Below, in pieces: positions 1 to 64,000 of a stretch of DNA of 64,000 nucleotides. Source of the stretch: Deroplatys truncata (taxonomy: Eukaryota > Arthropoda > Insecta > Mantodea > Mantidae); NCBI GenBank assembly GCA_030765065.1, contig CM060982.1, forward strand, positions 12,707,630 through 12,771,629, written 5' to 3'. The translations under genes were made by a program, and so were the position numbers. The notes below the pieces were generated by a model, which did not search any database, was not told the origin of the DNA, and saw only the letters and a program-made list of their open reading frames with translations. Position 1 is the stretch's first letter; every line of letters begins with the position of its first letter.

Positions 1-879
1 ATGAGCCAGGACAAATTGGAAAGAGCTTTCGTCACAAAATAGAAAATATCAAAGCCAGGAATTCAGGAACAGCATTTCTTCAGAGAGAAGTTAAAGAGTG
101 TGATACAAGGCCAATCTGGAAAAAAGTTTTGATTCATATTCTGTGAGTGACAGGCTGTCTGTGAGATGAAATTTCCTGCCATAAAATATTAAAAAAACTT
201 GTTTATTGTAATAACAGCAATTTGTAAAATGATCATTAAAAGACTGAGTAATACTTATGGCCATAAATAATATAATTTTCAATATTTTTCAATTGAATTT
301 TAAAATATTAAAACAATTTCAATATTCAATAAAAGATTAAAAATCAACACATTTATTACTTTATAAAAACCAGTCAAGCTGTGTAAGAAAATTGTGTAGT
401 TCATTATTCTAATAAAATATTTTTGGTTCTTATTTTTCCTTTCTTAGAGCTTATTTCCTACCTGTTTACTGCAAAAATGCATGCATACATTCATGATTTT
501 TTGTGCATATAAATCTGCCATCCAGTTATGACAGAACATGGTCATATATAATCTTGCTAAATTTTTGTCGAAGTATCAACAGAGTAACAATCTTGAAATT
601 ATTATTTGGATAAGTGGACACTTGCCCATGCAAGATTTTTAATGTTTTGAATGGATGAAATTAAAAAAAGGTGCTAAAATGCTCACCCCTTTTTATAATT
701 AGTAATCCTGTATAAGGTAGATGAAAGATCGAGGCACAGAGGTAGATGATGATGATCAATATCAAAGAACTCAAAACATTTGTAAGCACTCAAGGTGATA
801 ACTTTTTTCTCAAAAGAAATGGATTCTCAGTGGGGTGACCTTTTACTTCACTCTAAGAATCTAGCATGCTTTTCAGAAC
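1..879. other. AT-rich non-coding stretch
   Basis: No coding region or repeat with support was recognised here. A 63-codon minus-strand reading frame at 91-282 ends in residues LYHT that superficially resemble the next expected dolichyldiphosphatase exon, but the sequence after it does not continue the match (see rejected items). Confidence 0.5.
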
Positions 880-1160
880 GACTAAAAATTTGTGAGTTTT
901 AGTTTTCATTGCCTGGGTTAAACTTAAGTGTTGAAAGAGTTTTCCCACTGGTGAATATTCAGTGGTCAAATGAAAGAAATAGATTGTTGCTTTGTTCGTA
1001 GAAAGGAATACTACTTATTCAGTTTAACTTCAAGCATGACATGCATAAATTTCTACAGTTGTCTGAAAAACAGTCTATTCCTTCTTAAACAAATTGCATC
1101 TAATGATAAATATAAATATGTGAAAAACAAAGCAATTTTTGTTAACTGTTTCTCTTGTAT
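880..1160 (+). pseudogene. hAT-type transposase C-terminal fragment (KIAA1586-like)
   Basis: The plus strand reads PGLNLSVERVFPLVNIQW followed by SNERNRL at about 912-986. This is the C-terminal dimerisation block of hAT-like transposases (family pattern: N-x-x-VER-x-F-S-x-M-x-x-x-W-x-x-ERNRL). About 60 bases on, in another frame, CINFYSCLKNSLFLLKQIAS and NDKYKYVK match the part that follows the block in the KIAA1586-like branch. The frame change and missing upstream domain show a dead fragment. A second fragment of the same kind lies at 19010-19350 and a longer copy at 27080-28720, so one family probably seeded all three. Confidence 0.6.
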
Positions 1161-1885
1161 TTTTGTTTGAAAAACATCAATGAAATCTATGAGTATTTGT
1201 AATTTCATTAGTACTAATCAATGTGAGTTACTAAGTGATTTTATGAAGCTATCAGAAATATAAACTAAATGCTCATTTTGATATAGGTATTGTTTATTTC
1301 ATTTAGAATTTCTCCTGTATATTTATCACTTATGCAGAATAAATAGGATTCCTAAACCATATTCTCAGGGGATAAAAAAAATGATGTTAAATGTGTATGC
1401 CATGGAATTACTAATTGTCCTCCTTTTTTCATAATTTTGTACTCCAAAGTCTTTTTAACCCTTAGAGTAGCCTAATACAACTAATAAGTGGATCAAAAGT
1501 TTCCACAATGAAAAAAAACTTAACTTATGTTTACAATGTATGTAAATACAAAGTATATTTACAAAAGTTACCAAAATTTGAGACCCTGGCCAATCAACTG
1601 GAATAGTGTTTTATTTTTCAAACATCTGATTAAACAGGCAATACCAAAACAAGTATGCTTATTGATATAAACAGTTAATTATACATGGTAATGTTTAAGA
1701 ATATTCACAAAACTGTTCTGGTGGAGCTAAACTATTAATTCTTGTAATGAATTTTAATAGTTTTTAATACTGAAGATAAATCAGTCATACAACATGAGAA
1801 TATAAACAAAATGATGTACTTTTGGAAAATCTATTAATGTTGTTATTTAATCCTTTCTACTACGTTTTTTTCTTTTGCTGAATTT
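1160..1885. other. AT-rich non-coding stretch
   Basis: No gene or recognisable repeat was seen. Confidence 0.4.
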
Positions 1886-1888
1886 CAA

Positions 1889-1931
<43 letters not shown>

Positions 1932-2800
1932 CTCTACTACGTATAGTAAGTAGGGGAAGTATTGTATTTCACCCAAAAATGTGATACCAAGATTTCACTG
2001 GAAATACATGTTTTGAGGCCTCCTGAATCCAAAAAAAGTATTTTTGGAAACGTGTCCGTGTGTGTCTGTGTGTCTATCTGCGAACAGCATAACTCAGAAA
2101 CGAAGCCGGATAAACACCAAACTTGGTATTTAGATTCAGTACCTTCCAGAGATGCGACACGAAGGTTTTCAAGAAAATTTCCCCACTCCAGATAACCTTT
2201 TACATGGAACATTTTTCAAAAATTATAATTTTCTCAAAAATGGCTCTAACGATTTTGATTAAAATATCGTATGTTTAAGATACTTTCATGATAAATAAAA
2301 TGTATATCTTAAATTTTCTGGGAATGTCTCCAAAAGTATTCTTCATTGTGAACGACTTTTGCATAACTGGTAAACCATAAGAGATAGACAAAATTTTACT
2401 ACACAAAAAATGTAGATTGCATTAAAATACACAATTTATGTCATATACATTTTTTTTTTGTTGAGTGAACCATTTTCGAGATATTGCTTGTTATTCCCTT
2501 AAATTTTCCAATACTTATGCTTTTTCTCAAATGGGAATTCTTTGTTCATTTTTTTTTTGTCCTGGTAATGCAAAGAGAATGGAATACTCCAAATAGCAAC
2601 CAGCTCTTAAAATATTTGACTATCGCTTAAATCCTAGCAATTCCCCTTCCATCTACAAGAAAGTTAGCAATAAGATTAACATCTCGATATCTCGATTAAC
2701 ATGAAGCATATGGATAATAAGTGTTTGTAAAAATAGTTTGTATAAGAGTAGAGAAAGTCATGTGAGTGTAATACATCAGAATTTTTTTTACTCCACTCTT
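1886..2800 (+). repeat. R850 repeat family, copy 1 (most complete)
   Basis: This is an interspersed repeat of about 0.85 kb that recurs at least six times in the window. It begins after a T-run (1891-1926) with ACTTTCTCTACTACG. It contains a TG-rich microsatellite (about 2056-2072) and a conserved core around 2095-2185 (AACTCAGAAACG, CCAAACTTGGTATTTA). It ends with AGTAGAGAAAGT then CATGTGAGTGTAATACATCAG near 2760-2785. ACTTTCTCTACT at the start and AGTAGAGAAAGT at the end form a 12-base terminal inverted repeat, which suggests a non-autonomous DNA element. Neither strand carries a coding frame I would believe. The copy at 56345-57200 is the inverted counterpart and shows clear base-level similarity across its whole length. 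Confidence 0.75.
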
Positions 2801-2858
2801 TCAAATGTAATTCAATTTTCCTTTCCTGCATTTTCTTGTTTCCTCTTCTGATTGGTGT

Positions 2859-3600
2859 TTATTTTCCAAATAAGATTGGTATCTTCTTCTCGAAGCTCTG
2901 AATGAGGTCAGCATACTTGTATGCCACATTCTTCAAACCACAAAGGTGTTTTATAATTCTTTGAGACACAAGAGATTCTTCTACAAGATTTTCTACCAGT
3001 AAATGCTTATTGACAGAAAAGTCTGCTTGAACATATGCACCACTATGGGATTCATTCATTACAGACCAGAGATCTTCATATTTATCTTCTCCTAAAAGGC
3101 TGCAGAAAAATTTATCTTCCCCCTGTGATCCATTGCGTCAGAATGAAATTATTAAGTTGTTTGTCGGCTCCTACAGTATTTTGAGTTTCTTCAGTTAGGA
3201 AAGAAAACTATTGTTTGGCCTTTTCAGCGCTTTTATCACATATTATCTTATGGTTGTGCAGGTTTTCAAGAATGATATTAATCTTTTTATTGCAAGACTG
3301 AATTTTAGCAATATTACTTTGGGTCTAAGGCAATAAAGCCTCCTGCTACATGTGATTTAAAAGGACTTTTCTCTCTGAGTTTTTCTATCATGGTGATAAG
3401 GAAACTGTTTAAATCATTTTTAAAATAAGTTTTTCCTTTTCTGAGCAATTAACTTGTTTTAATATACATTTTGCACCATAACCAATATACATTTTTTCTA
3501 GTGAAATCAAGTTAAAACTATCTTCCAAGTCTAAATTTATCAACCTTTGAGAAGTACTTCCTTCCTGTATCTTTTCAGGCTTTACAAATCTCATCAGTGG
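2859..3600 (-). pseudogene. Decayed transposase-like or domesticated protein fragment
   Basis: Two minus-strand frames (3409-3594 and 2859-3059) and the sequence between them read as one decayed protein. Recognisable stretches are SPFKSHVAGGFIALDP, ILTQWITG, EDKYEDLWSVMNES and FSVNKHLLVENLVEESLVS. The last resembles the C-terminal S-V-N-K-x-x-L-x-E-N-x-x-E-x-S-L-V-x-x-R motif I recall from multicopy uncharacterised arthropod proteins, which is laid out like an hAT C-terminus. Stops and frame changes interrupt it, so it is not a working gene. I cannot name the family with certainty. Confidence 0.45.
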
Positions 3601-3867
3601 TTTTTCATAAGTTCAAGTGATGTAAACAGATAACTCCAGGCTTTAGACTGGCATTTTTGGTGATGCATTTTATGTTAGCTTACAATAGCCACAGTTTGGG
3701 GACTGGAGAAAGCGTGCATTTCATTTAAATTACTTGCAGATTTTCTACCAGGCTGCATCCTTACCCTTTAATATAAGTCCAAATGATAACACCTCTAAAC
3801 TTAGTAATGAGTTCTATAAATAATGCATTTTGAATGATGAACCATTAGTTCCTCTACATCTGAACTT

Positions 3868-4640
3868 TACTTTCTCTACCATGTACATAGTAGGTGAAGA
3901 TATTGCATTCCAACCAAAAATTCAATACCAAGGTTTCATCGGAAATGCATGTTTTGAGGCCCCTAAATGTAAACAAAGCATTTTTAGAAAAAGTGTGTGC
4001 GTGTGGGTGTCAAACTACCCTTTACATGGAGCATTTTTTTGAAATTTTATATTTTCTAAAAAACGGCTGAAACCATTTTGATTAAAATACTGTATATTAA
4101 AGATATTTGCACGACAAATAAAATGTATATCTTGAACTTTATGAGAATAGTCTGTGAAATCCTTTTCATTTGGAAGGAATTTTGCATAATCTACTATAAC
4201 TGGTAAATGTTAAGTGATAGATGAAAGCACACTACACGAAATATGTAGAGCTCTTTAAAGCACAAATTTATTTCAAGTAACTTTTTTTGTGAAAATAGCC
4301 ATTTCTGAGATATCCATTACTAGTGGTTTGAATGGTTCAATACTTAGCCACTCTTTAAAGTGCTGTGTATTTTCAATTGTTTCTTGCGATGTCATGGAAA
4401 GAATATGGAATTTTAAGGCCGACATATAGCATCCAATTCTAAAACATTTGTCTATTGCTATTCCCTTTGTATCTACAATGAAATATGAAATGCAGCTATT
4501 TTCAGAAAGGTTTATCTTGATTAAAATGAGGTAGACAGAAAAATAAACTTTCGTAAGAATAACTTATATACTCACTAATAAGCAATAGAGGATGCAGAAA
4601 GTCATGTGAATGTAACACAAAATTTTTCAGTTAATATCGC
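3868..4640 (+). repeat. R850 repeat family, copy 2
   Basis: It starts TACTTTCTCTACCATG and follows copy 1 through TACCAAGGTTTCATC, GCATGTTTTGAGGCC, ACAAATAAAATGTATATCTT and the end GAAAGTCATGTGAATGTAAC. The central TG-rich core is deleted relative to copy 1. It has the same orientation as copy 1, 1.1 kb away, and is more diverged. Confidence 0.7.
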
Positions 4641-5439
4641 GATTCTAACCTCAAACAATTAGGGAAAATCACATGGCATGAATGTAACTATTGTCTGATA
4701 CTGACACAGATCTATTTGGACAATATGGAACGGGGCAACTGTAGAAATGGCCATAGTTAATATCCTGATGGCAATTCCCAGATCTTCTCCAATTGAAGTG
4801 CAGTAGTGGCCAAAATAAATGAGATATTCCAGCATGGGCAATAATAAAGTACTTTGAGTGACTTCATGCAGCTTTCAACTGTCATAAGTCCAGCCCTTTA
4901 ATACGGTGTGGTCAACGTTTAACCATGTTTCAAGCAATACTACCTCCCTTAAGTTTTTGTTTTGTATTTGTGTTAAAAATAATGCTCTTAGGGCTACAAT
5001 ATCAGATCTTTCGAGTATTTTTTGTTCTCTTATTTATTGTCTTGAACTCAAATTCGAGATTATGGAGGACCTTATTCAAAGAGGCTTCCCTGAAATAGCT
5101 CTGCTTCTTTAAGCAAAGAAATAAGCTTGTGCATGGTAGGATGCTCATTTTGGGTGTAGAGCTATATATATGCGTTCCTATTGCATTTAATTCAAAGTTG
5201 TCTAATTAAGTTTCTCTGGCATAAAAACAGTAGTTGCTATCAAAGTAGGCTAACAGCAAAAAACCTAACTGAGCGCACAAGCAGTGACTTTCAGGATATC
5301 ATTAGGGAGATAACTGACCCGAGAGGTTCATGAGTCGCCAAAGCAAGCAAATAAACTAAAGTTATTGGCTTGAAACAAGCATTATGTTTATCTATTTAAA
5401 GGTGAGTCGGAATTGTTACACTAACATCACTTAAGTTTA
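4641..5439. other. Non-coding stretch upstream of the Penelope-like 3' end
   Basis: No coding region was recognised. The stretch next to the Penelope-like element could include more of its 3' terminal region, but I cannot place a boundary. Confidence 0.35.
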
Positions 5440-5488
5440 CTCACTTAACATGTTTCGGGAAATGGTTGTTCCCATCCTCAGAAGTTAA
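5440..5488 (-). ncRNA. Hammerhead-ribozyme-like fold at the Penelope-like element 3' end
   Basis: On the minus strand, just past the stop of the nuclease frame, the order is: ACUU, the core CUGAGGA, a stem-loop GGGAA-CAACCAU-UUCCC, GAAAC, AUGUU, AAGU. ACUU pairs with AAGU (stem I). GGGAA pairs with UUCCC (stem II). AC pairs with GU around a two-base loop (a 2-bp stem III). This is the type I hammerhead layout with the tiny stem III reported for Penelope-like elements. One oddity is a U between the core and stem II that has no partner. Whether it cleaves cannot be judged from sequence. Confidence 0.6.
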
Positions 5489-6063
5489 TTCGACTGGCCC
5501 GTGTTGTTGGTGTTTCCGTTTTTTGGACTGGATCCTGTGGTGGCATCTTGTGGTGGAGAAATGTACTTCCAGAGAGGATTTGGTGGTGACAAATCAAAAT
5601 TCATTAGATGTGTGTTGTGTTTTAGAATGGTGATCTTCTCCCATGCATCTAATTCGGCTGCAAATTTGGCTGGTTTGACTAATGTAATATTGGGTTTGAT
5701 GTTGTGATTAGTGATCCAAAAATGGTGTGAAACTGCAGATTTGTCCATTTGTTTGTATTTAATACATCTCATGTACTCCTTTAGCCTAGTTTCTAAGTTT
5801 CTTTTTGTCTTACCTATGTATACTTTATTGCAATCTGAACAATTGATTGTATAGATTCCAGCTTTTTTGTCTTGTGGAATGGGGTCTTTTAACTTGTTAC
5901 AAAGTAGTTTCTCTATGTTAAATTTGTTCTGTGGAGCTAGGCTGATGTTATGTTTCATGAAAATCTTCTTAAATTTGTGAAATGTTCCTGGGTAGTATGT
6001 GAATTTCTTGAACTTTAGCTCTTTATCTTGCTGGCTGAGATTTGTTGTGTTTCTGATGTGCAT
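5485..6063 (-). CDS. GIY-YIG endonuclease domain of the Penelope-like element
   Basis: This 192-codon frame carries KAGIYTINCSDCNKVYIGKT at about residues 67-86. GIY is at 69-71, YIG at 82-84, and a candidate catalytic arginine (R93) sits in the following helix. The paired cysteines between GIY and YIG (CSDC) are typical of Penelope-like nucleases. The domain nicks DNA to prime insertion. The first methionine is not a true start: the frame is the tail of the RT-nuclease polyprotein whose RT part is in the frame at 6207-7335. Its C-terminus is rich in S, N and T and ends 4-5 bases before the hammerhead-like fold. Confidence 0.85.
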   Translation of the reverse strand: MHIRNTTNLSQQDKELKFKKFTYYPGTFHKFKKIFMKHNISLAPQNKFNIEKLLCNKLKDPIPQDKKAGIYTINCSDCNKVYIGKTKRNLETRLKEYMRCIKYKQMDKSAVSHHFWITNHNIKPNITLVKPAKFAAELDAWEKITILKHNTHLMNFDLSPPNPLWKYISPPQDATTGSSPKNGNTNNTGQSN

Positions 6064-6206
6064 CTGTCGTTTGAATTTTGCAATTTTTTTGTTAATAGTT
6101 GCTTTGTTGTACCCATTATGTATTGCTGTGTCTACTATATGCTGGTATTCTAACTGGTATTCTTTTTTATTTAAGGGGGTATATACCAGTCTATGTGTTA
6201 GGCTGT

Positions 6207-7335
6207 TTAGTACTGCATGTTTGTGTGTGTTGGATTGAAACTCTTATTTTTTATGTAATTAGTAGAGTGTGTTGGCTTCCTGTATATGCCAAAGGTTAGG
6301 TTCTTTTGTTCTCTGATGATTTTTAGGTCTAAAAATGGTAGCATGCCTTTTTTTTCTATTTCTATGGTGAATTTTATTGATTGGTTCTGTAGGTTTAGTA
6401 AGGCTAAGGAGTCTTGTATGAACCTATTAGGGACAACAGCGAAGATGTCGTCAACATATCTGTGCCAAACTTTAAACATGTATGGAAAGGAAGTTATGTG
6501 TGTTTCTAAGTAGCTCATAAATAAATCTGCCAAGAAGGGTGAAAGTGGGTTGCCCATGGTTAGACCAGTTGGTTGTTGATAGAACTTCTTATTGAAACTA
6601 AAACAATTTTGTGCAATGCATAAATTGGTAAGTTGTATGAAGTCTTCTATTTCTTCTTCAAGTAGGTTAGTCTGCTGTAGCCATTTCTTTAATTGACGCA
6701 GGAGTTGATCTGTAGGGACACTTGGAAATAGTGCAGTGACATCAAAGGAAACTAATCTGTCTTCTGGTTCGAGTTCCAGGGATTTTATCTTCTGTATTAA
6801 ATCTTCTGAATTCATTATGTTTTTGCTATTGAATTTTGGTAGTGAAGAGAATCTCTGTACTAACCATTTTGCCAGTTTGTAGGTAGGAGAATCAATATTG
6901 CTGACGATTGGTCTCATCTTATTACCCGGTTTGTGTATTTTAGGTAGAGCATACATTCTTGGTAAAGTGGGGTGGTCTGGTTTTAATCTAGATTTATCAG
7001 TGTCTGTTATAGTTTTGCTTTCCTGGATGGTTTGATTGAAGGCTTTTAAATGTAATTTTAATGAGTCTTCTTGAATTTGTGTGTAATTTTCTTGTTGCAG
7101 CATATTTTCTACTCTGGCAATATAATCATCTTTTTGCAGTACAACTAGTTTATTTCCCTTGTCAGCTTTTGTGTATACTACTGGTTTTGATTTTAATGTT
7201 TTGATCACATGTTTGGTTGGGAAATTGTTATGTTTATCTGATTGTATTTCTTGGAGAACCATTTCACATTCTTTTTTTATAGTGGTTTTACTATTTTCAT
7301 TTAGGTTGTAAGTAGTAATCTCAATGTCTGCGACT
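6207..7335 (-). CDS. Penelope-type reverse transcriptase domain
   Basis: The frame is open up to 7379, but roughly the first 15 codons belong to the flanking LTR element. Within it, ADKGN (residues 72-76), LPRMYALPKIHKPG (139-152), the first catalytic aspartate in SFDVTALFPSVP (211-222), QPTGLTMGNPLSP (269-281) and YVDD (308-311) occur in the expected order. It is followed by the thumb region FLDLKI. Every catalytic RT residue I can check is present, so this copy is not very old. The frame ends before the nuclease frame begins, which means the copy as it stands cannot make the whole polyprotein. Confidence 0.88.
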
Positions 7336-7735
7336 GCTGCGATATCTTTTGTTTCGCGCGGCCTACAGCCATTATGCAATACGCGTTCTTTACGGGTAGT
7401 GTCTGTAAGTTCTTTTTCTTTTCACTGAGGTGGTTGAAGAGTGCTTTACTGCACGGAGAGATCATGGCTCCACTGTCTATTGTTATCAAGTACGTCTCAT
7501 TTTCGATTACTGCCGCTACTCTCGGAGATTCCGTTATTTCCTGGGTTTGACTTATCTCCGTGTATCCGAATTCCTTGTCATGACAGTTTCGGCTGATATT
7601 GTGGCCTACACTATTTGCTTCTGTATTTTTGTTTTCGTTCCCTGTGTAATGCGAGAACCTGCACGCATTCTCTGAGGTTGAGCCTGGGAACGCTACGACT
7701 CTTCCTGTCTCTAGTTTTCCGACCGTCGTGGCCAC
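7336..7735 (-). pseudogene. LTR element A protease region
   Basis: The minus strand reads YLITIDSGAMISPCS, the D-S/T-G active-site loop of a retroelement aspartic protease, then NAYCIMAVGRAKQKISQQ before the sequence switches to the Penelope-like copy. It overlaps the end of the gag-like frame by about 25 bases, as expected for gag-pro expression by frameshift. It is part of a fossil element. Confidence 0.65.
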
Positions 7736-8880
7736 GACCCTTGACTGGAGCCTATCCCTTGGCCTATGCTTTGTCCTGCCATTGCCCCGCTTAGGTGACT
7801 TATCGCGTCATCCATTTCGCGGCCGACATTTTGCGGCTGTCGTGTCTGTGATGGGTATCTGCTCGGCGTCAAGACGTGACTGTATGTAGGCCTGCTTAAG
7901 AGCTCGTGGTTTTCATCTCTACGGGGTGGGGTCGCTGGCCGGCTTGGAGGTGTTCTTGGCCTGTTCGGAGGTGTCCTTGGCCTGCCCGGAGTGTTTCCAG
8001 GTCGGTTCGGGGGAGTTTCTGGGCGATTCGGAGGCGTTCTTGGCCTATCCGCTGTTCCACCATGAAGGTTATTTCCCCTGTGTTGCCTACTATTCGCTGG
8101 GTACCTGGAGAATCTCATGTACTGAACGGGATACTCATGTTGCCTCGGTGGCCTACCCGTGCCCGTTTGGTCCCAGGGCCTATAGTTTCTCTCCCGATTT
8201 TTTGTAAATGGCACTTGATAACGCTGTCGGACTGTGGAATAGTTGTTCAACGCACCTTGTGCCCTCGTCCCATCATTACGATGCGAATGAATCCGATCAA
8301 TGTGTCTACCTTCAGTCCTGATTCTGGGCCTATCTTCTTCCCGCGTTCCGTACCCCTGCAGAGCAGTAAGTAGTTCTAGGGCTTCGCTCAGCGTCCTCGG
8401 ACGTGCTACCACGAGGTGATGACGTATAACGTCTGGGAAGTGTCGTGTCAGGAGGGATACAAATTCACCTTCGGGCATCGGTGGATCCAGGAGTTGACTT
8501 AATTGGCCGAGTCGCAAGAAGTAGTCGACCATCGACTCATGCTTCTCTTCCCTGTATCGGCCATTATTTATTTCTGCGCGCACCCTGTATTGTGCAACGC
8601 CACTCCAATATTTTTCTAAAAATGCAGACCTAAAATGTTCATATTGTGCATGCTCGCCCACCGTCAATCGAAACCAACTCAGGGACGGGCCTATCAAGCT
8701 CCTTTTTATAATTACCATTTTGAAACGGTCGGGAATTCCCCTAAGCACGAAATAAGATTCGAGGTCGTTAATGAATTGCTTCGCATTATCGAATTCACTG
8801 TTGAACTTGGGGATTGGCAGTTCATTCAAAAATTGTAAAGGTATATTGCATTGTTGCAGGGGCCCTGCGGTGCTTGACAT
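7711..8880 (-). CDS. LTR element A gag-like protein
   Basis: This is a 389-codon frame. Residues about 15-170 match the Ty3-type capsid fold (retrotransposon gag domain). Stretches such as PIPKFNSEFDNAKQFINDLE, MVIIKRSLIGPSLSWF and EHFRSAFLEKYWS give the pattern of a helical capsid with a conserved tryptophan. The C-terminal third is a proline/arginine-rich tail (PNRPETPPNRPG type repeats, about residues 275-325) suited to nucleic-acid binding in place of zinc knuckles. No CCHC knuckle is visible. The coiled-coil ORF lies about 130 bases upstream. It belongs to a fossil element, although this frame itself is long and open. Confidence 0.75.
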   Translation of the reverse strand: MSSTAGPLQQCNIPLQFLNELPIPKFNSEFDNAKQFINDLESYFVLRGIPDRFKMVIIKRSLIGPSLSWFRLTVGEHAQYEHFRSAFLEKYWSGVAQYRVRAEINNGRYREEKHESMVDYFLRLGQLSQLLDPPMPEGEFVSLLTRHFPDVIRHHLVVARPRTLSEALELLTALQGYGTREEDRPRIRTEGRHIDRIHSHRNDGTRAQGALNNYSTVRQRYQVPFTKNRERNYRPWDQTGTGRPPRQHEYPVQYMRFSRYPANSRQHRGNNLHGGTADRPRTPPNRPETPPNRPGNTPGRPRTPPNRPRTPPSRPATPPRRDENHELLSRPTYSHVLTPSRYPSQTRQPQNVGREMDDAISHLSGAMAGQSIGQGIGSSQGSWPRRSEN

Positions 8881-9011
8881 TTCACTTGCCGTGTGCGGTG
8901 AGCCGAAAGAATGCAGGCAGGTTTGTTCGACCTCGGTTCGCTACTCGGGTTGTTACACTGGAACGACGAAAGCGCGGAAACCTGAGAGGTAATTCGCGCC
9001 TCCGTGGCTCC

Positions 9012-9815
9012 CTAGGGTAGCGGTTCGATTTCCTCTAGCGCGTCCCTGCGAGCATTGACGGTCCGTGTCAGTTCCTCCCTTAATTTGTTAATTTCATCAT
9101 TTACCCCTGCTTCAAGTGCCTGCTGCTTATTCTGTAATGCTACACAGACTGTCATTGCTTCTTCCCTTGCCTTATCACTAATTGTACATATTAAGTTTTC
9201 ATTACTTACAATTTGTTGTGCCCTGATGGCGTCTATTTCCACGCCAAGTTCCTTCCTTACTACCTCTACACTATTCTGTGTTGCTTTTAGTTCGTTTCTT
9301 ATATATTCTACATCCTCGTAGATTACATTTTGACTTGCTCTAATTTCTAACAAGACACCCTGTATTTTATTTTCTAAGCCCTGACTGATTTCCTTATGTT
9401 GGATGCATAATTGTGAGGATATCTGCTGCTGCAATGTTTGTTCCTGGGTGGACAATTGTTGTTTTAGTGTTTGCTCCTGTACTGTTAATCGTTGAGTTAG
9501 TGTTTGCTCTTGTTCTGTTAATCGTTGAGTCAGTGTTTGCCCAAGTGTTTGCTCTTGTTCTGTTAATCGTTGAGTCAGTGTTTGCCCAAGTGTTTGCTCT
9601 TGTTCTGTTATTTTAGTGTTTAGGAGGCTCAATTGAGCCAACATTTGTTGCAGCATTTCACTCGTGTTAAGTGATCCGGTAACTTGGTTTTCTAATGTTT
9701 CGCTATCTCCATTTTCTACACCTACCCGCATGCTATTGTTAGTGAAATTTTCTCCTTGTTCATTGCTATTATCTTCTATGTCGTTACCGGTTAATTTCTT
9801 GCTTCTTAACAGCAT
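9012..9815 (-). CDS. LTR element A leader ORF, coiled-coil with tandem heptad repeats
   Basis: This 267-codon frame is almost entirely predicted coiled coil by eye, rich in E, Q, L and K. Residues about 70-135 are tandem repeats of TEQEQTLGQTLTQRL, encoded by near-identical units of about 45-54 bases at plus-strand 9440-9610. It sits upstream of the gag-like frame and downstream of the candidate LTR, so it is probably the N-terminal oligomerisation part of gag or a separate small ORF. A comparable coiled-coil stretch occurs in element D (37480-38070). Its function is inferred from composition only. Confidence 0.6.
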   Translation of the reverse strand: MLLRSKKLTGNDIEDNSNEQGENFTNNSMRVGVENGDSETLENQVTGSLNTSEMLQQMLAQLSLLNTKITEQEQTLGQTLTQRLTEQEQTLGQTLTQRLTEQEQTLTQRLTVQEQTLKQQLSTQEQTLQQQISSQLCIQHKEISQGLENKIQGVLLEIRASQNVIYEDVEYIRNELKATQNSVEVVRKELGVEIDAIRAQQIVSNENLICTISDKAREEAMTVCVALQNKQQALEAGVNDEINKLREELTRTVNARRDALEEIEPLP

Positions 9816-10184
9816 TTACGAACATGCATAAACCAGCTTACTTATATCTATTGCATATACACTCCCTTCCAAAATGTATTGACTTATGTATCATACAGTT
9901 AACACTTACTCGGTGCTGAGTTGCGCTGCTGCGAAGTGTTGTATTAGTTCACATATCACTTCACTACACTTACACATTTTTTTGAACAGTGATGATCTGC
10001 GCTGAATGCCTGCTTCCTTGTTGTAATGGAGCGGCGTCGATGTCGCTTGTTGCCACGCGTCTATCGGTACACTCTGCTGCTGCCGGCGACTCTGGTGGTT
10101 GCTGATGTCGTCATCGGCGTCGTCTTTCTGTACTTCCTTCCGTTGTCGGTTCTCCGGGTGTGTTGTCCGCTGGCAGTATTTCGA

Positions 10185-10206
10185 GCCCCAACGTAGTGGG
10201 CACCAT
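10185..10206 (-). promoter_or_regulatory. Candidate tRNA primer-binding site of LTR element A
   Basis: On the minus strand, GCGTCA (a plausible LTR end in CA) is followed after two bases by TGGTGCCCACTACGTTGGGG. It starts with TGG, the complement of a tRNA CCA end, and resembles the TGGCGCCCAACGTGGGGC type used by insect Ty3 elements. Confidence 0.5.
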
Positions 10207-11069
10207 ATGACGCTGACCTCTGACACATCTGTGTTGTTCCTGGCAGTTGCTTCAGTGGACTCAGAGTCCCGGGTTCGATGGTTGGACGGCAGGGATTTGG
10301 AATTTGTTTTTGGTAGAGCTGAGGTTCTAGTTTTCAGGGGTGGTGACACTGCCTTAATGATATTAATAATACTGCCGGCTAAGTTTGAGTTATTTCTTTA
10401 TTTTGTTACGTAGATTCCTATCTGGTCGACCCGCCACCTTCGTCGTCGAAACCACTGTTATTCTTATCACTTTCGAAGTCGCTACTTATGTGTTTCTCCG
10501 ACTAGCCCTCGAATTGCCTAGATTTCACAACTTCATTTTTACACTATAAATTTTCTGATTATTTTCTTCTAATTTCGTTTCGTCGACCGTCCTCGTGATT
10601 AGTTTGTACCGGAATGACTCTCGGCGTTTCTTTTCCTTTTTCACACCTTTCGCCAAACCTAGAATTTTCCCCCACCTTTATGTTTCGTTCTGTTTTACGT
10701 TCAAACGTATCATGTGATGCATACGCGATCATTTGATTGGCTATCATTTTTGTTTCATGATTTTATTACTGGCTATCCCCACTTGACAACTTTCACATTT
10801 GCTTCTTACAGCTTATTTTGAGTTTTAAAATCTTCCCACGAATATTCTTAGATCGTAGATAAGGCACATATACTTTCTGACCCTTCTAAGCTTTGAAACC
10901 ATTGTAAACTACCCGTCCGAGCCAGAGTACAAAAGCGAAACTTCCGGTAGGCTTGATGTCGCCCAAGCAGGTAAATACATCTGCTTCGAGGAAACAAAAC
11001 TTGTTTTTCGGTCTTTCCTACAAAACCCATTCCTAATATGAATTCAGCACATTTTTGTCGTTATGTTCG

Positions 11070-11075
11070 ATCGTA

Positions 11076-11127
<52 letters not shown>
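11070..11127 (+). repeat. (TTA)n microsatellite
   Basis: An uninterrupted ATT/TTA repeat of roughly 18-19 units lies in the 450-base gap between LTR elements A and B. Nothing else was seen in 10798-11263. Confidence 0.95.
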
Positions 11128-11128
<1 letters not shown>

Positions 11129-11552
11129 CTGGGTCTCGATAACCAGCTTCAGTATCTTAAGATTTTGCTGCCTTTAAAACTTGCCAGGTAGCACAAATCA
11201 CCCCCCTCCAGTAGATTGTAAGATTCACCATATATTTGTCGTAATTTATGTGCTTTAAATAACTGTTGTGGACCTTGCATTGTCCATGGTTGCATGTAGT
11301 TACTACAGAGTTCTGATACATGAAGAAGGCCCCATCGGCCAGCTATGGCACTGCTTGCTCTTCCCAAGTGCTTCTGAGTGATCGAGTAGGATTCGTCACA
11401 CTGGTTCAAAAGGGTGTCAGTGATCTGCTAGATCTGGCCAGGTTCCACTTGACGATGCCAGATATGCTAACAGGCAAACCTACTGAGCTCAAACATCGCC
11501 CAGGATCGTTCAGTTGGCAAAGCTAGGTCACGACGGGTACATGGGAGCAGGA

Positions 11553-11691
11553 ATAGAATAAAGGTTTTTGACTAATTTTGAAGATTTAGAAGCTAGTAAC
11601 AGTGATGGGTCATAATTTAAGATAAAGAGAGTTAAGGGTTGTTAGTGATGTAGTGTAACAACCCTCAACTCTCTTTATATAGAATAAAGGT
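11553..11691 (+). repeat. Hairpin-bearing insertion in the left LTR of element B
   Basis: Relative to the right LTR, the left LTR carries about 125 extra bases. They are bounded by a 13-base direct repeat ATAGAATAAAGGT (11553-11565 and 11679-11691). The insert ends in a near-perfect inverted repeat: a 23-base arm at 11622-11644 against 11656-11678, one mismatch, 11-base loop. Confidence 0.75.
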
Positions 11692-12743
11692 GTTTGAAAG
11701 GTTTGGTCTCAAAAGATGAGTCTTTATTGTTTCAGTGTCTTTGTGCCCCACTGGCTTGTGCTAGTGGCCATACTAGGACAGCTTTGCATCGTTCTATGGA
11801 GACTTTAGCCATGTTGCCTCTTCGAGGCAAATCTCTACTGACTTTTCATCACTGCTGATTACTGGAAAGGGCCCGCGGTATGGTGGTGTCAATTTGCATC
11901 TGACTATTTACTCTCAGAAGTACATGTGAATGGTAGTTTGTAGTTTTGCCGGTAGGTAGCTCTGCCTACACGCTTGCAGCCAGGCTTGGGTTTCCCTTGT
12001 CAGGGATTCCTGAGCCATAGTTGAAGAGACGAAGATGTCCATGGGTAGGCGGATGGGTTGCTGCAAACCTCTCTCTGCAGCACACTGGTTGTTGGCATCA
12101 CTGATTGCTGTACGTAACCCTAAAAGAATTGTAGGCAGGTTGTCGATCCATGCAGGTGGATTGGTTGCAGCCATTAGTGCAGCTTCTAGGCAATGGTTCC
12201 AAAGCTCTATTTTTCCGTTAATTGGGGGGGGATAGGCATTGGTGTGGTATTTTTCAAAGCCCAGCAGCTGAGTAAGTTCCCGCAATAGCTCTGCCTTGAA
12301 CTGGTTCCCTGGTCTGTTGTTATTTTGGCTGGAGTGCTGTAGCGGCTTATCCAGTGCTGGAGGAACTTGTTGGCTATGGTGGCTGCATCTATCCGTTTGA
12401 GAGGTATGCACTCTGGCCATCTGGTTGCCCTGTCAATCATAGTTAAGCAAAAGGTGTGACCTTTTGAAGGAGGCAGGAGGCTGACGATGTCCATTTGTAC
12501 GTGCTCGAATTTGGTCGCCGGGGGAAAATCTTGCAGTGGCACTTTTATATGGCGATAGACTTTGGCTATCTGGCCTGGTGATAGGCTTTAGCTCACTTTT
12601 TGATATCTGCGTGTATGGATGGCCAAAAATATCGGGATGTGATGAGCCTGTATGTCGCGTGAATCCCTGGGTGGCTCATGCCATGCAATTTTTGGAAGTC
12701 TGTCCTCCTGCATTGGCGCGGGACTAACGGTCGGTTACTGTTG

Positions 12744-13027
12744 AAAAAAAATGAATTTTATTTATGGACGCTCTTTAACTGCTGTGGTCCTTAGCATCCC
12801 ATTCTATATTGGGCATGAAAGACCAGTAATTTTGCTCAGAGGCCTCTATCAGGCTTGAGGTTCTTTCACGTGCCGTAAATCTATGACACGGGACCACCGG
12901 CTTTCCCTTCTGAAGGAAGCCATGCTAAGGATTTTTATGCCCAACACACTCCATCGCCCTCTGCCGGGTTTGAACCTGCAACTTCGGGACTAGAGGCAGT
13001 ATGGTAACCACTACACCATGGAGGACA
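12744..13027 (-). mobile_element. tRNA-derived SINE (family S1), copy 1
   Basis: Read on the minus strand, the head TCCTCCATGGTGTAGTGG (pol III A-box type) is followed by GGTTCAAACCC (B box) and a body of about 200 bases. It ends in AAATAAAATTC and a short run. The body contains ATTACTGGTCTTTCATGCCC and GGACCACAGCAGTTAAAGAG, shared with the other copies. CTGTTG on both sides may be the target duplication. It lies between the RNase H and integrase parts of element B and is about as well preserved as the copies at 44415 and 46227. Confidence 0.85.
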
Positions 13028-16000
13028 TCTGTTGCTGTCCATGCTAGTGTCGCATGTGACAATGCCGGTATCTCCGATAGGTATTTGTTGGATGTTGTCG
13101 TGAGTGAAACTGTATATCGGTATTTCTGAATCTGCTGCCTGTGCCTGAGCCAGAAAGTCGGCGGCAATGCAGTCTAGTGTTTCTATGCGGGACAGGGCAT
13201 CTGCTACCGTATTTATGTCTCCCTCGTAGTACTGAATTGTAGGCAGAGAACTGCAAGATGTACCCCAGTTGTCGGACTCTCCTAGGTGTGCTGTTCTTAG
13301 GGTTCTGTGTGATGGTGTGAGAGGTTTATCATTGGTGAGGATGGTAAAATGTCTTTCTTCTACCTGGTTCCAGAAGTGCTTAATAGCCTCGTAGATGGCT
13401 AATAGCTCTCTGACAAATGTGGAATATGCTCGCTGTGTCTGGCTGAGTGTTTTGCAGAAGAACCCTAGGGGTTGTAGGCTTCTCCGATGATGTTGCTGCA
13501 GGACAGCACCGATGTCCGTGTCACCGGCATCTGTCGATAGGTATAGCGACGCGTGTTCTGATGGGTGTGCTAGCAGGGTGGCATTTGCCAGAGTTTGCTT
13601 GGTGTTGTTGAAGGCATTGCTGAATGTTTTTGTCCATTGGATAGGTGTTTTGTCCTTTTTGTTGTTGTGTAGTAAGGCATTTAAGGGTTGTTGAATGGAG
13701 GCTGCCTGCGGAATGTGTCTGCAGTAGAAATTGATTATGTCTAAGTACCGCCGTAGTTCCATAATGTTTTTGGTGGAGGGGGGATTTTGTGATGGCCTGG
13801 ACCTTCGTCGGGAGTGGTCAGGCACCCTGGCTGGATACCAGGTGTCCAATGACACACTTGGCAATGTTGAGGTGGAGGCCATATTCCTGAATCACTGGAC
13901 TGTCCGCGGCTGTTCATCTTCTGGTGCCGTGGATACCATTGAGATATCGTCCAGATAGCAGATGGTGAATGGCAGGTCGTGTAGATGGTTCATGAACCTC
14001 TGGTATGTTTGTGCAGCATTGCGTAGTCCGAAACCCATGCGGATGTATTCAAAGAGGCCAAATGGGGTGATGATGGCTGTTTTGGGAATGTCCTCAGGTG
14101 CAATTGATATGTGGTTAAAAGCTCTCTGGATATCTAGGGTGGAGAAGATGGAGATTTCATGGAGGAGGGTGTTGAAATCCTGGATGTGTGGGACTGTGTA
14201 TCGATAAGCACAGTTTTCTTATTAGGCTAATGGTAATCCCAGCAAGGGCAGATGGACCCGTCTGGTTTCTTTACAATGTGGAGGGGTGATGCCCAGGGTG
14301 ATTTTGAAGGTCTTATGATGCCCTCCTCCAGGAGCCTAGTAATTTCTTCTTTGGCTGCAGTGTATATGACAGGGGTAGTTGTCTCGCTTTTGCTATTGCT
14401 CCTGTTGTCTCTACAATGGTAGATGCTAATGCCTTTGTATGGTTTGTTTTGGAGTTGGTTGGGTGATTTGATATATTCTTCTATTAAGTGTTGGAAGGTG
14501 TGGCAAAATTGAAGATATTTGGTCTGATATGGTTTCCACTTACCCTGGGATTTCATGGCCTGGGATGTCTCGTAGATACGAGTGAAGGTCTACTGATAGG
14601 CCGAAGTGAGTGAGGAAATCGGCCCCTAAGATGGCTTTTGGGATGTCAGCAATCAGGAATTCCCAGGTGTATATGCTTGTGCCTAGCGGTAATGTTGCTT
14701 TTTGGATGCCAAATGTACGGATCGGGAATCTATTTGCTGCGTACACCTGGTACTCTGCGTGTCTGGTTCTTTATGATGATTTTGTTGGGTAAGATGGAGA
14801 CGCAGGCTCCAGTGTCCACCAGGAATGGAATTTGATTTTTCTGGCATCGGATGAAGAGGTCTTCACAGCCGGTCCCGCATACTTACTGTGCTGTACCCCG
14901 CTGATTGTTGCCTGTGAACTGGCAGGGTGGTGCGCAGTTCTGTGCATCCAGATCCCAGCGCTTGTGGTACCACAGATGCCGTTGGTTCGTTCAATGGTGT
15001 TCCGTCGGGTAGCTTGGGGTTGTGTGGTTTTTCTCCCTTCTAGTGCCCTCAGCTTATTTGATAATGCCTCAATCTGGGTTTGCATTGGATTGTTGGACTT
15101 CTGCTACTCTTCTGTGTTGTGACCCATGGATTGGTCTACAATCCAGACGATTCTGTCCAGGAGTTATCTTCCCTGCTGCTAAAAAGGACTGTCTGTGCTG
15201 GGAGTGTGCGAAACCATAGGAGGCGTAGTAGCTCTTCTGTTGTGGTAGTGCCAGCTTGATGTTGCATGACTCTCAGGAGCTGGAATGGTTTCTGGTCGCC
15301 CAGCTGTGTGTCTTCAAGTAGCTGTTGGAACCGCTGTTGGTTCGTTGGGGTGTATATCTCGAGCAGATTATGCTCAAGTGCTTGGTATGGTTGCTGCCTT
15401 GGATTGATCATCAGGTCTGTGAACTGGATCACCATCTGTCGAGACAGTTGTCCAACGATGCTGTGGAAGCAGGTGCGCTAAGTGTCAATGTTGCTGCGAA
15501 GATGGCTTCCACCTGTAGGTACCAACTTGCTGGGTCTTCCTTGTAGAAGGCTGGTAGAGGAGTAGCAGTGGCGCATACTGCTTCCAACTGTGTTGCGGTT
15601 ACCTCCTGGGTGGCGTTGTCTGGGTCACCATTGTTGTGGACCTTACATCATCCATGGTTGCGTGTTGTTACTACAGAGGTCTGATACAAGGATTAGGCCC
15701 ATTGGCCGGTTATGGCACCGCTTACTCTTCCCGAATGCTTCCCTGAATGAAGGGGCTCCGAGGGATCAAGTAGGAGTTATCACACCTGTCCGAGAGGGTG
15801 TCAGTGATCTGCTAGGCCCAGCCAGGTACCACTTGACGATGCCAGACACGCTAGTAGGCAAGCCTACTGAGCTCAAACATCACCCGGGATCGTTCGTCGG
15901 CGAAGCTAGGTCACGATGAGTACATGGGAGCAGGAATACGATAGAGGTGTTTGAAAGGCTTGGTCTCAAAATATGAGTCTTTATTGTTTCATGTTCTTCG

Positions 16001-16186
16001 CAGCCCGGCAGCTTGTGCTAGTGACCGTCCAAGACAAGGAGTCAGTTCTGGCTGTCTCACTGTCGCCTGGATCGGCGTATTTATATCTGTGGTCGCTGTG
16101 TAATGGTTGCCAGCACAAATGACAAGTGGCGCCATCTAGTTTATTGAGCTTAAACCATTTGTACATTAGTGCTGCTGTGATGCGCA

Positions 16187-17321
16187 GTTGAACTTATATT
16201 ACTAATGAATTATTTACCCATTAGTGTACATTACAATTACTTGCTGCATTATAGTGTGCATCAAAAGCTATTTGTTGCCGTGTGGTGAAATTATTATTTA
16301 TCGGTGGTGGGGTAACACTACAATAACAAATAAAATGCTACCTTGGTTTTTATTCCGCTTGACAAATGATAACCTATTGATTAATTACATCTTTAACTTC
16401 TGCTGCTTAAGCATACCTAAGGTGAAGTTATTTTCTTGGAACTAAGACTTTGTGGTAGCAGCATGTAGATACTGCACCATATATGGGTGAGGTGAGTCAT
16501 TTTGGTTTGACTTGGACTCTACCATGTTTTTCTTTAGGCACTTAAGGAAGAAAACCTAAAATAAAAATGTTTGGTTACACCATTCTAAAATACAACGCAT
16601 TTTGTGTGGTGATGAGTTAGCAAATAACACAGGTATATCAATGGTTTGCATAATGCTTGTACCAAACAGGCTGCATCAACCTTGAAAGAATTTATGAAAA
16701 TGTTACGCACATATGCAATAGATGACAAGGCAAATTCTTGTTTTGATTATCAAATTTCAGCCAAGGCTTTTTTTTTTATCAAAATTACCCATAATGAAAG
16801 AGCACAACTATTTTTATTCATATGAAATGTGAGTCTGGTTTATTAACACAAAATGATGAAAATTGTTCAGCTTGTGAAGTAAGCTTACCCTGCTCCACAA
16901 AGTTATCATGTAGCAGACCCATAAATCTCACTCAGTTCTAAACAGTTGTACACTGCGAGTGGTCCCATTATCTTCTGAATAGACTAATGAATTTTATATG
17001 ATCCAGTTTAACACACGACTTCAACACTTAAGATTCCTTAGAATATGATGTTAGCAAGGTATAAAGAACAAAAAGTCAACATTTTGAAACTTTCTTTTGT
17101 TTCTTGATGTTATTTCAAAAACTAGGAGCTGACAAGTAGCACCTTTATGTATACTTGCATAAATGCTACTGATAATTCTGATATCCAAAAGAACTTTATA
17201 ATTTATAAAACAGAAACTATTTACAATGACTGCACGTACCAAATGTGTTGCACAAATAAAATTCATATTAAATGTTTAAACCAAGAGAATGGACAGTAAT
17301 CCCCCCTCTTAAAATACTTAC
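16187..17321. other. Non-coding stretch, probably intron of DOLPP1
   Basis: No coding region or known repeat was recognised. If the last DOLPP1 exon lies beyond the left edge, as seems likely, this and everything to position 1 is intron. Confidence 0.45.
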
Positions 17322-17420
17322 CGACTCATGGTTACTATTGCTGCCATTAAAACACAGGAAAGTGTTATAGCCATCTTCCACATATTTTCAAATAATGTAT
17401 TGTTATTCATGTGTTGCAAC
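17322..17420 (-). CDS. DOLPP1: Dolichyldiphosphatase, internal exon encoding a membrane helix to motif SR
   Basis: On the minus strand TTTTTTATTCCACAG precedes the exon and CG|GTAAGT ends it. After one base completing an arginine codon, it reads LQHMNNNTLFENMWKMAITL and SCVLMAAIVTMSR. This aligns to the human DOLPP1 stretch [20 protein letters not shown]...VAFLVSYSR. The exon is 99 bases; it enters and leaves after two bases of a codon, so its entry phase fits the exon at 58118-58296 exactly. Its last residues, SR, begin the third phosphatase signature (SR-x5-H-x3-D), whose histidine must be in the next exon, not found in this window. The enzyme removes a phosphate from dolichyl diphosphate at the luminal face of the ER so that dolichol carrier is recycled for N-glycosylation. 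I recognise it only by pattern memory, but three exons agree. Confidence 0.88.
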
Positions 17421-19009
17421 CTGTGGAATAAAAAATATGTTTTGTTGTGTAGTGTATTATGAATCACATAAAACTTATGTCACTTAGGATATTTAATAAT
17501 TGTATAATAACAATCACTATACTTACACAAGTAATTTTACCTTTTTAAGGAAAAACTAATGAGAAAGCAAGAATCACCCTTTTAAAACTAAATAAATACA
17601 AATCCTGATTTCTGATATCCTACTCGCTTACCAGTAACTTATAACCTCCATACATACTGTTTTTGGTTGCTGTATCTATGTACTTACAAATAACAGATAT
17701 GATTTGATAATTTTTCAGCCTTTTGAATATAATATTATGGAGCAATTGTTTCTTATTTTTTAAAATTCATGTTAATTTTTATACCTTTGTTAATTTTTTT
17801 TTTGTAAAATATGCAAGGATTTTCTGTTAATTATTCTCAGTTTATACGAGGATATTATATCATTGCCATTAAACTTGAGTGTTAATTAGTAAATAACTTG
17901 CATAATAAAATTAGCTTTTATTACTTAAAATTAACATAACTTCTTACTGCTTTTATGATAAATATAATTTAGCTAATTATTGCTAAATAAATTTACTGTT
18001 TCTATATGTCTGTATGCTATGTACACTCATTTGTGAAGAATTCCACCCTCCCTGAGCAAGTTATTTTGTCATTCAGTTATGGTGCTGGCTAATGTTGTTT
18101 ATTATTTTATGCAGCATCTCCCTAGCAAAGTAAATAAATAAATAAATCAATGAGAATCAATGGAAGTTTGAATGTCGTTTTGCATACTTAAAAAAAGTAA
18201 CAACCATATTCTGATGATAATTATAGAGCCTCACAAAAGATCTTTAATGAGTATTTTAAGCTATGGAATATTAATTTTGGCTGAAAGTCATTTCTCTGGT
18301 TATCAATATATAATTTGTTAAAAAAAGAAAATATACCCAATGGCTTCACAACCATCAGCATTCTATTTGACATATTGAAAGCACATCATACCAGTTTCAG
18401 GTCACAATTTATGCATTATAAAAATGGACCTTTTGTCCTATGGTAAAGCATCTGATACAAGGGATATCAATGTAATTCCTTTGTTTGTTTTTTAATTTAA
18501 AAATTCAAAACAGTGATTTTCGTCACATCAAACAAAACACAAAGGCAGGAATGGTACAAGACAGCATAATGGTATCCGTAATTACAATATGCATTAATGG
18601 CTTTAAAAACTGACAGCAGTTTACAGATATACATTCATTCTCCAAGTGTAGCTATAAATTATGCAATAACAAAGATCTCCTCTCTGACTACAGATGATCT
18701 AAAAACATTATTATAGGGAGAGGAATTTTATGCTGTAATAATCCCTTTAATGTGTATGCAATGAAAACTTCCCTCATATGCACATTAAATACACCCATAT
18801 AAAACATATTAAGACATTTAACATAAAATAAAAGATTAAAGCAAGTTTATGTGATCTCTCCATAAATAAAACTATTGTGGAAATCATACAAATTATTTAA
18901 CTATCCAAATTTATCTTTAATATTGAAGAGTTAGGATATATGCTTTGTCACTCTCTTTTACTTTTGGTCTGACTGCATGAAAACAAGGCCTTCACCATAT
19001 ACATAGGGT
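17421..19009. other. DOLPP1 large intron, AT-rich, no recognised repeat
   Basis: This is the start of the ~40.7-kb intron counted from its 3' end. No gene, structured RNA or recognisable transposon was seen. Confidence 0.5.
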
Positions 19010-19350
19010 TGCTATATGCAATGGATTTCACAGACTGTCTGCGATTTTGTGGTAAATAAAAACACCCTGACAAAACAAAACATAACTGCATTTCTAGTGA
19101 GCAGTACTCACAGTTGCTAAAATTGTGGGATACTATTTCTCAATTCCTGGTCATAACACCAATGTAGAGAAGAGTTTTCCCATCATGGGTGCTCAGTGGG
19201 CACAAGAATGGAATAGGTTAACAGTAAAATCACTTAATGCAAATATAATACAATATGAAAAATATAAGTTATAGTGAGCTTCATAAACAATACCAAGTTC
19301 CTTTCTTCTGTTCCAGATTCTGAGAAATACAATTGGTATATATATATATA
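19010..19350 (+). pseudogene. hAT-type transposase C-terminal fragment, second copy
   Basis: The plus strand reads PGHNTNVEKSFPIMGAQWAQ then EWNRLTVKSLNANI at about 19157-19250, matching the 880-1160 fragment position by position. SFINNTKFLSSVPDSEKYNW follows in another frame. Frame changes show it is dead. The open frame continuing to 19573 (VPTFEAAVDVVTRYL) might be a C-terminal remnant of a pogo/Tigger-like protein, but I cannot support that. Confidence 0.55.
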
Positions 19351-19884
19351 TAAAAACTTAAACGTTGATACTGAATATGTTGTTGAACAACCAGAAGAGG
19401 AATCAGCAGTACCAACATTTGAGGCAGCAGTGGATGTTGTAACGCGGTACCTATGCTTCTTCCCTATTGATGAGGGGCTACTCGGCAGCATTAATCACAT
19501 TGAACACAGGCCGGATATGCGGGCAGGAGGAAACAGACTACTCTGCTGGATTTCTTTAAGAAATGAAGGTTAGTAACTTTACTGTCTTGTTTCTTTACCG
19601 GGTAATATCAGCATGCATTCATATCTAATGATAAATATGTAAACTGATAGCCATTTTCATTTTGTTTGTTGCAGATTAAGACATAAATTGTGTTTAGGAG
19701 ATCTACATTTTTTGGTACTCATTCTGTCACCATCCTCACTATCACTCTACCATCAGAGGTTGCATCCAGTTAATAAATGGGTCAAGCCATTGCTTGGTTT
19801 CCATATGAGCAACACTGAAACTAGAAACATTTTTTGTGTATTAAATTTTTGCCTATCCCTTAATGATTACAAGTTATATGAAAT

Positions 19885-20155
19885 TATTCAAAGTTTATTC
19901 TGAATGAATAGGACTTCACAGCCTATTTGCAGTAAATTCAATGTATGCATTTTATTTTTCATGCAAATATCTTAAATTATGGTATTTTAATCAAAATTGT
20001 TATAGTCATTTTTGAAAAAATAAAAAATGCACATTTTATTTTTTCATATTAAGTATCGTTTGGGGTGGAAGGACTTTCTTGAAAATATTCATATCACATC
20101 CAACTTAAATAGAAGTTTGATTTAAAAACTTAATCATGTGGTAGCTTTCCACCAA
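19885..20155 (-). repeat. R850 repeat family, partial copy
   Basis: In inverted orientation it matches the middle of the family (TTCATGCAAATATCTTAAA, TATTTTAATCAAAATTGTTA, TTGGGGTGGAAGGACTTTCT), then is lost. It lies just left of LTR element C. Confidence 0.55.
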
Positions 20156-20419
20156 CAAAGTGATTAAGATTCTCAATAGTAATATCAAGAATGAAGTTTC
20201 ATATTTATCTGATATTTTCTTTGATACACTCTCTCTCTCTACTAGCTACTGGAGACATGACTTGCATGATGTCATCCCAAGGCTGGGCAAACGTATTCCG
20301 AGATGTATATGGGTGAGATTGTTTCAATTAAACTTCTATTTCAATTACTGCGTTATTTCTCTTAATGAGAATGCTTCGGTTTGGGTTCAATTTCAGTAAA
20401 AGTAACTTTCTAAATTCTA

Positions 20420-21623
20420 TGGGGTGCTTCAGTAAGCACAGTAATTTTTTTCAAAAGAAGTTTAATAGGTTAGATGTAATAAACTAAATAACAGTGACCC
20501 CACAGCATTAGCTACTTTTATACAGGCGCGTAGACTCTCTGCACATTTCTGGCACCAGTTTACTTATACCCCGTTCACAGAACTCCTTTTGCCTCGAGTA
20601 TAGCATCTTCACACATACAGTTTCACTTCTGCATCTATGTCAAAATGAACAGCTGACCAGGAATTTCTTCATGGAACCAAACAGATGAAAGTCTGGCAGT
20701 GCAATGTCTGGACTATAAAGTGGGTGCTGGAACACCTCCCAACCAAATTTTGTAATTTTCTCATGAACAGAAGCCACAACATGAGGGCGATCATTGTCAC
20801 CAAGCAGTTTTCAGCATTAATGTCATGGCGTTTGTCACAAACAGCACATGCAACTTCACCAATGTTTTACTGTAACCTTCAGTATTCACAGTGGCCCCTT
20901 ATTCAGCAAAGTCTACCAGCAATACACCATGCATATCCCAGAATGCTGTCACAAGCACTTTCTTCACAGATTGCAGATTTTTTTTTTTTCTACCGAGTAG
21001 TTGGTGTGTTTCCATTCCATATAAGTTGCTTTGTTTCGGGCATGTAGTGCTATGCCCAGGACTCATCACAATTACAGTCATACGCTTCTGCAACATAATG
21101 TGTCAAGTGTCATCTATCAGGTTCTTAGGAACCCAGGGGGCATTAACTTTATGAAATTTTAGTGTGATATCGTACACTGTACTGTAAGAAATGCTGAATT
21201 GTTCAGACAATGTTCGCAGATGGATCTACCAGTCATTCAAAAGAGCTGTCTCAATGGCTGCAACATTCTGCTGTGTTTTACTGGTTGTCTGGAATGTGGT
21301 GGTTCTCATGGCTTTCGTCAAAGAATTTGTACCATCTAGAGATGTTGCTAGAGTGTCTTCCCAGGTGTGATAGACATTTCCGCTAAATTCCACTTGGTTA
21401 TGTCCTTTTGCCCACATATCTTGTTGTTCTTCACAATTTGAAGAGTAACATTCAAGCAATTTTTGCTTTGTTGTTCATGGTTCTCTTGCAAGAGCTACAC
21501 CTGATTGAAAAACTGTCATCTCTAGCACAAACTTCAAACTATATCTCTGTGAAATTTAAACATCCTAACCACAAATAACAATGCAAGAAAAAATTACTGT
21601 GCTTACTTACTGTTCCATCCACG
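20420..21623 (-). mobile_element. mariner element, decayed, inserted in the 5' LTR of element C
   Basis: This 1,204-base element lies between TA dinucleotides (20418-20419 and 21624-21625). The terminal inverted repeats share CAGTAAG and CACAGTAATTTTTTTC near both ends. The minus strand carries a mariner transposase in pieces: an N-terminal helix-turn-helix region (around 21460-21160) with the WVPKNL hinge near 21130, and a catalytic part with DES, PETKQ, then VLVTAFWDMHGVLLVDFAE (20899-20960). Numerous stops and frame changes make it inactive. The uninterrupted 3' LTR of element C preserves the empty site AAATTCTAAATTGCAG, which proves the TA duplication and both ends. Confidence 0.88.
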
Positions 21624-21738
21624 TAAATTGCAGTTTAATCTTTTAACTCAAACAAATGTAACTTGATGAGTCTACCAAGAACATAGCACATGGCCAAATG
21701 GAGCAAAAGTAAAATAGGGTGATTGTTTTATTTAGTAT

Positions 21739-22745
21739 TATTGGCTGGAAAGACTTTATGAAGCAGTAGTCAAGTCAAAGGTGCTATGTGGAATAGAAAT
21801 TTGGGAAGTGACAAAGGGATGGCTTAAGATTGATTTAGTCCATAGAATGTTTTGTAGAGAAATTCTGGGTCTACCCAAGAGCTCACCAAAGGGCGTGGTG
21901 GCAGAGCTAGGAAGGGTAGAGAGAAAAGGTATAACAGTGGAGAGAATTTTGAAATACTGTACAGATGTTTAAATCTAGATGACAGCGATATAATAAAAGA
22001 ATGCACACAGTTCTAAAAAGCTGTTTTAGGAAGAGAAAGTTGGTTTGGTGAGATGGGAAATATGTTAGAAGAAATTGGCATGAGGAATATTTGGCTATTA
22101 GATAAAAACAATAATGGTGGATTTTGGAAAGAAATGAGAATGAAGACATAGAGAAACAAAAGATATGGGCTACTTTTGAGGATAAAAGTATGAATTGGTT
22201 AAGAGAAATTGGGGGAGGGAGTATGTAGAAATATGCAATCAATTTGAAAGAATAGGTGTTGCTTGGATGTGCACAGAAGTAATATTTCTAAAAAAGATAG
22301 GAAATAATTGCTAGGGGAGATGCGTTATGTGTGACAAATTGGGTAGTATTTTCCATTGGCTAATGTGAAAAGCTTAAAAGTGGAGAGATGATACTTGGAA
22401 TAAAAAATGGGATAAGTTGAACAAAGAAGTAGTAGAATCAAAATGTTGGCAAGCCCAAAAGCAGAAATGATTAAAATGTGGGGACATTTTTAGGAAGTGT
22501 AAGAGGTAAGTGGACAAGGAGCAACAGAATGGTTTTAGCCTGGAAAGTGAGCAGTAGCTTTATTCCATACATACGAAAGCTTTATAGACGCACTAGATTA
22601 AAGAAAACATCATTTAGTTGTAAGTTTAATTTGTAACATTGTATCACAGAAAGGTGGGAATAAATGTTCGTTCGTTCGTTCGTTCGTTCGTTCGTTCGTT
22701 CGTTCGTTCGTTCGTTCGTTCGTTCGTTCGTTCGTTCATTCATTC
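21739..22745 (+). mobile_element. LINE 3' fragment with (TTCG)n tail, inserted in the 5' LTR of element C
   Basis: The plus strand reads LYEAVVKSKVLCGIEIWEV then HRMFCREILGLPKSSPKGVV, the C-terminal part of a LINE ORF2 after the polymerase palm (pattern: V-L-x-Y-G-x-E-x-W ... R-x-x-L-G-x-x-x-x-T-P). The more distal reading, full of stops, keeps a cysteine-rich remnant. The element ends GGGAATAAATG followed by about 17 TTCG units (22668-22736), the microsatellite tail at which reverse transcription started. The intact 3' LTR of element C (TTTAGTATACATGATTTTG) gives the pre-insertion site. It is 5' truncated, as LINEs commonly are. Confidence 0.75.
22666..22740 (+). repeat. (TTCG)n microsatellite, 3' tail of the LINE
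   Basis: About 17 tandem TTCG units, then two to three TTCA units, directly follow AATAAATG. Confidence 0.95.
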
Positions 22746-23097
22746 ATACTAAGTATTTTGCATTGGGTTCATCAAGAACTGGAATTGATGGTACTACATT
22801 TATATTAAAGAATACTTTTTGTGGTAATGCATGGGAGTGCAACTGCCAGGGCCAAGCTACATTTAACCTTTCATGCTGTACTTTCCATTTTATGGAATAG
22901 TACATACTGCTTTTGTCACTGTCTATTGTGTCATTGCAATTCTTTTATTCTACATTTTTTGTTTACTTTAATTTCAGTTTGTAACTCATTACACTTTTGG
23001 AAAGCCAATTTGAAAAAGAGAGAGAATTCTTAATTCACATTTTAATTTATATTTCAAATATTATTACTATTCAGTTACTCAATCTTTGATCCAGTTA

Positions 23098-24316
23098 CGG
23101 CCTGTATTACGATCTCCGGTTAAAAGTCATGGTTTGTAACCTATCAGTTATCGCTACCTGAAGGTTAGGTGCATTGCCGCGTATTACAAACGCATATCAA
23201 CCGATGGTTAGTAACCCTAAGGTTTATGATGCTGGGCGAGAAGTTGGCAACACCAAAGAGATATGTATTTCTCCTTGGCAATAGTTTTCTGAGTGATTTC
23301 ACTGTTTATACAACGCTATCTCGTGGTAATCTGCAACATTATAGCGTCATTATTGGTCATTAGTAACAAGACGAGCGGACAGACTATTATAGATTGTGAA
23401 CGGTTTTGGAGATTTTTTTAGAGAATTTTGACATGAACATAACCTAAACTGTAATTTATATACATGTCATTGAGCATACAAGATGCGGTTCTAGTACGTT
23501 ATTGGATTACTGAGATACAATAGGATACCGTAAACAATAGTTATAATTACCTTTTTATTAGCTTTTCCGTTCGCGAAACCTATTATATTTATAGAAAAGC
23601 AACATCGATGGTTCTAATGTTGATTCGGATTTACACATGTTGCCTGACATTTAAGTTCAACACAATATTCTTAAGTTTGTTGCATCTTTCTAATACCGTT
23701 CCTTGGTTATTCTATTTGGAAAACTATGCCACACTTCAAAGTTTCGTTAAAAATAGTGTTAAGAGTTTTGACGTAAAAGTTTTACGAATATCACTTTAAT
23801 AACCGAAAACCATAGTCTTTTGATGCAAACATTTCATGAATATCACTTAAAACTAACGTGGAAAGCCATTCCACAATTTTAAAAACCAACCTAAATATAA
23901 ACTAACACGCAAAATACGTTTACCTTTGCCCACACTGCTTGTCATTTAACCTAAAATGTTTGGCCTTCCAAAAACAATCCAAGCACAATGGTTAGTTCCT
24001 TATGCCCTGACAGTAATATTTAAGACTGGGTGTTGGAGTGAACTATTCTAATGTATAGATAACATTTCCAAAAACTTGAAAATATATTCTGAATCACTCT
24101 CAATAATCAATCTCTGCCGGTGGTACGCCATGTTTCATTCGGAAATACGAGTTAACTCCAAGGTATCATCTTTATCCACCACTTGAGGTGGTGGTTAGTT
24201 TACCTCCAAAAATAACTCCCGGGTAGCCCTTAACCAAAGATTGTAATACAGTCGCAGTACGTAACGCTCAGGTAAATCTTACCCCAAACCTTAACCGAAG
24301 ATCGTAATACAGGCCG
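23098..24316. mobile_element. Non-autonomous inverted-repeat DNA element (1.2 kb) in the 5' LTR of element C
   Basis: The termini are CGGCCTGTATTACGATCTCC (GGTTAA follows) and its inverse at the right end, a 26-base terminal inverted repeat with one mismatch. A third, internal copy of the motif (CTGTATTACAATCTTTGG) lies about 60 bases inside the right end as a subterminal repeat. TTA on the left and ATA on the right may be a decayed 3-base TWA target duplication of the PIF/Harbinger type. No transposase frame is present. The corresponding place in the 3' LTR (CCAGTTAACTACG, about 41431) is uninterrupted. Confidence 0.8.
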
Positions 24317-24479
24317 ATAAAGATTTAATTATATTATACTGTATGTATGTAATTTTGAATCTATATTTATTTTCTCTTCACAATTCCTTCTTAAACACAT
24401 TTTCTTACTCAAATCATTATTGAAAGGTCTCACCATAAGCAGTACAATCTCAAATATTTATAACTATGGAACTTCCTTT

Positions 24480-26110
24480 TCTGCAAGAAGTACTGAATAA
24501 GCAGGAACTCAAGTTTGAATTGCGAGCTCTGGAGGTCTAATTTAATGCAAGTGCAGAACTGCTGCAGTTGTTACATATAGTACTATCCGAGGAGAAGGAA
24601 TCACCAACCTGGTCAAGTTTGGCTGTTAGCGAAACAACTGAACATGGCACATGTGAGCATCCTAAAAGCATTCTTCTGAAACTGGCACAAGAATACTGTA
24701 AAATAGGGCTGACTTCTTTTAAATTACAGCTTGAGGTTCATTTATGTTCCAGAAATCTACGACACGGGACCACCGGCTTTATTTCCCTTCCTAAGGAAGC
24801 CATGCTAGGGATTTACATCCGAAAAAATCCATTACCCTCTGCCAAGTTTGAACCCGTGACTTCGGGAACTAGAGGCTAGCATGGCATTTGTTATTGACAA
24901 TACAGAACAGTATGACCCAATTTCTTTGTATCAAACTCAGTGAAATAAAAGCAACTAAATTAATTTTTGCAAATTACTTAAAACCCTGCAGTCTAAAGAA
25001 CAATTGCCACATATTCAAGGACACAAAGAACAACCAATAGAAGTTCAGGTAGATACTTTATGACCTCCTTATACCAGGCTCAGATTATGCAAACAATACC
25101 ACCAGCTCAAACTTCAGAAGTTCATGAACACAGAAATTTAATAAGTGTTTAATAAAAACACACAAACAAGCAAAAAGCATTTAGGGTAGATGGTCAAGTG
25201 CTGTTGCAGATATTTCATCCTTACGTAACAACTTCAGTTTCAAAAATAGTTCAAGCAATGACCAAAAAATTTACAGGGAAGGTTTTCATAAACCTTACTG
25301 AAGGTACTTTTATCACCATTAAATTATAATCTATTACTGACCTCCAATATTTACGAGACAAAAACTGCACGATATGTTTGCAGAATTTATTGAGGAAATG
25401 ATCTGGGTAGCAATCTGGGTAGCATGTGAAGTATACAAAACTGTGAATAAACAGTCATGAATGCCACATATTCTGAAATACATATGTTAGCACTGTGTAA
25501 ATTGAATTCTCCACAATTACATGAAGTAGTGTTGAAGCTTACCTATACAGCCAGAGGTACAATACATGATAATGTAACCAAAAGTGAACCTGTTAAGGTA
25601 CATTGGTATTGTCACAAAATAGGTTATGTTAAGGACGATTAGTCAGGTCACAGAAGTTATGTAATAACACCCATATTAATGAGAAAATGGGACACATTAC
25701 ATCAGTGTTGCCTTTTGTTTCTGTTGAGTTGGAAAGAAAAGCTTGCACATTATGAATATCTAAAACTTTATAAAATTATGTTTATCACATTCTTGTAAAA
25801 TAGACATTCCGTCACAATATCATGAACTCATTCTGGAAGTGTAGTTTCGTTGGTGAATGCACAAACACTTGCATCTCAAGCTGGGTCACACACTAGTGTA
25901 TCAGTGTTGCATCAGAACCATTGTAAGTTTTGGGCATGGTGGAACTGGCTTTACAAAATATCTCATTTTAGGTGAAACGTAGAATGTTATGTAGTTCAAA
26001 ATTTGGCTGTCCAACTTATGTTAGGTGCAGTCTTTATTATGAAAATAGGTTGTTTTGAAGAATGCAAGTAGATATATTTAATTTACATTTGAGCCAGAAG
26101 TTAAGGTAAA
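24480..26110 (+). pseudogene. LTR element C gag and protease remnants
   Basis: The plus strand keeps a zinc-knuckle-like WYCHKIGYVKDD near 25600 and, near 26010, LAVQLMLGAVFIMKIGCF, which resembles the segment after the protease active site in Ty3 elements. Much else is unreadable. It is part of a fossil with many breaks. Confidence 0.5.
24728..24885 (-). mobile_element. SINE family S1, partial copy
   Basis: It shares ATCTACGACACGGGACCACC, AAGGAAGCCATGCTAGGGAT and TTGAACCCGTGACTTCGGGA with the full copies. It lacks the A-box end and the distal body, so it is truncated at both sides. Confidence 0.75.
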
Positions 26111-27079
26111 CCTGCAAGCAGGGCTATATTGGAGGGGGAATGTGGGTGGATGCCATCCCCTTACTATTTTATTACTAATTAAGTTTTGTCTTGCTTAATT
26201 AAAACATTCTAAATGCTGAATTATAACTCATAGAACATATTTGTTTTAAGCCAGCTGAGCATTGCTGAATAGCCCAAACAATGCAATAAAAAAGAACAAT
26301 GAACACGAAGAGCAGGGGGCCGGGGCTAGTGTACATTGTCATATTAATTTCTCACATTGTGTAATATGTTCCATTACCAGTGCTACAAATTCAAGAAATG
26401 CTCAAGATTATGCAAGCACTCAAGATTACTGTTCAACTTGTAACATAATTATAGAAACATACATCAATTTAAATGTTTGTAGGGTGTATAGACGGTGTTG
26501 GATATCAACTAAACATGCGATATTACTATCATGTTTGTCACAATAGCAAAATGAAACTCCCTTCATCATCACAGTGATGTTGTGTATTTAATGATGCAAC
26601 CAAACTTGACTCTATCTGAAACCTAAGCTGTAAGATAAGATATGAATAAAATAAAAACATTTCCTGCTTCCTTATGCTGATATTACATTCCTAAATGATG
26701 CAATAACAATACCGAATGTCGACTCTTGACCCTCTGAAATGATGGGTGTTATTATCATGCAGCAACAGTAGTCATTTTCAGTCATGTCATACCTTTCGTC
26801 TGAGCGTTTACAGTGTGATTGTTAACACCTTTAATCGTTAGTCATTGTATGGGTTATTGTGGTTCACTTTTCTTCCACGTAAAGTTATAGACATTGTAGC
26901 AGACAGTACTCTTGACTTCTACAAATTGGTTTACTGTTTTAGAGCCTGGCATGTTACATTGTTTTAAAAGTGATAAATGTATAAATTGTGTTAGTAATTG
27001 AAAAGTGTAATGCTTCATTCTGAAATGCAGTATAAAGGATTATTTCAGTAAATCTTGTTCTGGGGTTTCAAGTCTAACT

Positions 27080-28720
27080 TACAGAAGATGATCCACATGC
27101 TTTGAAAGAATGTGAAACTGCTAACACCACATACATCGGAACAAGTATTGCTGAAGATAAAAGTAGTGAAGTAATTCCTTGTCATTTGGAGTTCCAGTTT
27201 GCTGGAGCAACAGTACATAGAGAGCATTTAAGGCAAAATACGAATGGTTATTATGTAGGAAAGACAAGTTTGGGTGCTCAGTGTGTAAAGGTGTGCAGAA
27301 TATAAGAGTGGATAAATCATAGGGAATGTACATTTTTAAAGAATGGAGCAGTATTTCAGTAGGTCTGGTTTGTCTAAGTTCACTTAACTTCATTGGGAAA
27401 AAAGATTAATAAACATAGGAATTCTGAAGCCAATTTAATTGCCTGCAGACAAGATAGTGTTCTAGAAAACCTTGTAGTTGAACAGCACATTTTGTTTTGC
27501 ACAACATATTTTAAGACAAACCATAACAAACTGTATTTAAACTTTCACAAGCTTGTGGATTTGCAAATTGAAAATGGTCTCCACATGGGCAAAACACTAG
27601 ATAGTAAGCTCAGTTGTGCCAACATTACAGACTGAAGTGCAGACACTATGAGGAAGAAGCTCTGTTTGTACATAATATTGAACAATTCCAAGATCTCTGT
27701 ATTCATTGATGAGTCTACATCTTAACGTTCAGTTTTAATAGTATATTTAAGGTCAGAAATTAATGATAGTTATGCAAATACCTTCTTCTTGAATATCACT
27801 GAACTTCAAAAAACAATGGGGAAACAATAGAAGCTGAACCTTTTTCTCGAAGCAATTGTTTGAATGACAATTTGATTAGAGCATGCAGCAATGCCAGAAC
27901 GAGGTAAGAACAAACAAATGACATTGAATTAGGGGTGGCTGATGCAATTGAAAAGGTTTCTGGTGTGACACATATTATCATCTTTTTTAACAAGCTATAC
28001 ACATTGTACCATTAATCTCCAAAGAATCAACATGAACTGTCAGCTGTTCCGCAAGAGTTAGGAGCAGAGCTTAAGAAGACATATGAAGTACTCTCAGTGC
28101 GTTGGGTGGCCTCAATAGAGCAGTGCAAGCAGTATGGAAGTGCTACCATGCTCATTTTAATAGATGTTCAACTGACAAGACTAGAAAATCAAATATAAGG
28201 GAAGAGTTGCAGAAAACACCCGAGTTCGTGTGCACTTGCTTTCTGGTGTTCTTGAAGAGATAAGTATCCTCTCACAGTGCCTCCAAAAGGACAGTGCTAC
28301 TATTCTTTCATCACATAGGGAAATTATGGGCCACTGAACAATTGAAGGAAATCCAGGTGCTTGCATGAAGGAAGCACAGAAAGCTATTTCAGAAGGGTGT
28401 TTCACTGGTTCCCAGAAGAGAATCAAGCAGAATGACTCCCTAATTAATAGCAAACAGTTGTGTTAGAGTCTTAGTGACAATTTGAAGCAAGGCTAATTTC
28501 CTATGACAATGAAAAATTCAAATCCTTCATAAAAGAGATTGATATTTTGGACAGTAAAAAATGACCATGTGACATTGCGAGACCAGGCTAGAAGGGAGAA
28601 AATTGTGTGATCCTTTTCTTCTTTCTTTTTTAGATGTAAAGGAAGGTTTCAGAGATTAGACAACATTCCTGAAAACATGAAACCAGTTTTTGTTTGTGTT
28701 GGTACCACCTCTGCTATATC
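27080..28720 (+). pseudogene. hAT-like transposase copy (KIAA1586/ZMYM-type)
   Basis: The plus strand reads through several frames as a protein of the KIAA1586-like hAT branch. It has a zinc-finger-like start (KTSLGAQCVKVC near 27270), SLGKKINKHRNSEANLIACR (27390-27450), LVDLQIENGLHMGKTLDSKL (27550-27610), IFNNSKISVFIDEST-type sequence near 27690, and ELGAELKKTYEVLSVRWVAS at about 28060-28115. The last matches the block around the second catalytic region. It is heavily mutated and cannot encode a protein. It sits between the gag/protease and reverse-transcriptase remnants of LTR element C, so it is probably nested, but I did not find its terminal inverted repeats. Confidence 0.65.
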
Positions 28721-28949
28721 TATGGAACCCCGAGGATTACATCAAAGTATCAAATAAAATACATAGGCATGCTGAGGCCAACCAATCCAAGGAGGCTAAT
28801 CTACATGTGCAGCAATCTGAATGATACTCTAACTTGTGGGGATCTCACTATTTTTGTTAGGAATACAGCACTGGCTGCAAGTACACCAGTCGGTGGTGAA
28901 TAGTGTGTGTTACATTTTGGATTTGGGAATGATGAGAGTTTTAAGCCTA

Positions 28950-29518
28950 AATTGATTTAGAACATTTAACCCTAGAGTAATAAAATAGTTTCAGGCAAAT
29001 ACTAGATCAATTTTCAGATGTCTTATATTTAAAATTGAAACATACAAATTTGACTGAGTATCAGATTCAATTAGAAGATACAATTCCAGGATTATTACCT
29101 CCACATTGCTTAACCCCACAATTAAATTAGTTATAAATATTAGGTCAGAAAATTGATAAAATGTTATGAGATGGTATAATTAGAACATCAAATTGAAATT
29201 ATTCTAGTCCTGTATTTTCAGTTCCAAAATCAAATGACAATGCAAGGGTTGCTACTGATTGAGCTTTAAACAGCAAAATAAGAATAGGACCTACTCCATT
29301 GCCTTACACTCACTTGAATTATCACTGTTTTACAAAGGCAAAATTTTCCACTGCGCTAGAATTGAACAGCACATTCTATCAAATTCCTTTGTAGGAAGCT
29401 CAAAGAAGTACACAGCATTTGCTTGAATTTAATTGTATTCTTCTTTAGTAGTAGGTGCCCAGTTTTTGACACAGTTATTAGATGATGTATTTGGTGCATA
29501 TGGATGACTTGTGCATAT
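28950..29518 (+). pseudogene. LTR element C reverse-transcriptase remnant
   Basis: The plus strand keeps recognisable Ty3-type RT segments: a GIIRTSN-x-NYSSPVF-like block near 29180, IRIGPTPLPYTHLN near 29285 and FYQIPL near 29380. It stops at the catalytic box region, where LTR element D begins. The RNase H part resumes at 39440 on the other side of element D. Confidence 0.65.
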
Positions 29519-29720
29519 TGTGACTTTGTCCAGGTCACAATATTTTGACTTCACGAAGTTGACAACAAATTTGACAGTTTCCACTGTCACTTCATAATGT
29601 GATCTAGTTCAACTTTCACTGCCATCTCACAAGTTCTTGCGACATAGTGGTGTAATGAAATACTATGAAGCACTTTCCTCTACTTCACTCCCTGGGGAGT
29701 CGACACAAAACTTATACAAT

Positions 29721-32221
29721 GGGTGGTATAAATAAAATCAAGCATTAGCTCATTTCTCACTAATTCCAAGCAATCGCTCGGTTTCGTATAAATAAAAATT
29801 TTCTGCTCAACCTCCTCGCGAGGAAAAGCCTGCTGACCTTGATCACTGAGCTATTGCTCAAGATATGGTATAAATAAAAACAAGTCCTGCTCGCCTTTAG
29901 TAAGCTCTTGCTTGCTATTTCTTGTGGTACCTCCGTAGGTACCTCAGCTTGCTCAACTGCAGTTTAGTACCATGGCGGAGTTCATGATAGGAACATGACA
30001 GTTCCAAATAGGAAAATAAAAATCACATGACTCACATTCACACGACTTTCTCTATCACTCTTTTACAAACAATTCTTACAAACCCTTATTCTTGGTATCT
30101 ACTTCTTGTTAATTGAGACAAACTTTCATTACACATTTCATTGTAGGGATAAGAAGAATGCAGTAAATTAAGCGATAGTCAAATCTTTTAAATGTAGGTC
30201 GCTAATTTGATGGATTTGAAATTCCATTCTTTTCAGATGATCACGGAAGAAAGAAAGAAAAAAAATTATGTTCTATATTCACATGGCTTTCTCTAATCAT
30301 TCTTCTATAAACTATACTTACAAAAGCTTATTATTCCAGCTTCTTCCTATTAATCCAGATAAACCTTCAATTTACATGTACAATTTTGTTATATGATGCA
30401 GTAGGCAAAGTGAGTCAGCTTTTTAAAGAGCATGTGGGTATATCAGGACTTCGAAATTCGATGCTCTTTGCATGACCATGAGAGAATATCGAAAACCGAC
30501 TTCCCATTTGAGAAAATGATAAGTAGGTGTTTGAAAATTCAAACCAATAACAAGGAATATCTCGGGAATGGTTAACTTAAAAAGAAAGAAAGAAAGAAAG
30601 AAAAGAAAAAAAAAGAACGGAAAAAGAAATGCTTTGACATAAATTGTGTGCTTTAACGAGACCTGTTTTTTTTTTCTTTAAGTAAGATTTTGCCTATCTT
30701 ATGGTTTACCAGAAGTTACACTGAATGAAGAGAACTTCAGAGGATATTCCCAAGAAATTCAATATATGCATTTGACATTTAAATATTTTAAATACGTAGT
30801 ATTTTGGAAAAAGTTTCCATGTAAAGGGTAGTTTGGGATGGCAGGACTTCCTTGAAAAATCTTCCTGACGCATGCTGAACTTAAATACCAAACTTGTTAT
30901 TTAACGACTTTTCCCTTCTGAGTTTGCTATTCAGACACAGGTGCGTAGTATGATTTTGTAGGATCTCTTACACTTTAGCAGTTACATAAAAGTTTCAGAA
31001 TGGAGAGCACTTCACGGGCTACTCCCAGAAAATTCGAGATATACCTAATTATATTTGTCATGCAAATATCTTAAACAATACTGAAGTTTAATCAAAATTC
31101 TTGGAGCCATTTTTTGAGAAAAGGGGTAGTTTTGGTGTAGAGGAATTTTCTTGGAGGATACTAAGCTTGAACTAATTTCTTTATTTATGCTGTTCACACG
31201 CCTTTTGCTAAAGATGTTTTTTTTTTAATTCAGGCACTCTCAAAACGTATATCTCTGATGAACTCTCAGTATCGAATCTTTACGTAGAATGCAATACTTC
31301 CTCTATTTGCTATACATAACTGATAGAGAAATTAAAAATTGTTTCAAGATGCTAGGACTCTGATGTGTGCAGATAGAAACAGTTATTTAAAAGAGAAAAT
31401 GTAAAAGGTTGCGCAACATTTTCTTCCAGAGGCAAATGAAACACGAGGTGGACCTTCTAACAATACTGAAAAGATCCTGACGTGTTTTCATCTGGGTACT
31501 ATAACGCTAACAAAATGTGAGTGAGGTCATAGCGATCTGCTCTCATTACCAGAAGACTGGTAATATAATCAAAGCGATATACAAATGAACACTTACTTAG
31601 AGCAAAATGTACGTACAAATCAAAACCGGATTATAACTAAAGAATTTCATATAAAATCAAACTTAAATTTAACTTTCAACGAAATGAAACTCTTTCATCC
31701 AGTTTAACTTTAATTCATGATAACATCTTACAAATTCTTGGAATTACGAAGTGATATTTTATATAGATACAGAGGATATGAATATAAAGGTACAAAAACA
31801 GAACTACAAATAATCTACTTTCAATATATCAGTTGGTGACATGTTTGTAATACTATCAAATACGGAAATGAGGTATTGGGTTTAGAACGGGGATGAACGT
31901 TATCTGTTGAAAGTTGGGTGAATCTCAACGTCTATTTAATTTGCGAAATCTTTGATTACAATTGTGTTGTTTAAAATCTCTACCTCTATTAGGTTTCATA
32001 AATGTGAGTATGATTAGCATGAATGAGTATATGGATATTTAAGTGCAGTAAAGGATTAAATCGCATGTTTGTTTACTCAGCTGATGTGTCGTGGTGAAGG
32101 TCACTGAGCAATAGCTTGGTAGGTGATAGCAATAGCTCACTGAAGAGGGGAAATTTTTATTTATACCAAACCACGACCTGATGCTCGATTCTCAACTTGC
32201 TTGTTTTTATTTATATCACCC
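29721..32221. mobile_element. Non-autonomous inverted-repeat element (2.5 kb) in the 3' LTR of element D
   Basis: The left end GGGTGGTATAAATAAAATCA is mirrored by the right end, whose inverse reads GGGTGATATAAATAAAAACA. Similarity continues about 200 bases inward through repeated modules (GGTATAAATAAAAA, AGTGAGCTATTGCT). ACTTAT flanks both sides a few bases out (29711 and 32242), a possible target duplication. The interior is two to three R850 pieces (30040-31345) and unrecognised AT-rich sequence (31346-32100). No transposase was seen. Confidence 0.65.
30040..31345 (-). repeat. R850 repeat family, two to three adjoining copies
   Basis: Inverted-orientation starts occur at about 30045 (CACACGACTTTCTCTATCAC) and 30280 (CACATGGCTTTCTCTAATCA). 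Each is followed by family sequence. A further partial unit runs 30950-31345 and ends TGATAGAGAAATTAAAAA. An (AAAG)n run lies at 30586-30612 inside the second unit. The overlap of starts suggests insertion of one copy into another. Confidence 0.6.
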
Positions 32222-32359
32222 AATATCTTGCAATAGCAGCACTTATGTCCCATCACAACTCACTATTTCACTGACTAAATGGCTCACTTGCAAACACACT
32301 GGCTTATGTAGCCGCTGGAATTTTCCAGAGTCAAGAATGTTCTGGAAGCAGGGGAGAAG

Positions 32360-32745
32360 ATTTCAGAACAATTCCATTTCAGTTTGACTTATTATTGCCA
32401 ATTTCAGTTCATCTATTCTTTCTATCTTTATACACTGTTGACTTTGCAGCACCCCAAAAGAAGTAATTGTGGTCTGCCACTTCATGCAGCATCATGAACA
32501 GAACCATGTCACAAAATTAATTTATTTATTGAATTGTAAACAGTAATTGTAAACTCTAATTTAGAACTGCTCTCTAAAATTTTTGTTTCACCTTTCTGCA
32601 TATTCAACACCTTGCTGAAAAAACATTACCCACTAAAACACATGCTGTTCAATCAAAAACATTTTCAATTTAAATGAAAATACACTTGTGCACTGGCACA
32701 AGTCTACACTGACCGTCATTAAACCCTTCTTACAACTGAGATGGT
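32360..32745. other. Insertion of unknown origin in the 3' LTR of element D
   Basis: By comparison with the 5' LTR, about 380 bases are extra between AACAATTCCATT and GAACAATCTCTCG. I recognise nothing in them. Confidence 0.5.
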
Positions 32746-32839
32746 GTCAGAACAATCTCTCGATAACGCTTCTGGTGTTTACGCGGTGAGAATGCTATCC
32801 TGGGTTATCTCTACTGCCAGTCAGTCGGACAGCGCCTCT

Positions 32840-34520
32840 CACCCAAGGCCATAGCTGATCATCCTGAGCACCTCTGCAATATGGAGCAGCCAATCAGGAT
32901 GGACTACTATCAGCTTCCCTTGAGTTAACATCAAATGTGGGTTAATACAAGTGATTACCTGATATGGGCCATCCCAGTTTTGGTGACTTCCCTTTAGTCC
33001 TTGTACGATGATAAAGCCATAAGAGATCACCATTCTGGAATCTGGCGCTGTTCGCCAAACAGTCACTTGTCAGCTTCAGGTACTCCCTGGCAAGATAGTG
33101 GATGTCTTCTAGAATGTCTGTTAGTGCCCCTGTCGGCTGGTCAGCATTAGAAGCAAGCCGAACAACAGATCACCTTAGCTCCCATCCAAATAACATTTTG
33201 GCTGCGGTCATGGCAGTGAATTTGTGTACTGATACTCGGTGCGCCAGGAGGAATAAAACGGCACATGTACATCCTAGGATCTCTGAGGGCGGATACTACT
33301 TTCCAGAGGGCTTCTCAACCATCTTAATACAACACTCAACAATACCATCTGACTTTGGATGAAGAGGAGTGGTACAGGTCTTGTGTATCCCGAGGCATAA
33401 CATTGGATTCGAATTTAGTCCCCTGGTCAATGTGATGCTCCCGGGAGATCTCAAACTGGAAAAGGAAATTCTTCACCAGTGCATTAACCACGGTTGAAGC
33501 CTCTTGATTGGTCATCCATAGCCAATAGCAGGTAGTAATTACCTGTGTCTGTCCTTGGGAAAGAGCCTGCCACGTCAATGACAATTCTTTTGAACAGTGC
33601 TCCAATGTTGTACTGAGGCATTCGGTCCCAGCTGCGAGTCTGGGTTCCGCAACTTGCACGCAGATGGCACTTCTTCATATCACTTTGAAGATACTACCAA
33701 TAGAATCAGTGACGTAGCTTCTCTAAGGTCTTTTTTACATCCAAGCGCCTCTGGTAATACCAGCATGGATCTCCTCAAGGACTTCTTTTACCTTGTTCCT
33801 CAGGTAGACTAGTTGTTACACCTTGGTTTTTCCGTTTGCATACTCCCAAAATGTCTTCAACACACTGTTTACGACCACCAGGGAGTACCTTTGGGCCTGA
33901 TAGCTCTTATAGATCGGGCCCCTTAAAACAACGACCGCCCATGCAGATCATTCGCCAGAATCTTTATCCGTCAGGATTGGATCTATATGTCAATCTTCTA
34001 GCTTATCCCGCCTCAAGGTTCCGAATTCATTCATGTGTCCTATCATCCTCGCTGTTCCCACCAATGTTCAACATGAAGTAAAGCGGTGATGACGGACCAA
34101 CCTGTCCCTCTTCACGCCAGCCCTTAGTAGTTTCCTGGTCCTTGGCAGGGTGCATCCTTAGATGTCTGGGCTCTCGCAACTCCAGCATGTATGCCTTCTA
34201 CCTCCAGTCCTACAGCAGTTTCACTGGTAGGGTCTAGACAGGCTACAAGCAAGATGTCGGGCGAAGAGGTAGCTTAACAACCTAAATCCAAACTCAGAGG
34301 GTATCTCAGTAAGACAACCCTCATGCGTTTCCCAACAGGAGCTCATACTTATTGGGGCAATGGTCCACCTAAAGCCAAGGTGGGACGCATCATGCTGAGG
34401 GCTGTATGGCACCAAGGTGAATAAAATAAATGGTGTCGCTAACAATCTTTTCAGGGCACCAGGAGCAACCCTGTCATAATTAGCCTTACATCTGCTAGGG
34501 GGCTCCATAGATGCTGACCT
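32840..34520 (-). pseudogene. LTR element D pol remnants
   Basis: Minus-strand readings include an integrase C-terminal block (NWDGPYQVITCINPHLMLTQ, then KLIVVHPDWLL) at 32840-33000. There are also integrase core-like segments at 33340-33660. Upstream sequence is probably RNase H and RT but too decayed for me to name. Part of a fossil. Confidence 0.55.
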
Positions 34521-34539
34521 TTAAATCCCCCTCACTCGT

Positions 34540-37470
34540 GGGACCAAAATGGACACACCACAACTTGAAAAAATTGGGGGACTTCATAGTAAAGAAACCC
34601 CAGAAAAAGAAATAACTATCTGGAGCTCAAAGAAGGAAACTCACCATAAAGAGAGCCAGAAAGCAAGAAAATCAAGATGAATGCCAAAGCAACCTGAGGA
34701 GGTGAGACAGAGGGATATAGCTAAACCCTCAGGATCACAAAACTCAGGTAAGGAGAAAGGATAGGCACTAAAAGGAACAGATCTGAAACCAGCACTGCAT
34801 CTCCAGCTGGGCATCAAAAGCCTGTTCAAAAAAAAACAGAAGAGGGAGAGCAGACTGCAGCCAAACCCAGTACTTCTGGGGCAAGTTACAGTCAAGTTTT
34901 GGCCCCCCTAAAAATGGCGGTTGTTCTGGACAGTATCCAGAGGAAAAACTGACAGAGGATCAGTCAGTAATAATAAAACTGACAGAGGATCAATCAGTAA
35001 TAATTCAGTCAGCTATTCTGGAGAAAGTCTGGAGGCTAAACCAGGGACAAGCCCCCATTTTAAGCATAGCTATGCTGAGAAGGGCGTATTGTATATCACT
35101 TGTGCTAATGAAACAGCCAAGAAATGGCTGATGGAGAAGGTGCCATGCATCAAACCCTGGAAAGGGTCTATCCTGCAAGTTGGAACTGCTAGGGATATAA
35201 CCCGAACCACAAGAGTAGTTGCATGGTTCCCAGTTAAACTTCTCAAAGAGAAGGGACCCAAGGGACTTACTTAAACATCTAGAAATCCAAAATTCTGGGC
35301 TTAAGACAAACGATTGGTCAGATTGGTCTATCAATAAAAAAGAAGAGTCCAATGGAATGATATTGGTACTTTCCATTGATGAACTTTCTCTGAAGGTACT
35401 GACAAAAATGGATTTTAAACCCTATCTGGGATTCAAGCAGCTAACCTTCAAGTAATAGGGCTGAAAGCAAAACCTGAAGATGTTGAAGGTAATATAGATA
35501 AATCTTCAGCACAGTAGAGGAGCTTTGGCCTGTTTACAAAAACTCCCAGGGACAGGAGATATTGGAGTAGACCTGATACAGAAACTTTGATTTGTCAAGG
35601 GCAGGGCAGCAGGGCTAACCAACCACAGAGGTAAGTTAATATATAACACTCACTCTGGAAATGTAAGGGCTTGTATATTTGTTAGACAAGACTTAAAATT
35701 TCTTACCCTATGGGAATTCTGTAGCAAGAGACCTAGTAGCGACAAGACTGGCTTATCACACTGCGGGAGCAATGAAGGAAATTGTGTTAGCCTCGGCTTA
35801 CCTGCGGTATGACTTACTAGATCTGCCACCCTCTGAAGAGCTGGCAGAACTGGAAACCTTCTGTGGGCAACAAAACCTGTAATTATTATTGGAGCTGATG
35901 CAAATGTACACCACACATGTGGAGCAGCACCAACACAAACAAGAGAGATGAGTCTTTACTGGATTATACAATATCTAAAAACCTAATTATTATTAATAGG
36001 CGTGATGAAACTACATTTGTTACTCAGAGACAGAAAGAGTTATAGACAATACCCTCGGATCTCCCCATATAGCTGCTCAGGTTGGGAACTGGTATGTGTC
36101 TGATGAACTGTCTTTCTCACTGTCCAGTACATCAGAATGGAAATCAGCACAGCTGATAAGCCATCGGTGTTATACCAGAATCCAAGAAACACCAACTGGA
36201 AGTGTATGTGCAGACATTAGAGGGAATTTCACCATCTATTAGGAATATATATGATATAGAGGTGGTATCTGACCAACTACAGGATTCCATTATCTCCTCA
36301 TATCATAGTAACTGTCCTCTAACTCTAAGCTCCAACAGGAAGCCTGTAGACTGCTGGAATAATGATCTACTGTCTAAATCTGAAGATGGAGCTCCCTGTC
36401 AAGCTGTAAACCTCTGGAATACTATAGTGAAGGATGACTGGAGAATCGCATCTCAGATATTTGACTATAACAGAATCTTGTGTGCCATAAACTCATTTGA
36501 TTCATTTAAATCCCCAGGTCCTGATGGAATTTTTCCTGCTCTAACAGAGCACGGAGAAAAATACATCACACCTGTTTTATGTAGACTATTCAGGGCTAAT
36601 TTGGCATTTTCATATGTGCCAATGACCTGGAGGCATGTAAAAGTGGTCTTCATTCCAAAACCTGGGTGCAGTAGCTACACCCTGGCCAAAGATTTTAGAC
36701 CAAACAGCTTATCCTCATTTTTGTTAAAAATAATGGGGAAACTAATTGATAAGCATATTAGGGAAACCTCATTGATTCAGAGGCCCTTAGATTTAAACCA
36801 ACATGCATATCAACAAGGCAAATCCTGTGAGAGAGCCTACATCAATTGGTGTGGAGGATTGAAAACTCACTAGAAAGCCAGGAAATAGCATTAGGGGACC
36901 TTTGATAATGTTTCCTCAGATTCAATCTTACTTGCAGCAAAAATCATGGGGTTGAAGATACCTGTTGTAGGTGGATAAAAATCATGTTGGAAAGGCAGGA
37001 AAATAAACATAACCATGTTCAATGAAGCAAGACAGGTGTCGACATCCAGAGATTGTCCACAGGGAGGGGGGGTATTATCCCCTCCACTGTGGGGACTGGT
37101 TGTGGGCACACCAGAATCATTAATATAATAAAAAACCCAACCTTTGAGAAGTGATTATATGTTTCCTAAATTATCCTTTGAGAAACCATTCAATATTTTC
37201 TTTGAATGAAATCAGGATAAAAGACACTGTCACACTAAAGAGGTGATCTGGCATACAGATGGTTCAAAGATTGGATAGTGGATCAGGAGCTGGAATTTAT
37301 GGGGAATCTCCTGCATGCAATATTTTTATCCCTCTGGGAAGAAATAGCATAATATTCCAGGCTGAAGTTTATGAAATTGAAACCTGTGCTGGGGAGAAAC
37401 TCCATAGGAGCTATAAAAATAGCACCACAAGGATTTTCTCTGACAGCCTCTGTGGAACCCTCTAGAACTT
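34540..37470 (+). mobile_element. R1-like LINE, internally deleted, inserted in LTR element D
   Basis: This is a plus-strand LINE with pieces in natural order. The ORF1 start (DTPQLEKIGGLHSKETPEKE) is near 34550. The ORF1 C-terminal domain (ITCANETAKKWLMEKVP, then FKPYLGFKQLTF) is at 35095-35455. Endonuclease pieces (AGAMKEIVLASAYLRYD, then the DVTLGSPHIAAQVGNW-like SDELSFS block) are at 35760-36125. Reverse transcriptase is at 36202-36990. RNase H is at 37240-37450. The polymerase FADD box is missing because 36990-37235 is shortened, and many stops are present. The RNase H after RT and the SSDH-type endonuclease end place it near R1/LOA. The element is in the opposite orientation to its host. 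Confidence 0.75.
36202..36873 (+). CDS. LINE ORF2 fragment, reverse transcriptase fingers and palm start
   Basis: This 223-codon open frame carries LCAINSFDSFKSPGPDGIFP (RT motif 1, around residues 92-111), VPMTWRHVKVVFIPKPG (around 143-159), LAKDFRPNSLSSFLLKIMGK (around 165-184) and QHAYQQGKSCERA (around 205-217). All are typical of R1/Jockey-type ORF2. It is a remnant: the upstream endonuclease and downstream catalytic box are in other frames or lost. The initiating methionine is only where the open frame happens to begin. Confidence 0.75.
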   Translation: MYVQTLEGISPSIRNIYDIEVVSDQLQDSIISSYHSNCPLTLSSNRKPVDCWNNDLLSKSEDGAPCQAVNLWNTIVKDDWRIASQIFDYNRILCAINSFDSFKSPGPDGIFPALTEHGEKYITPVLCRLFRANLAFSYVPMTWRHVKVVFIPKPGCSSYTLAKDFRPNSLSSFLLKIMGKLIDKHIRETSLIQRPLDLNQHAYQQGKSCERAYINWCGGLKTH

Positions 37471-37479
37471 TGGCATGAA

Positions 37480-38070
37480 GCTTGGTTTCTCGTTGGTGGC
37501 GCACCTCCTCCACTGTGGTATCCATCATTTTCTTGTTTTCTTCGATCTGCTGGTCCAATGCTCTTTTATTGCGGTCTCTATAATCGTCTTTTTTTGCTTC
37601 GTCTGCTGGTATAATTGTCTTTCTTGTTCATCTAACGCTCTCTCATTGGGGCCTCTATCATTGTCTCATTTTCCTTTGTCTGCCGGTCTAATGGTTTTTC
37701 TTCATGATTAAATGCTCTTCCACCTCATTTATCTTTCCCTCAATGCCAAATTTGATTTCTTCTAACTTCTTAGCATTGTTATCTTTCAAGTCTTTCACCG
37801 TAGCATTTATCTCAGATTTTACAGTGTAACGCAAAACCGAGTTGGAATTTTCCTTATTTTGTTCTTTATTTCAATCTATATCATCCCCATTCCGAAATTA
37901 ACCATTTTCATTTCACTTTATATTTTCTCTATACCAGATTTCATTTCCATCCCCATCTCCTCCGTTCCAGAATTTATTTCCATTCTTCGAATTGCAGATT
38001 TTATGCTCTACACTTCACTTAATAATTGTTTAAGTATCTCGTTGATCGTGGCATTTAAACCCCACTCCTG
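37480..38070 (-). pseudogene. LTR element D gag leader, coiled-coil remnant
   Basis: The minus strand just inside the 5' LTR encodes charged coiled-coil sequence such as MDQQIEENKKMMDTTVEEVR (starting at 37558) and upstream I/E/K/N-rich repeats. The layout parallels the leader ORF of element A. Part of a fossil. Confidence 0.5.
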
Positions 38071-38077
38071 ACACCAG
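38060..38077 (-). promoter_or_regulatory. Candidate primer-binding site of LTR element D
   Basis: Immediately after AAGTCACA (LTR end) the minus strand reads CTGGTGTCAGGAGTGGGG. This is close to the TGGTGTCAGAAGTGGG type common in Ty3 elements. Confidence 0.65.
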
Positions 38078-38450
38078 TGTGACTTGGTCCAGTTTCCACT
38101 GTCAGTTCACTGTGATCTAATTCAATTCTCACTTCGCTAGTTGTTGTGATATAGCAGTGTAATAAAATACATGCGAAACAACCTCTTCTTTCCTCCACTT
38201 CACTTGATGGGGAGTCAAACACAAGACACAACTCACTATCTCACTGACTAACTGGCTCACTCTGAACACGCTGGTTTATATGGCAGCTGGAATTTGCCAC
38301 AGAGTTCAAGAAGCGAGGGGGAAAGAAGTTTCCAGAACAATCCCATTAATCCTCAATAACGCTTTCAATGTTTACGCTGGGTGAGAGTGCTATTCCGTCT
38401 CCATATCTATATTAACTCTCACTGGCCACTCAGTTGGTCAGCGCCTCACA

Positions 38451-38900
38451 CCTCTAAACGAGGACTATAGGTGTTGAGTTGCTTACATAAAGCACATTTA
38501 ATGGACGTGTGCACCATTCCTGATCAAGATTTTACCATGATAAAATAATGACTTTAGCACAATGAATGATCATTTGTGGTGCATTGAAAAATCACAGCCG
38601 GTTTTTGCCAATTATCTCCAACTTCACTTGTGCTGTAATGTTAATAGCGAACAGTATATGTTAGGATTCCCAACCAAAAGAAACACCCCACTTTCGCTAA
38701 TGAATGCATTCTGATAAAGTTACAACAGTCTTGGTCCTTTGTAGTTTTTAATGCTTTAAGGCTTTTATGCGACAGGTATATTAAATATCCTGACCAAAGG
38801 TGTTACATATAATTATGTTAGTCAAAGCATAGTTCCAAGAATGTTAGAATACATCAATTGCACATACATAGGAATCGTAACTTAACGAGGTCAGTGCCGA
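38451..38900. other. Sequence between element D and the small SINE
   Basis: No feature recognised. It should be interior of element C or another insertion in it, but shows no readable coding trace. Confidence 0.4.
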
Positions 38901-38904
38901 AGTC

Positions 38905-39010
38905 GTCTTCGTGGTGTGGGGGTAGCATGTGCACCCTATATGCAGGAGGCTCCGAGTTCAAACATTGCCTGCGGATAATTAATTTTTCTTTTTTCTGCCT
39001 CTCTCTTTCA
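38905..39010 (+). mobile_element. Short tRNA-derived SINE, a second family
   Basis: The plus strand reads GTGGTGTGGGGGTAGCATG (A-box like), CACCCTATATGCAGGAGGCT, GAGTTCAAACATTGCC (B-box like), then an AT-rich tail TTAATTTTTCTTTTTTC. The spacing between boxes (about 30 bases) fits a tRNA promoter. The sequence differs from SINE family S1. It is a single copy in this window, so the family assignment is tentative. Confidence 0.55.
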
Positions 39011-39439
39011 GAGGGTGGATTTCAACTAAACTAAATAGAACTTTAATTACTGTGGAAAGAAAGGAAAAAGAAAATATCCATAATATTTCAACATATTTTT
39101 CCATTCAGTTGTAAGGCCAGCTTTTCCCATGTGTCCATCTTTAAGTTATTGCTTTTATCTCTTTTCTTAAAAATTGCATGTTAAATTTACTAATGTATCT
39201 ACTTCATGCTTAGAGAAACTTGGAACTACTTTTGCTTTCCTCCATTGCATGCTGAACAAGTACATGCATGTGCTCCAGAAAAGAGGTAGAATAAGTGAAA
39301 AAGAGATGATGAGATGTAATTTTGGGTGCATTCACTTTACCTGTAATGAATGGTGCACTTAACAAAGGTGAGCGCCTGCCAGCTAACCAGTCACCTAAAC
39401 AGCAGTGAACACTGGTGCGCCCTGTGTGATGATTACCCC

Positions 39440-40575
39440 GGTCAAATTCTTACTGTGGTAAGCTGAAGGTTTTGTTTAATGAGAACGATGAATATGGCCG
39501 TAACTATCAATCCGAATAAAGTTAAATTTGCTACTCCTAGTTTGAAGTTCTTAGGACATATAATTTTAGGTAGAGGTTGACCCTGAAATAACCAAAAGTA
39601 GTAGATAATATCCCAAGCCTGTAACTGCAAAGCAGATTTCATGATTTGTTGGATTATTTCTCAAGTTTATTCTGCAGTATGCGGAACAGATGGCAAAGTT
39701 TAATATTTTGAGAAAGAGAGGAATTAAATTTGTTTGGCAGGAAAGCACCAGGAAGAAGCTTTCCTTGGGCTTAATATCACATAAGTTCTGACCATTCCGG
39801 ATTTCTCCCTCCCTTTTATATTACATACAGCTGCATGGGGGACAGTGGTTTCCACCATTTTACTTCAAGCTCATTTAGAAGGGCAAAAGGTAGTATGTGA
39901 TGCATCAAAAATGCTAACACCTGAAGAGAGATGTTAATCTATTATAAGTTAGTGGGCTAGCTGTATTATTCAGAATGTAAACATTTTGTTCTTACTTGGA
40001 ACATACAGAATTTTTGTTGAAGACTGACAATCAGGCCCTTTCCTGAACCTCCATAACTGCCAATATAAAATGTAGGATAGATTGCAACCTGTATCATTTA
40101 CGAAAGAACAGTTTGTTATGACAGAGCAAAAAAAAAAGTGAAGTTGCACTCCTGGAGAAACTAGTTAATTGACCATTTCATTATTACCATGCAGGGCCAT
40201 GTGGTGCACATCAAGTTATTTTCAAAATGCAGCACACAATATGGAGAAGCATGGATGTTGATATTCGAGCAAAGGCTTGGGTCATGTCATATATGTATGC
40301 CAGCTCAACAAACTCAAATATGCCTTTTGTCATGTAACACAGCTGCAAAACCAATGGAAAAGCTATTTGTAGATTGTAGATTTATCGATCCAATGCCTAG
40401 AGGCAAGCAGGGAAAAAAAAATTGTCTAGTGGTATATAGTTATTTTTACTAAGTATGCATAACTGATGCTATTCGCAGACAAATGACAACACTATTGGGG
40501 GATTAAAAGTATAATGGTTTGTTTTGGAGTGCCACAAATAGTAGTGACAGGCAATACTTCATACTGTAATAAATG
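39440..40575 (+). pseudogene. LTR element C RNase H and integrase remnants
   Basis: Readable plus-strand pieces are LKFLGHIILGRG (end of RT), SKMLTPEER, FLLGTYRIFVE and CQLNKLKYAFC (integrase zinc region), PMEKLFVD with PMPRGKQGKKNCLVV (integrase core start) and FGVPQIVVTG near 40525. The order is that of Ty3 pol. Many breaks. Confidence 0.65.
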
Positions 40576-40870
40576 ATGACTACAATTGCTGCCGAACAAC
40601 TTAGTGTCGCATAGACACTCAGTGTAGTCCAACTTCTTCACTGCTCTCAGTTGTTGATTGCACTCAACTGTCTCTCTGACTGTACTCAAACACAACTCCA
40701 TGCCAGCAGTTCCTTTATATATTCCGCAACAAAGCAGGATGTTCTCTGTGAGACATCTTCTCAAATCTTCCACCAAGGAAATTTCCAGAGGGATGGGAAG
40801 CGCACATAAAGGGTTTGTTGCTTGGGCCATTTGTTCTAAAAGTTATTGTGCAGACCATTGTTACATAGGT
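40576..40870 (-). other. Possible solo LTR with TATA-like box
   Basis: On the minus strand TGTAACAATGG begins the segment and AATATATAAAGGAA lies about 140 bases in. The plus-strand left end is TGATGACTACA. No target duplication was found, so this is only a suggestion. Confidence 0.3.
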
Positions 40871-41554
40871 CCAGCCGAAGGCACTAACAGTCCAAGTGGC
40901 CAGGTAAAGGGGCTGGCATAACTCACACTGGTGTGATCTGCTGGCAATTTCTTGCAATGAGAATAGTTTAGGTTCAATTTCAGTAAAAGTAATTTTTCTA
41001 AATTCTAAATTGCAGTTTAATCCTTTGACTCGAACAAGCATAACTAGATAAGTTTACCAAGAATGTAGCACATGGCCAAATAGATCAACAGTAAAATAGA
41101 GTAATTGTTTTATTTAGTATACATGATTTTGTATTGGGTTTGTCAGGAACTGGAACTGACAGTACTAAATTTATATTAAAGTATAATTTTGGAGGTAAGT
41201 TGCAACTGCCCAGGGTCAAGCTCCATTTAACCGTTCATGTTCTATTTTATGGAATGGTGTATAGTGCTTTTACCATTGTCTATTGTGTCGTTATAATTCC
41301 TTTACCCAACATTTTAAGTTTAAGTTACTGGAATAACTTGTAAGGTAATATGAAAGAGAGAAAGAATTCTTGGTTAATTTACATTTCAGTTTATGTTTCA
41401 AATGATTCTATTCAGTCATTCAATTTTTAATCCAGTTAACTACGTTGCAAGTATTTATTTAATTTTCAATATATATTTATATATTACAGATTGTTTGCTG
41501 CAAGATTCTTATTGCACCTCTTCATTTTCCCCGTACAATTTGTTTCCTTACTCA

Positions 41555-42000
41555 AGTGGCCTATGGTACAGGGAAAGAAATAACAAAATTACAAGTACAC
41601 ATCCACTTCATTTCCTGCAATTTCTACGCATGCTACAACCCATGTTAGATGGATTTTTCCAGCCACTGAGTGTCCGGGTTCCTATGTTTCTTTTTCTTAT
41701 TGTGTTGGAAAAGATAAATGGTTACTTTGGTGTCCGTGTGTATAACTATGGGTTTTTCAGACAGATTGTCAGTGTTTCCTAGGACTTCAAGGCCGATTAC
41801 TATGGCTAGTTGTTTTGTCTGGCAGGAAAATGGAAATACTAAATATTATCTACTATTCTTAAAATATGTATTATTACTAAAGTTGTAATGGAAAATGCTA
41901 TCCAAAAAGAGAATATTTAAGAAAAATACAAACACACAGAGGTTTTTCTTCTTATATTTCAAGTGAAACCTTGCTTTTGAATGTTAGGGTAGAATGCAAT
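41555..42000. other. Unassigned stretch right of LTR element C
   Basis: A 129-codon plus-strand frame (41393-41782) overlaps the 3' LTR and runs into this stretch. I see no domain in it and regard it as chance. Confidence 0.4.
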
Positions 42001-42004
42001 ACTT

Positions 42005-42840
42005 TGTCTACTTAATATTTACTTATTTATTTGCTAAGCTGTATACAGGTTAGTATGACTGGTGTTCAGCCCTAGTTCTTTGCCAGTCATACTCATATTT
42101 TACAGTAATTTCTTATTTATACTTTCTTGTTTACATAGCCATTTATTTTTCACTTTATATAAAAATTGCCCAATCTTCTGTCTTTTTGAAACATTTCCAC
42201 TACCACTCTATTTCTATCTACTTTGAACCATACTGTTTTCTCCAAACTTCCGTTCCTTGACATTTAAATATTATATGTTCCATATCTTCATTTCCAACAC
42301 ATATAGGACACTGATTTTGTGGAATGCCCTTCCTTAAACCTTTTAACCTCCATACTCCTGCTTTCATCCAAGCAATACCTTCTCGCTATTTCCCTCTGAG
42401 TATTATTTCTACTTCATCCGCAGGCCATTTTCCCCTTCTCTCCTTTACTCCTGTAAAGACCAGGTTCAAACTTCTACTTCTCTCTTCCATCATTTCAACT
42501 CTTAATTTAAAATCTTCTATCTCTCTCGACATTTGTTGAACTCTCTCTTTTGTTTCTTCTTTTATTTCTTCTGCTATTCAAATCATTTTATTCCTTAATT
42601 GTTGCTCCATAGTATCCAATTTGGTTAGCATTTTTTCAAATACTTCCTGCCATTCCTGAGGTCCAGGGTTCATTTCCACTCCTCCGATTATGAGCAATAT
42701 TAAAATTATATTTCCCAATGCTACCATGTTAATCTTTTCTTCCCTTTCCTCTCTCCTCTTACCTCTTGATCGTCTTATTCCATAAAGACCAATTCTTGCC
42801 CAATATATGCATAACTCCACACCCATAGTTACTTAGATCA
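42005..42840 (-). mobile_element. LINE with 2A-like motif, internally deleted
   Basis: The minus strand begins with an ORF (42826-42578): a short basic leader, a hydrophobic stretch LGNIILILLI, then GGVEMNPGP (NPGP at 42670-42659), then a coiled coil (FEKMLTKLDTMEQQLRN) that continues past an in-frame stop. About 400 bases in, the reading jumps from VFTGVKE to a C-terminal ORF2 piece with the cysteine-histidine knuckle CPICVGNEDMEHIIFKC (about 42320-42270). The endonuclease and polymerase are therefore deleted. The 3' end is near 42010 with AAATAAATAAGTAAATA. D/G-V-E-x-NPGP after a hydrophobic run is the 2A skipping motif found at the N-terminus of some LINE proteins. It is related to, but not the same as, the LINE at 21739. 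Confidence 0.7.
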
Positions 42841-44414
42841 CTCTTACTTCCAGATTTCTAGTTCTCTCACTGAACGTCCTACCTCCTCCACTGCTAGCTT
42901 AGCACTGCCTACTTAATAAAAGTAAGTAGTAATAAAAACAATAATAAAACAAAAAATAAATAAAAAGATAATTGTGATTTTAAATGGAATATTTATATAC
43001 ATTTTTTTTGTCCTCTGGCAGGACATAAACATTCTAGTTGCATGTCCAGATCTACCATTTGAAGGTTTCACAAAGGAGAATGGGATGCCCTTGCCTCAGT
43101 TGGCTCCACAGATCTGATAAGACATGCTGTCAGGGGTTAATCTGGTGAGCTCGAAATGCAGGGTGGGATCGTCAACTGGTGAAATCCTGGTCCTTTAGCA
43201 GGTTCCACAGAACTGCTGTCAGGAGTTACCCTAATAAGCTCGAAGATGCAGAACAGGATCGTCAGCTTAGGGCAGAGGTCACTCTATGCTCGAGGAAGGT
43301 AAGGAGGGAGAGTGAATAACAGGAGTTTACACTTACACTTGCCATGCAGTATCGCAGGAGAAGTGTTGCCTGGTTGAGAGAGTTGCATTGACTGACTCTT
43401 GGCCATACCCTCTCCCTTTTATGCCTGAGCCTGTACCTGGTCCACTGTAATTAGCATGCTGGCGCCATCTCTTTTATTGAATCAATTATTTACAATAGTG
43501 CTTCTGTGTGGCGATCTTTAACTATACTTTGGTCCATAGGGACTTGACCAAAAAGATTGTTTCATCTGTTGTGGAGGTTCCCAAAAGGTCTCCCCACTAT
43601 AACGCCACCTCATGGAACGATAGGGGCCCGGGGGTCCTACATTTTCTTCTTCTCTTCTTCACTGTCAATCTACTTGGGTTGAAGCTCGGTATCCTGGGAA
43701 ATGCCGGATAGTATGGTGGGAGGTTCTCTTTCCCTTTTAGAGAGTGGTATCTCCATTTGCAGATTTCTGGAACGTCCACCAGGATGAGCTTCCAGTGGAT
43801 TGGTGCCACCAGCAGCCCTCGAAGTGGTAGGAGCGGACAAGGTATCTTGTAAGTCCGCCGTATCGCACCTATAAGTTCATCACCATGGTTGGCCATTGTG
43901 TGCCAAGGTCCGCTGTCATAGGTGGTCCTTTATCTCCAGTGGTGGCAACATGAACTGCGCCTGTTGTCTTCTGGTGCATGAGCTAACATCCATTTCCTGA
44001 TATCTGTCAACGTGGCGGGCCAGAAATACCATTCGGTTATGAGCCTATGGGTAGCCTAGATGCCTGAGGTCATGCAGCTTGACGAAAATTGGCCTTCACA
44101 GGAGTGCATGCACAAAAGGTTGCTGTTTTTGCTCGTTGACATCCCAAACCAGGATGAAATCTGTGTTTGGTACTGCAACTTGTATGTTAGCATGCATCTC
44201 TATGTATTTTCTCAGTTCTGTGTCCCTTGCTTGTGCTGCAACTAAGGTTTCTGCAGCTAGGTTGATTTCCTCTACCCTGTATAGGGTATCCACTGTGTTC
44301 CTCTCTCCTTCCCAGTATTGGATGTTGGTGGTGAACTGGAAGATAAAGTTGAGTTGTCAGATTCAACCTGGGGGGCTGCTGCTCTTTATATTCTGGTTGA
44401 TGGAGTGTGTCAGA

Positions 44415-44710
44415 AAAATTAAATTGAGTTTTATTTATGGATGCCCTTTAACCACTGTGGTCCTTAGCAAGCCATTCTACATTGGGTATGAAAGGCCGGA
44501 AATTTTACTCAGAAATTTTACTCTTTATCAGGCTTGAAGTTCTTTGACTGCCGTAAATCTACAACACGGGACCACTGGCTTTGCTTCCCCTTAGAAGGAA
44601 GACATGCAAGGGATTTTTACACCCGAATACATCCATCACCCTCTGCTGGGTTTGGATCTGCGACCTCGGGAACTAGAGAATAGCATGGTAACTAGTACAC
44701 CACAGAGGAC
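44415..44710 (-). mobile_element. SINE family S1, copy in LTR element E (left)
   Basis: It has the same body as copy 1: TTTTATTTATGGATGCCCTT, GGTCCTTAGCAAGCCATTCT and the tRNA-like end TGGGTTTGGATCTGCGACCT on the plus strand. TGTGTCA on both sides (44407 and about 44717) is a probable target duplication. It carries a small internal duplication (GAAATTTTACTC twice, about 44498-44525). Confidence 0.85.
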
Positions 44711-46226
44711 AACAGAATGTGTCAAAGGTTTGTGGTCCGTGATTACTGTGAAGTGTCAAATTACTCCATAGATGGCCCGTAATTCTCAATTGAAGGTGGA
44801 GTAAGATTTCTGCACGTTTATTAAGGTTCTGGAGAAAAACCCCTGCAGTTTGTCTCCCTTTTTGTTTTGTTGGAGGATGGCGCCGAGGCATCCATGTCAC
44901 TGGCATCCTGGAGAGGAAGAGTGGTGCATCCACTGAAGGGTATGCTAAAAGATAGCCTGTGTCAGGCCTTCTTTTGTAGCTCTAAATGCTTGGTCCAGGG
45001 TGTCAGTCCATGTAATAGGTGTCTTGTTGATCAGAGGTTGTTGGGTGGCAGCTGAATGAGGAATACTGCATCAGTAGAAACTGACCATACCCAGAAACCG
45101 TCATAACCCTGTGGTGTCCTTTGGGTGAGGGAACTCGGTGATTGCCGCGACCTTCGATGGAAGGGGAATAATGCCTGTTGCTGAGGGTGTGTGTCCCAGG
45201 AATTTGACTGTAGGTTGTCCCAATATGCACTTTGCAATGCTGAGGTGTTGGCTGCACTTGGAGAACCTTCATAGGACCATGGCAAGATACTGTTCATATT
45301 CCTGTGGAGGCTATGAGGACGTCATCTAGGTAACAGAAAGTGATGGGCACGTCATATAGCAGTTGGTCCATAAATCTTCAATAAGTCTGAGCAGCATTTT
45401 TGAGTCCAAATCCCATCTGAGTATATTTAAATAGACCAAAAATGTTATGATGACAGTTTTGGTATGTCCTTTGGAACAATGGGCATGTGATGGAAGGCTC
45501 TTTGTATGTCCAGTGTGGAGATGTTGGTTCCGCGTAACAGGGTGTTGAAGTCCCAGATGTTTGGGAACTGCCTATTGGTCCAGTGTTGTTTTCCTGTTCA
45601 GCACCCTATAGTCTCTGCACGGTCAGATTGAGCTGTCTAGTTTCTGAACAATGTATAGTGGTTAAGCACAGAGTGATTTAGAGGGCTGGACTATCCCCTC
45701 TGCCAGCATTTTGTTAAATTCCTCCTTAACCTCGCGTATGTTCCAGGGTGAAGCTTCCTTGCTTTGAATGTGACCGGTGCTCCCGTTGTGTCTTTGTGTG
45801 GAATATGCCAATGTCCTTGTATGGATTGTTGGTGGTGGGTGTAGTTATCTTCACGTAGGAGTCCAGGAGGTGTTTGTAAGGGATTTGAGATGGAGAGGGA
45901 TACTGTGGAGTGTTTTATAGTGCCGTTGATTGTATGTTGAGGGTGTCCATAAGGGTTTTGGATGTGAGTTTTACTGAAAGGTTAAAATGTGCGAGGAAAT
46001 CTGCTGCGATTATGCCTTGGGAATGTCAGCCACCAAGAAATGTCATGCGTAAGGACATCAGGTTCCAAGGTTGAGTGTGGCTTTCTGGACCCAAATTGAA
46101 TATGGGTGAGCCATTAGCTGCATACACTTTGTATCCTATGGGTGTATTTTGCCATATGATGTTGGGTATGATGGATATGCAGGTGCCTGTATCAACCAGG
46201 AAAGGAATCCGGTGGTCCCTGCAGGT

Positions 46227-46507
46227 AATAAAAAAATTGAGTTTTATTTATGGACGCTCTTTAACTGCTGTGATCCTTAGTGTCCCATTCTATATTGGGT
46301 GTGAAAGACCAGTAATTTTGCTCACATGCCTCTTTATCAGGCTTGAGGGTGATTTACATGCCGTAAATCTACGACAAAGGACCACCCTTCCGAAGGAAGC
46401 CGTGCTAAGGATTTTTACGCCAAAAATAATCCATCGCACTCCGCCGGGTTTGAATCCGCAACCTCAAGAACTAGAGGAGCATCATAACCACTACACCATG
46501 AAGGACA
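46227..46507 (-). mobile_element. SINE family S1, copy in LTR element E (right), with 13-base target duplication
   Basis: The flanks CCCTGCAGGTAAT (46217-46229 and about 46512-46524) are a perfect 13-base direct repeat. The minus strand reads CATGGTGTAGTGGTTATGAT (A box) and GGATTCAAACCC (B box). This fixes both ends of the family: tRNA-like head to a short A-run beyond AAATAAAACTCAATTTTT. Confidence 0.92.
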
Positions 46508-47733
46508 ACCCTGCAGGTAATGAATAGGCAGTTGGAGACATTGTCCACAGCAAGGTCCACCTCCTTTGCCATGCCAATGCATTTCCCTGTCACTGGTTCT
46601 GGGTCATAGGCACCCCAAGACAGGGTGGTATGCAGTTCCAGGCCTGTTGCCTCCACTGTCGATGGTACCAGCAGGTCCTATTTGCAGAGTCTGTTGTTCT
46701 CTGGGTCTCTGCTGAATTGTTCAGGGTGCCTGTCAGCACTCCAGTTCCTGTAGACGGCCGGAGTGTGCTTCGTTTTGTAGTCCAGGGGGTGGCTTTCCTG
46801 GGTGATGGGCGCTAGTGTGGTTGTCGATAACTCGAGAATTTGGTCAGCTATTTGCTAGTTTGTCTAAGAGTTTGTTTTCCAAGGTCATGGGTATGGTCCA
46901 TGCATTCAGTGACAGAAGTTGAACACAAAGGAGTTGTAGGAATTGTTTAGTGACGGCTCCTCCCACTTGGTCTGCATGACACACAGCAGATGCGAGGGTT
47001 TCTGGTCACCTAATCCAGTGTTCTCAAGGAGGTTCTTAAATTTCTTTGAGCAGACTTGACTGTAGACTTCAACGAGCCAGGTCTTCAGTGCTGTATATGA
47101 GTCCGGTCCATGTGCTGCAGCAATATCGTCTACCTGGATGACGACCTGGTGTGGAAGCTGAACCAGCACTGTAGAATTGGGTGGTCTGTGATGTGACTTG
47201 GTTGGCCGAAAAGGTGGCTTTGGCTTGCAGGAATCAGGTCTCAGGGTCCTCGGGGTAGAATATGGGCAGCGTCACGATCATAATGTGTAGCACCTCCAGC
47301 TGGGATGTTTCCGTTGGGTGTTCTCCTCCATAGTAACTCTGTCGAGATCACAATGGTTAGTCCTGTGGCAGGACATAGACATCCTAGTTGCGTGTCTGGA
47401 TCTACCACTTGAAGGTTTCACAAAGGAGAACGCAATGTCCTTGCCTCAATTGGCTCCACATAGAAAAACATTATCAGGAGTTACCCTGAAAAGCTTGAAG
47501 ATGCAGAATGGGATCATCAGATTAGGACAGAAGTCACTCTATGCTCGAGGAAGGGAAGGAGGGAGAGTGAATAACACGAGTTTACACTTACACCTGAGAG
47601 ACATCACCTTGCAGTATCGCAGGAGAGCTGTTGCCTGGTCAACTTGCATTCATTGACTCTTGGCCATTCACTCTCCCTTTTATACCTGAACCCATGGCTC
47701 ACTGGTCCACTGTAATTGAGGACCATTGTAACA

Positions 47734-48590
47734 AAGCTGAACAAATGCCATTTTTTCAAAATTTGTTTTTCAACATATTCTGGTGGTTTAATATAAGCTT
47801 CATACAAGGTTTAACAGAAAATATGACAAAACTGAATATTTGCCATTGTAAGAGCCACCTAAATACAGCAAATTTTCATGAAACTCGACATCTCCATTTC
47901 ACAAAACTCAACTAATCCTTGTTTTATACTGCATGGTAGAAACTAAGAACACATTATTATTTAAAGGTTAAATTTAATAGCCCTTACACTGAAACGTGTA
48001 TATTGTTGAGCAATCACACAATTGCGACAAAAATCAACATACAATTGCGACAAAAACCAACTATTTGCAAGTGATTTTTGGACAACATTGCATGTTATTC
48101 CACGTAATTTTCTTTCATGTTCAGCCACTGTTTCAATATAAGATCAGTAGTTGTAGAACACTTGAACATTGTTATTAAGATGTTACATGATTCAGAATAT
48201 TCTGAAACAGTTTAGGAAGTGAAAAGTGGAAGACAAAACCGAAGCCATCAACACCAAAAGAGTAAGTGCATGATTGCAACCTCAAATGAAGATCTGAATA
48301 TAGACTGTAACCATATTGAAACAACAAAAAACTAACATGTAAAGCAGGACATTTGCATTTCAATGATCTTATTCATTTTAGAGATAGCCTGTATATGAAT
48401 TGGACAAAAGTTGAGCAGGGCAATTTCTTACTATGATACATGAAGCGCGAACTTACCTAAAAGATGTACAGGGAAGGAACACGATAAAAGTAAATGAAGA
48501 TGTGTCAATCTCATACTATGTAAGAGAAGACGGCTGAGAGATTCCTGTATGGGCCTCAACATTCAAAAAGTGACAGGCAAGTTTGATTTT
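47734..48590. other. Unassigned intronic stretch
   Basis: No gene or repeat recognised. Confidence 0.4.
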
Positions 48591-48594
48591 ATTT

Positions 48595-49580
48595 ATAGCC
48601 TAAACAAAATGTTTGTAGGAGGATGATGATGATGATGATGAGATGCAGTTTAAGGGTGCTAAACAGCTAAGGTCATCAGTGCCCTTACGAAGTATAAAAT
48701 TTAAAATCCAAAAATAAAAGACGGGTAAAAAACCGCATAATTAAAAACACTATAAAACAAGCCATGAAATTGTAAAAACACCACAATAAACAGGGTAAAC
48801 AAAACCATAAAAGAGTAAAACAATGTGTCAAGAACTGTAGAACGCATGGGACATGAGCATCACATGTACACTGGGGAGTAGAGCCCCCATTAAAAAGACA
48901 ATATAAAATCACACAGCTAAAAGACGCTCACCGCATCAAATGCATCGCCTAAAACTAATGTCAGTGATAAAACGTAAAAGACATTCTACAGCATGCGCAT
49001 TGTCTGCCAAAACGTTGGCTATGCCAACAGGCAGAGACACACGAACACGCAATGGAGCTAAAACTTGACACTCTGTTAAAATGTGATGCACCGTTAAGGA
49101 CACATCACACTGTTCACACAGTAGTGCGGGGTCACCACTAAGCAGGTATCTATGACTAAAAAGGCAATGTCCGATTCAAAGACGAGCTAAAATTACCTCT
49201 TCCCGACGAGAAGAGCGAGAAGAGGTACCCCAGACTCACGAGAGAGGTTTAACCTCCTGCAACTTGTTCCCCCACAGGGCCATCCACTCATCGCACCAAA
49301 GCAAGAGGATGCAGTGACGTAAAATAACACACAAATCTGACGAGGGAACAACAGAGGTAAAAAATCTGGGGGATAAAATCGCCGATTTGGCAGCGGCGTC
49401 GGCAGACTCGTTCCCTGAGATGCCCACATGACCTGGAATCCACACAAAGGACACGCTGATGCCAGAAGCACCAAGCGAGTGGAGCAGGTCATGAATGCGC
49501 TGTACGAGCGGGCAGTAAGTGTACAGTGCGCGAATACTTTGAAGAGCACTCAGGGAGTTTGAACAAATAAAGCAGTTCAA
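48595..49580 (-). mobile_element. LINE 3' end with RNase H (I/Jockey group)
   Basis: The minus strand reads ICSNSLSALQSIRALYTYCP, then SVSFVWIPGHVGISGNESAD and AAAKSAI: an RNase H domain with the W-x-PGHxGIxGNE-x-AD block. It continues in another frame into CDVSLTVHHILTECQVLAPL and VSLPVGIANVLAD, the usual C-terminal cysteine/histidine end. The 3' end is TTAGCTGTTTAGCACCCTTAA-like sequence followed by (ATC)n (48619-48640). It is 5' truncated at about 49580, inside the RNase H domain: its second aspartate region is kept but the start (DGS) is lost. Confidence 0.8.
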
Positions 49581-50185
49581 ATTTACCCTACCTTTATTCT
49601 GTTGATATAACTAGGCATTGTTCCGTTTAAAAAATTGTATGTTTGCTCATAAAATAGACTTTCTCAATATTATTAAAATCTGTTTATAGGCTAAATGTAC
49701 AAGCCCCTGACTACCAATCAATGCTGTGAAAACTGCATATCAATAGCACTTTCCATCTCCGAAATATTTGCAGTGCAAGTTTTAGGTGATTCACCCTGTA
49801 TATATACACAGCAACTGAGCTTCTTTTCTCTCTTTCTTTTTTTTTTTTTTTTTTTCAGAAATATTTATTTTTCAGATGAAGGGTGTTCATATATGGACTA
49901 AACCAGTGTCTGATGCCCACAGTGGACCCCTTTATTAATCTAATCAAACTTATAAATAACTTCAATCAGCATCTTACATATTTTAACTACTATCTACTCA
50001 AATTGTGTTACTTGTATAAAATCTGACATGTTACACCCATGTGTCTAGTAGGTAGAGAAGGGGTCGTGCTAAATCATCACAATACAGTGGGGTTTTCAAC
50101 CTTATTTTCATGAAATTTTGTCAGAACACATGGAAATGAGACTATATCAAATTTTAGTCCTCTGTGATCCATTGTTTTTGTATTG
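49581..50185. other. Unassigned stretch with a T-run
   Basis: A poly-T run at about 49838-49856 may be the tail of a minus-strand retroposon. Nothing else recognised. Confidence 0.4.
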
Positions 50186-52924
50186 CAGGGTTGCAAACAT
50201 GATGGAAATGTTAAAATTTATGCTCGATAGCCCCACAAAAAAAATGAATAACTCTGCTTGTAATTATGCTGTAACTGTAATCTTGGGCTTGTTTTGAAGC
50301 TAAAGGAACTGGGATGTCATTATAATGGGCTTCACTCTAAAATATACGATGTTTAAGTTCAAGGGTCACGATTTTGGAGCTTGAATATAAAAGAAAATGT
50401 AGATTCAATATTTTTGGAAATAAAGTACTTTATACAGCTAAATATAATCTTTCTTTGATGTAGGTTTAATCTTGGGAAGGCTTTAGGAACATGAGTAACC
50501 GGATGTTTAAGTATGCTACATGGGCCACTCTTGCATTAACTAATCCTCTGAGCAGGCTCAGGCTTGTCTCCTATGCAGGCTGAGACTTGTCTGTAGAGTG
50601 GAGTTCCCAGTGTGGCTTATGTCTCTGTATTATGAGGTATGTTATTGCTGGTGGTGGTGAACTTAACAACTACATTTATATGACGATGGAGAAGAAGTAC
50701 TTTAAGATACAGTGTTGCAATCCATTTGGTATTAAAAGACACAAAAGTAGTAGAAAACAATGGCGAAAAGCTCTGCCACACATCAGAAATGACCAGATGA
50801 TCCTTGACAAGTGCTGAAAACAAATTAAGAGGGATATTTCTCCTTCTGAAGAAGAGCCAAGCGCATCAGTAGAGGACAACACTGACTCAGCTTTGCTGTC
50901 ATTAACTGAAAGTTTAAGTAGTATTGGAGCATTGCCTATAGAGAAAAAGAGAATAGAGGAATACAATTTGTAAAAGGAAAGCTAATAAAATTGCACAAGT
51001 GGTTAAAAAGGACATTTTGCAAGTTCTGGATGAAGAGCTGTATCTGATCATAAACAGTGTACCATATTGCAGCAGTTGAAGAAACTACAAAAAATTCTGT
51101 GATTATTCTGACTCTTCTTTTTCTTCTTCTTGGAGCATCAGAAGAATAGTGAAACAATTTCCTCATGCTAGTAACTACATGATTAGAATAGCAAAAGAGT
51201 TCATACGCAAGTCTGGGGTTTTATCATCACCAAATCCTGAACTAGGAGGGAGCTCAGACCCTGATATTGTTAAGATTGTGGTGGGCTTCTATTGCAGCGA
51301 TGATGTGAGCAGGATAATGCCTGGCAAAAAAAATTTTATTACACTGCAAAGTGGTGATACAGAAGGACATGTACAAAAGCAACTTATTTTAAATAAACTT
51401 TCAGAAGTGTATGCTCACTTCAGTCACACTCCAATGTAAAGATAGGATTCTCAAAATTTGCCTCCCTGCAACTAAAACAAAGTGTTCTAGTGGGAGCTAG
51501 TGATATACATACAGTATGTGTTTGTGCTATGCATCAAAATGTGAATCTGTTGTTGGAAGGTTGCAAATTAAATAAATTCATGGAAGACCAGGGGCGCCAC
51601 CTCTTTACTTACCAACACTCTATGGATAACAGATATGCACACTTGAGACAACTGTGATTATACCTCTGAAGATTTCATTGACTTGCTAATAGCCAAGTTA
51701 ACTCAACTACAGACACATTCTTTCATTGCTGTTCAATAGTCATCATATTTGAAATGTTTGAAAGATGACCTAGAGATAGGTGAAGTTATTGTACTGTGAT
51801 TTTGCAGAAAACTATTCATTCATACTGCAAGATGAGGCACAGGGTTTCCCAAGCCACCATTCACCCATTGCTATTTATTACAGACAGAAGATTTGTTGTG
51901 TACAAACTTGGTGGTTATTTCAGACTGTTTGCAACACCACACAGTAGCTGTGCATACATTTCAGAACTGCCTTGTACACTTCCTGAAGCAAAACATTCAA
52001 AATATATTACTTTCCAGATGGTTGTGCAGGCCAATACAAAAACATGAACAACTTCTCAAGCTGATTTTGGTATTCCAGCTGAGTGACATTTCTTTGCCGA
52101 ACTTTGTGTATGTGTCTGAAGATGAAGTTTTGAAGAACAGAAAGTTACTACACAAATGGCATGAAAAAGCCAAGCGAGTTCTTGGTACTCAAGCATTCAT
52201 ACCTGGGGTAAGGAATAAATTAATTCAGCAGATGTCTGCTTCTCACGCGATACACCATCCTTGGAAGAAATAAAAGGATTTATGACATGTGTCTATAAGA
52301 ATGCTAGGTTGTTTGATGAATGTAGCATCCCAGGAGCTGTTAATCAGTTTTCTCCATCTCAGAGGTCCAGATAAATCATTTGCGTACCCTCACAAGCCTG
52401 ACATTTGCAATATTCCCAGTGCAAGTGTTCTGGTGCTCGTATTGCAACTGGATGAACATATACATTAAATGCCACAGAAATCCAAAGTGCAGAAGCAGCA
52501 TTATTAAGGAGAAGCCACTGACTTGTTGGTTTCCTGAAAAGTTTATGTACTGGTAGCCACTATATGCCACCATTATATTATCTACTTGCAAATATTTCTG
52601 CATTATATTAATCTCCATGCATTTCAAATGTTATTCTTATGTTCCCAAGATTAAACCTACACCAAAGAAAGATTATATTTAGCTGTATAACATACTTTAT
52701 TTCCAAAAATATTGAACCCACATTTTCTTTCATATTCAAGGTCAAAGGTCATGACTTAAAAATTATATATTTTAGGATTAAACCTTTTTAATGACATATG
52801 AGCTTCAAAATACGATCAAGATTACAGTTGTAGCATAATTAGAAGCAGAGTTATTTACGTTTTTTGGTGGATCTTGCGAGCATAAATGTTAATCATTTTC
52901 ATCATGTTTGCAACCCTGCTGTAT
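50186..52924 (+). mobile_element. DNA transposon with ~290-base inverted termini and unfamiliar transposase
   Basis: Both ends begin (T)GCAGGGTTGCAAACATGATG. Similarity then runs inward about 290 bases, to GTAGGTTTAATCTTGGGAA at 50461-50480 and its inverse near 52640-52660. TGTAT next to each end is a possible target duplication. Between the termini lies a decayed plus-strand transposase. The CAGGG start recalls hAT elements, but the protein does not look like an hAT transposase. The copy has many stops and frame changes. I cannot assign a superfamily. Confidence 0.8.
50676..52330 (+). pseudogene. Decayed transposase of the long-inverted-repeat element
   Basis: Readable pieces in order are: CCNPFGIKRHKSSRKQWRKA (N-terminal, 50715-50780); QFPHASNYMIRIAKEF and FYCSDDVSRIMPGKKNFIT (51150-51340); KIGFSKFASLQLKQSVLVGA then TVCVCAMHQNVNLL (51440-51550); DFAENYSFILQDEAQGF (51795-51850, reading a neighbouring frame); VVISDCLQHHTVAVHTFQN (51910-51965); FPDGCAGQYKNMNNFS (52010-52055). 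The three aspartate-bearing blocks (DFAENY, SDCLQH, DGCAGQYKN) suggest an RNase H-like catalytic fold. I recall similar multicopy uncharacterised proteins in arthropods and cnidarians, but that is memory only. Confidence 0.6.
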
Positions 52925-53029
52925 GAGCATGATGCACTACTGAAGTATACTCTTTCACATATGTAATTTACTTGGTGGTCTCTACAACTTTAGTGAAGAT
53001 CTGAGATGGTCGGCTTTTCAGCTATGATG

Positions 53030-53780
53030 ATTTGGCATGGAATGACCTGAAGATATTGTATTCAACCCAAAAGTTTGATGATTAGATTTCAAATAAAAAA
53101 AAAAAAACAAAAAGTCTGATAAATACCAAACTTGATATTTAAGTTCAGTATCTTTAAAGACGTGACTCAAAGATTTTCAAGAAAACCTTCTCACATCAAA
53201 CTACCCCTTACATGGAAAATTCTTTGGAATTTTTTATTTTCTCAAAAATTACTTATGAGTTTTATTTAAATATCACATATTTAAGATATTTACATGACAA
53301 ATAAAATGTATTACTTGAATTTTCTGGGAATACCCTGTAAAGTTCTGTTTATTATGAATGACTTTTGTACAATTGGTTAACCGTAAGGAATAGACAAACA
53401 CTTACTACACTAAAAAAGTAGATCTTGTTAAAACACACAATTTATGCCAAATTGTTTTGAGGCACTAACCATTTCCAAGATATTCTTAGTTATTGCTTTG
53501 AATTTTCAAATAGTTTAACCTTCAAGTAGTAAGTCAGTTTCAAAGCCATCACACTGAGATCTGCTTTTTAAAAAGATCTGACTATGCTTTAGCCTTACCT
53601 ACAAAAAAATGTAAAATGTGTAATCAATGTTTATCTTAATTAACAAAAAGTAGATACAAGAATACACATTTGTAGAAGAGCAAGTATAGAAAGTGAGTGA
53701 ATGCAATACATCAAATTATTTTTATATAGCTCCTACATACTATTGTTGTTATCCTTCTATCATACTTCAACTTAACTCAT
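53030..53780 (+). repeat. R850 repeat family, copy in the 53-kb region
   Basis: It follows the family from ATATTGTATTCAACCCAAAA through CCAAACTTGATATTTAAGTT, TACATGACAAATAAAATGTA and GAAAGTGAGTGAATGCAATA. An A-run has replaced the TG-rich core. Confidence 0.65.
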
Positions 53781-53781
53781 A

Positions 53782-55096
53782 TACAGGATGAGTTTGAAGT
53801 CCAACAACTTCAGAGGGCGATTCCTGACTGCAAATGGAGAACAAAAGTTCAATCACCTTGTGTCTGGAAATGCATAGTTTCCACAGTAGATGGCACTGAA
53901 GAATGACATCAAACAAAGAGCTCTGGCACACAGTAAATGGCCTAAATCCTATCCATGTCACAACAGATGTTCAAAGTTGCCTCCATGGGATGCAATGCAC
54001 ATTTTCACACATTGCATCACAGATTGCCTTACTTGTTCAAATGTTTTGGGTTGTGTCCAAATATTGTCACAGACCATGTGGTCACGCTGTTGAAGGGCCT
54101 GTACATCAGGAACAGGCTCACTGTCACAATGTCCCCACAAGTAAAAATCCAGGGGGTTTAAGTACAGTGACTGAGCAGGCCATGCAAAAGGGCCTCCACG
54201 TCCTTTCCAATGTCTGAGGAAGATGATGTTGATATGTCAATGAACATTAATGCAGAAGTGGCTGGCGCTCAATCGTGCTGCAACCACATCGCTGTTATAT
54301 TGCCAAAGGCGCATTCTCCAGCAATGGAAAGAGTGTGTTTTGCAAAAAGTACAGATATGTTTCTCTGTTCAGGTGTTACGGAAGAAGAACTGGTCCAAGT
54401 AGACAGTCGCCAATAATGCCTGCCCAATCATTGATGCTGAACCGCTGCTGATGAGATGCTTCAACCATTCCGTGAGGATTTTCTGTAGCCCACAGATGAC
54501 AATTATGCAGGTTAATGATGCCATCTCTACCAAAGGTCACATCGGAGAAGGGGACTGAAGACAAAAATCCCATAATGGTTATGGTCTGTTGCACAAATCA
54601 GAAAATCTGCCAATGATAATCCCGCACACGTGCTAGGGATAATAGCTGTTGTCATGTAGGATACAGATAACAGTCCTTTGGCTTACATTGTGTGGAGCCT
54701 GTTGTTCTCAATATCATGGAGAACATGCTCCTCCACATCTGGTGTATGCACAGTCTGAAAGTTCATCTGTCTCAAAGGACACACAAACAATGACTCCAAA
54801 TGTTGTGTGATGTGAGTGGTGCTGTCTGACAGGGTAAGTGGCTCAGTGCTGCCTCTCGACCGGTACGGTCACCTGCTTGGTCATACATGAACACCATCTC
54901 GGCTTGTTAATGAATAGCGGACCATTGTGCTTCTATGTTGCTTAAATCACACTATCTGCAACACACAAAATGCACACTGCAAGTTATGTGAGAAAGTCAT
55001 GAGTACCATCTACCACTTCCGGACACAAGATGTGCTCCATTTCCAGTCAGGAATCACCCCCTGAAGTTTGTCGGTGGACTTAAAACTCGCCCTGTA
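53782..55096 (-). mobile_element. IS630/Tc1-mariner-type element, decayed
   Basis: This 1,315-base element is flanked by TA. The ends read TACAGGATGAGTTTGAAGTC and, inverted, TACAGGGCGAGTTTTAAGTC. They stay similar for about 65 bases (GGCGATTCCTGACTGCAAATG against GGTGATTCCTGACTGGAAATG). The minus strand carries transposase pieces: VTFGRDGIINLHNCHLWATE and FSINDWAGIIGDCLLGP (54376-54594), then PVAWPAQSLYLNPLDFYLWG (about 54205-54120). The last holds the final catalytic aspartate region (S-P-D-L-T-P-L-D-F in the family). Here SLYLNP replaces S-P-D-L-T-P, so a catalytic aspartate appears lost. It is also interrupted by stops. Confidence 0.85.
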
Positions 55097-55099
55097 TAT

Positions 55100-55395
55100 G
55101 TCTGCATAAATGGTTTCATTACACATTTCATTATAGGTACAAAGGAAATAGAGATAGTCAAATGCTTAAAAACTAGTCACCACATATTGGCCTTGAAATT
55201 TCATACCTACTCTTTCTATGGCATCTGAGAAACAACTGACTAAACACTTAAAAGACAAGAACTGAAGAATTGAAACCAATAATAATGGATATCTTGGATA
55301 TGATTGATGCCACAAAGAAAATTATTTTAAATTAAACTTGTAAACAGTTCTACATTTTTCTTGTGAAGTGAGTTTTTGTCTATCTCCTACCTATC
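55100..55395 (-). repeat. R850 repeat family, partial copy
   Basis: TTACACATTTCATTATAGGT, GATAGTCAAATGCTTAAAAA and ATGGATATCTTGGATATGAT match the 30-kb copies in the same orientation. It is diverged and truncated, directly beside the IS630-type element. Confidence 0.5.
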
Positions 55396-55399
55396 ACAA

Positions 55400-56340
55400 G
55401 GGGTGGTATAAGCACAACTATATGTTAATGATCTACCACAGCAACTTTAAAAGAATGAAGTTAAAACAGCACTGTTTGCAGATCATTTGGCTATTTGGAC
55501 CTCACAAAGATTAAACAAATCTGAAAAATTATAAAATACCATCCAATCATCATTAAAAGCACTTGAAGGATAGTATGTCAGTAAATACAGAAAAACACAA
55601 ATTTCAACTTTTTACCCTATGGGGAAAGCCAATTTAAATTATAGAAATGCTAGAATAGAAAGTGCATGATACTCAAGAGTACATTGAACATACAAGCACA
55701 AAGGCAGTCAATAGTTTTAAGCTGTTAAAAAGGCTTATAGGAACAAACTGGGGCAGCAAAAGAAACACACTGAACACACCATACAACACTTACATAAAAC
55801 CTACCCTAAAATACTGTGGTGAAGTTCTAATAACTTGTCATTTAGTAATAAGCAAATAATTGAATGTATACAAAATCAAGCACTAAGAGTCATCATAGGT
55901 GGAGTTGAAACTACCCCAATAGAAGCCATGCAATCACTACCAACACACCAATCATAGCAGAACTTGAAACACAAGCTGTCTTAACCCATGAAAAATTAAA
56001 AGGGCTCCCAAATTCATATAAATGGAACAGAAATAAAAATCTTACATTCAGGCCTATGCTAAAAACCCTGAATGGATTCATAAAACAAGTAAAAACATTT
56101 AGAAATATCCACGACAAAGAAAACTTGATATCTTGGTATAACCCATTAAATATTCTTAAAGTGAATGTTGTTTCTTGATCTGGATGAAATATTTAACAAA
56201 AAAGACAAATTCAGTGGAAGTAAAAGCCACTGCCTAGAAACAATTAACAGAAAATATTCACAAAAGGAATTGATACGCATCTATACACATGGTTCCTACA
56301 TGAATCAAGATGGAGCTGGAGCAGGTTGTACTTGCACATA
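55400..56340 (+). mobile_element. Jockey/I-group LINE fragment, RT end to RNase H start
   Basis: Plus-strand readings in several frames are LYVNDLPQQL, ALFADHLAIWTSQRLNKSEK (the polymerase FADD box with D changed to H), FKLLKRLIGTNWGSKRNTLN then YIKPTLKYCGEVLI (55662-55859), QNQALRVIIGGVETTPIEAM (about 55875-55935), and RNase H start IRIYTHGSYMNQDGAGAG (56270-56325; family DGS, here HGS). Both catalytic changes plus stops show it is dead. It is truncated at the right by an R850 copy. Confidence 0.75.
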
Positions 56341-56344
56341 CTTT

Positions 56345-57200
56345 TCCTTTTATAAAAACCTGATGTGTTACACTCGCATGACTTTCCCTACTCTTGTACA
56401 AACTATTTTTACATACACTTATTCTCCGTATGCTTCATGCTTATCAAGATGTTAATCTTATTGCTAATTTTCTTGTAGATGCAAGGGGAATTGGTAGGTT
56501 TTAAGCGAGAGTCAACTATTTTAATAGCTGGTTGCTATGTAGAGTATTCTATTCTCTTTGCATTACCAGGACAAAAAAAAATGAATAACGAATTTGAGAA
56601 AAAGTATAAGTATTGGAAAATTTAAGGGAATAACAAGCAATATCTCGAAAACGGTTCACTCAACAAAAAAGAAATGTATGACATAAATTGTGTATTTTAA
56701 CGCGATCCACATTTTTTGTGTAGTAAATTGTCTATCTCTTATGGTTTACCAGTTATGCAAAAGTCGTTCACAATGAAGAATACTTCTGGAGACATTCCCA
56801 GAAAATTCGAGATATACATTTCATTTGTCATGAAAATATTTTAAACATATGATATTTTAATTAAAATCGTTAGAGCCATTTTTGAGAAAATTAAAATTTT
56901 CGAAAAATGTTCCATGTAAAGGGTAATCTGGGGTGGGGATTTTCTTGAAAACCTTCGTGTCGCATCTCTGGAAGATACTGAACCTAAATACCAAGTTTGG
57001 TATTTATCTGACTTCGTTTCTGAGTTATGATGTTCACAGACACACACACACACACACGGACATGTTTCCAAAAATGCTTTTTTGGGATTCAGGGGGTCTC
57101 AAAACATGTATTTCCGGTGAAATCTCGGTATCGAATTTTTGGGTGGAATACAATACTTCCCCTACTTACTATACGTAGTAGAGAAAGTAAAAATGTTGGC
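56345..57200 (-). repeat. R850 repeat family, complete inverted copy
   Basis: It begins CTGATGTGTTACACTCGCAT then GACTTTCCCTACTCTTG and ends CTACTTACTATACGTAGTAG then AGAAAGTAAAAATG. It contains (CA)n at 57044-57058 where copy 1 has (TG)n. It is the best match to copy 1 and defines both family ends. Confidence 0.8.
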
Positions 57201-57859
57201 AAATATACACCAAACTTTGACTAAAGTTGGTTCTATTCCTTCTCACAAGACTAAAAACATGATAACATTCACCATTACTATAAGGAACAGTTAAAATTGC
57301 CAACATAACTGATGCTATTTTAACATTCAATCTGACCCACAAATACAAGCTAATCTTGTCCATTTATTATCTTCCCCACCAAGCAGTAGTGTCTGAGGCT
57401 TACGTCCGAATGTCTTGCAATTGAACATTCCTGTTGGAGTGGCCACTTTGAGATTTTTCAAGTTTTTTCCACGTTGGTAGATGAATGCTGAAAAGTGAAT
57501 TTTATACTATCGTGCATTTTCCTGTCAATCTCCTTTCAGGTGTTACAGGACCTGGTGAGTGGTTCATGTGCTGTAAGGAGAGAACTGTTTCTTCCCTGGC
57601 ATCCTTTCTGAATATGTCCACCTGTTCTGCCAGATAGAGAGCATCAGGGATGCTCATGTTGGAAACAATAGAGACCGTGCTGCACTGCATCCCTTCCTCA
57701 AGGTATAGGTCTAGCCTTGCCTGAGGTGACAAAATCCTTCTCTGCTTCTCAACCCTAGCACCCTTTACTCCAACTGCAGACGACATTTGGTCATCATGCA
57801 GATAACAGAGAAGACAGTTGGCAACACACTGACTGATAGAATTTACCACAGCATCAATC
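57201..57859. other. Unassigned stretch with a 115-codon minus-strand frame
   Basis: The frame at 57502-57849 (with YLAEQVDIFRKDAREETVLS) has no domain I know. Its position just beside a hammerhead-like motif could mean that it belongs to a retroelement, but this is unsupported. Confidence 0.3.
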
Positions 57860-57861
57860 GA

Positions 57862-57912
57862 CCAAATAACTGATGATAGGGAAGATGCTCCCTGAAACTA
57901 GTCATTTATAAG
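57862..57912 (+). ncRNA. Hammerhead-ribozyme-like motif, unattached to a recognised element
   Basis: The plus strand reads CUGAUGA (57870-57876), a stem-loop AGGGA-AGAUGC-UCCCU, GAAAC (57894-57898), then UAGUC. AC pairs with GU around UA as a 2-bp stem III, with GUC as the usual cleavage triplet. Stem I is poor. As in the 5.4-kb motif, a single U is unpaired between core and stem II. Confidence 0.5.
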
Positions 57913-58117
57913 TTTTTACGTTTTAATGTTTCCTTGAACACTGTATTTTAATTGTTTTTATTATTGTTTTAGTTTTGGCAGTCTCTGCATCTCTAATGCT
58001 TTTGACAATAGGCTTGGCTAGTCGATACCACCTTATGTCTATAAATTGTGTTGTACTTCAGCCATAATTATCTGAACAAAATGTTACATTTAATCTAATT
58101 AAACTTACAGTACTCAC

Positions 58118-58296
58118 CGTATAAATATGAAATATAACATATATGTAGCAAAAAACCACATAAACTGTGAATGTGATGATGGCATGCCATATTCTGTGTA
58201 AAGAGAGCTTCTATGTATTGGTCTTGCTTCACAAAATGTGTGCTTTAACAGAAGATTTAATACTTCATTTAATCCTGTTCCCAAAAAGAAGATGAT
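58118..58296 (-). CDS. DOLPP1: Dolichyldiphosphatase, exon with phosphatase motifs 1 and 2
   Basis: The minus-strand acceptor TTTATTTTCAG precedes ATCATCTTC and the donor is CG|GTGAGT. The 179-base exon starts on a codon boundary and ends after two bases. It reads IIFFLGTGLNEVLNLLLKHT, FCEARPIHRSSLYTEYG and MPSSHSQFMWFFATYMLYFI. Motif 1 of the PAP2/acid-phosphatase fold, K-x6-RP, is KHTFCEARP. Motif 2, PSGH-like, is PSSH. YGMPSSHSQFMWFF is essentially the human DOLPP1 sequence, the strongest identification in the window. The exon encodes part of two membrane helices and the luminal active-site loops of the ER enzyme that converts dolichyl diphosphate to dolichyl phosphate. The next exon is 40.7 kb away at 17322-17420. 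Confidence 0.95.
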
Positions 58297-61222
58297 CTGA
58301 AAATAAATAAACGAGAGGTACTTGTTTAATTCTAACACTAGACTTGTAAAGCAATAAAAGACTAGACAATCATTACAACAGAATGTGTACTCCTGCATGC
58401 ACCTAAGTGGCTAAAATTACCTATATAAATAACTAATTTTTGTGCATAAAACCACTTTCTTATAACGTATGCATGACTGCCAACCGTAATTTCTCAATAT
58501 TCTTGGTCAGAAAAATGGCTAATATTGCCAGGAATGGAAACGAGGGTACATCACTTGAGAAGCCCAATGCCTTGTGGAACAAGCATGTCTCCTGGGCCTC
58601 TTGAGAAGATTAAGTCTGTTTCTTATATCACAGTGTACACCTGGAGTGATACAACATGTGATGCCTATGATAATTGGATGGGTCATGAGGCCATTTTACC
58701 TTCCAGTCAAATTGAGGAGGGCCCAATATTTTTTACAAGTTTCCCCGAGTTATATTGTAGGTTAAATCATGTTTGGTTTAACTTCATTCTTTTTTTGTCA
58801 ATTAAGCAGTTATGCTCTTACAGTTCAATACAAACATTTTGCTGAGAGAAAGAATTGCGATAAGAAATGATCCTTAAATTTTATTTACTGCAAACAGTAT
58901 TTCATTAGTATCCAAAGCACTCCTAAGCCAGATACTTTTGTGTTTAATTTTGCAAACAAGCAATTACAAAAGCAATGAACCTATATTCTATTTTCAAGGC
59001 AGAGAATTCTGAAAAGTTGCAGCATCCTCAGAATGAACCACAGTTTCCACATCTACTGCTAAGTGTGTTTTATTAGCCACGAGCCAAGAAGTTTGCCACT
59101 CTTTAAAAATAAAATTGTGTTTTGGTGGGGATAAGTTATTCTTAATGAACATATCTTACGAGAGCTTATTTTTCTATATGACGTGTATGTGTAATACTCT
59201 TTTACAAAAAAGCATCAGGCAAAATTCAGTCATAAGTTTCCAAAGCTTACAGTTGCTAGCAGCGCCAGTTATCCATAATCTTAGGAGTAAAGTCAGGGAG
59301 CATAAAGGATATTTTTCTGACCAAGAAATGATTTAACAATGCTGTGTGTTGTATGAAGAACATTGGATGAAATGAGAGCCAGCTTATAATCAACATAATC
59401 TCAAACTCTTATTGCAATGCGGGTAAACCAAGCATGTATATTTATACAGACTTTTGTGTGACCAATAATATAATCTCTTAGATCTGTACTTTAAGAGGAA
59501 AGTATTTACAGCATGTTGTGATTCAATTTTATTTGAGAGGGGCTATGAAATTCTTGTGATATTTGCTTGACATTCTTCAACGAGAAGAATTCTTATGCTG
59601 ATATATAGACAAGGGTTGTTTGGTGCATAAACATTTTTGAGGAAGTGCCACATTTGAGACATTTTACACTGTCCTACGCCAAACAGTATTTGCCTCATAA
59701 ATGTGCTTTTCTTTAAAAACTCTGTGCATCTATTTCTAAAATCAAGTTGTTAGTGGTGCATTAATTTTAGTCCGTACATGCTGAAGTTAGGACATTAACA
59801 TCTAGTTTTATGTTGAAAAATTAGTACTGGAAACTCAGGCAGAGTGCTTACAGAAATTATTTCTGCCAATTCCTTTTATTTCTATTTTGCATTAATAGTT
59901 CAGATACTGGCTGTTACAAATTGCAATTTTGTGAAAATGGATGTGGAAATTAATTTATGATATGGTTCAAGGTGGTTCCAATAAAGACTATGTTAAGAAC
60001 AAAAAGAAGATAAAATCAGGAACTTTACTGCGTTTGGAACTTTTAATAATCATGAAAAACAATTTAACATTTTAATTATAGTCTCATTGGCAATCAGCTG
60101 ATTATTCTTGTTTTAACACCAAGCATTTGGCCATTTTCACTATGGCCTTCCTCAGATTTCCATGAGAACATAATTAATAATCATCGCTGAGAAAGAAGAA
60201 GTCTTTAATTCAGTGTTTTATTAATACCATAGGCTTTAATAATTGAAAAATTAACACTGTGTTTATGAGAGAAAAAAAGCTCAATTATCCGCTGTGTTGC
60301 ATTGCTCAAAATTCTGAAATTCTTTTGGAAAACTTGTTCACTACGTTCTTCACCTTTGGAGATTGTCAACCTAATGTATGCTCTCTAGCTTATAACCACT
60401 TACTCCTCCAGCTAATGACTTTGTTCCAAGTATGGAATGTGGCAGGAACTACTTTGATAAATAATGCAAAATTTAAAGGATTCACTTAGTATTTTTATGG
60501 CTAACTGCTCATTTGCCTATTTTATTCACAGATAAAAACAGTGTGAAGCATGTATCACTTAAAAATGATGTTAAGTATTGTAAATGTATTCTGACAAAAG
60601 GAGGAATACATGAAGCGAATAAAATTTTATTAATATTAAAGATAATGCAGTTGGCAATTTTGGCATAGTCCAATAATGTGGAAGAGTTAATGCCAATAAC
60701 ATTTTATACTAGAAGGGATAAGAAAAGTGTGCTAAGAATCTTACTTTTTTCTTGTTGTTTTAATGTGGTAAATTATAAAAGCATTACATTAAAATAAACT
60801 GGTCATTCAGCATTGTTTGCAAACTACTACAGCAAGAATTTAATAAGCTGCATGTATTGAGCTAACATTTTACTTCTATAACTTGCTAAATAGCTTTGAA
60901 AACATTGTTTAAACATGTGCAACTTATAATTTGGAAATGCTGAATGCATATATTTACAAATAGGAAAGTCATATAGAGTATGAAAGGGCATATTCCAGGT
61001 TTTTGACATAATTTATCAGTTGCTCTCACTAACCTTGTTCACCACATGAACAACAAATGCACTAAAAATCTTTGCAATTCCTTTTCTAGCTAGTTTTAGC
61101 CTTAAAGCTTAAAAATTTACATACATTTTTACTCAGCCTTTAGTTGAAGCATGGTTTTACAATAATATGTTATGATGTTGTAAAGTTTTTAAATAGACAA
61201 ATACTGATTATATTACACTTAC
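58297..61222. other. DOLPP1 intron (2.9 kb)
   Basis: It is bounded by the donor CACACA|GTAAGT and the acceptor TTTTCAG|ATCATC on the minus strand. No transposon or RNA gene was recognised inside, unlike the neighbouring 40.7-kb intron. Confidence 0.8.
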
Positions 61223-61323
61223 TGTGTGCAAGTCTCTTCGGAACAAAATAAGTGCAACAAAACCTGAGAGAATACCAAAAGGGAATAAACTTGAAAGTGC
61301 AAGAAACTTCCCTAGCCAGTCAC
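61223..61323 (-). CDS. DOLPP1: Dolichyldiphosphatase, first membrane-helix exon
   Basis: The minus-strand acceptor CTTTTACAG precedes GTGACTGG and the donor is CACACA|GTAAGT. The 101-base exon begins with two bases finishing a glycine codon and then reads DWLGKFLALSSLFPFGILSG and FVALILFRRDLHT. This aligns with human [35 protein letters not shown]. It ends on a codon boundary, matching the start of the exon at 58118-58296. It encodes the first membrane helix. The upstream exon with the initiator methionine was not found between 61324 and 64000 and is presumably beyond the right edge. Confidence 0.93.
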
Positions 61324-62124
61324 CTGTAAAAGAAAATATTAGATTATATTCTGAAAGCAATAACAGAACACTGTAATGAAGTTAACCTCAAAAAATGGGA
61401 TTTATTATTTTGCTCTTCATATTTATTTACTTACTATGCGATAAATGAGTTGATGAATCAACTGTATTTTATCCGCAACTCTGCTTTTTTATGCTTAACA
61501 GCAAACATGTTTTGTAGACATTCAACCATGTCGTCAACTGCACTTGTCTGAGTAATATCTGCTAAACATTAATTGGTTGGTGTATTTTATCATGGGATAT
61601 AAAAATTCATTAACTTATCTATGCACAAATTTCCTTTCCAATTTGTTAAATCTGCCAGTCTGTTTACTGTCTTGAGTAATTATGTTTCAATTCTTGCATT
61701 ACATAGTTCAATATTAATTAACAATGTATCTCTCATTCAATTTCACACTTTTTGGTGTTAGAAGGACTATAAAAGCAATGCAGATTGTCTTATACAGTCA
61801 GAATTTAGAGGGGCATAAATCATTTATCACTTCTTAAGCACACTGACCTCATTTTTTTCCTTCACATGTTTTCTTGACCACTCACATCTCACAAAATAGC
61901 TACAAGCACAACGGTTTCTGTCTTGTGTTTTTGATTCCAATGTTGGAGTAACTGACAAACTTATGCATATGTGAGGTGCTGGTGTGACAGAAAAACATAC
62001 GGCAGCATTTTTGTGAATGCTACCCACATTTTTTCATAACAAAGGAAAGATAAATGAGTAGTTAAAAAGAATTTATATCAACTTGATTTATGCAATGCTA
62101 ACTTCACTTATCTGTTTAACAATC
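61324..62124. other. Unassigned stretch, DOLPP1 intron
   Basis: No feature recognised. Confidence 0.45.
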
Positions 62125-62600
62125 AGGTCATGTTTTGAGGGCTATTGCCCTTATCATCAGTTGTAGGGTGACTGGATGCAGATGCTTGCTGCTTCTATTT
62201 GGAGACATTTGGTAGTATGATCAATTTGCTTAGCCACTCAATGTCAAAATTCATAACTCTTTTTTTGGTGTTTTTAATTTAAATTTTTTTCACATTGAAA
62301 GCTCCACTACATTTTGGAGGCATTTTAATAATTTTCTTGTTTATCTCATGATTATATGTCCAGAAATGTGTGGCAACTGTAGATTGTTCTTTTGTCCTTG
62401 TTTCCAAATTCTTTTAGTTTTTCTAGCATTTATTTGGTCACAATCTGAGCAATTATTTTGGTAGGTGCCAGATTTTTTATATTGTATTTTCTCCTTTGGA
62501 GAAGATTCAGTAGGCTTTTTATACTGTATTTGTTGTGTGGGGCCAGAATTATGTTATGCTCCTACAGCTGTTAAGGGCAATAGCCCTTGAAACATATACT
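62125..62600 (-). mobile_element. Penelope-like element fragment with inverted hammerhead-like ends
   Basis: The minus strand around 62490-62400 reads KSGTYQNNCSDCDQINARKT, the decayed counterpart of the GIY-YIG domain at 5.8 kb (GIY has become GTY and the YIG is lost). At the left end the minus strand has CUGAUGA, AAGGGC-AAUA-GCCCU, then AAAAC (62160-62131). At the right end the plus strand has CUGUU, AAGGGC-AAUA-GCCCUU, GAAAC (62568-62594). The two ends are therefore inverted copies of one motif. Much diverged. Confidence 0.6.
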
Positions 62601-62805
62601 AATCATTGAAGTGGTATATTTGTTGGTAGTTGGAAGATGCTTCATGTTTATATGCCCCATGTATGGAAGCCAATTTGTCTGATTTACTTCGTGTTATCCT
62701 ATTGCTGGGCGCCTGTTATTGTTTTATTATTTTGCATTTTGGGTTCATTGTGCTCCGGCTAGCTATTATTATTATTATTCAGTTGAGCAAATCTCTTAAA
62801 CAGGG

Positions 62806-63441
62806 TGTGTAAGCGGAAAGGATTTTGTTACTCAAAGATAACACTGATAAAAGAATTTGTTTTTACACTTTTATTACCGTCACAATTAAGTTCACATATT
62901 GATTCGTGATACACGCCAAACTGAAACTGTTATATTTTCTAATATCACTATAATCACTTATTTACTGCACATTATTAATTCGCGTTTCACATTTATAACA
63001 AACTTTAAGACGCGAGAGATTCTGTAGAATTGCGACGTGTACTTTATGTATGCTTCCGTTGAACTACGCGATGTGTAACCCGCGAACGATTCTGATGAAC
63101 TAACTGTGCGACGTATAACGCGTGAATGCTTCTGTTGGACTGACGAAATCTGCCTTTGACTTTAGCTTTTTATACTCCCACACCCCGATATGCCTAAAGA
63201 TTATAACCGAGGTGCTATTGGTTAATAAAATGTGCCAACATTAGCGTCTATTTTTATATCCAATCAAAAATTACGAAAACATATGCTCTAGGGAAAATAT
63301 TCCCGCTATTTCTAAGAAAAGCGCACCAATCTGATGTCATTTGTTTGTCTCTTCTAATTAATATTCAACTCACCCCCTCGCACATTGTTATCCGCTCCTA
63401 TTGTCAGTTTCAGTGAGGCCGTGTAAACTTATTTCCTAACA
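62806..63441 (-). mobile_element. Probable solo LTR (element F)
   Basis: On the minus strand it starts TGTTAGGAAATAAG, has a TATA-like GAGTATAAAAAGC about 270 bases in, AATAAAAGTG near the far end, and stops CCGCTTACACA. These are the parts and order of an LTR. It is more GC-rich than its surroundings. No primer site, polypurine tract or coding part lies on either side, so it is most likely a solo LTR. I found no target duplication. The superfamily is not determined. Confidence 0.6.
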
Positions 63442-64000
63442 ATGCATATAATTAACAAACATCTCAAATCATTGTCATACAATAATGTTAATTTACACTA
63501 CAATCACTCTGGCATTTACATTATTGTGATACAAATTACTGCCACATCATCAAACAAAAAGTGAAGTTAATATCACAAAAATCAAGTTCATGCAAATTCT
63601 ATGTTATCTGCTCTTTCACTGTTACTAGCTTCAAAATCAATAACTTATCACATACAGTAAAAGTTTCACCGCTGAGGAGTGTAAAATGGTTCCTTTGTGT
63701 GCAAACAGAAAGCTGATGCATGTCATTAATATATCACTCAATACCATTCACAATTTGATAAACAATAGTAGAATAAAAGTTTGGTATTACTAGGGATACT
63801 AAAATGTCTTTGGATTTTTTCAAGTTCCAGTCTAAAATTGGTTCCAAGTAATAATCATTAAAATAGTCCATAAAGCTGCAACTGGTAGTACAGTTCATCA
63901 CTACGGTTATGCATTTTCATCAGCTTAAGAGGGTCTTATTTTGTGAATTTTCAATCTTGCAGTAAACGGCATGGTTTTCCATTTTGCAACATCCAGCTAA
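63442..64000. other. Unassigned stretch at the right edge
   Basis: No gene or repeat recognised. Probably still intron of DOLPP1. Confidence 0.4.

Follow-up and report, generated by a model that had tools for sequence, protein, structure and literature searches.

DOLPP1 and its yeast equivalent CWH8 dephosphorylate dolichyl diphosphate at the endoplasmic reticulum (ER), so that the carrier of N-glycosylation can be used again; the same source describes the mouse protein as having 238 residues and the human gene as having eight exons (PMC4281381). Two genome papers on Orthoptera give mean intron lengths of 12,522 bp for the desert locust Schistocerca gregaria and 11,159 bp for the migratory locust Locusta migratoria (PMC7607483), and a mean of 18,564 bp with a median of 6,551 for the club-legged grasshopper Gomphocerus sibiricus, a condition for which the authors use their own term 'intron gigantism' (PMC12693501). 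In mammals, introns of more than 50 kb number in the hundreds (PMC2773006). Long introns of this class can contain ratchet sites, at which a donor is regenerated during recursive splicing. Such sites are enriched over the complementary strand in introns of more than 50 kb in five of the five invertebrates studied, 4- to 22-fold in fly, bee, beetle and sea urchin, and in mosquito with zero sites counted on the complementary strand (PMC2773006).

Here, we describe a locus in a window of 64,000 nt, the whole stretch of DNA that was analysed, with a GC content of 37.8% by base counts. Our reading, to which we assign a probability of about 0.9, is that the window holds part of a functional-looking gene for a DOLPP1-type PAP2 enzyme from a large, repeat-rich animal genome, in which a phase-2 intron has expanded to 40.7 kb and position 58118 is joined to position 17420.

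Results

The coding part of the locus consists of three exons on the minus strand, A, B and C (Table 1), which when joined give 125 residues uninterrupted by a stop codon. On re-reading the DNA, we arrived at the same exon coordinates, strand, order and phases (0, then 2) as the first-pass annotation, and the gap that it had placed between 58118 and 17420 is borne out by the measured intron. The annotation had also described the splice sites as matching the consensus. Both introns are indeed of the GT-AG type, and simple consensus matrices with approximate values place the donors (exons A, B and C in this order) at ranks 61, 7 and 15 among the 3332 GT sites of the window's minus strand, and the acceptors at ranks 7, 14 and 3 among its 3997 AG sites. 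All six splice sites therefore lie within the top 2% of the GT or AG sites of that strand.

Table 1. Features of the locus, in positions of the 64,000-nt window.
Feature	Position	Strand	Details
Exon A (internal)	61223..61323	minus	101 nt; begins after first codon base, ends in phase 0; encodes DWLGKFLALSSLFPFGILSGFVALILFRRDLHT
Exon A splice signals		minus	TTTTACAG acceptor; GTAAGT donor
Intron A-B	58297..61222	minus	2926 nt; phase 0; GT-AG
Exon B	58118..58296	minus	179 nt; PAP2 motif 1 (K-x6-RP: KHTFCEARP) and motif 2 (PSSH in YGMPSSHSQFMWFF)
Intron B-C	17421..58117	minus	40697 nt; phase 2; GTGAGT...CCACAG; degenerate transposons and repeats inside
Exon C	17322..17420	minus	99 nt; encodes (R)LQHMNNNTLFENMWKMAITLSCVLMAAIVTMS(R)
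Candidate ratchet point	AG/GT at 53597..53600	minus	...ACATTTTTTTGTAG/GTAAGG; normalised score 0.856; 11% into intron; at edge of dispersed-repeat copy
Weaker candidate ratchet point	AG/GT at 52201..52204	minus	normalised score 0.771; 14.5% into intron; no self-repeat there
Weaker candidate ratchet point	AG/GTAAGT at 48455..48458	minus	normalised score 0.775; 23.7% into intron; no self-repeat there
Direct-repeat pair	43007-43452 and 47357-47717 (span 43007..47717)		80-82% identical
Transposon remnant	34912..36873	plus, antisense to gene	DUF4780, 47.0 bits (cut-off 24.5)

The identity of the encoded protein was assessed with an approximate vertebrate DOLPP1 sequence. Using this sequence as query, tblastn matched exon A with an E-value of 6e-7, exon B with 2e-14 and exon C with 0.012, each match extending slightly into the intron, and the DOLPP1 residue numbering runs unbroken over both junctions with 0 residues apparently missing. 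Counted over exon residues only, identity to this approximate protein is 17/33 in exon A, 30/62 (aligned columns) in exon B and only 7/32 in exon C. The joined peptide matches the Pfam PAP2 family (PF01569) with an E-value of 2.5e-7 and 30.9 bits, against a gathering cut-off of 27.2. In exon B both catalytic motifs are intact, K-x6-RP and PS-x-H being the patterns that we take to define PAP2 motifs 1 and 2. Motif 3, presumably of the form SR...H..., would be completed in the exon following C, and the 3' end of exon C, AGT CG, can yield the SR at the start of this motif across the next junction. A search of the PDB sequences with the peptide gave 0 matches, and no relatives were confirmed in viral_contigs and genome_contigs, collections of viral and prokaryotic DNA that have little bearing on an animal gene. 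The PAP2 domain, motifs 1 and 2 and the collinear homology to the approximate comparator support the DOLPP1 assignment made at first pass. Judged from sequence, it is well supported that exons A, B and C would encode consecutive parts of a DOLPP1-like enzyme of the PAP2 superfamily.

The long intron had been described as filled with nested transposons, which stands in part. Self-comparison of the window places repeats over 18.5% of the intron, compared with 19.9% of positions 1-17321 and none of 58119-64000, and copies of one repeat family lie near 2.0, 4.0, 19.9, 30-31, 53.2, 55.2 and 56.4-57.2 kb. Between the two direct repeats of Table 1, blocks 44421-46208 and 46230-46507 are related to a Ty3-type region at 12.7-14.8 kb; from this repeat layout, the whole span is probably an old LTR element, either composite or nested. 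Of 30 intron open reading frames (ORFs) searched, taken from the 88 listed with a length of at least 75 aa, a single one passed a Pfam cut-off, with the DUF4780 match in the transposon remnant. In the same remnant a reverse transcriptase is matched weakly, with 16.5 bits where the cut-off is 29.6; among the intron ORFs, a match to RNase H also stays under its Pfam cut-off. Repeats, transposon remnants and one probable composite LTR element are present; a self-repeat cover of 18.5% and 1 of 30 ORFs go only part of the way towards 'filled' and 'nested'. The match to PF00798 at 20649-21044, with 17 bits against a cut-off of 25, was taken as chance, and so were further Pfam matches below cut-off in intron ORFs, the reverse-transcriptase and RNase H ones aside. 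Searches for RNA families at the gathering threshold and for tRNAs returned none. The long intron contains 45 AATAAA hexamers in the sense and 57 in the antisense direction, and 44 and 37 ATTAAA hexamers, respectively; there is no clear depletion of polyA-like signals in the sense direction.

Is the far exon C the true continuation of exon B? By itself, exon C has a modest tblastn E-value and a low identity to the DOLPP1 comparator, as might be expected if it belonged to another gene or matched by chance, with 58118 joined instead to an exon inside 17421-58117. We consider this extremely improbable, as exon C has exactly the phase, length and residues that are needed next. When every open AG-[99 nt]-GT segment in the right phase was scored for its match to the 32 residues expected next, exon C came first among 44 segments on the minus strand with a score of 41, and the runner-up scored -5. 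On the plus strand, the top score among 45 segments was -8, and 30 first-order Markov sequences gave 21 at most. Within the intron, where a better exon was looked for, no segment of this form outscores exon C. Exon C is not a chance match. A decayed or truncated copy, in which transposon insertions pushed the exons too far apart and correct splicing was lost, is very unlikely in our view. Such a copy would fit with transposon ORFs in sense orientation downstream of exon C and with both end exons being unfound in the window, but the three exons are free of stops and frameshifts, the six splice sites are strong, motifs 1 and 2 are intact, and the missing ends are accounted for by introns that run off the window. 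On the 5' side, no N-terminal exon was recognised in 61324-64000: N-terminal pieces of the DOLPP1 comparator score at background, and none of the best four minus-strand matches per piece falls in this interval, where a diverged exon could be missed. A loose pattern for an N-terminal exon has one match in the same interval, at 62059. On the 3' side, no motif-3 exon was recognised after exon C down to base 1, and here too a diverged exon could be missed; a motif-3 piece behind an AG scores at best 17 on the minus strand and 18 on the plus strand of the window, where a perfect match would score 106. Because neither end exon was found in the 64 kb, a complete reading frame is not established. The gene probably extends past the window at both ends, and, unless the next exon has diverged, exon C is probably followed by another intron, 17 kb or more in length.

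A different question is whether the 40.7-kb intron of the same gene is removed in one piece. It may instead be excised by recursive splicing, from 58118 to 53598, perhaps then to 52202 and 48456, with the donor regenerated at each step before exon C is joined. Recursive sites are present in most fly introns of more than 40 kb (PMC6110457), and the distribution of AG/GT sites in the window points in the same direction: of 199 sites on the minus strand, the one at 53598 alone has a normalised score above 0.8, and of 242 on the plus strand none has. The top three intron scores are 12.9, 9.0 and 8.9 in sense, compared with 5.1, 3.7 and 2.9 in antisense. Their sum of 30.9 was reached in 0/200 simulations at each of three Markov orders and matched by none of 29 spacing or strand controls, the highest of which gave 27.8, and three sites of at least 8.8 occurred together in 1/200 and 0/200 simulations. 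Nonetheless, the test is post hoc and uses approximate matrices, the Markov nulls do not model an origin of the motif in a mobile repeat, and the best single site was equalled in 2/100, 3/200 and 2/200 simulations. By themselves, the two weaker sites do not stand out, as their scores are similar to those of the best plus-strand site at 5402 (0.774) and of the true acceptor of exon A (0.772). A second repeat copy, at 30087-30165 on the plus strand, aligns through the 53598 site and reads TTGTAGGGATAAG where the 53.6-kb copy has TTGTAGGTAAGG. As the site falls on the border of a dispersed repeat and the other copy aligns through it, the motif may have come about as a by-product of a mobile repeat, and this position of the strongest candidate lowers the odds of recursive splicing. 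In addition, the candidates lie at 11-24% of the intron, and single sites in fly are reported to cluster near the midpoint (PMC6110457). The ten papers listed by a loose literature search on Orthoptera make no mention of recursive splicing, which says nothing on its absence. On balance, we regard recursive splicing of this intron as unlikely, and stepwise removal by way of one, two or three ratchet points within its 5' quarter, with a mobile repeat as the source of the strongest, as somewhat less likely again.

Discussion

The preferred reading of the locus, a single DOLPP1-type gene in which 58118 is joined to 17420, is built on exons, splice sites, phases, protein continuity and repeats that can be seen directly in the window; that the junction is used, that the enzyme is active, that the genome is large and that splicing proceeds by exon definition are the steps that we infer. 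The encoded enzyme would remove a phosphate from dolichyl diphosphate at the ER, by which the carrier would return to N-glycosylation. Transposons and repeats would account for at least part of the growth of the phase-2 intron to its present length, and the repeats seen are typical of expanded introns. Exon definition is the most likely mode of splice-site recognition at this locus, which fits with the short exons (101, 179 and 99 nt) and their strong sites, and 58118 would most likely be spliced to 17420.

The first-pass annotation had implied that an intron of this length is peculiar. We do not retain this view, as the locust and grasshopper means of 11-18.6 kb (PMC7607483, PMC12693501) and mammalian introns of more than 50 kb (PMC2773006) make a 40.7-kb intron ordinary for a large genome; it is longer than the published orthopteran means by a factor of 2.2 to 3.6. 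What the locus shows is an ordinary long intron, in a genome that is probably large. The practical use of the finding is in annotation, since a small enzyme with exons more than 40 kb apart can easily end up as two gene models. If recursive splicing did take place here, with the strongest ratchet point coming from a mobile repeat, transposon-derived sequence would both swell the intron and aid its splicing, and recursive splicing of the fly type would extend to a repeat-swollen intron. Recursive splicing at this locus, if demonstrated, would also bear on how long introns are spliced without error in animals with giant genomes.

How does the locus compare with known systems? With DOLPP1 and yeast CWH8 it shares the PAP2 domain, the K-x6-RP motif and PSSH. 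In contrast to the 238 residues of the mouse protein and the eight exons of the human gene (PMC4281381), the window holds the middle ~125 residues only. Similar to the recursively spliced long introns of Drosophila (PMC6110457), the intron exceeds 40 kb and carries ratchet-like AG/GT sites on the sense strand, whereas the candidates here are recognised from the DNA letters alone and lie towards the 5' end, the best of them in a dispersed repeat. Large genomes, those of Orthoptera among them, have giant introns, and the intron between exons B and C resembles these in its length of tens of kilobases and in its transposons and repeats, and there is no evident difference between them.

Repeats and mobile elements in and around the long intron

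Two copies of a dispersed repeat family, at 1.9-2.8 kb and 56.4-57.2 kb, form an inverted pair of 90% identity, which flanks most of the long intron between exons B and C of the DOLPP1-like gene. Among the candidate ratchet points (putative recursive splice sites with juxtaposed acceptor and donor), the one at 53597-53600 is positioned on the edge of a repeat copy.

Repeats, mobile elements and candidate splice sites
Feature	Position	Strand	Remark
Dispersed repeat family, copies	1922-2789, 3866-4627, 19827-20100, 30014-31339, 53112-53664, 55108-55388, 56354-57193	both	
GIY-YIG and reverse-transcriptase ORFs, side by side	5485-7421	-	domain scores in bits
Ty3-type LTR element, degenerate	11264-16026	-	direct repeats flank integrase and RNase H ORFs
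(GTTC)20 microsatellite	22666-22745		98% matches
Candidate ratchet points, AG/GT	53597-53600, 52201-52204, 48455-48458	- (sense)	likeness to recursive-splicing sites

The direct repeats of the Ty3-type element (11264-11769 and 15632-16026) are 79-83% identical, and between them lie ORFs for integrase (12210-12587) and for RNase H (12938-13891). Downstream of exon C, in the gene's sense orientation, the GIY-YIG ORF (24.3 bits, cut-off 22.6) neighbours the reverse-transcriptase ORF (47.9 bits), an arrangement like that of a Penelope-like element.
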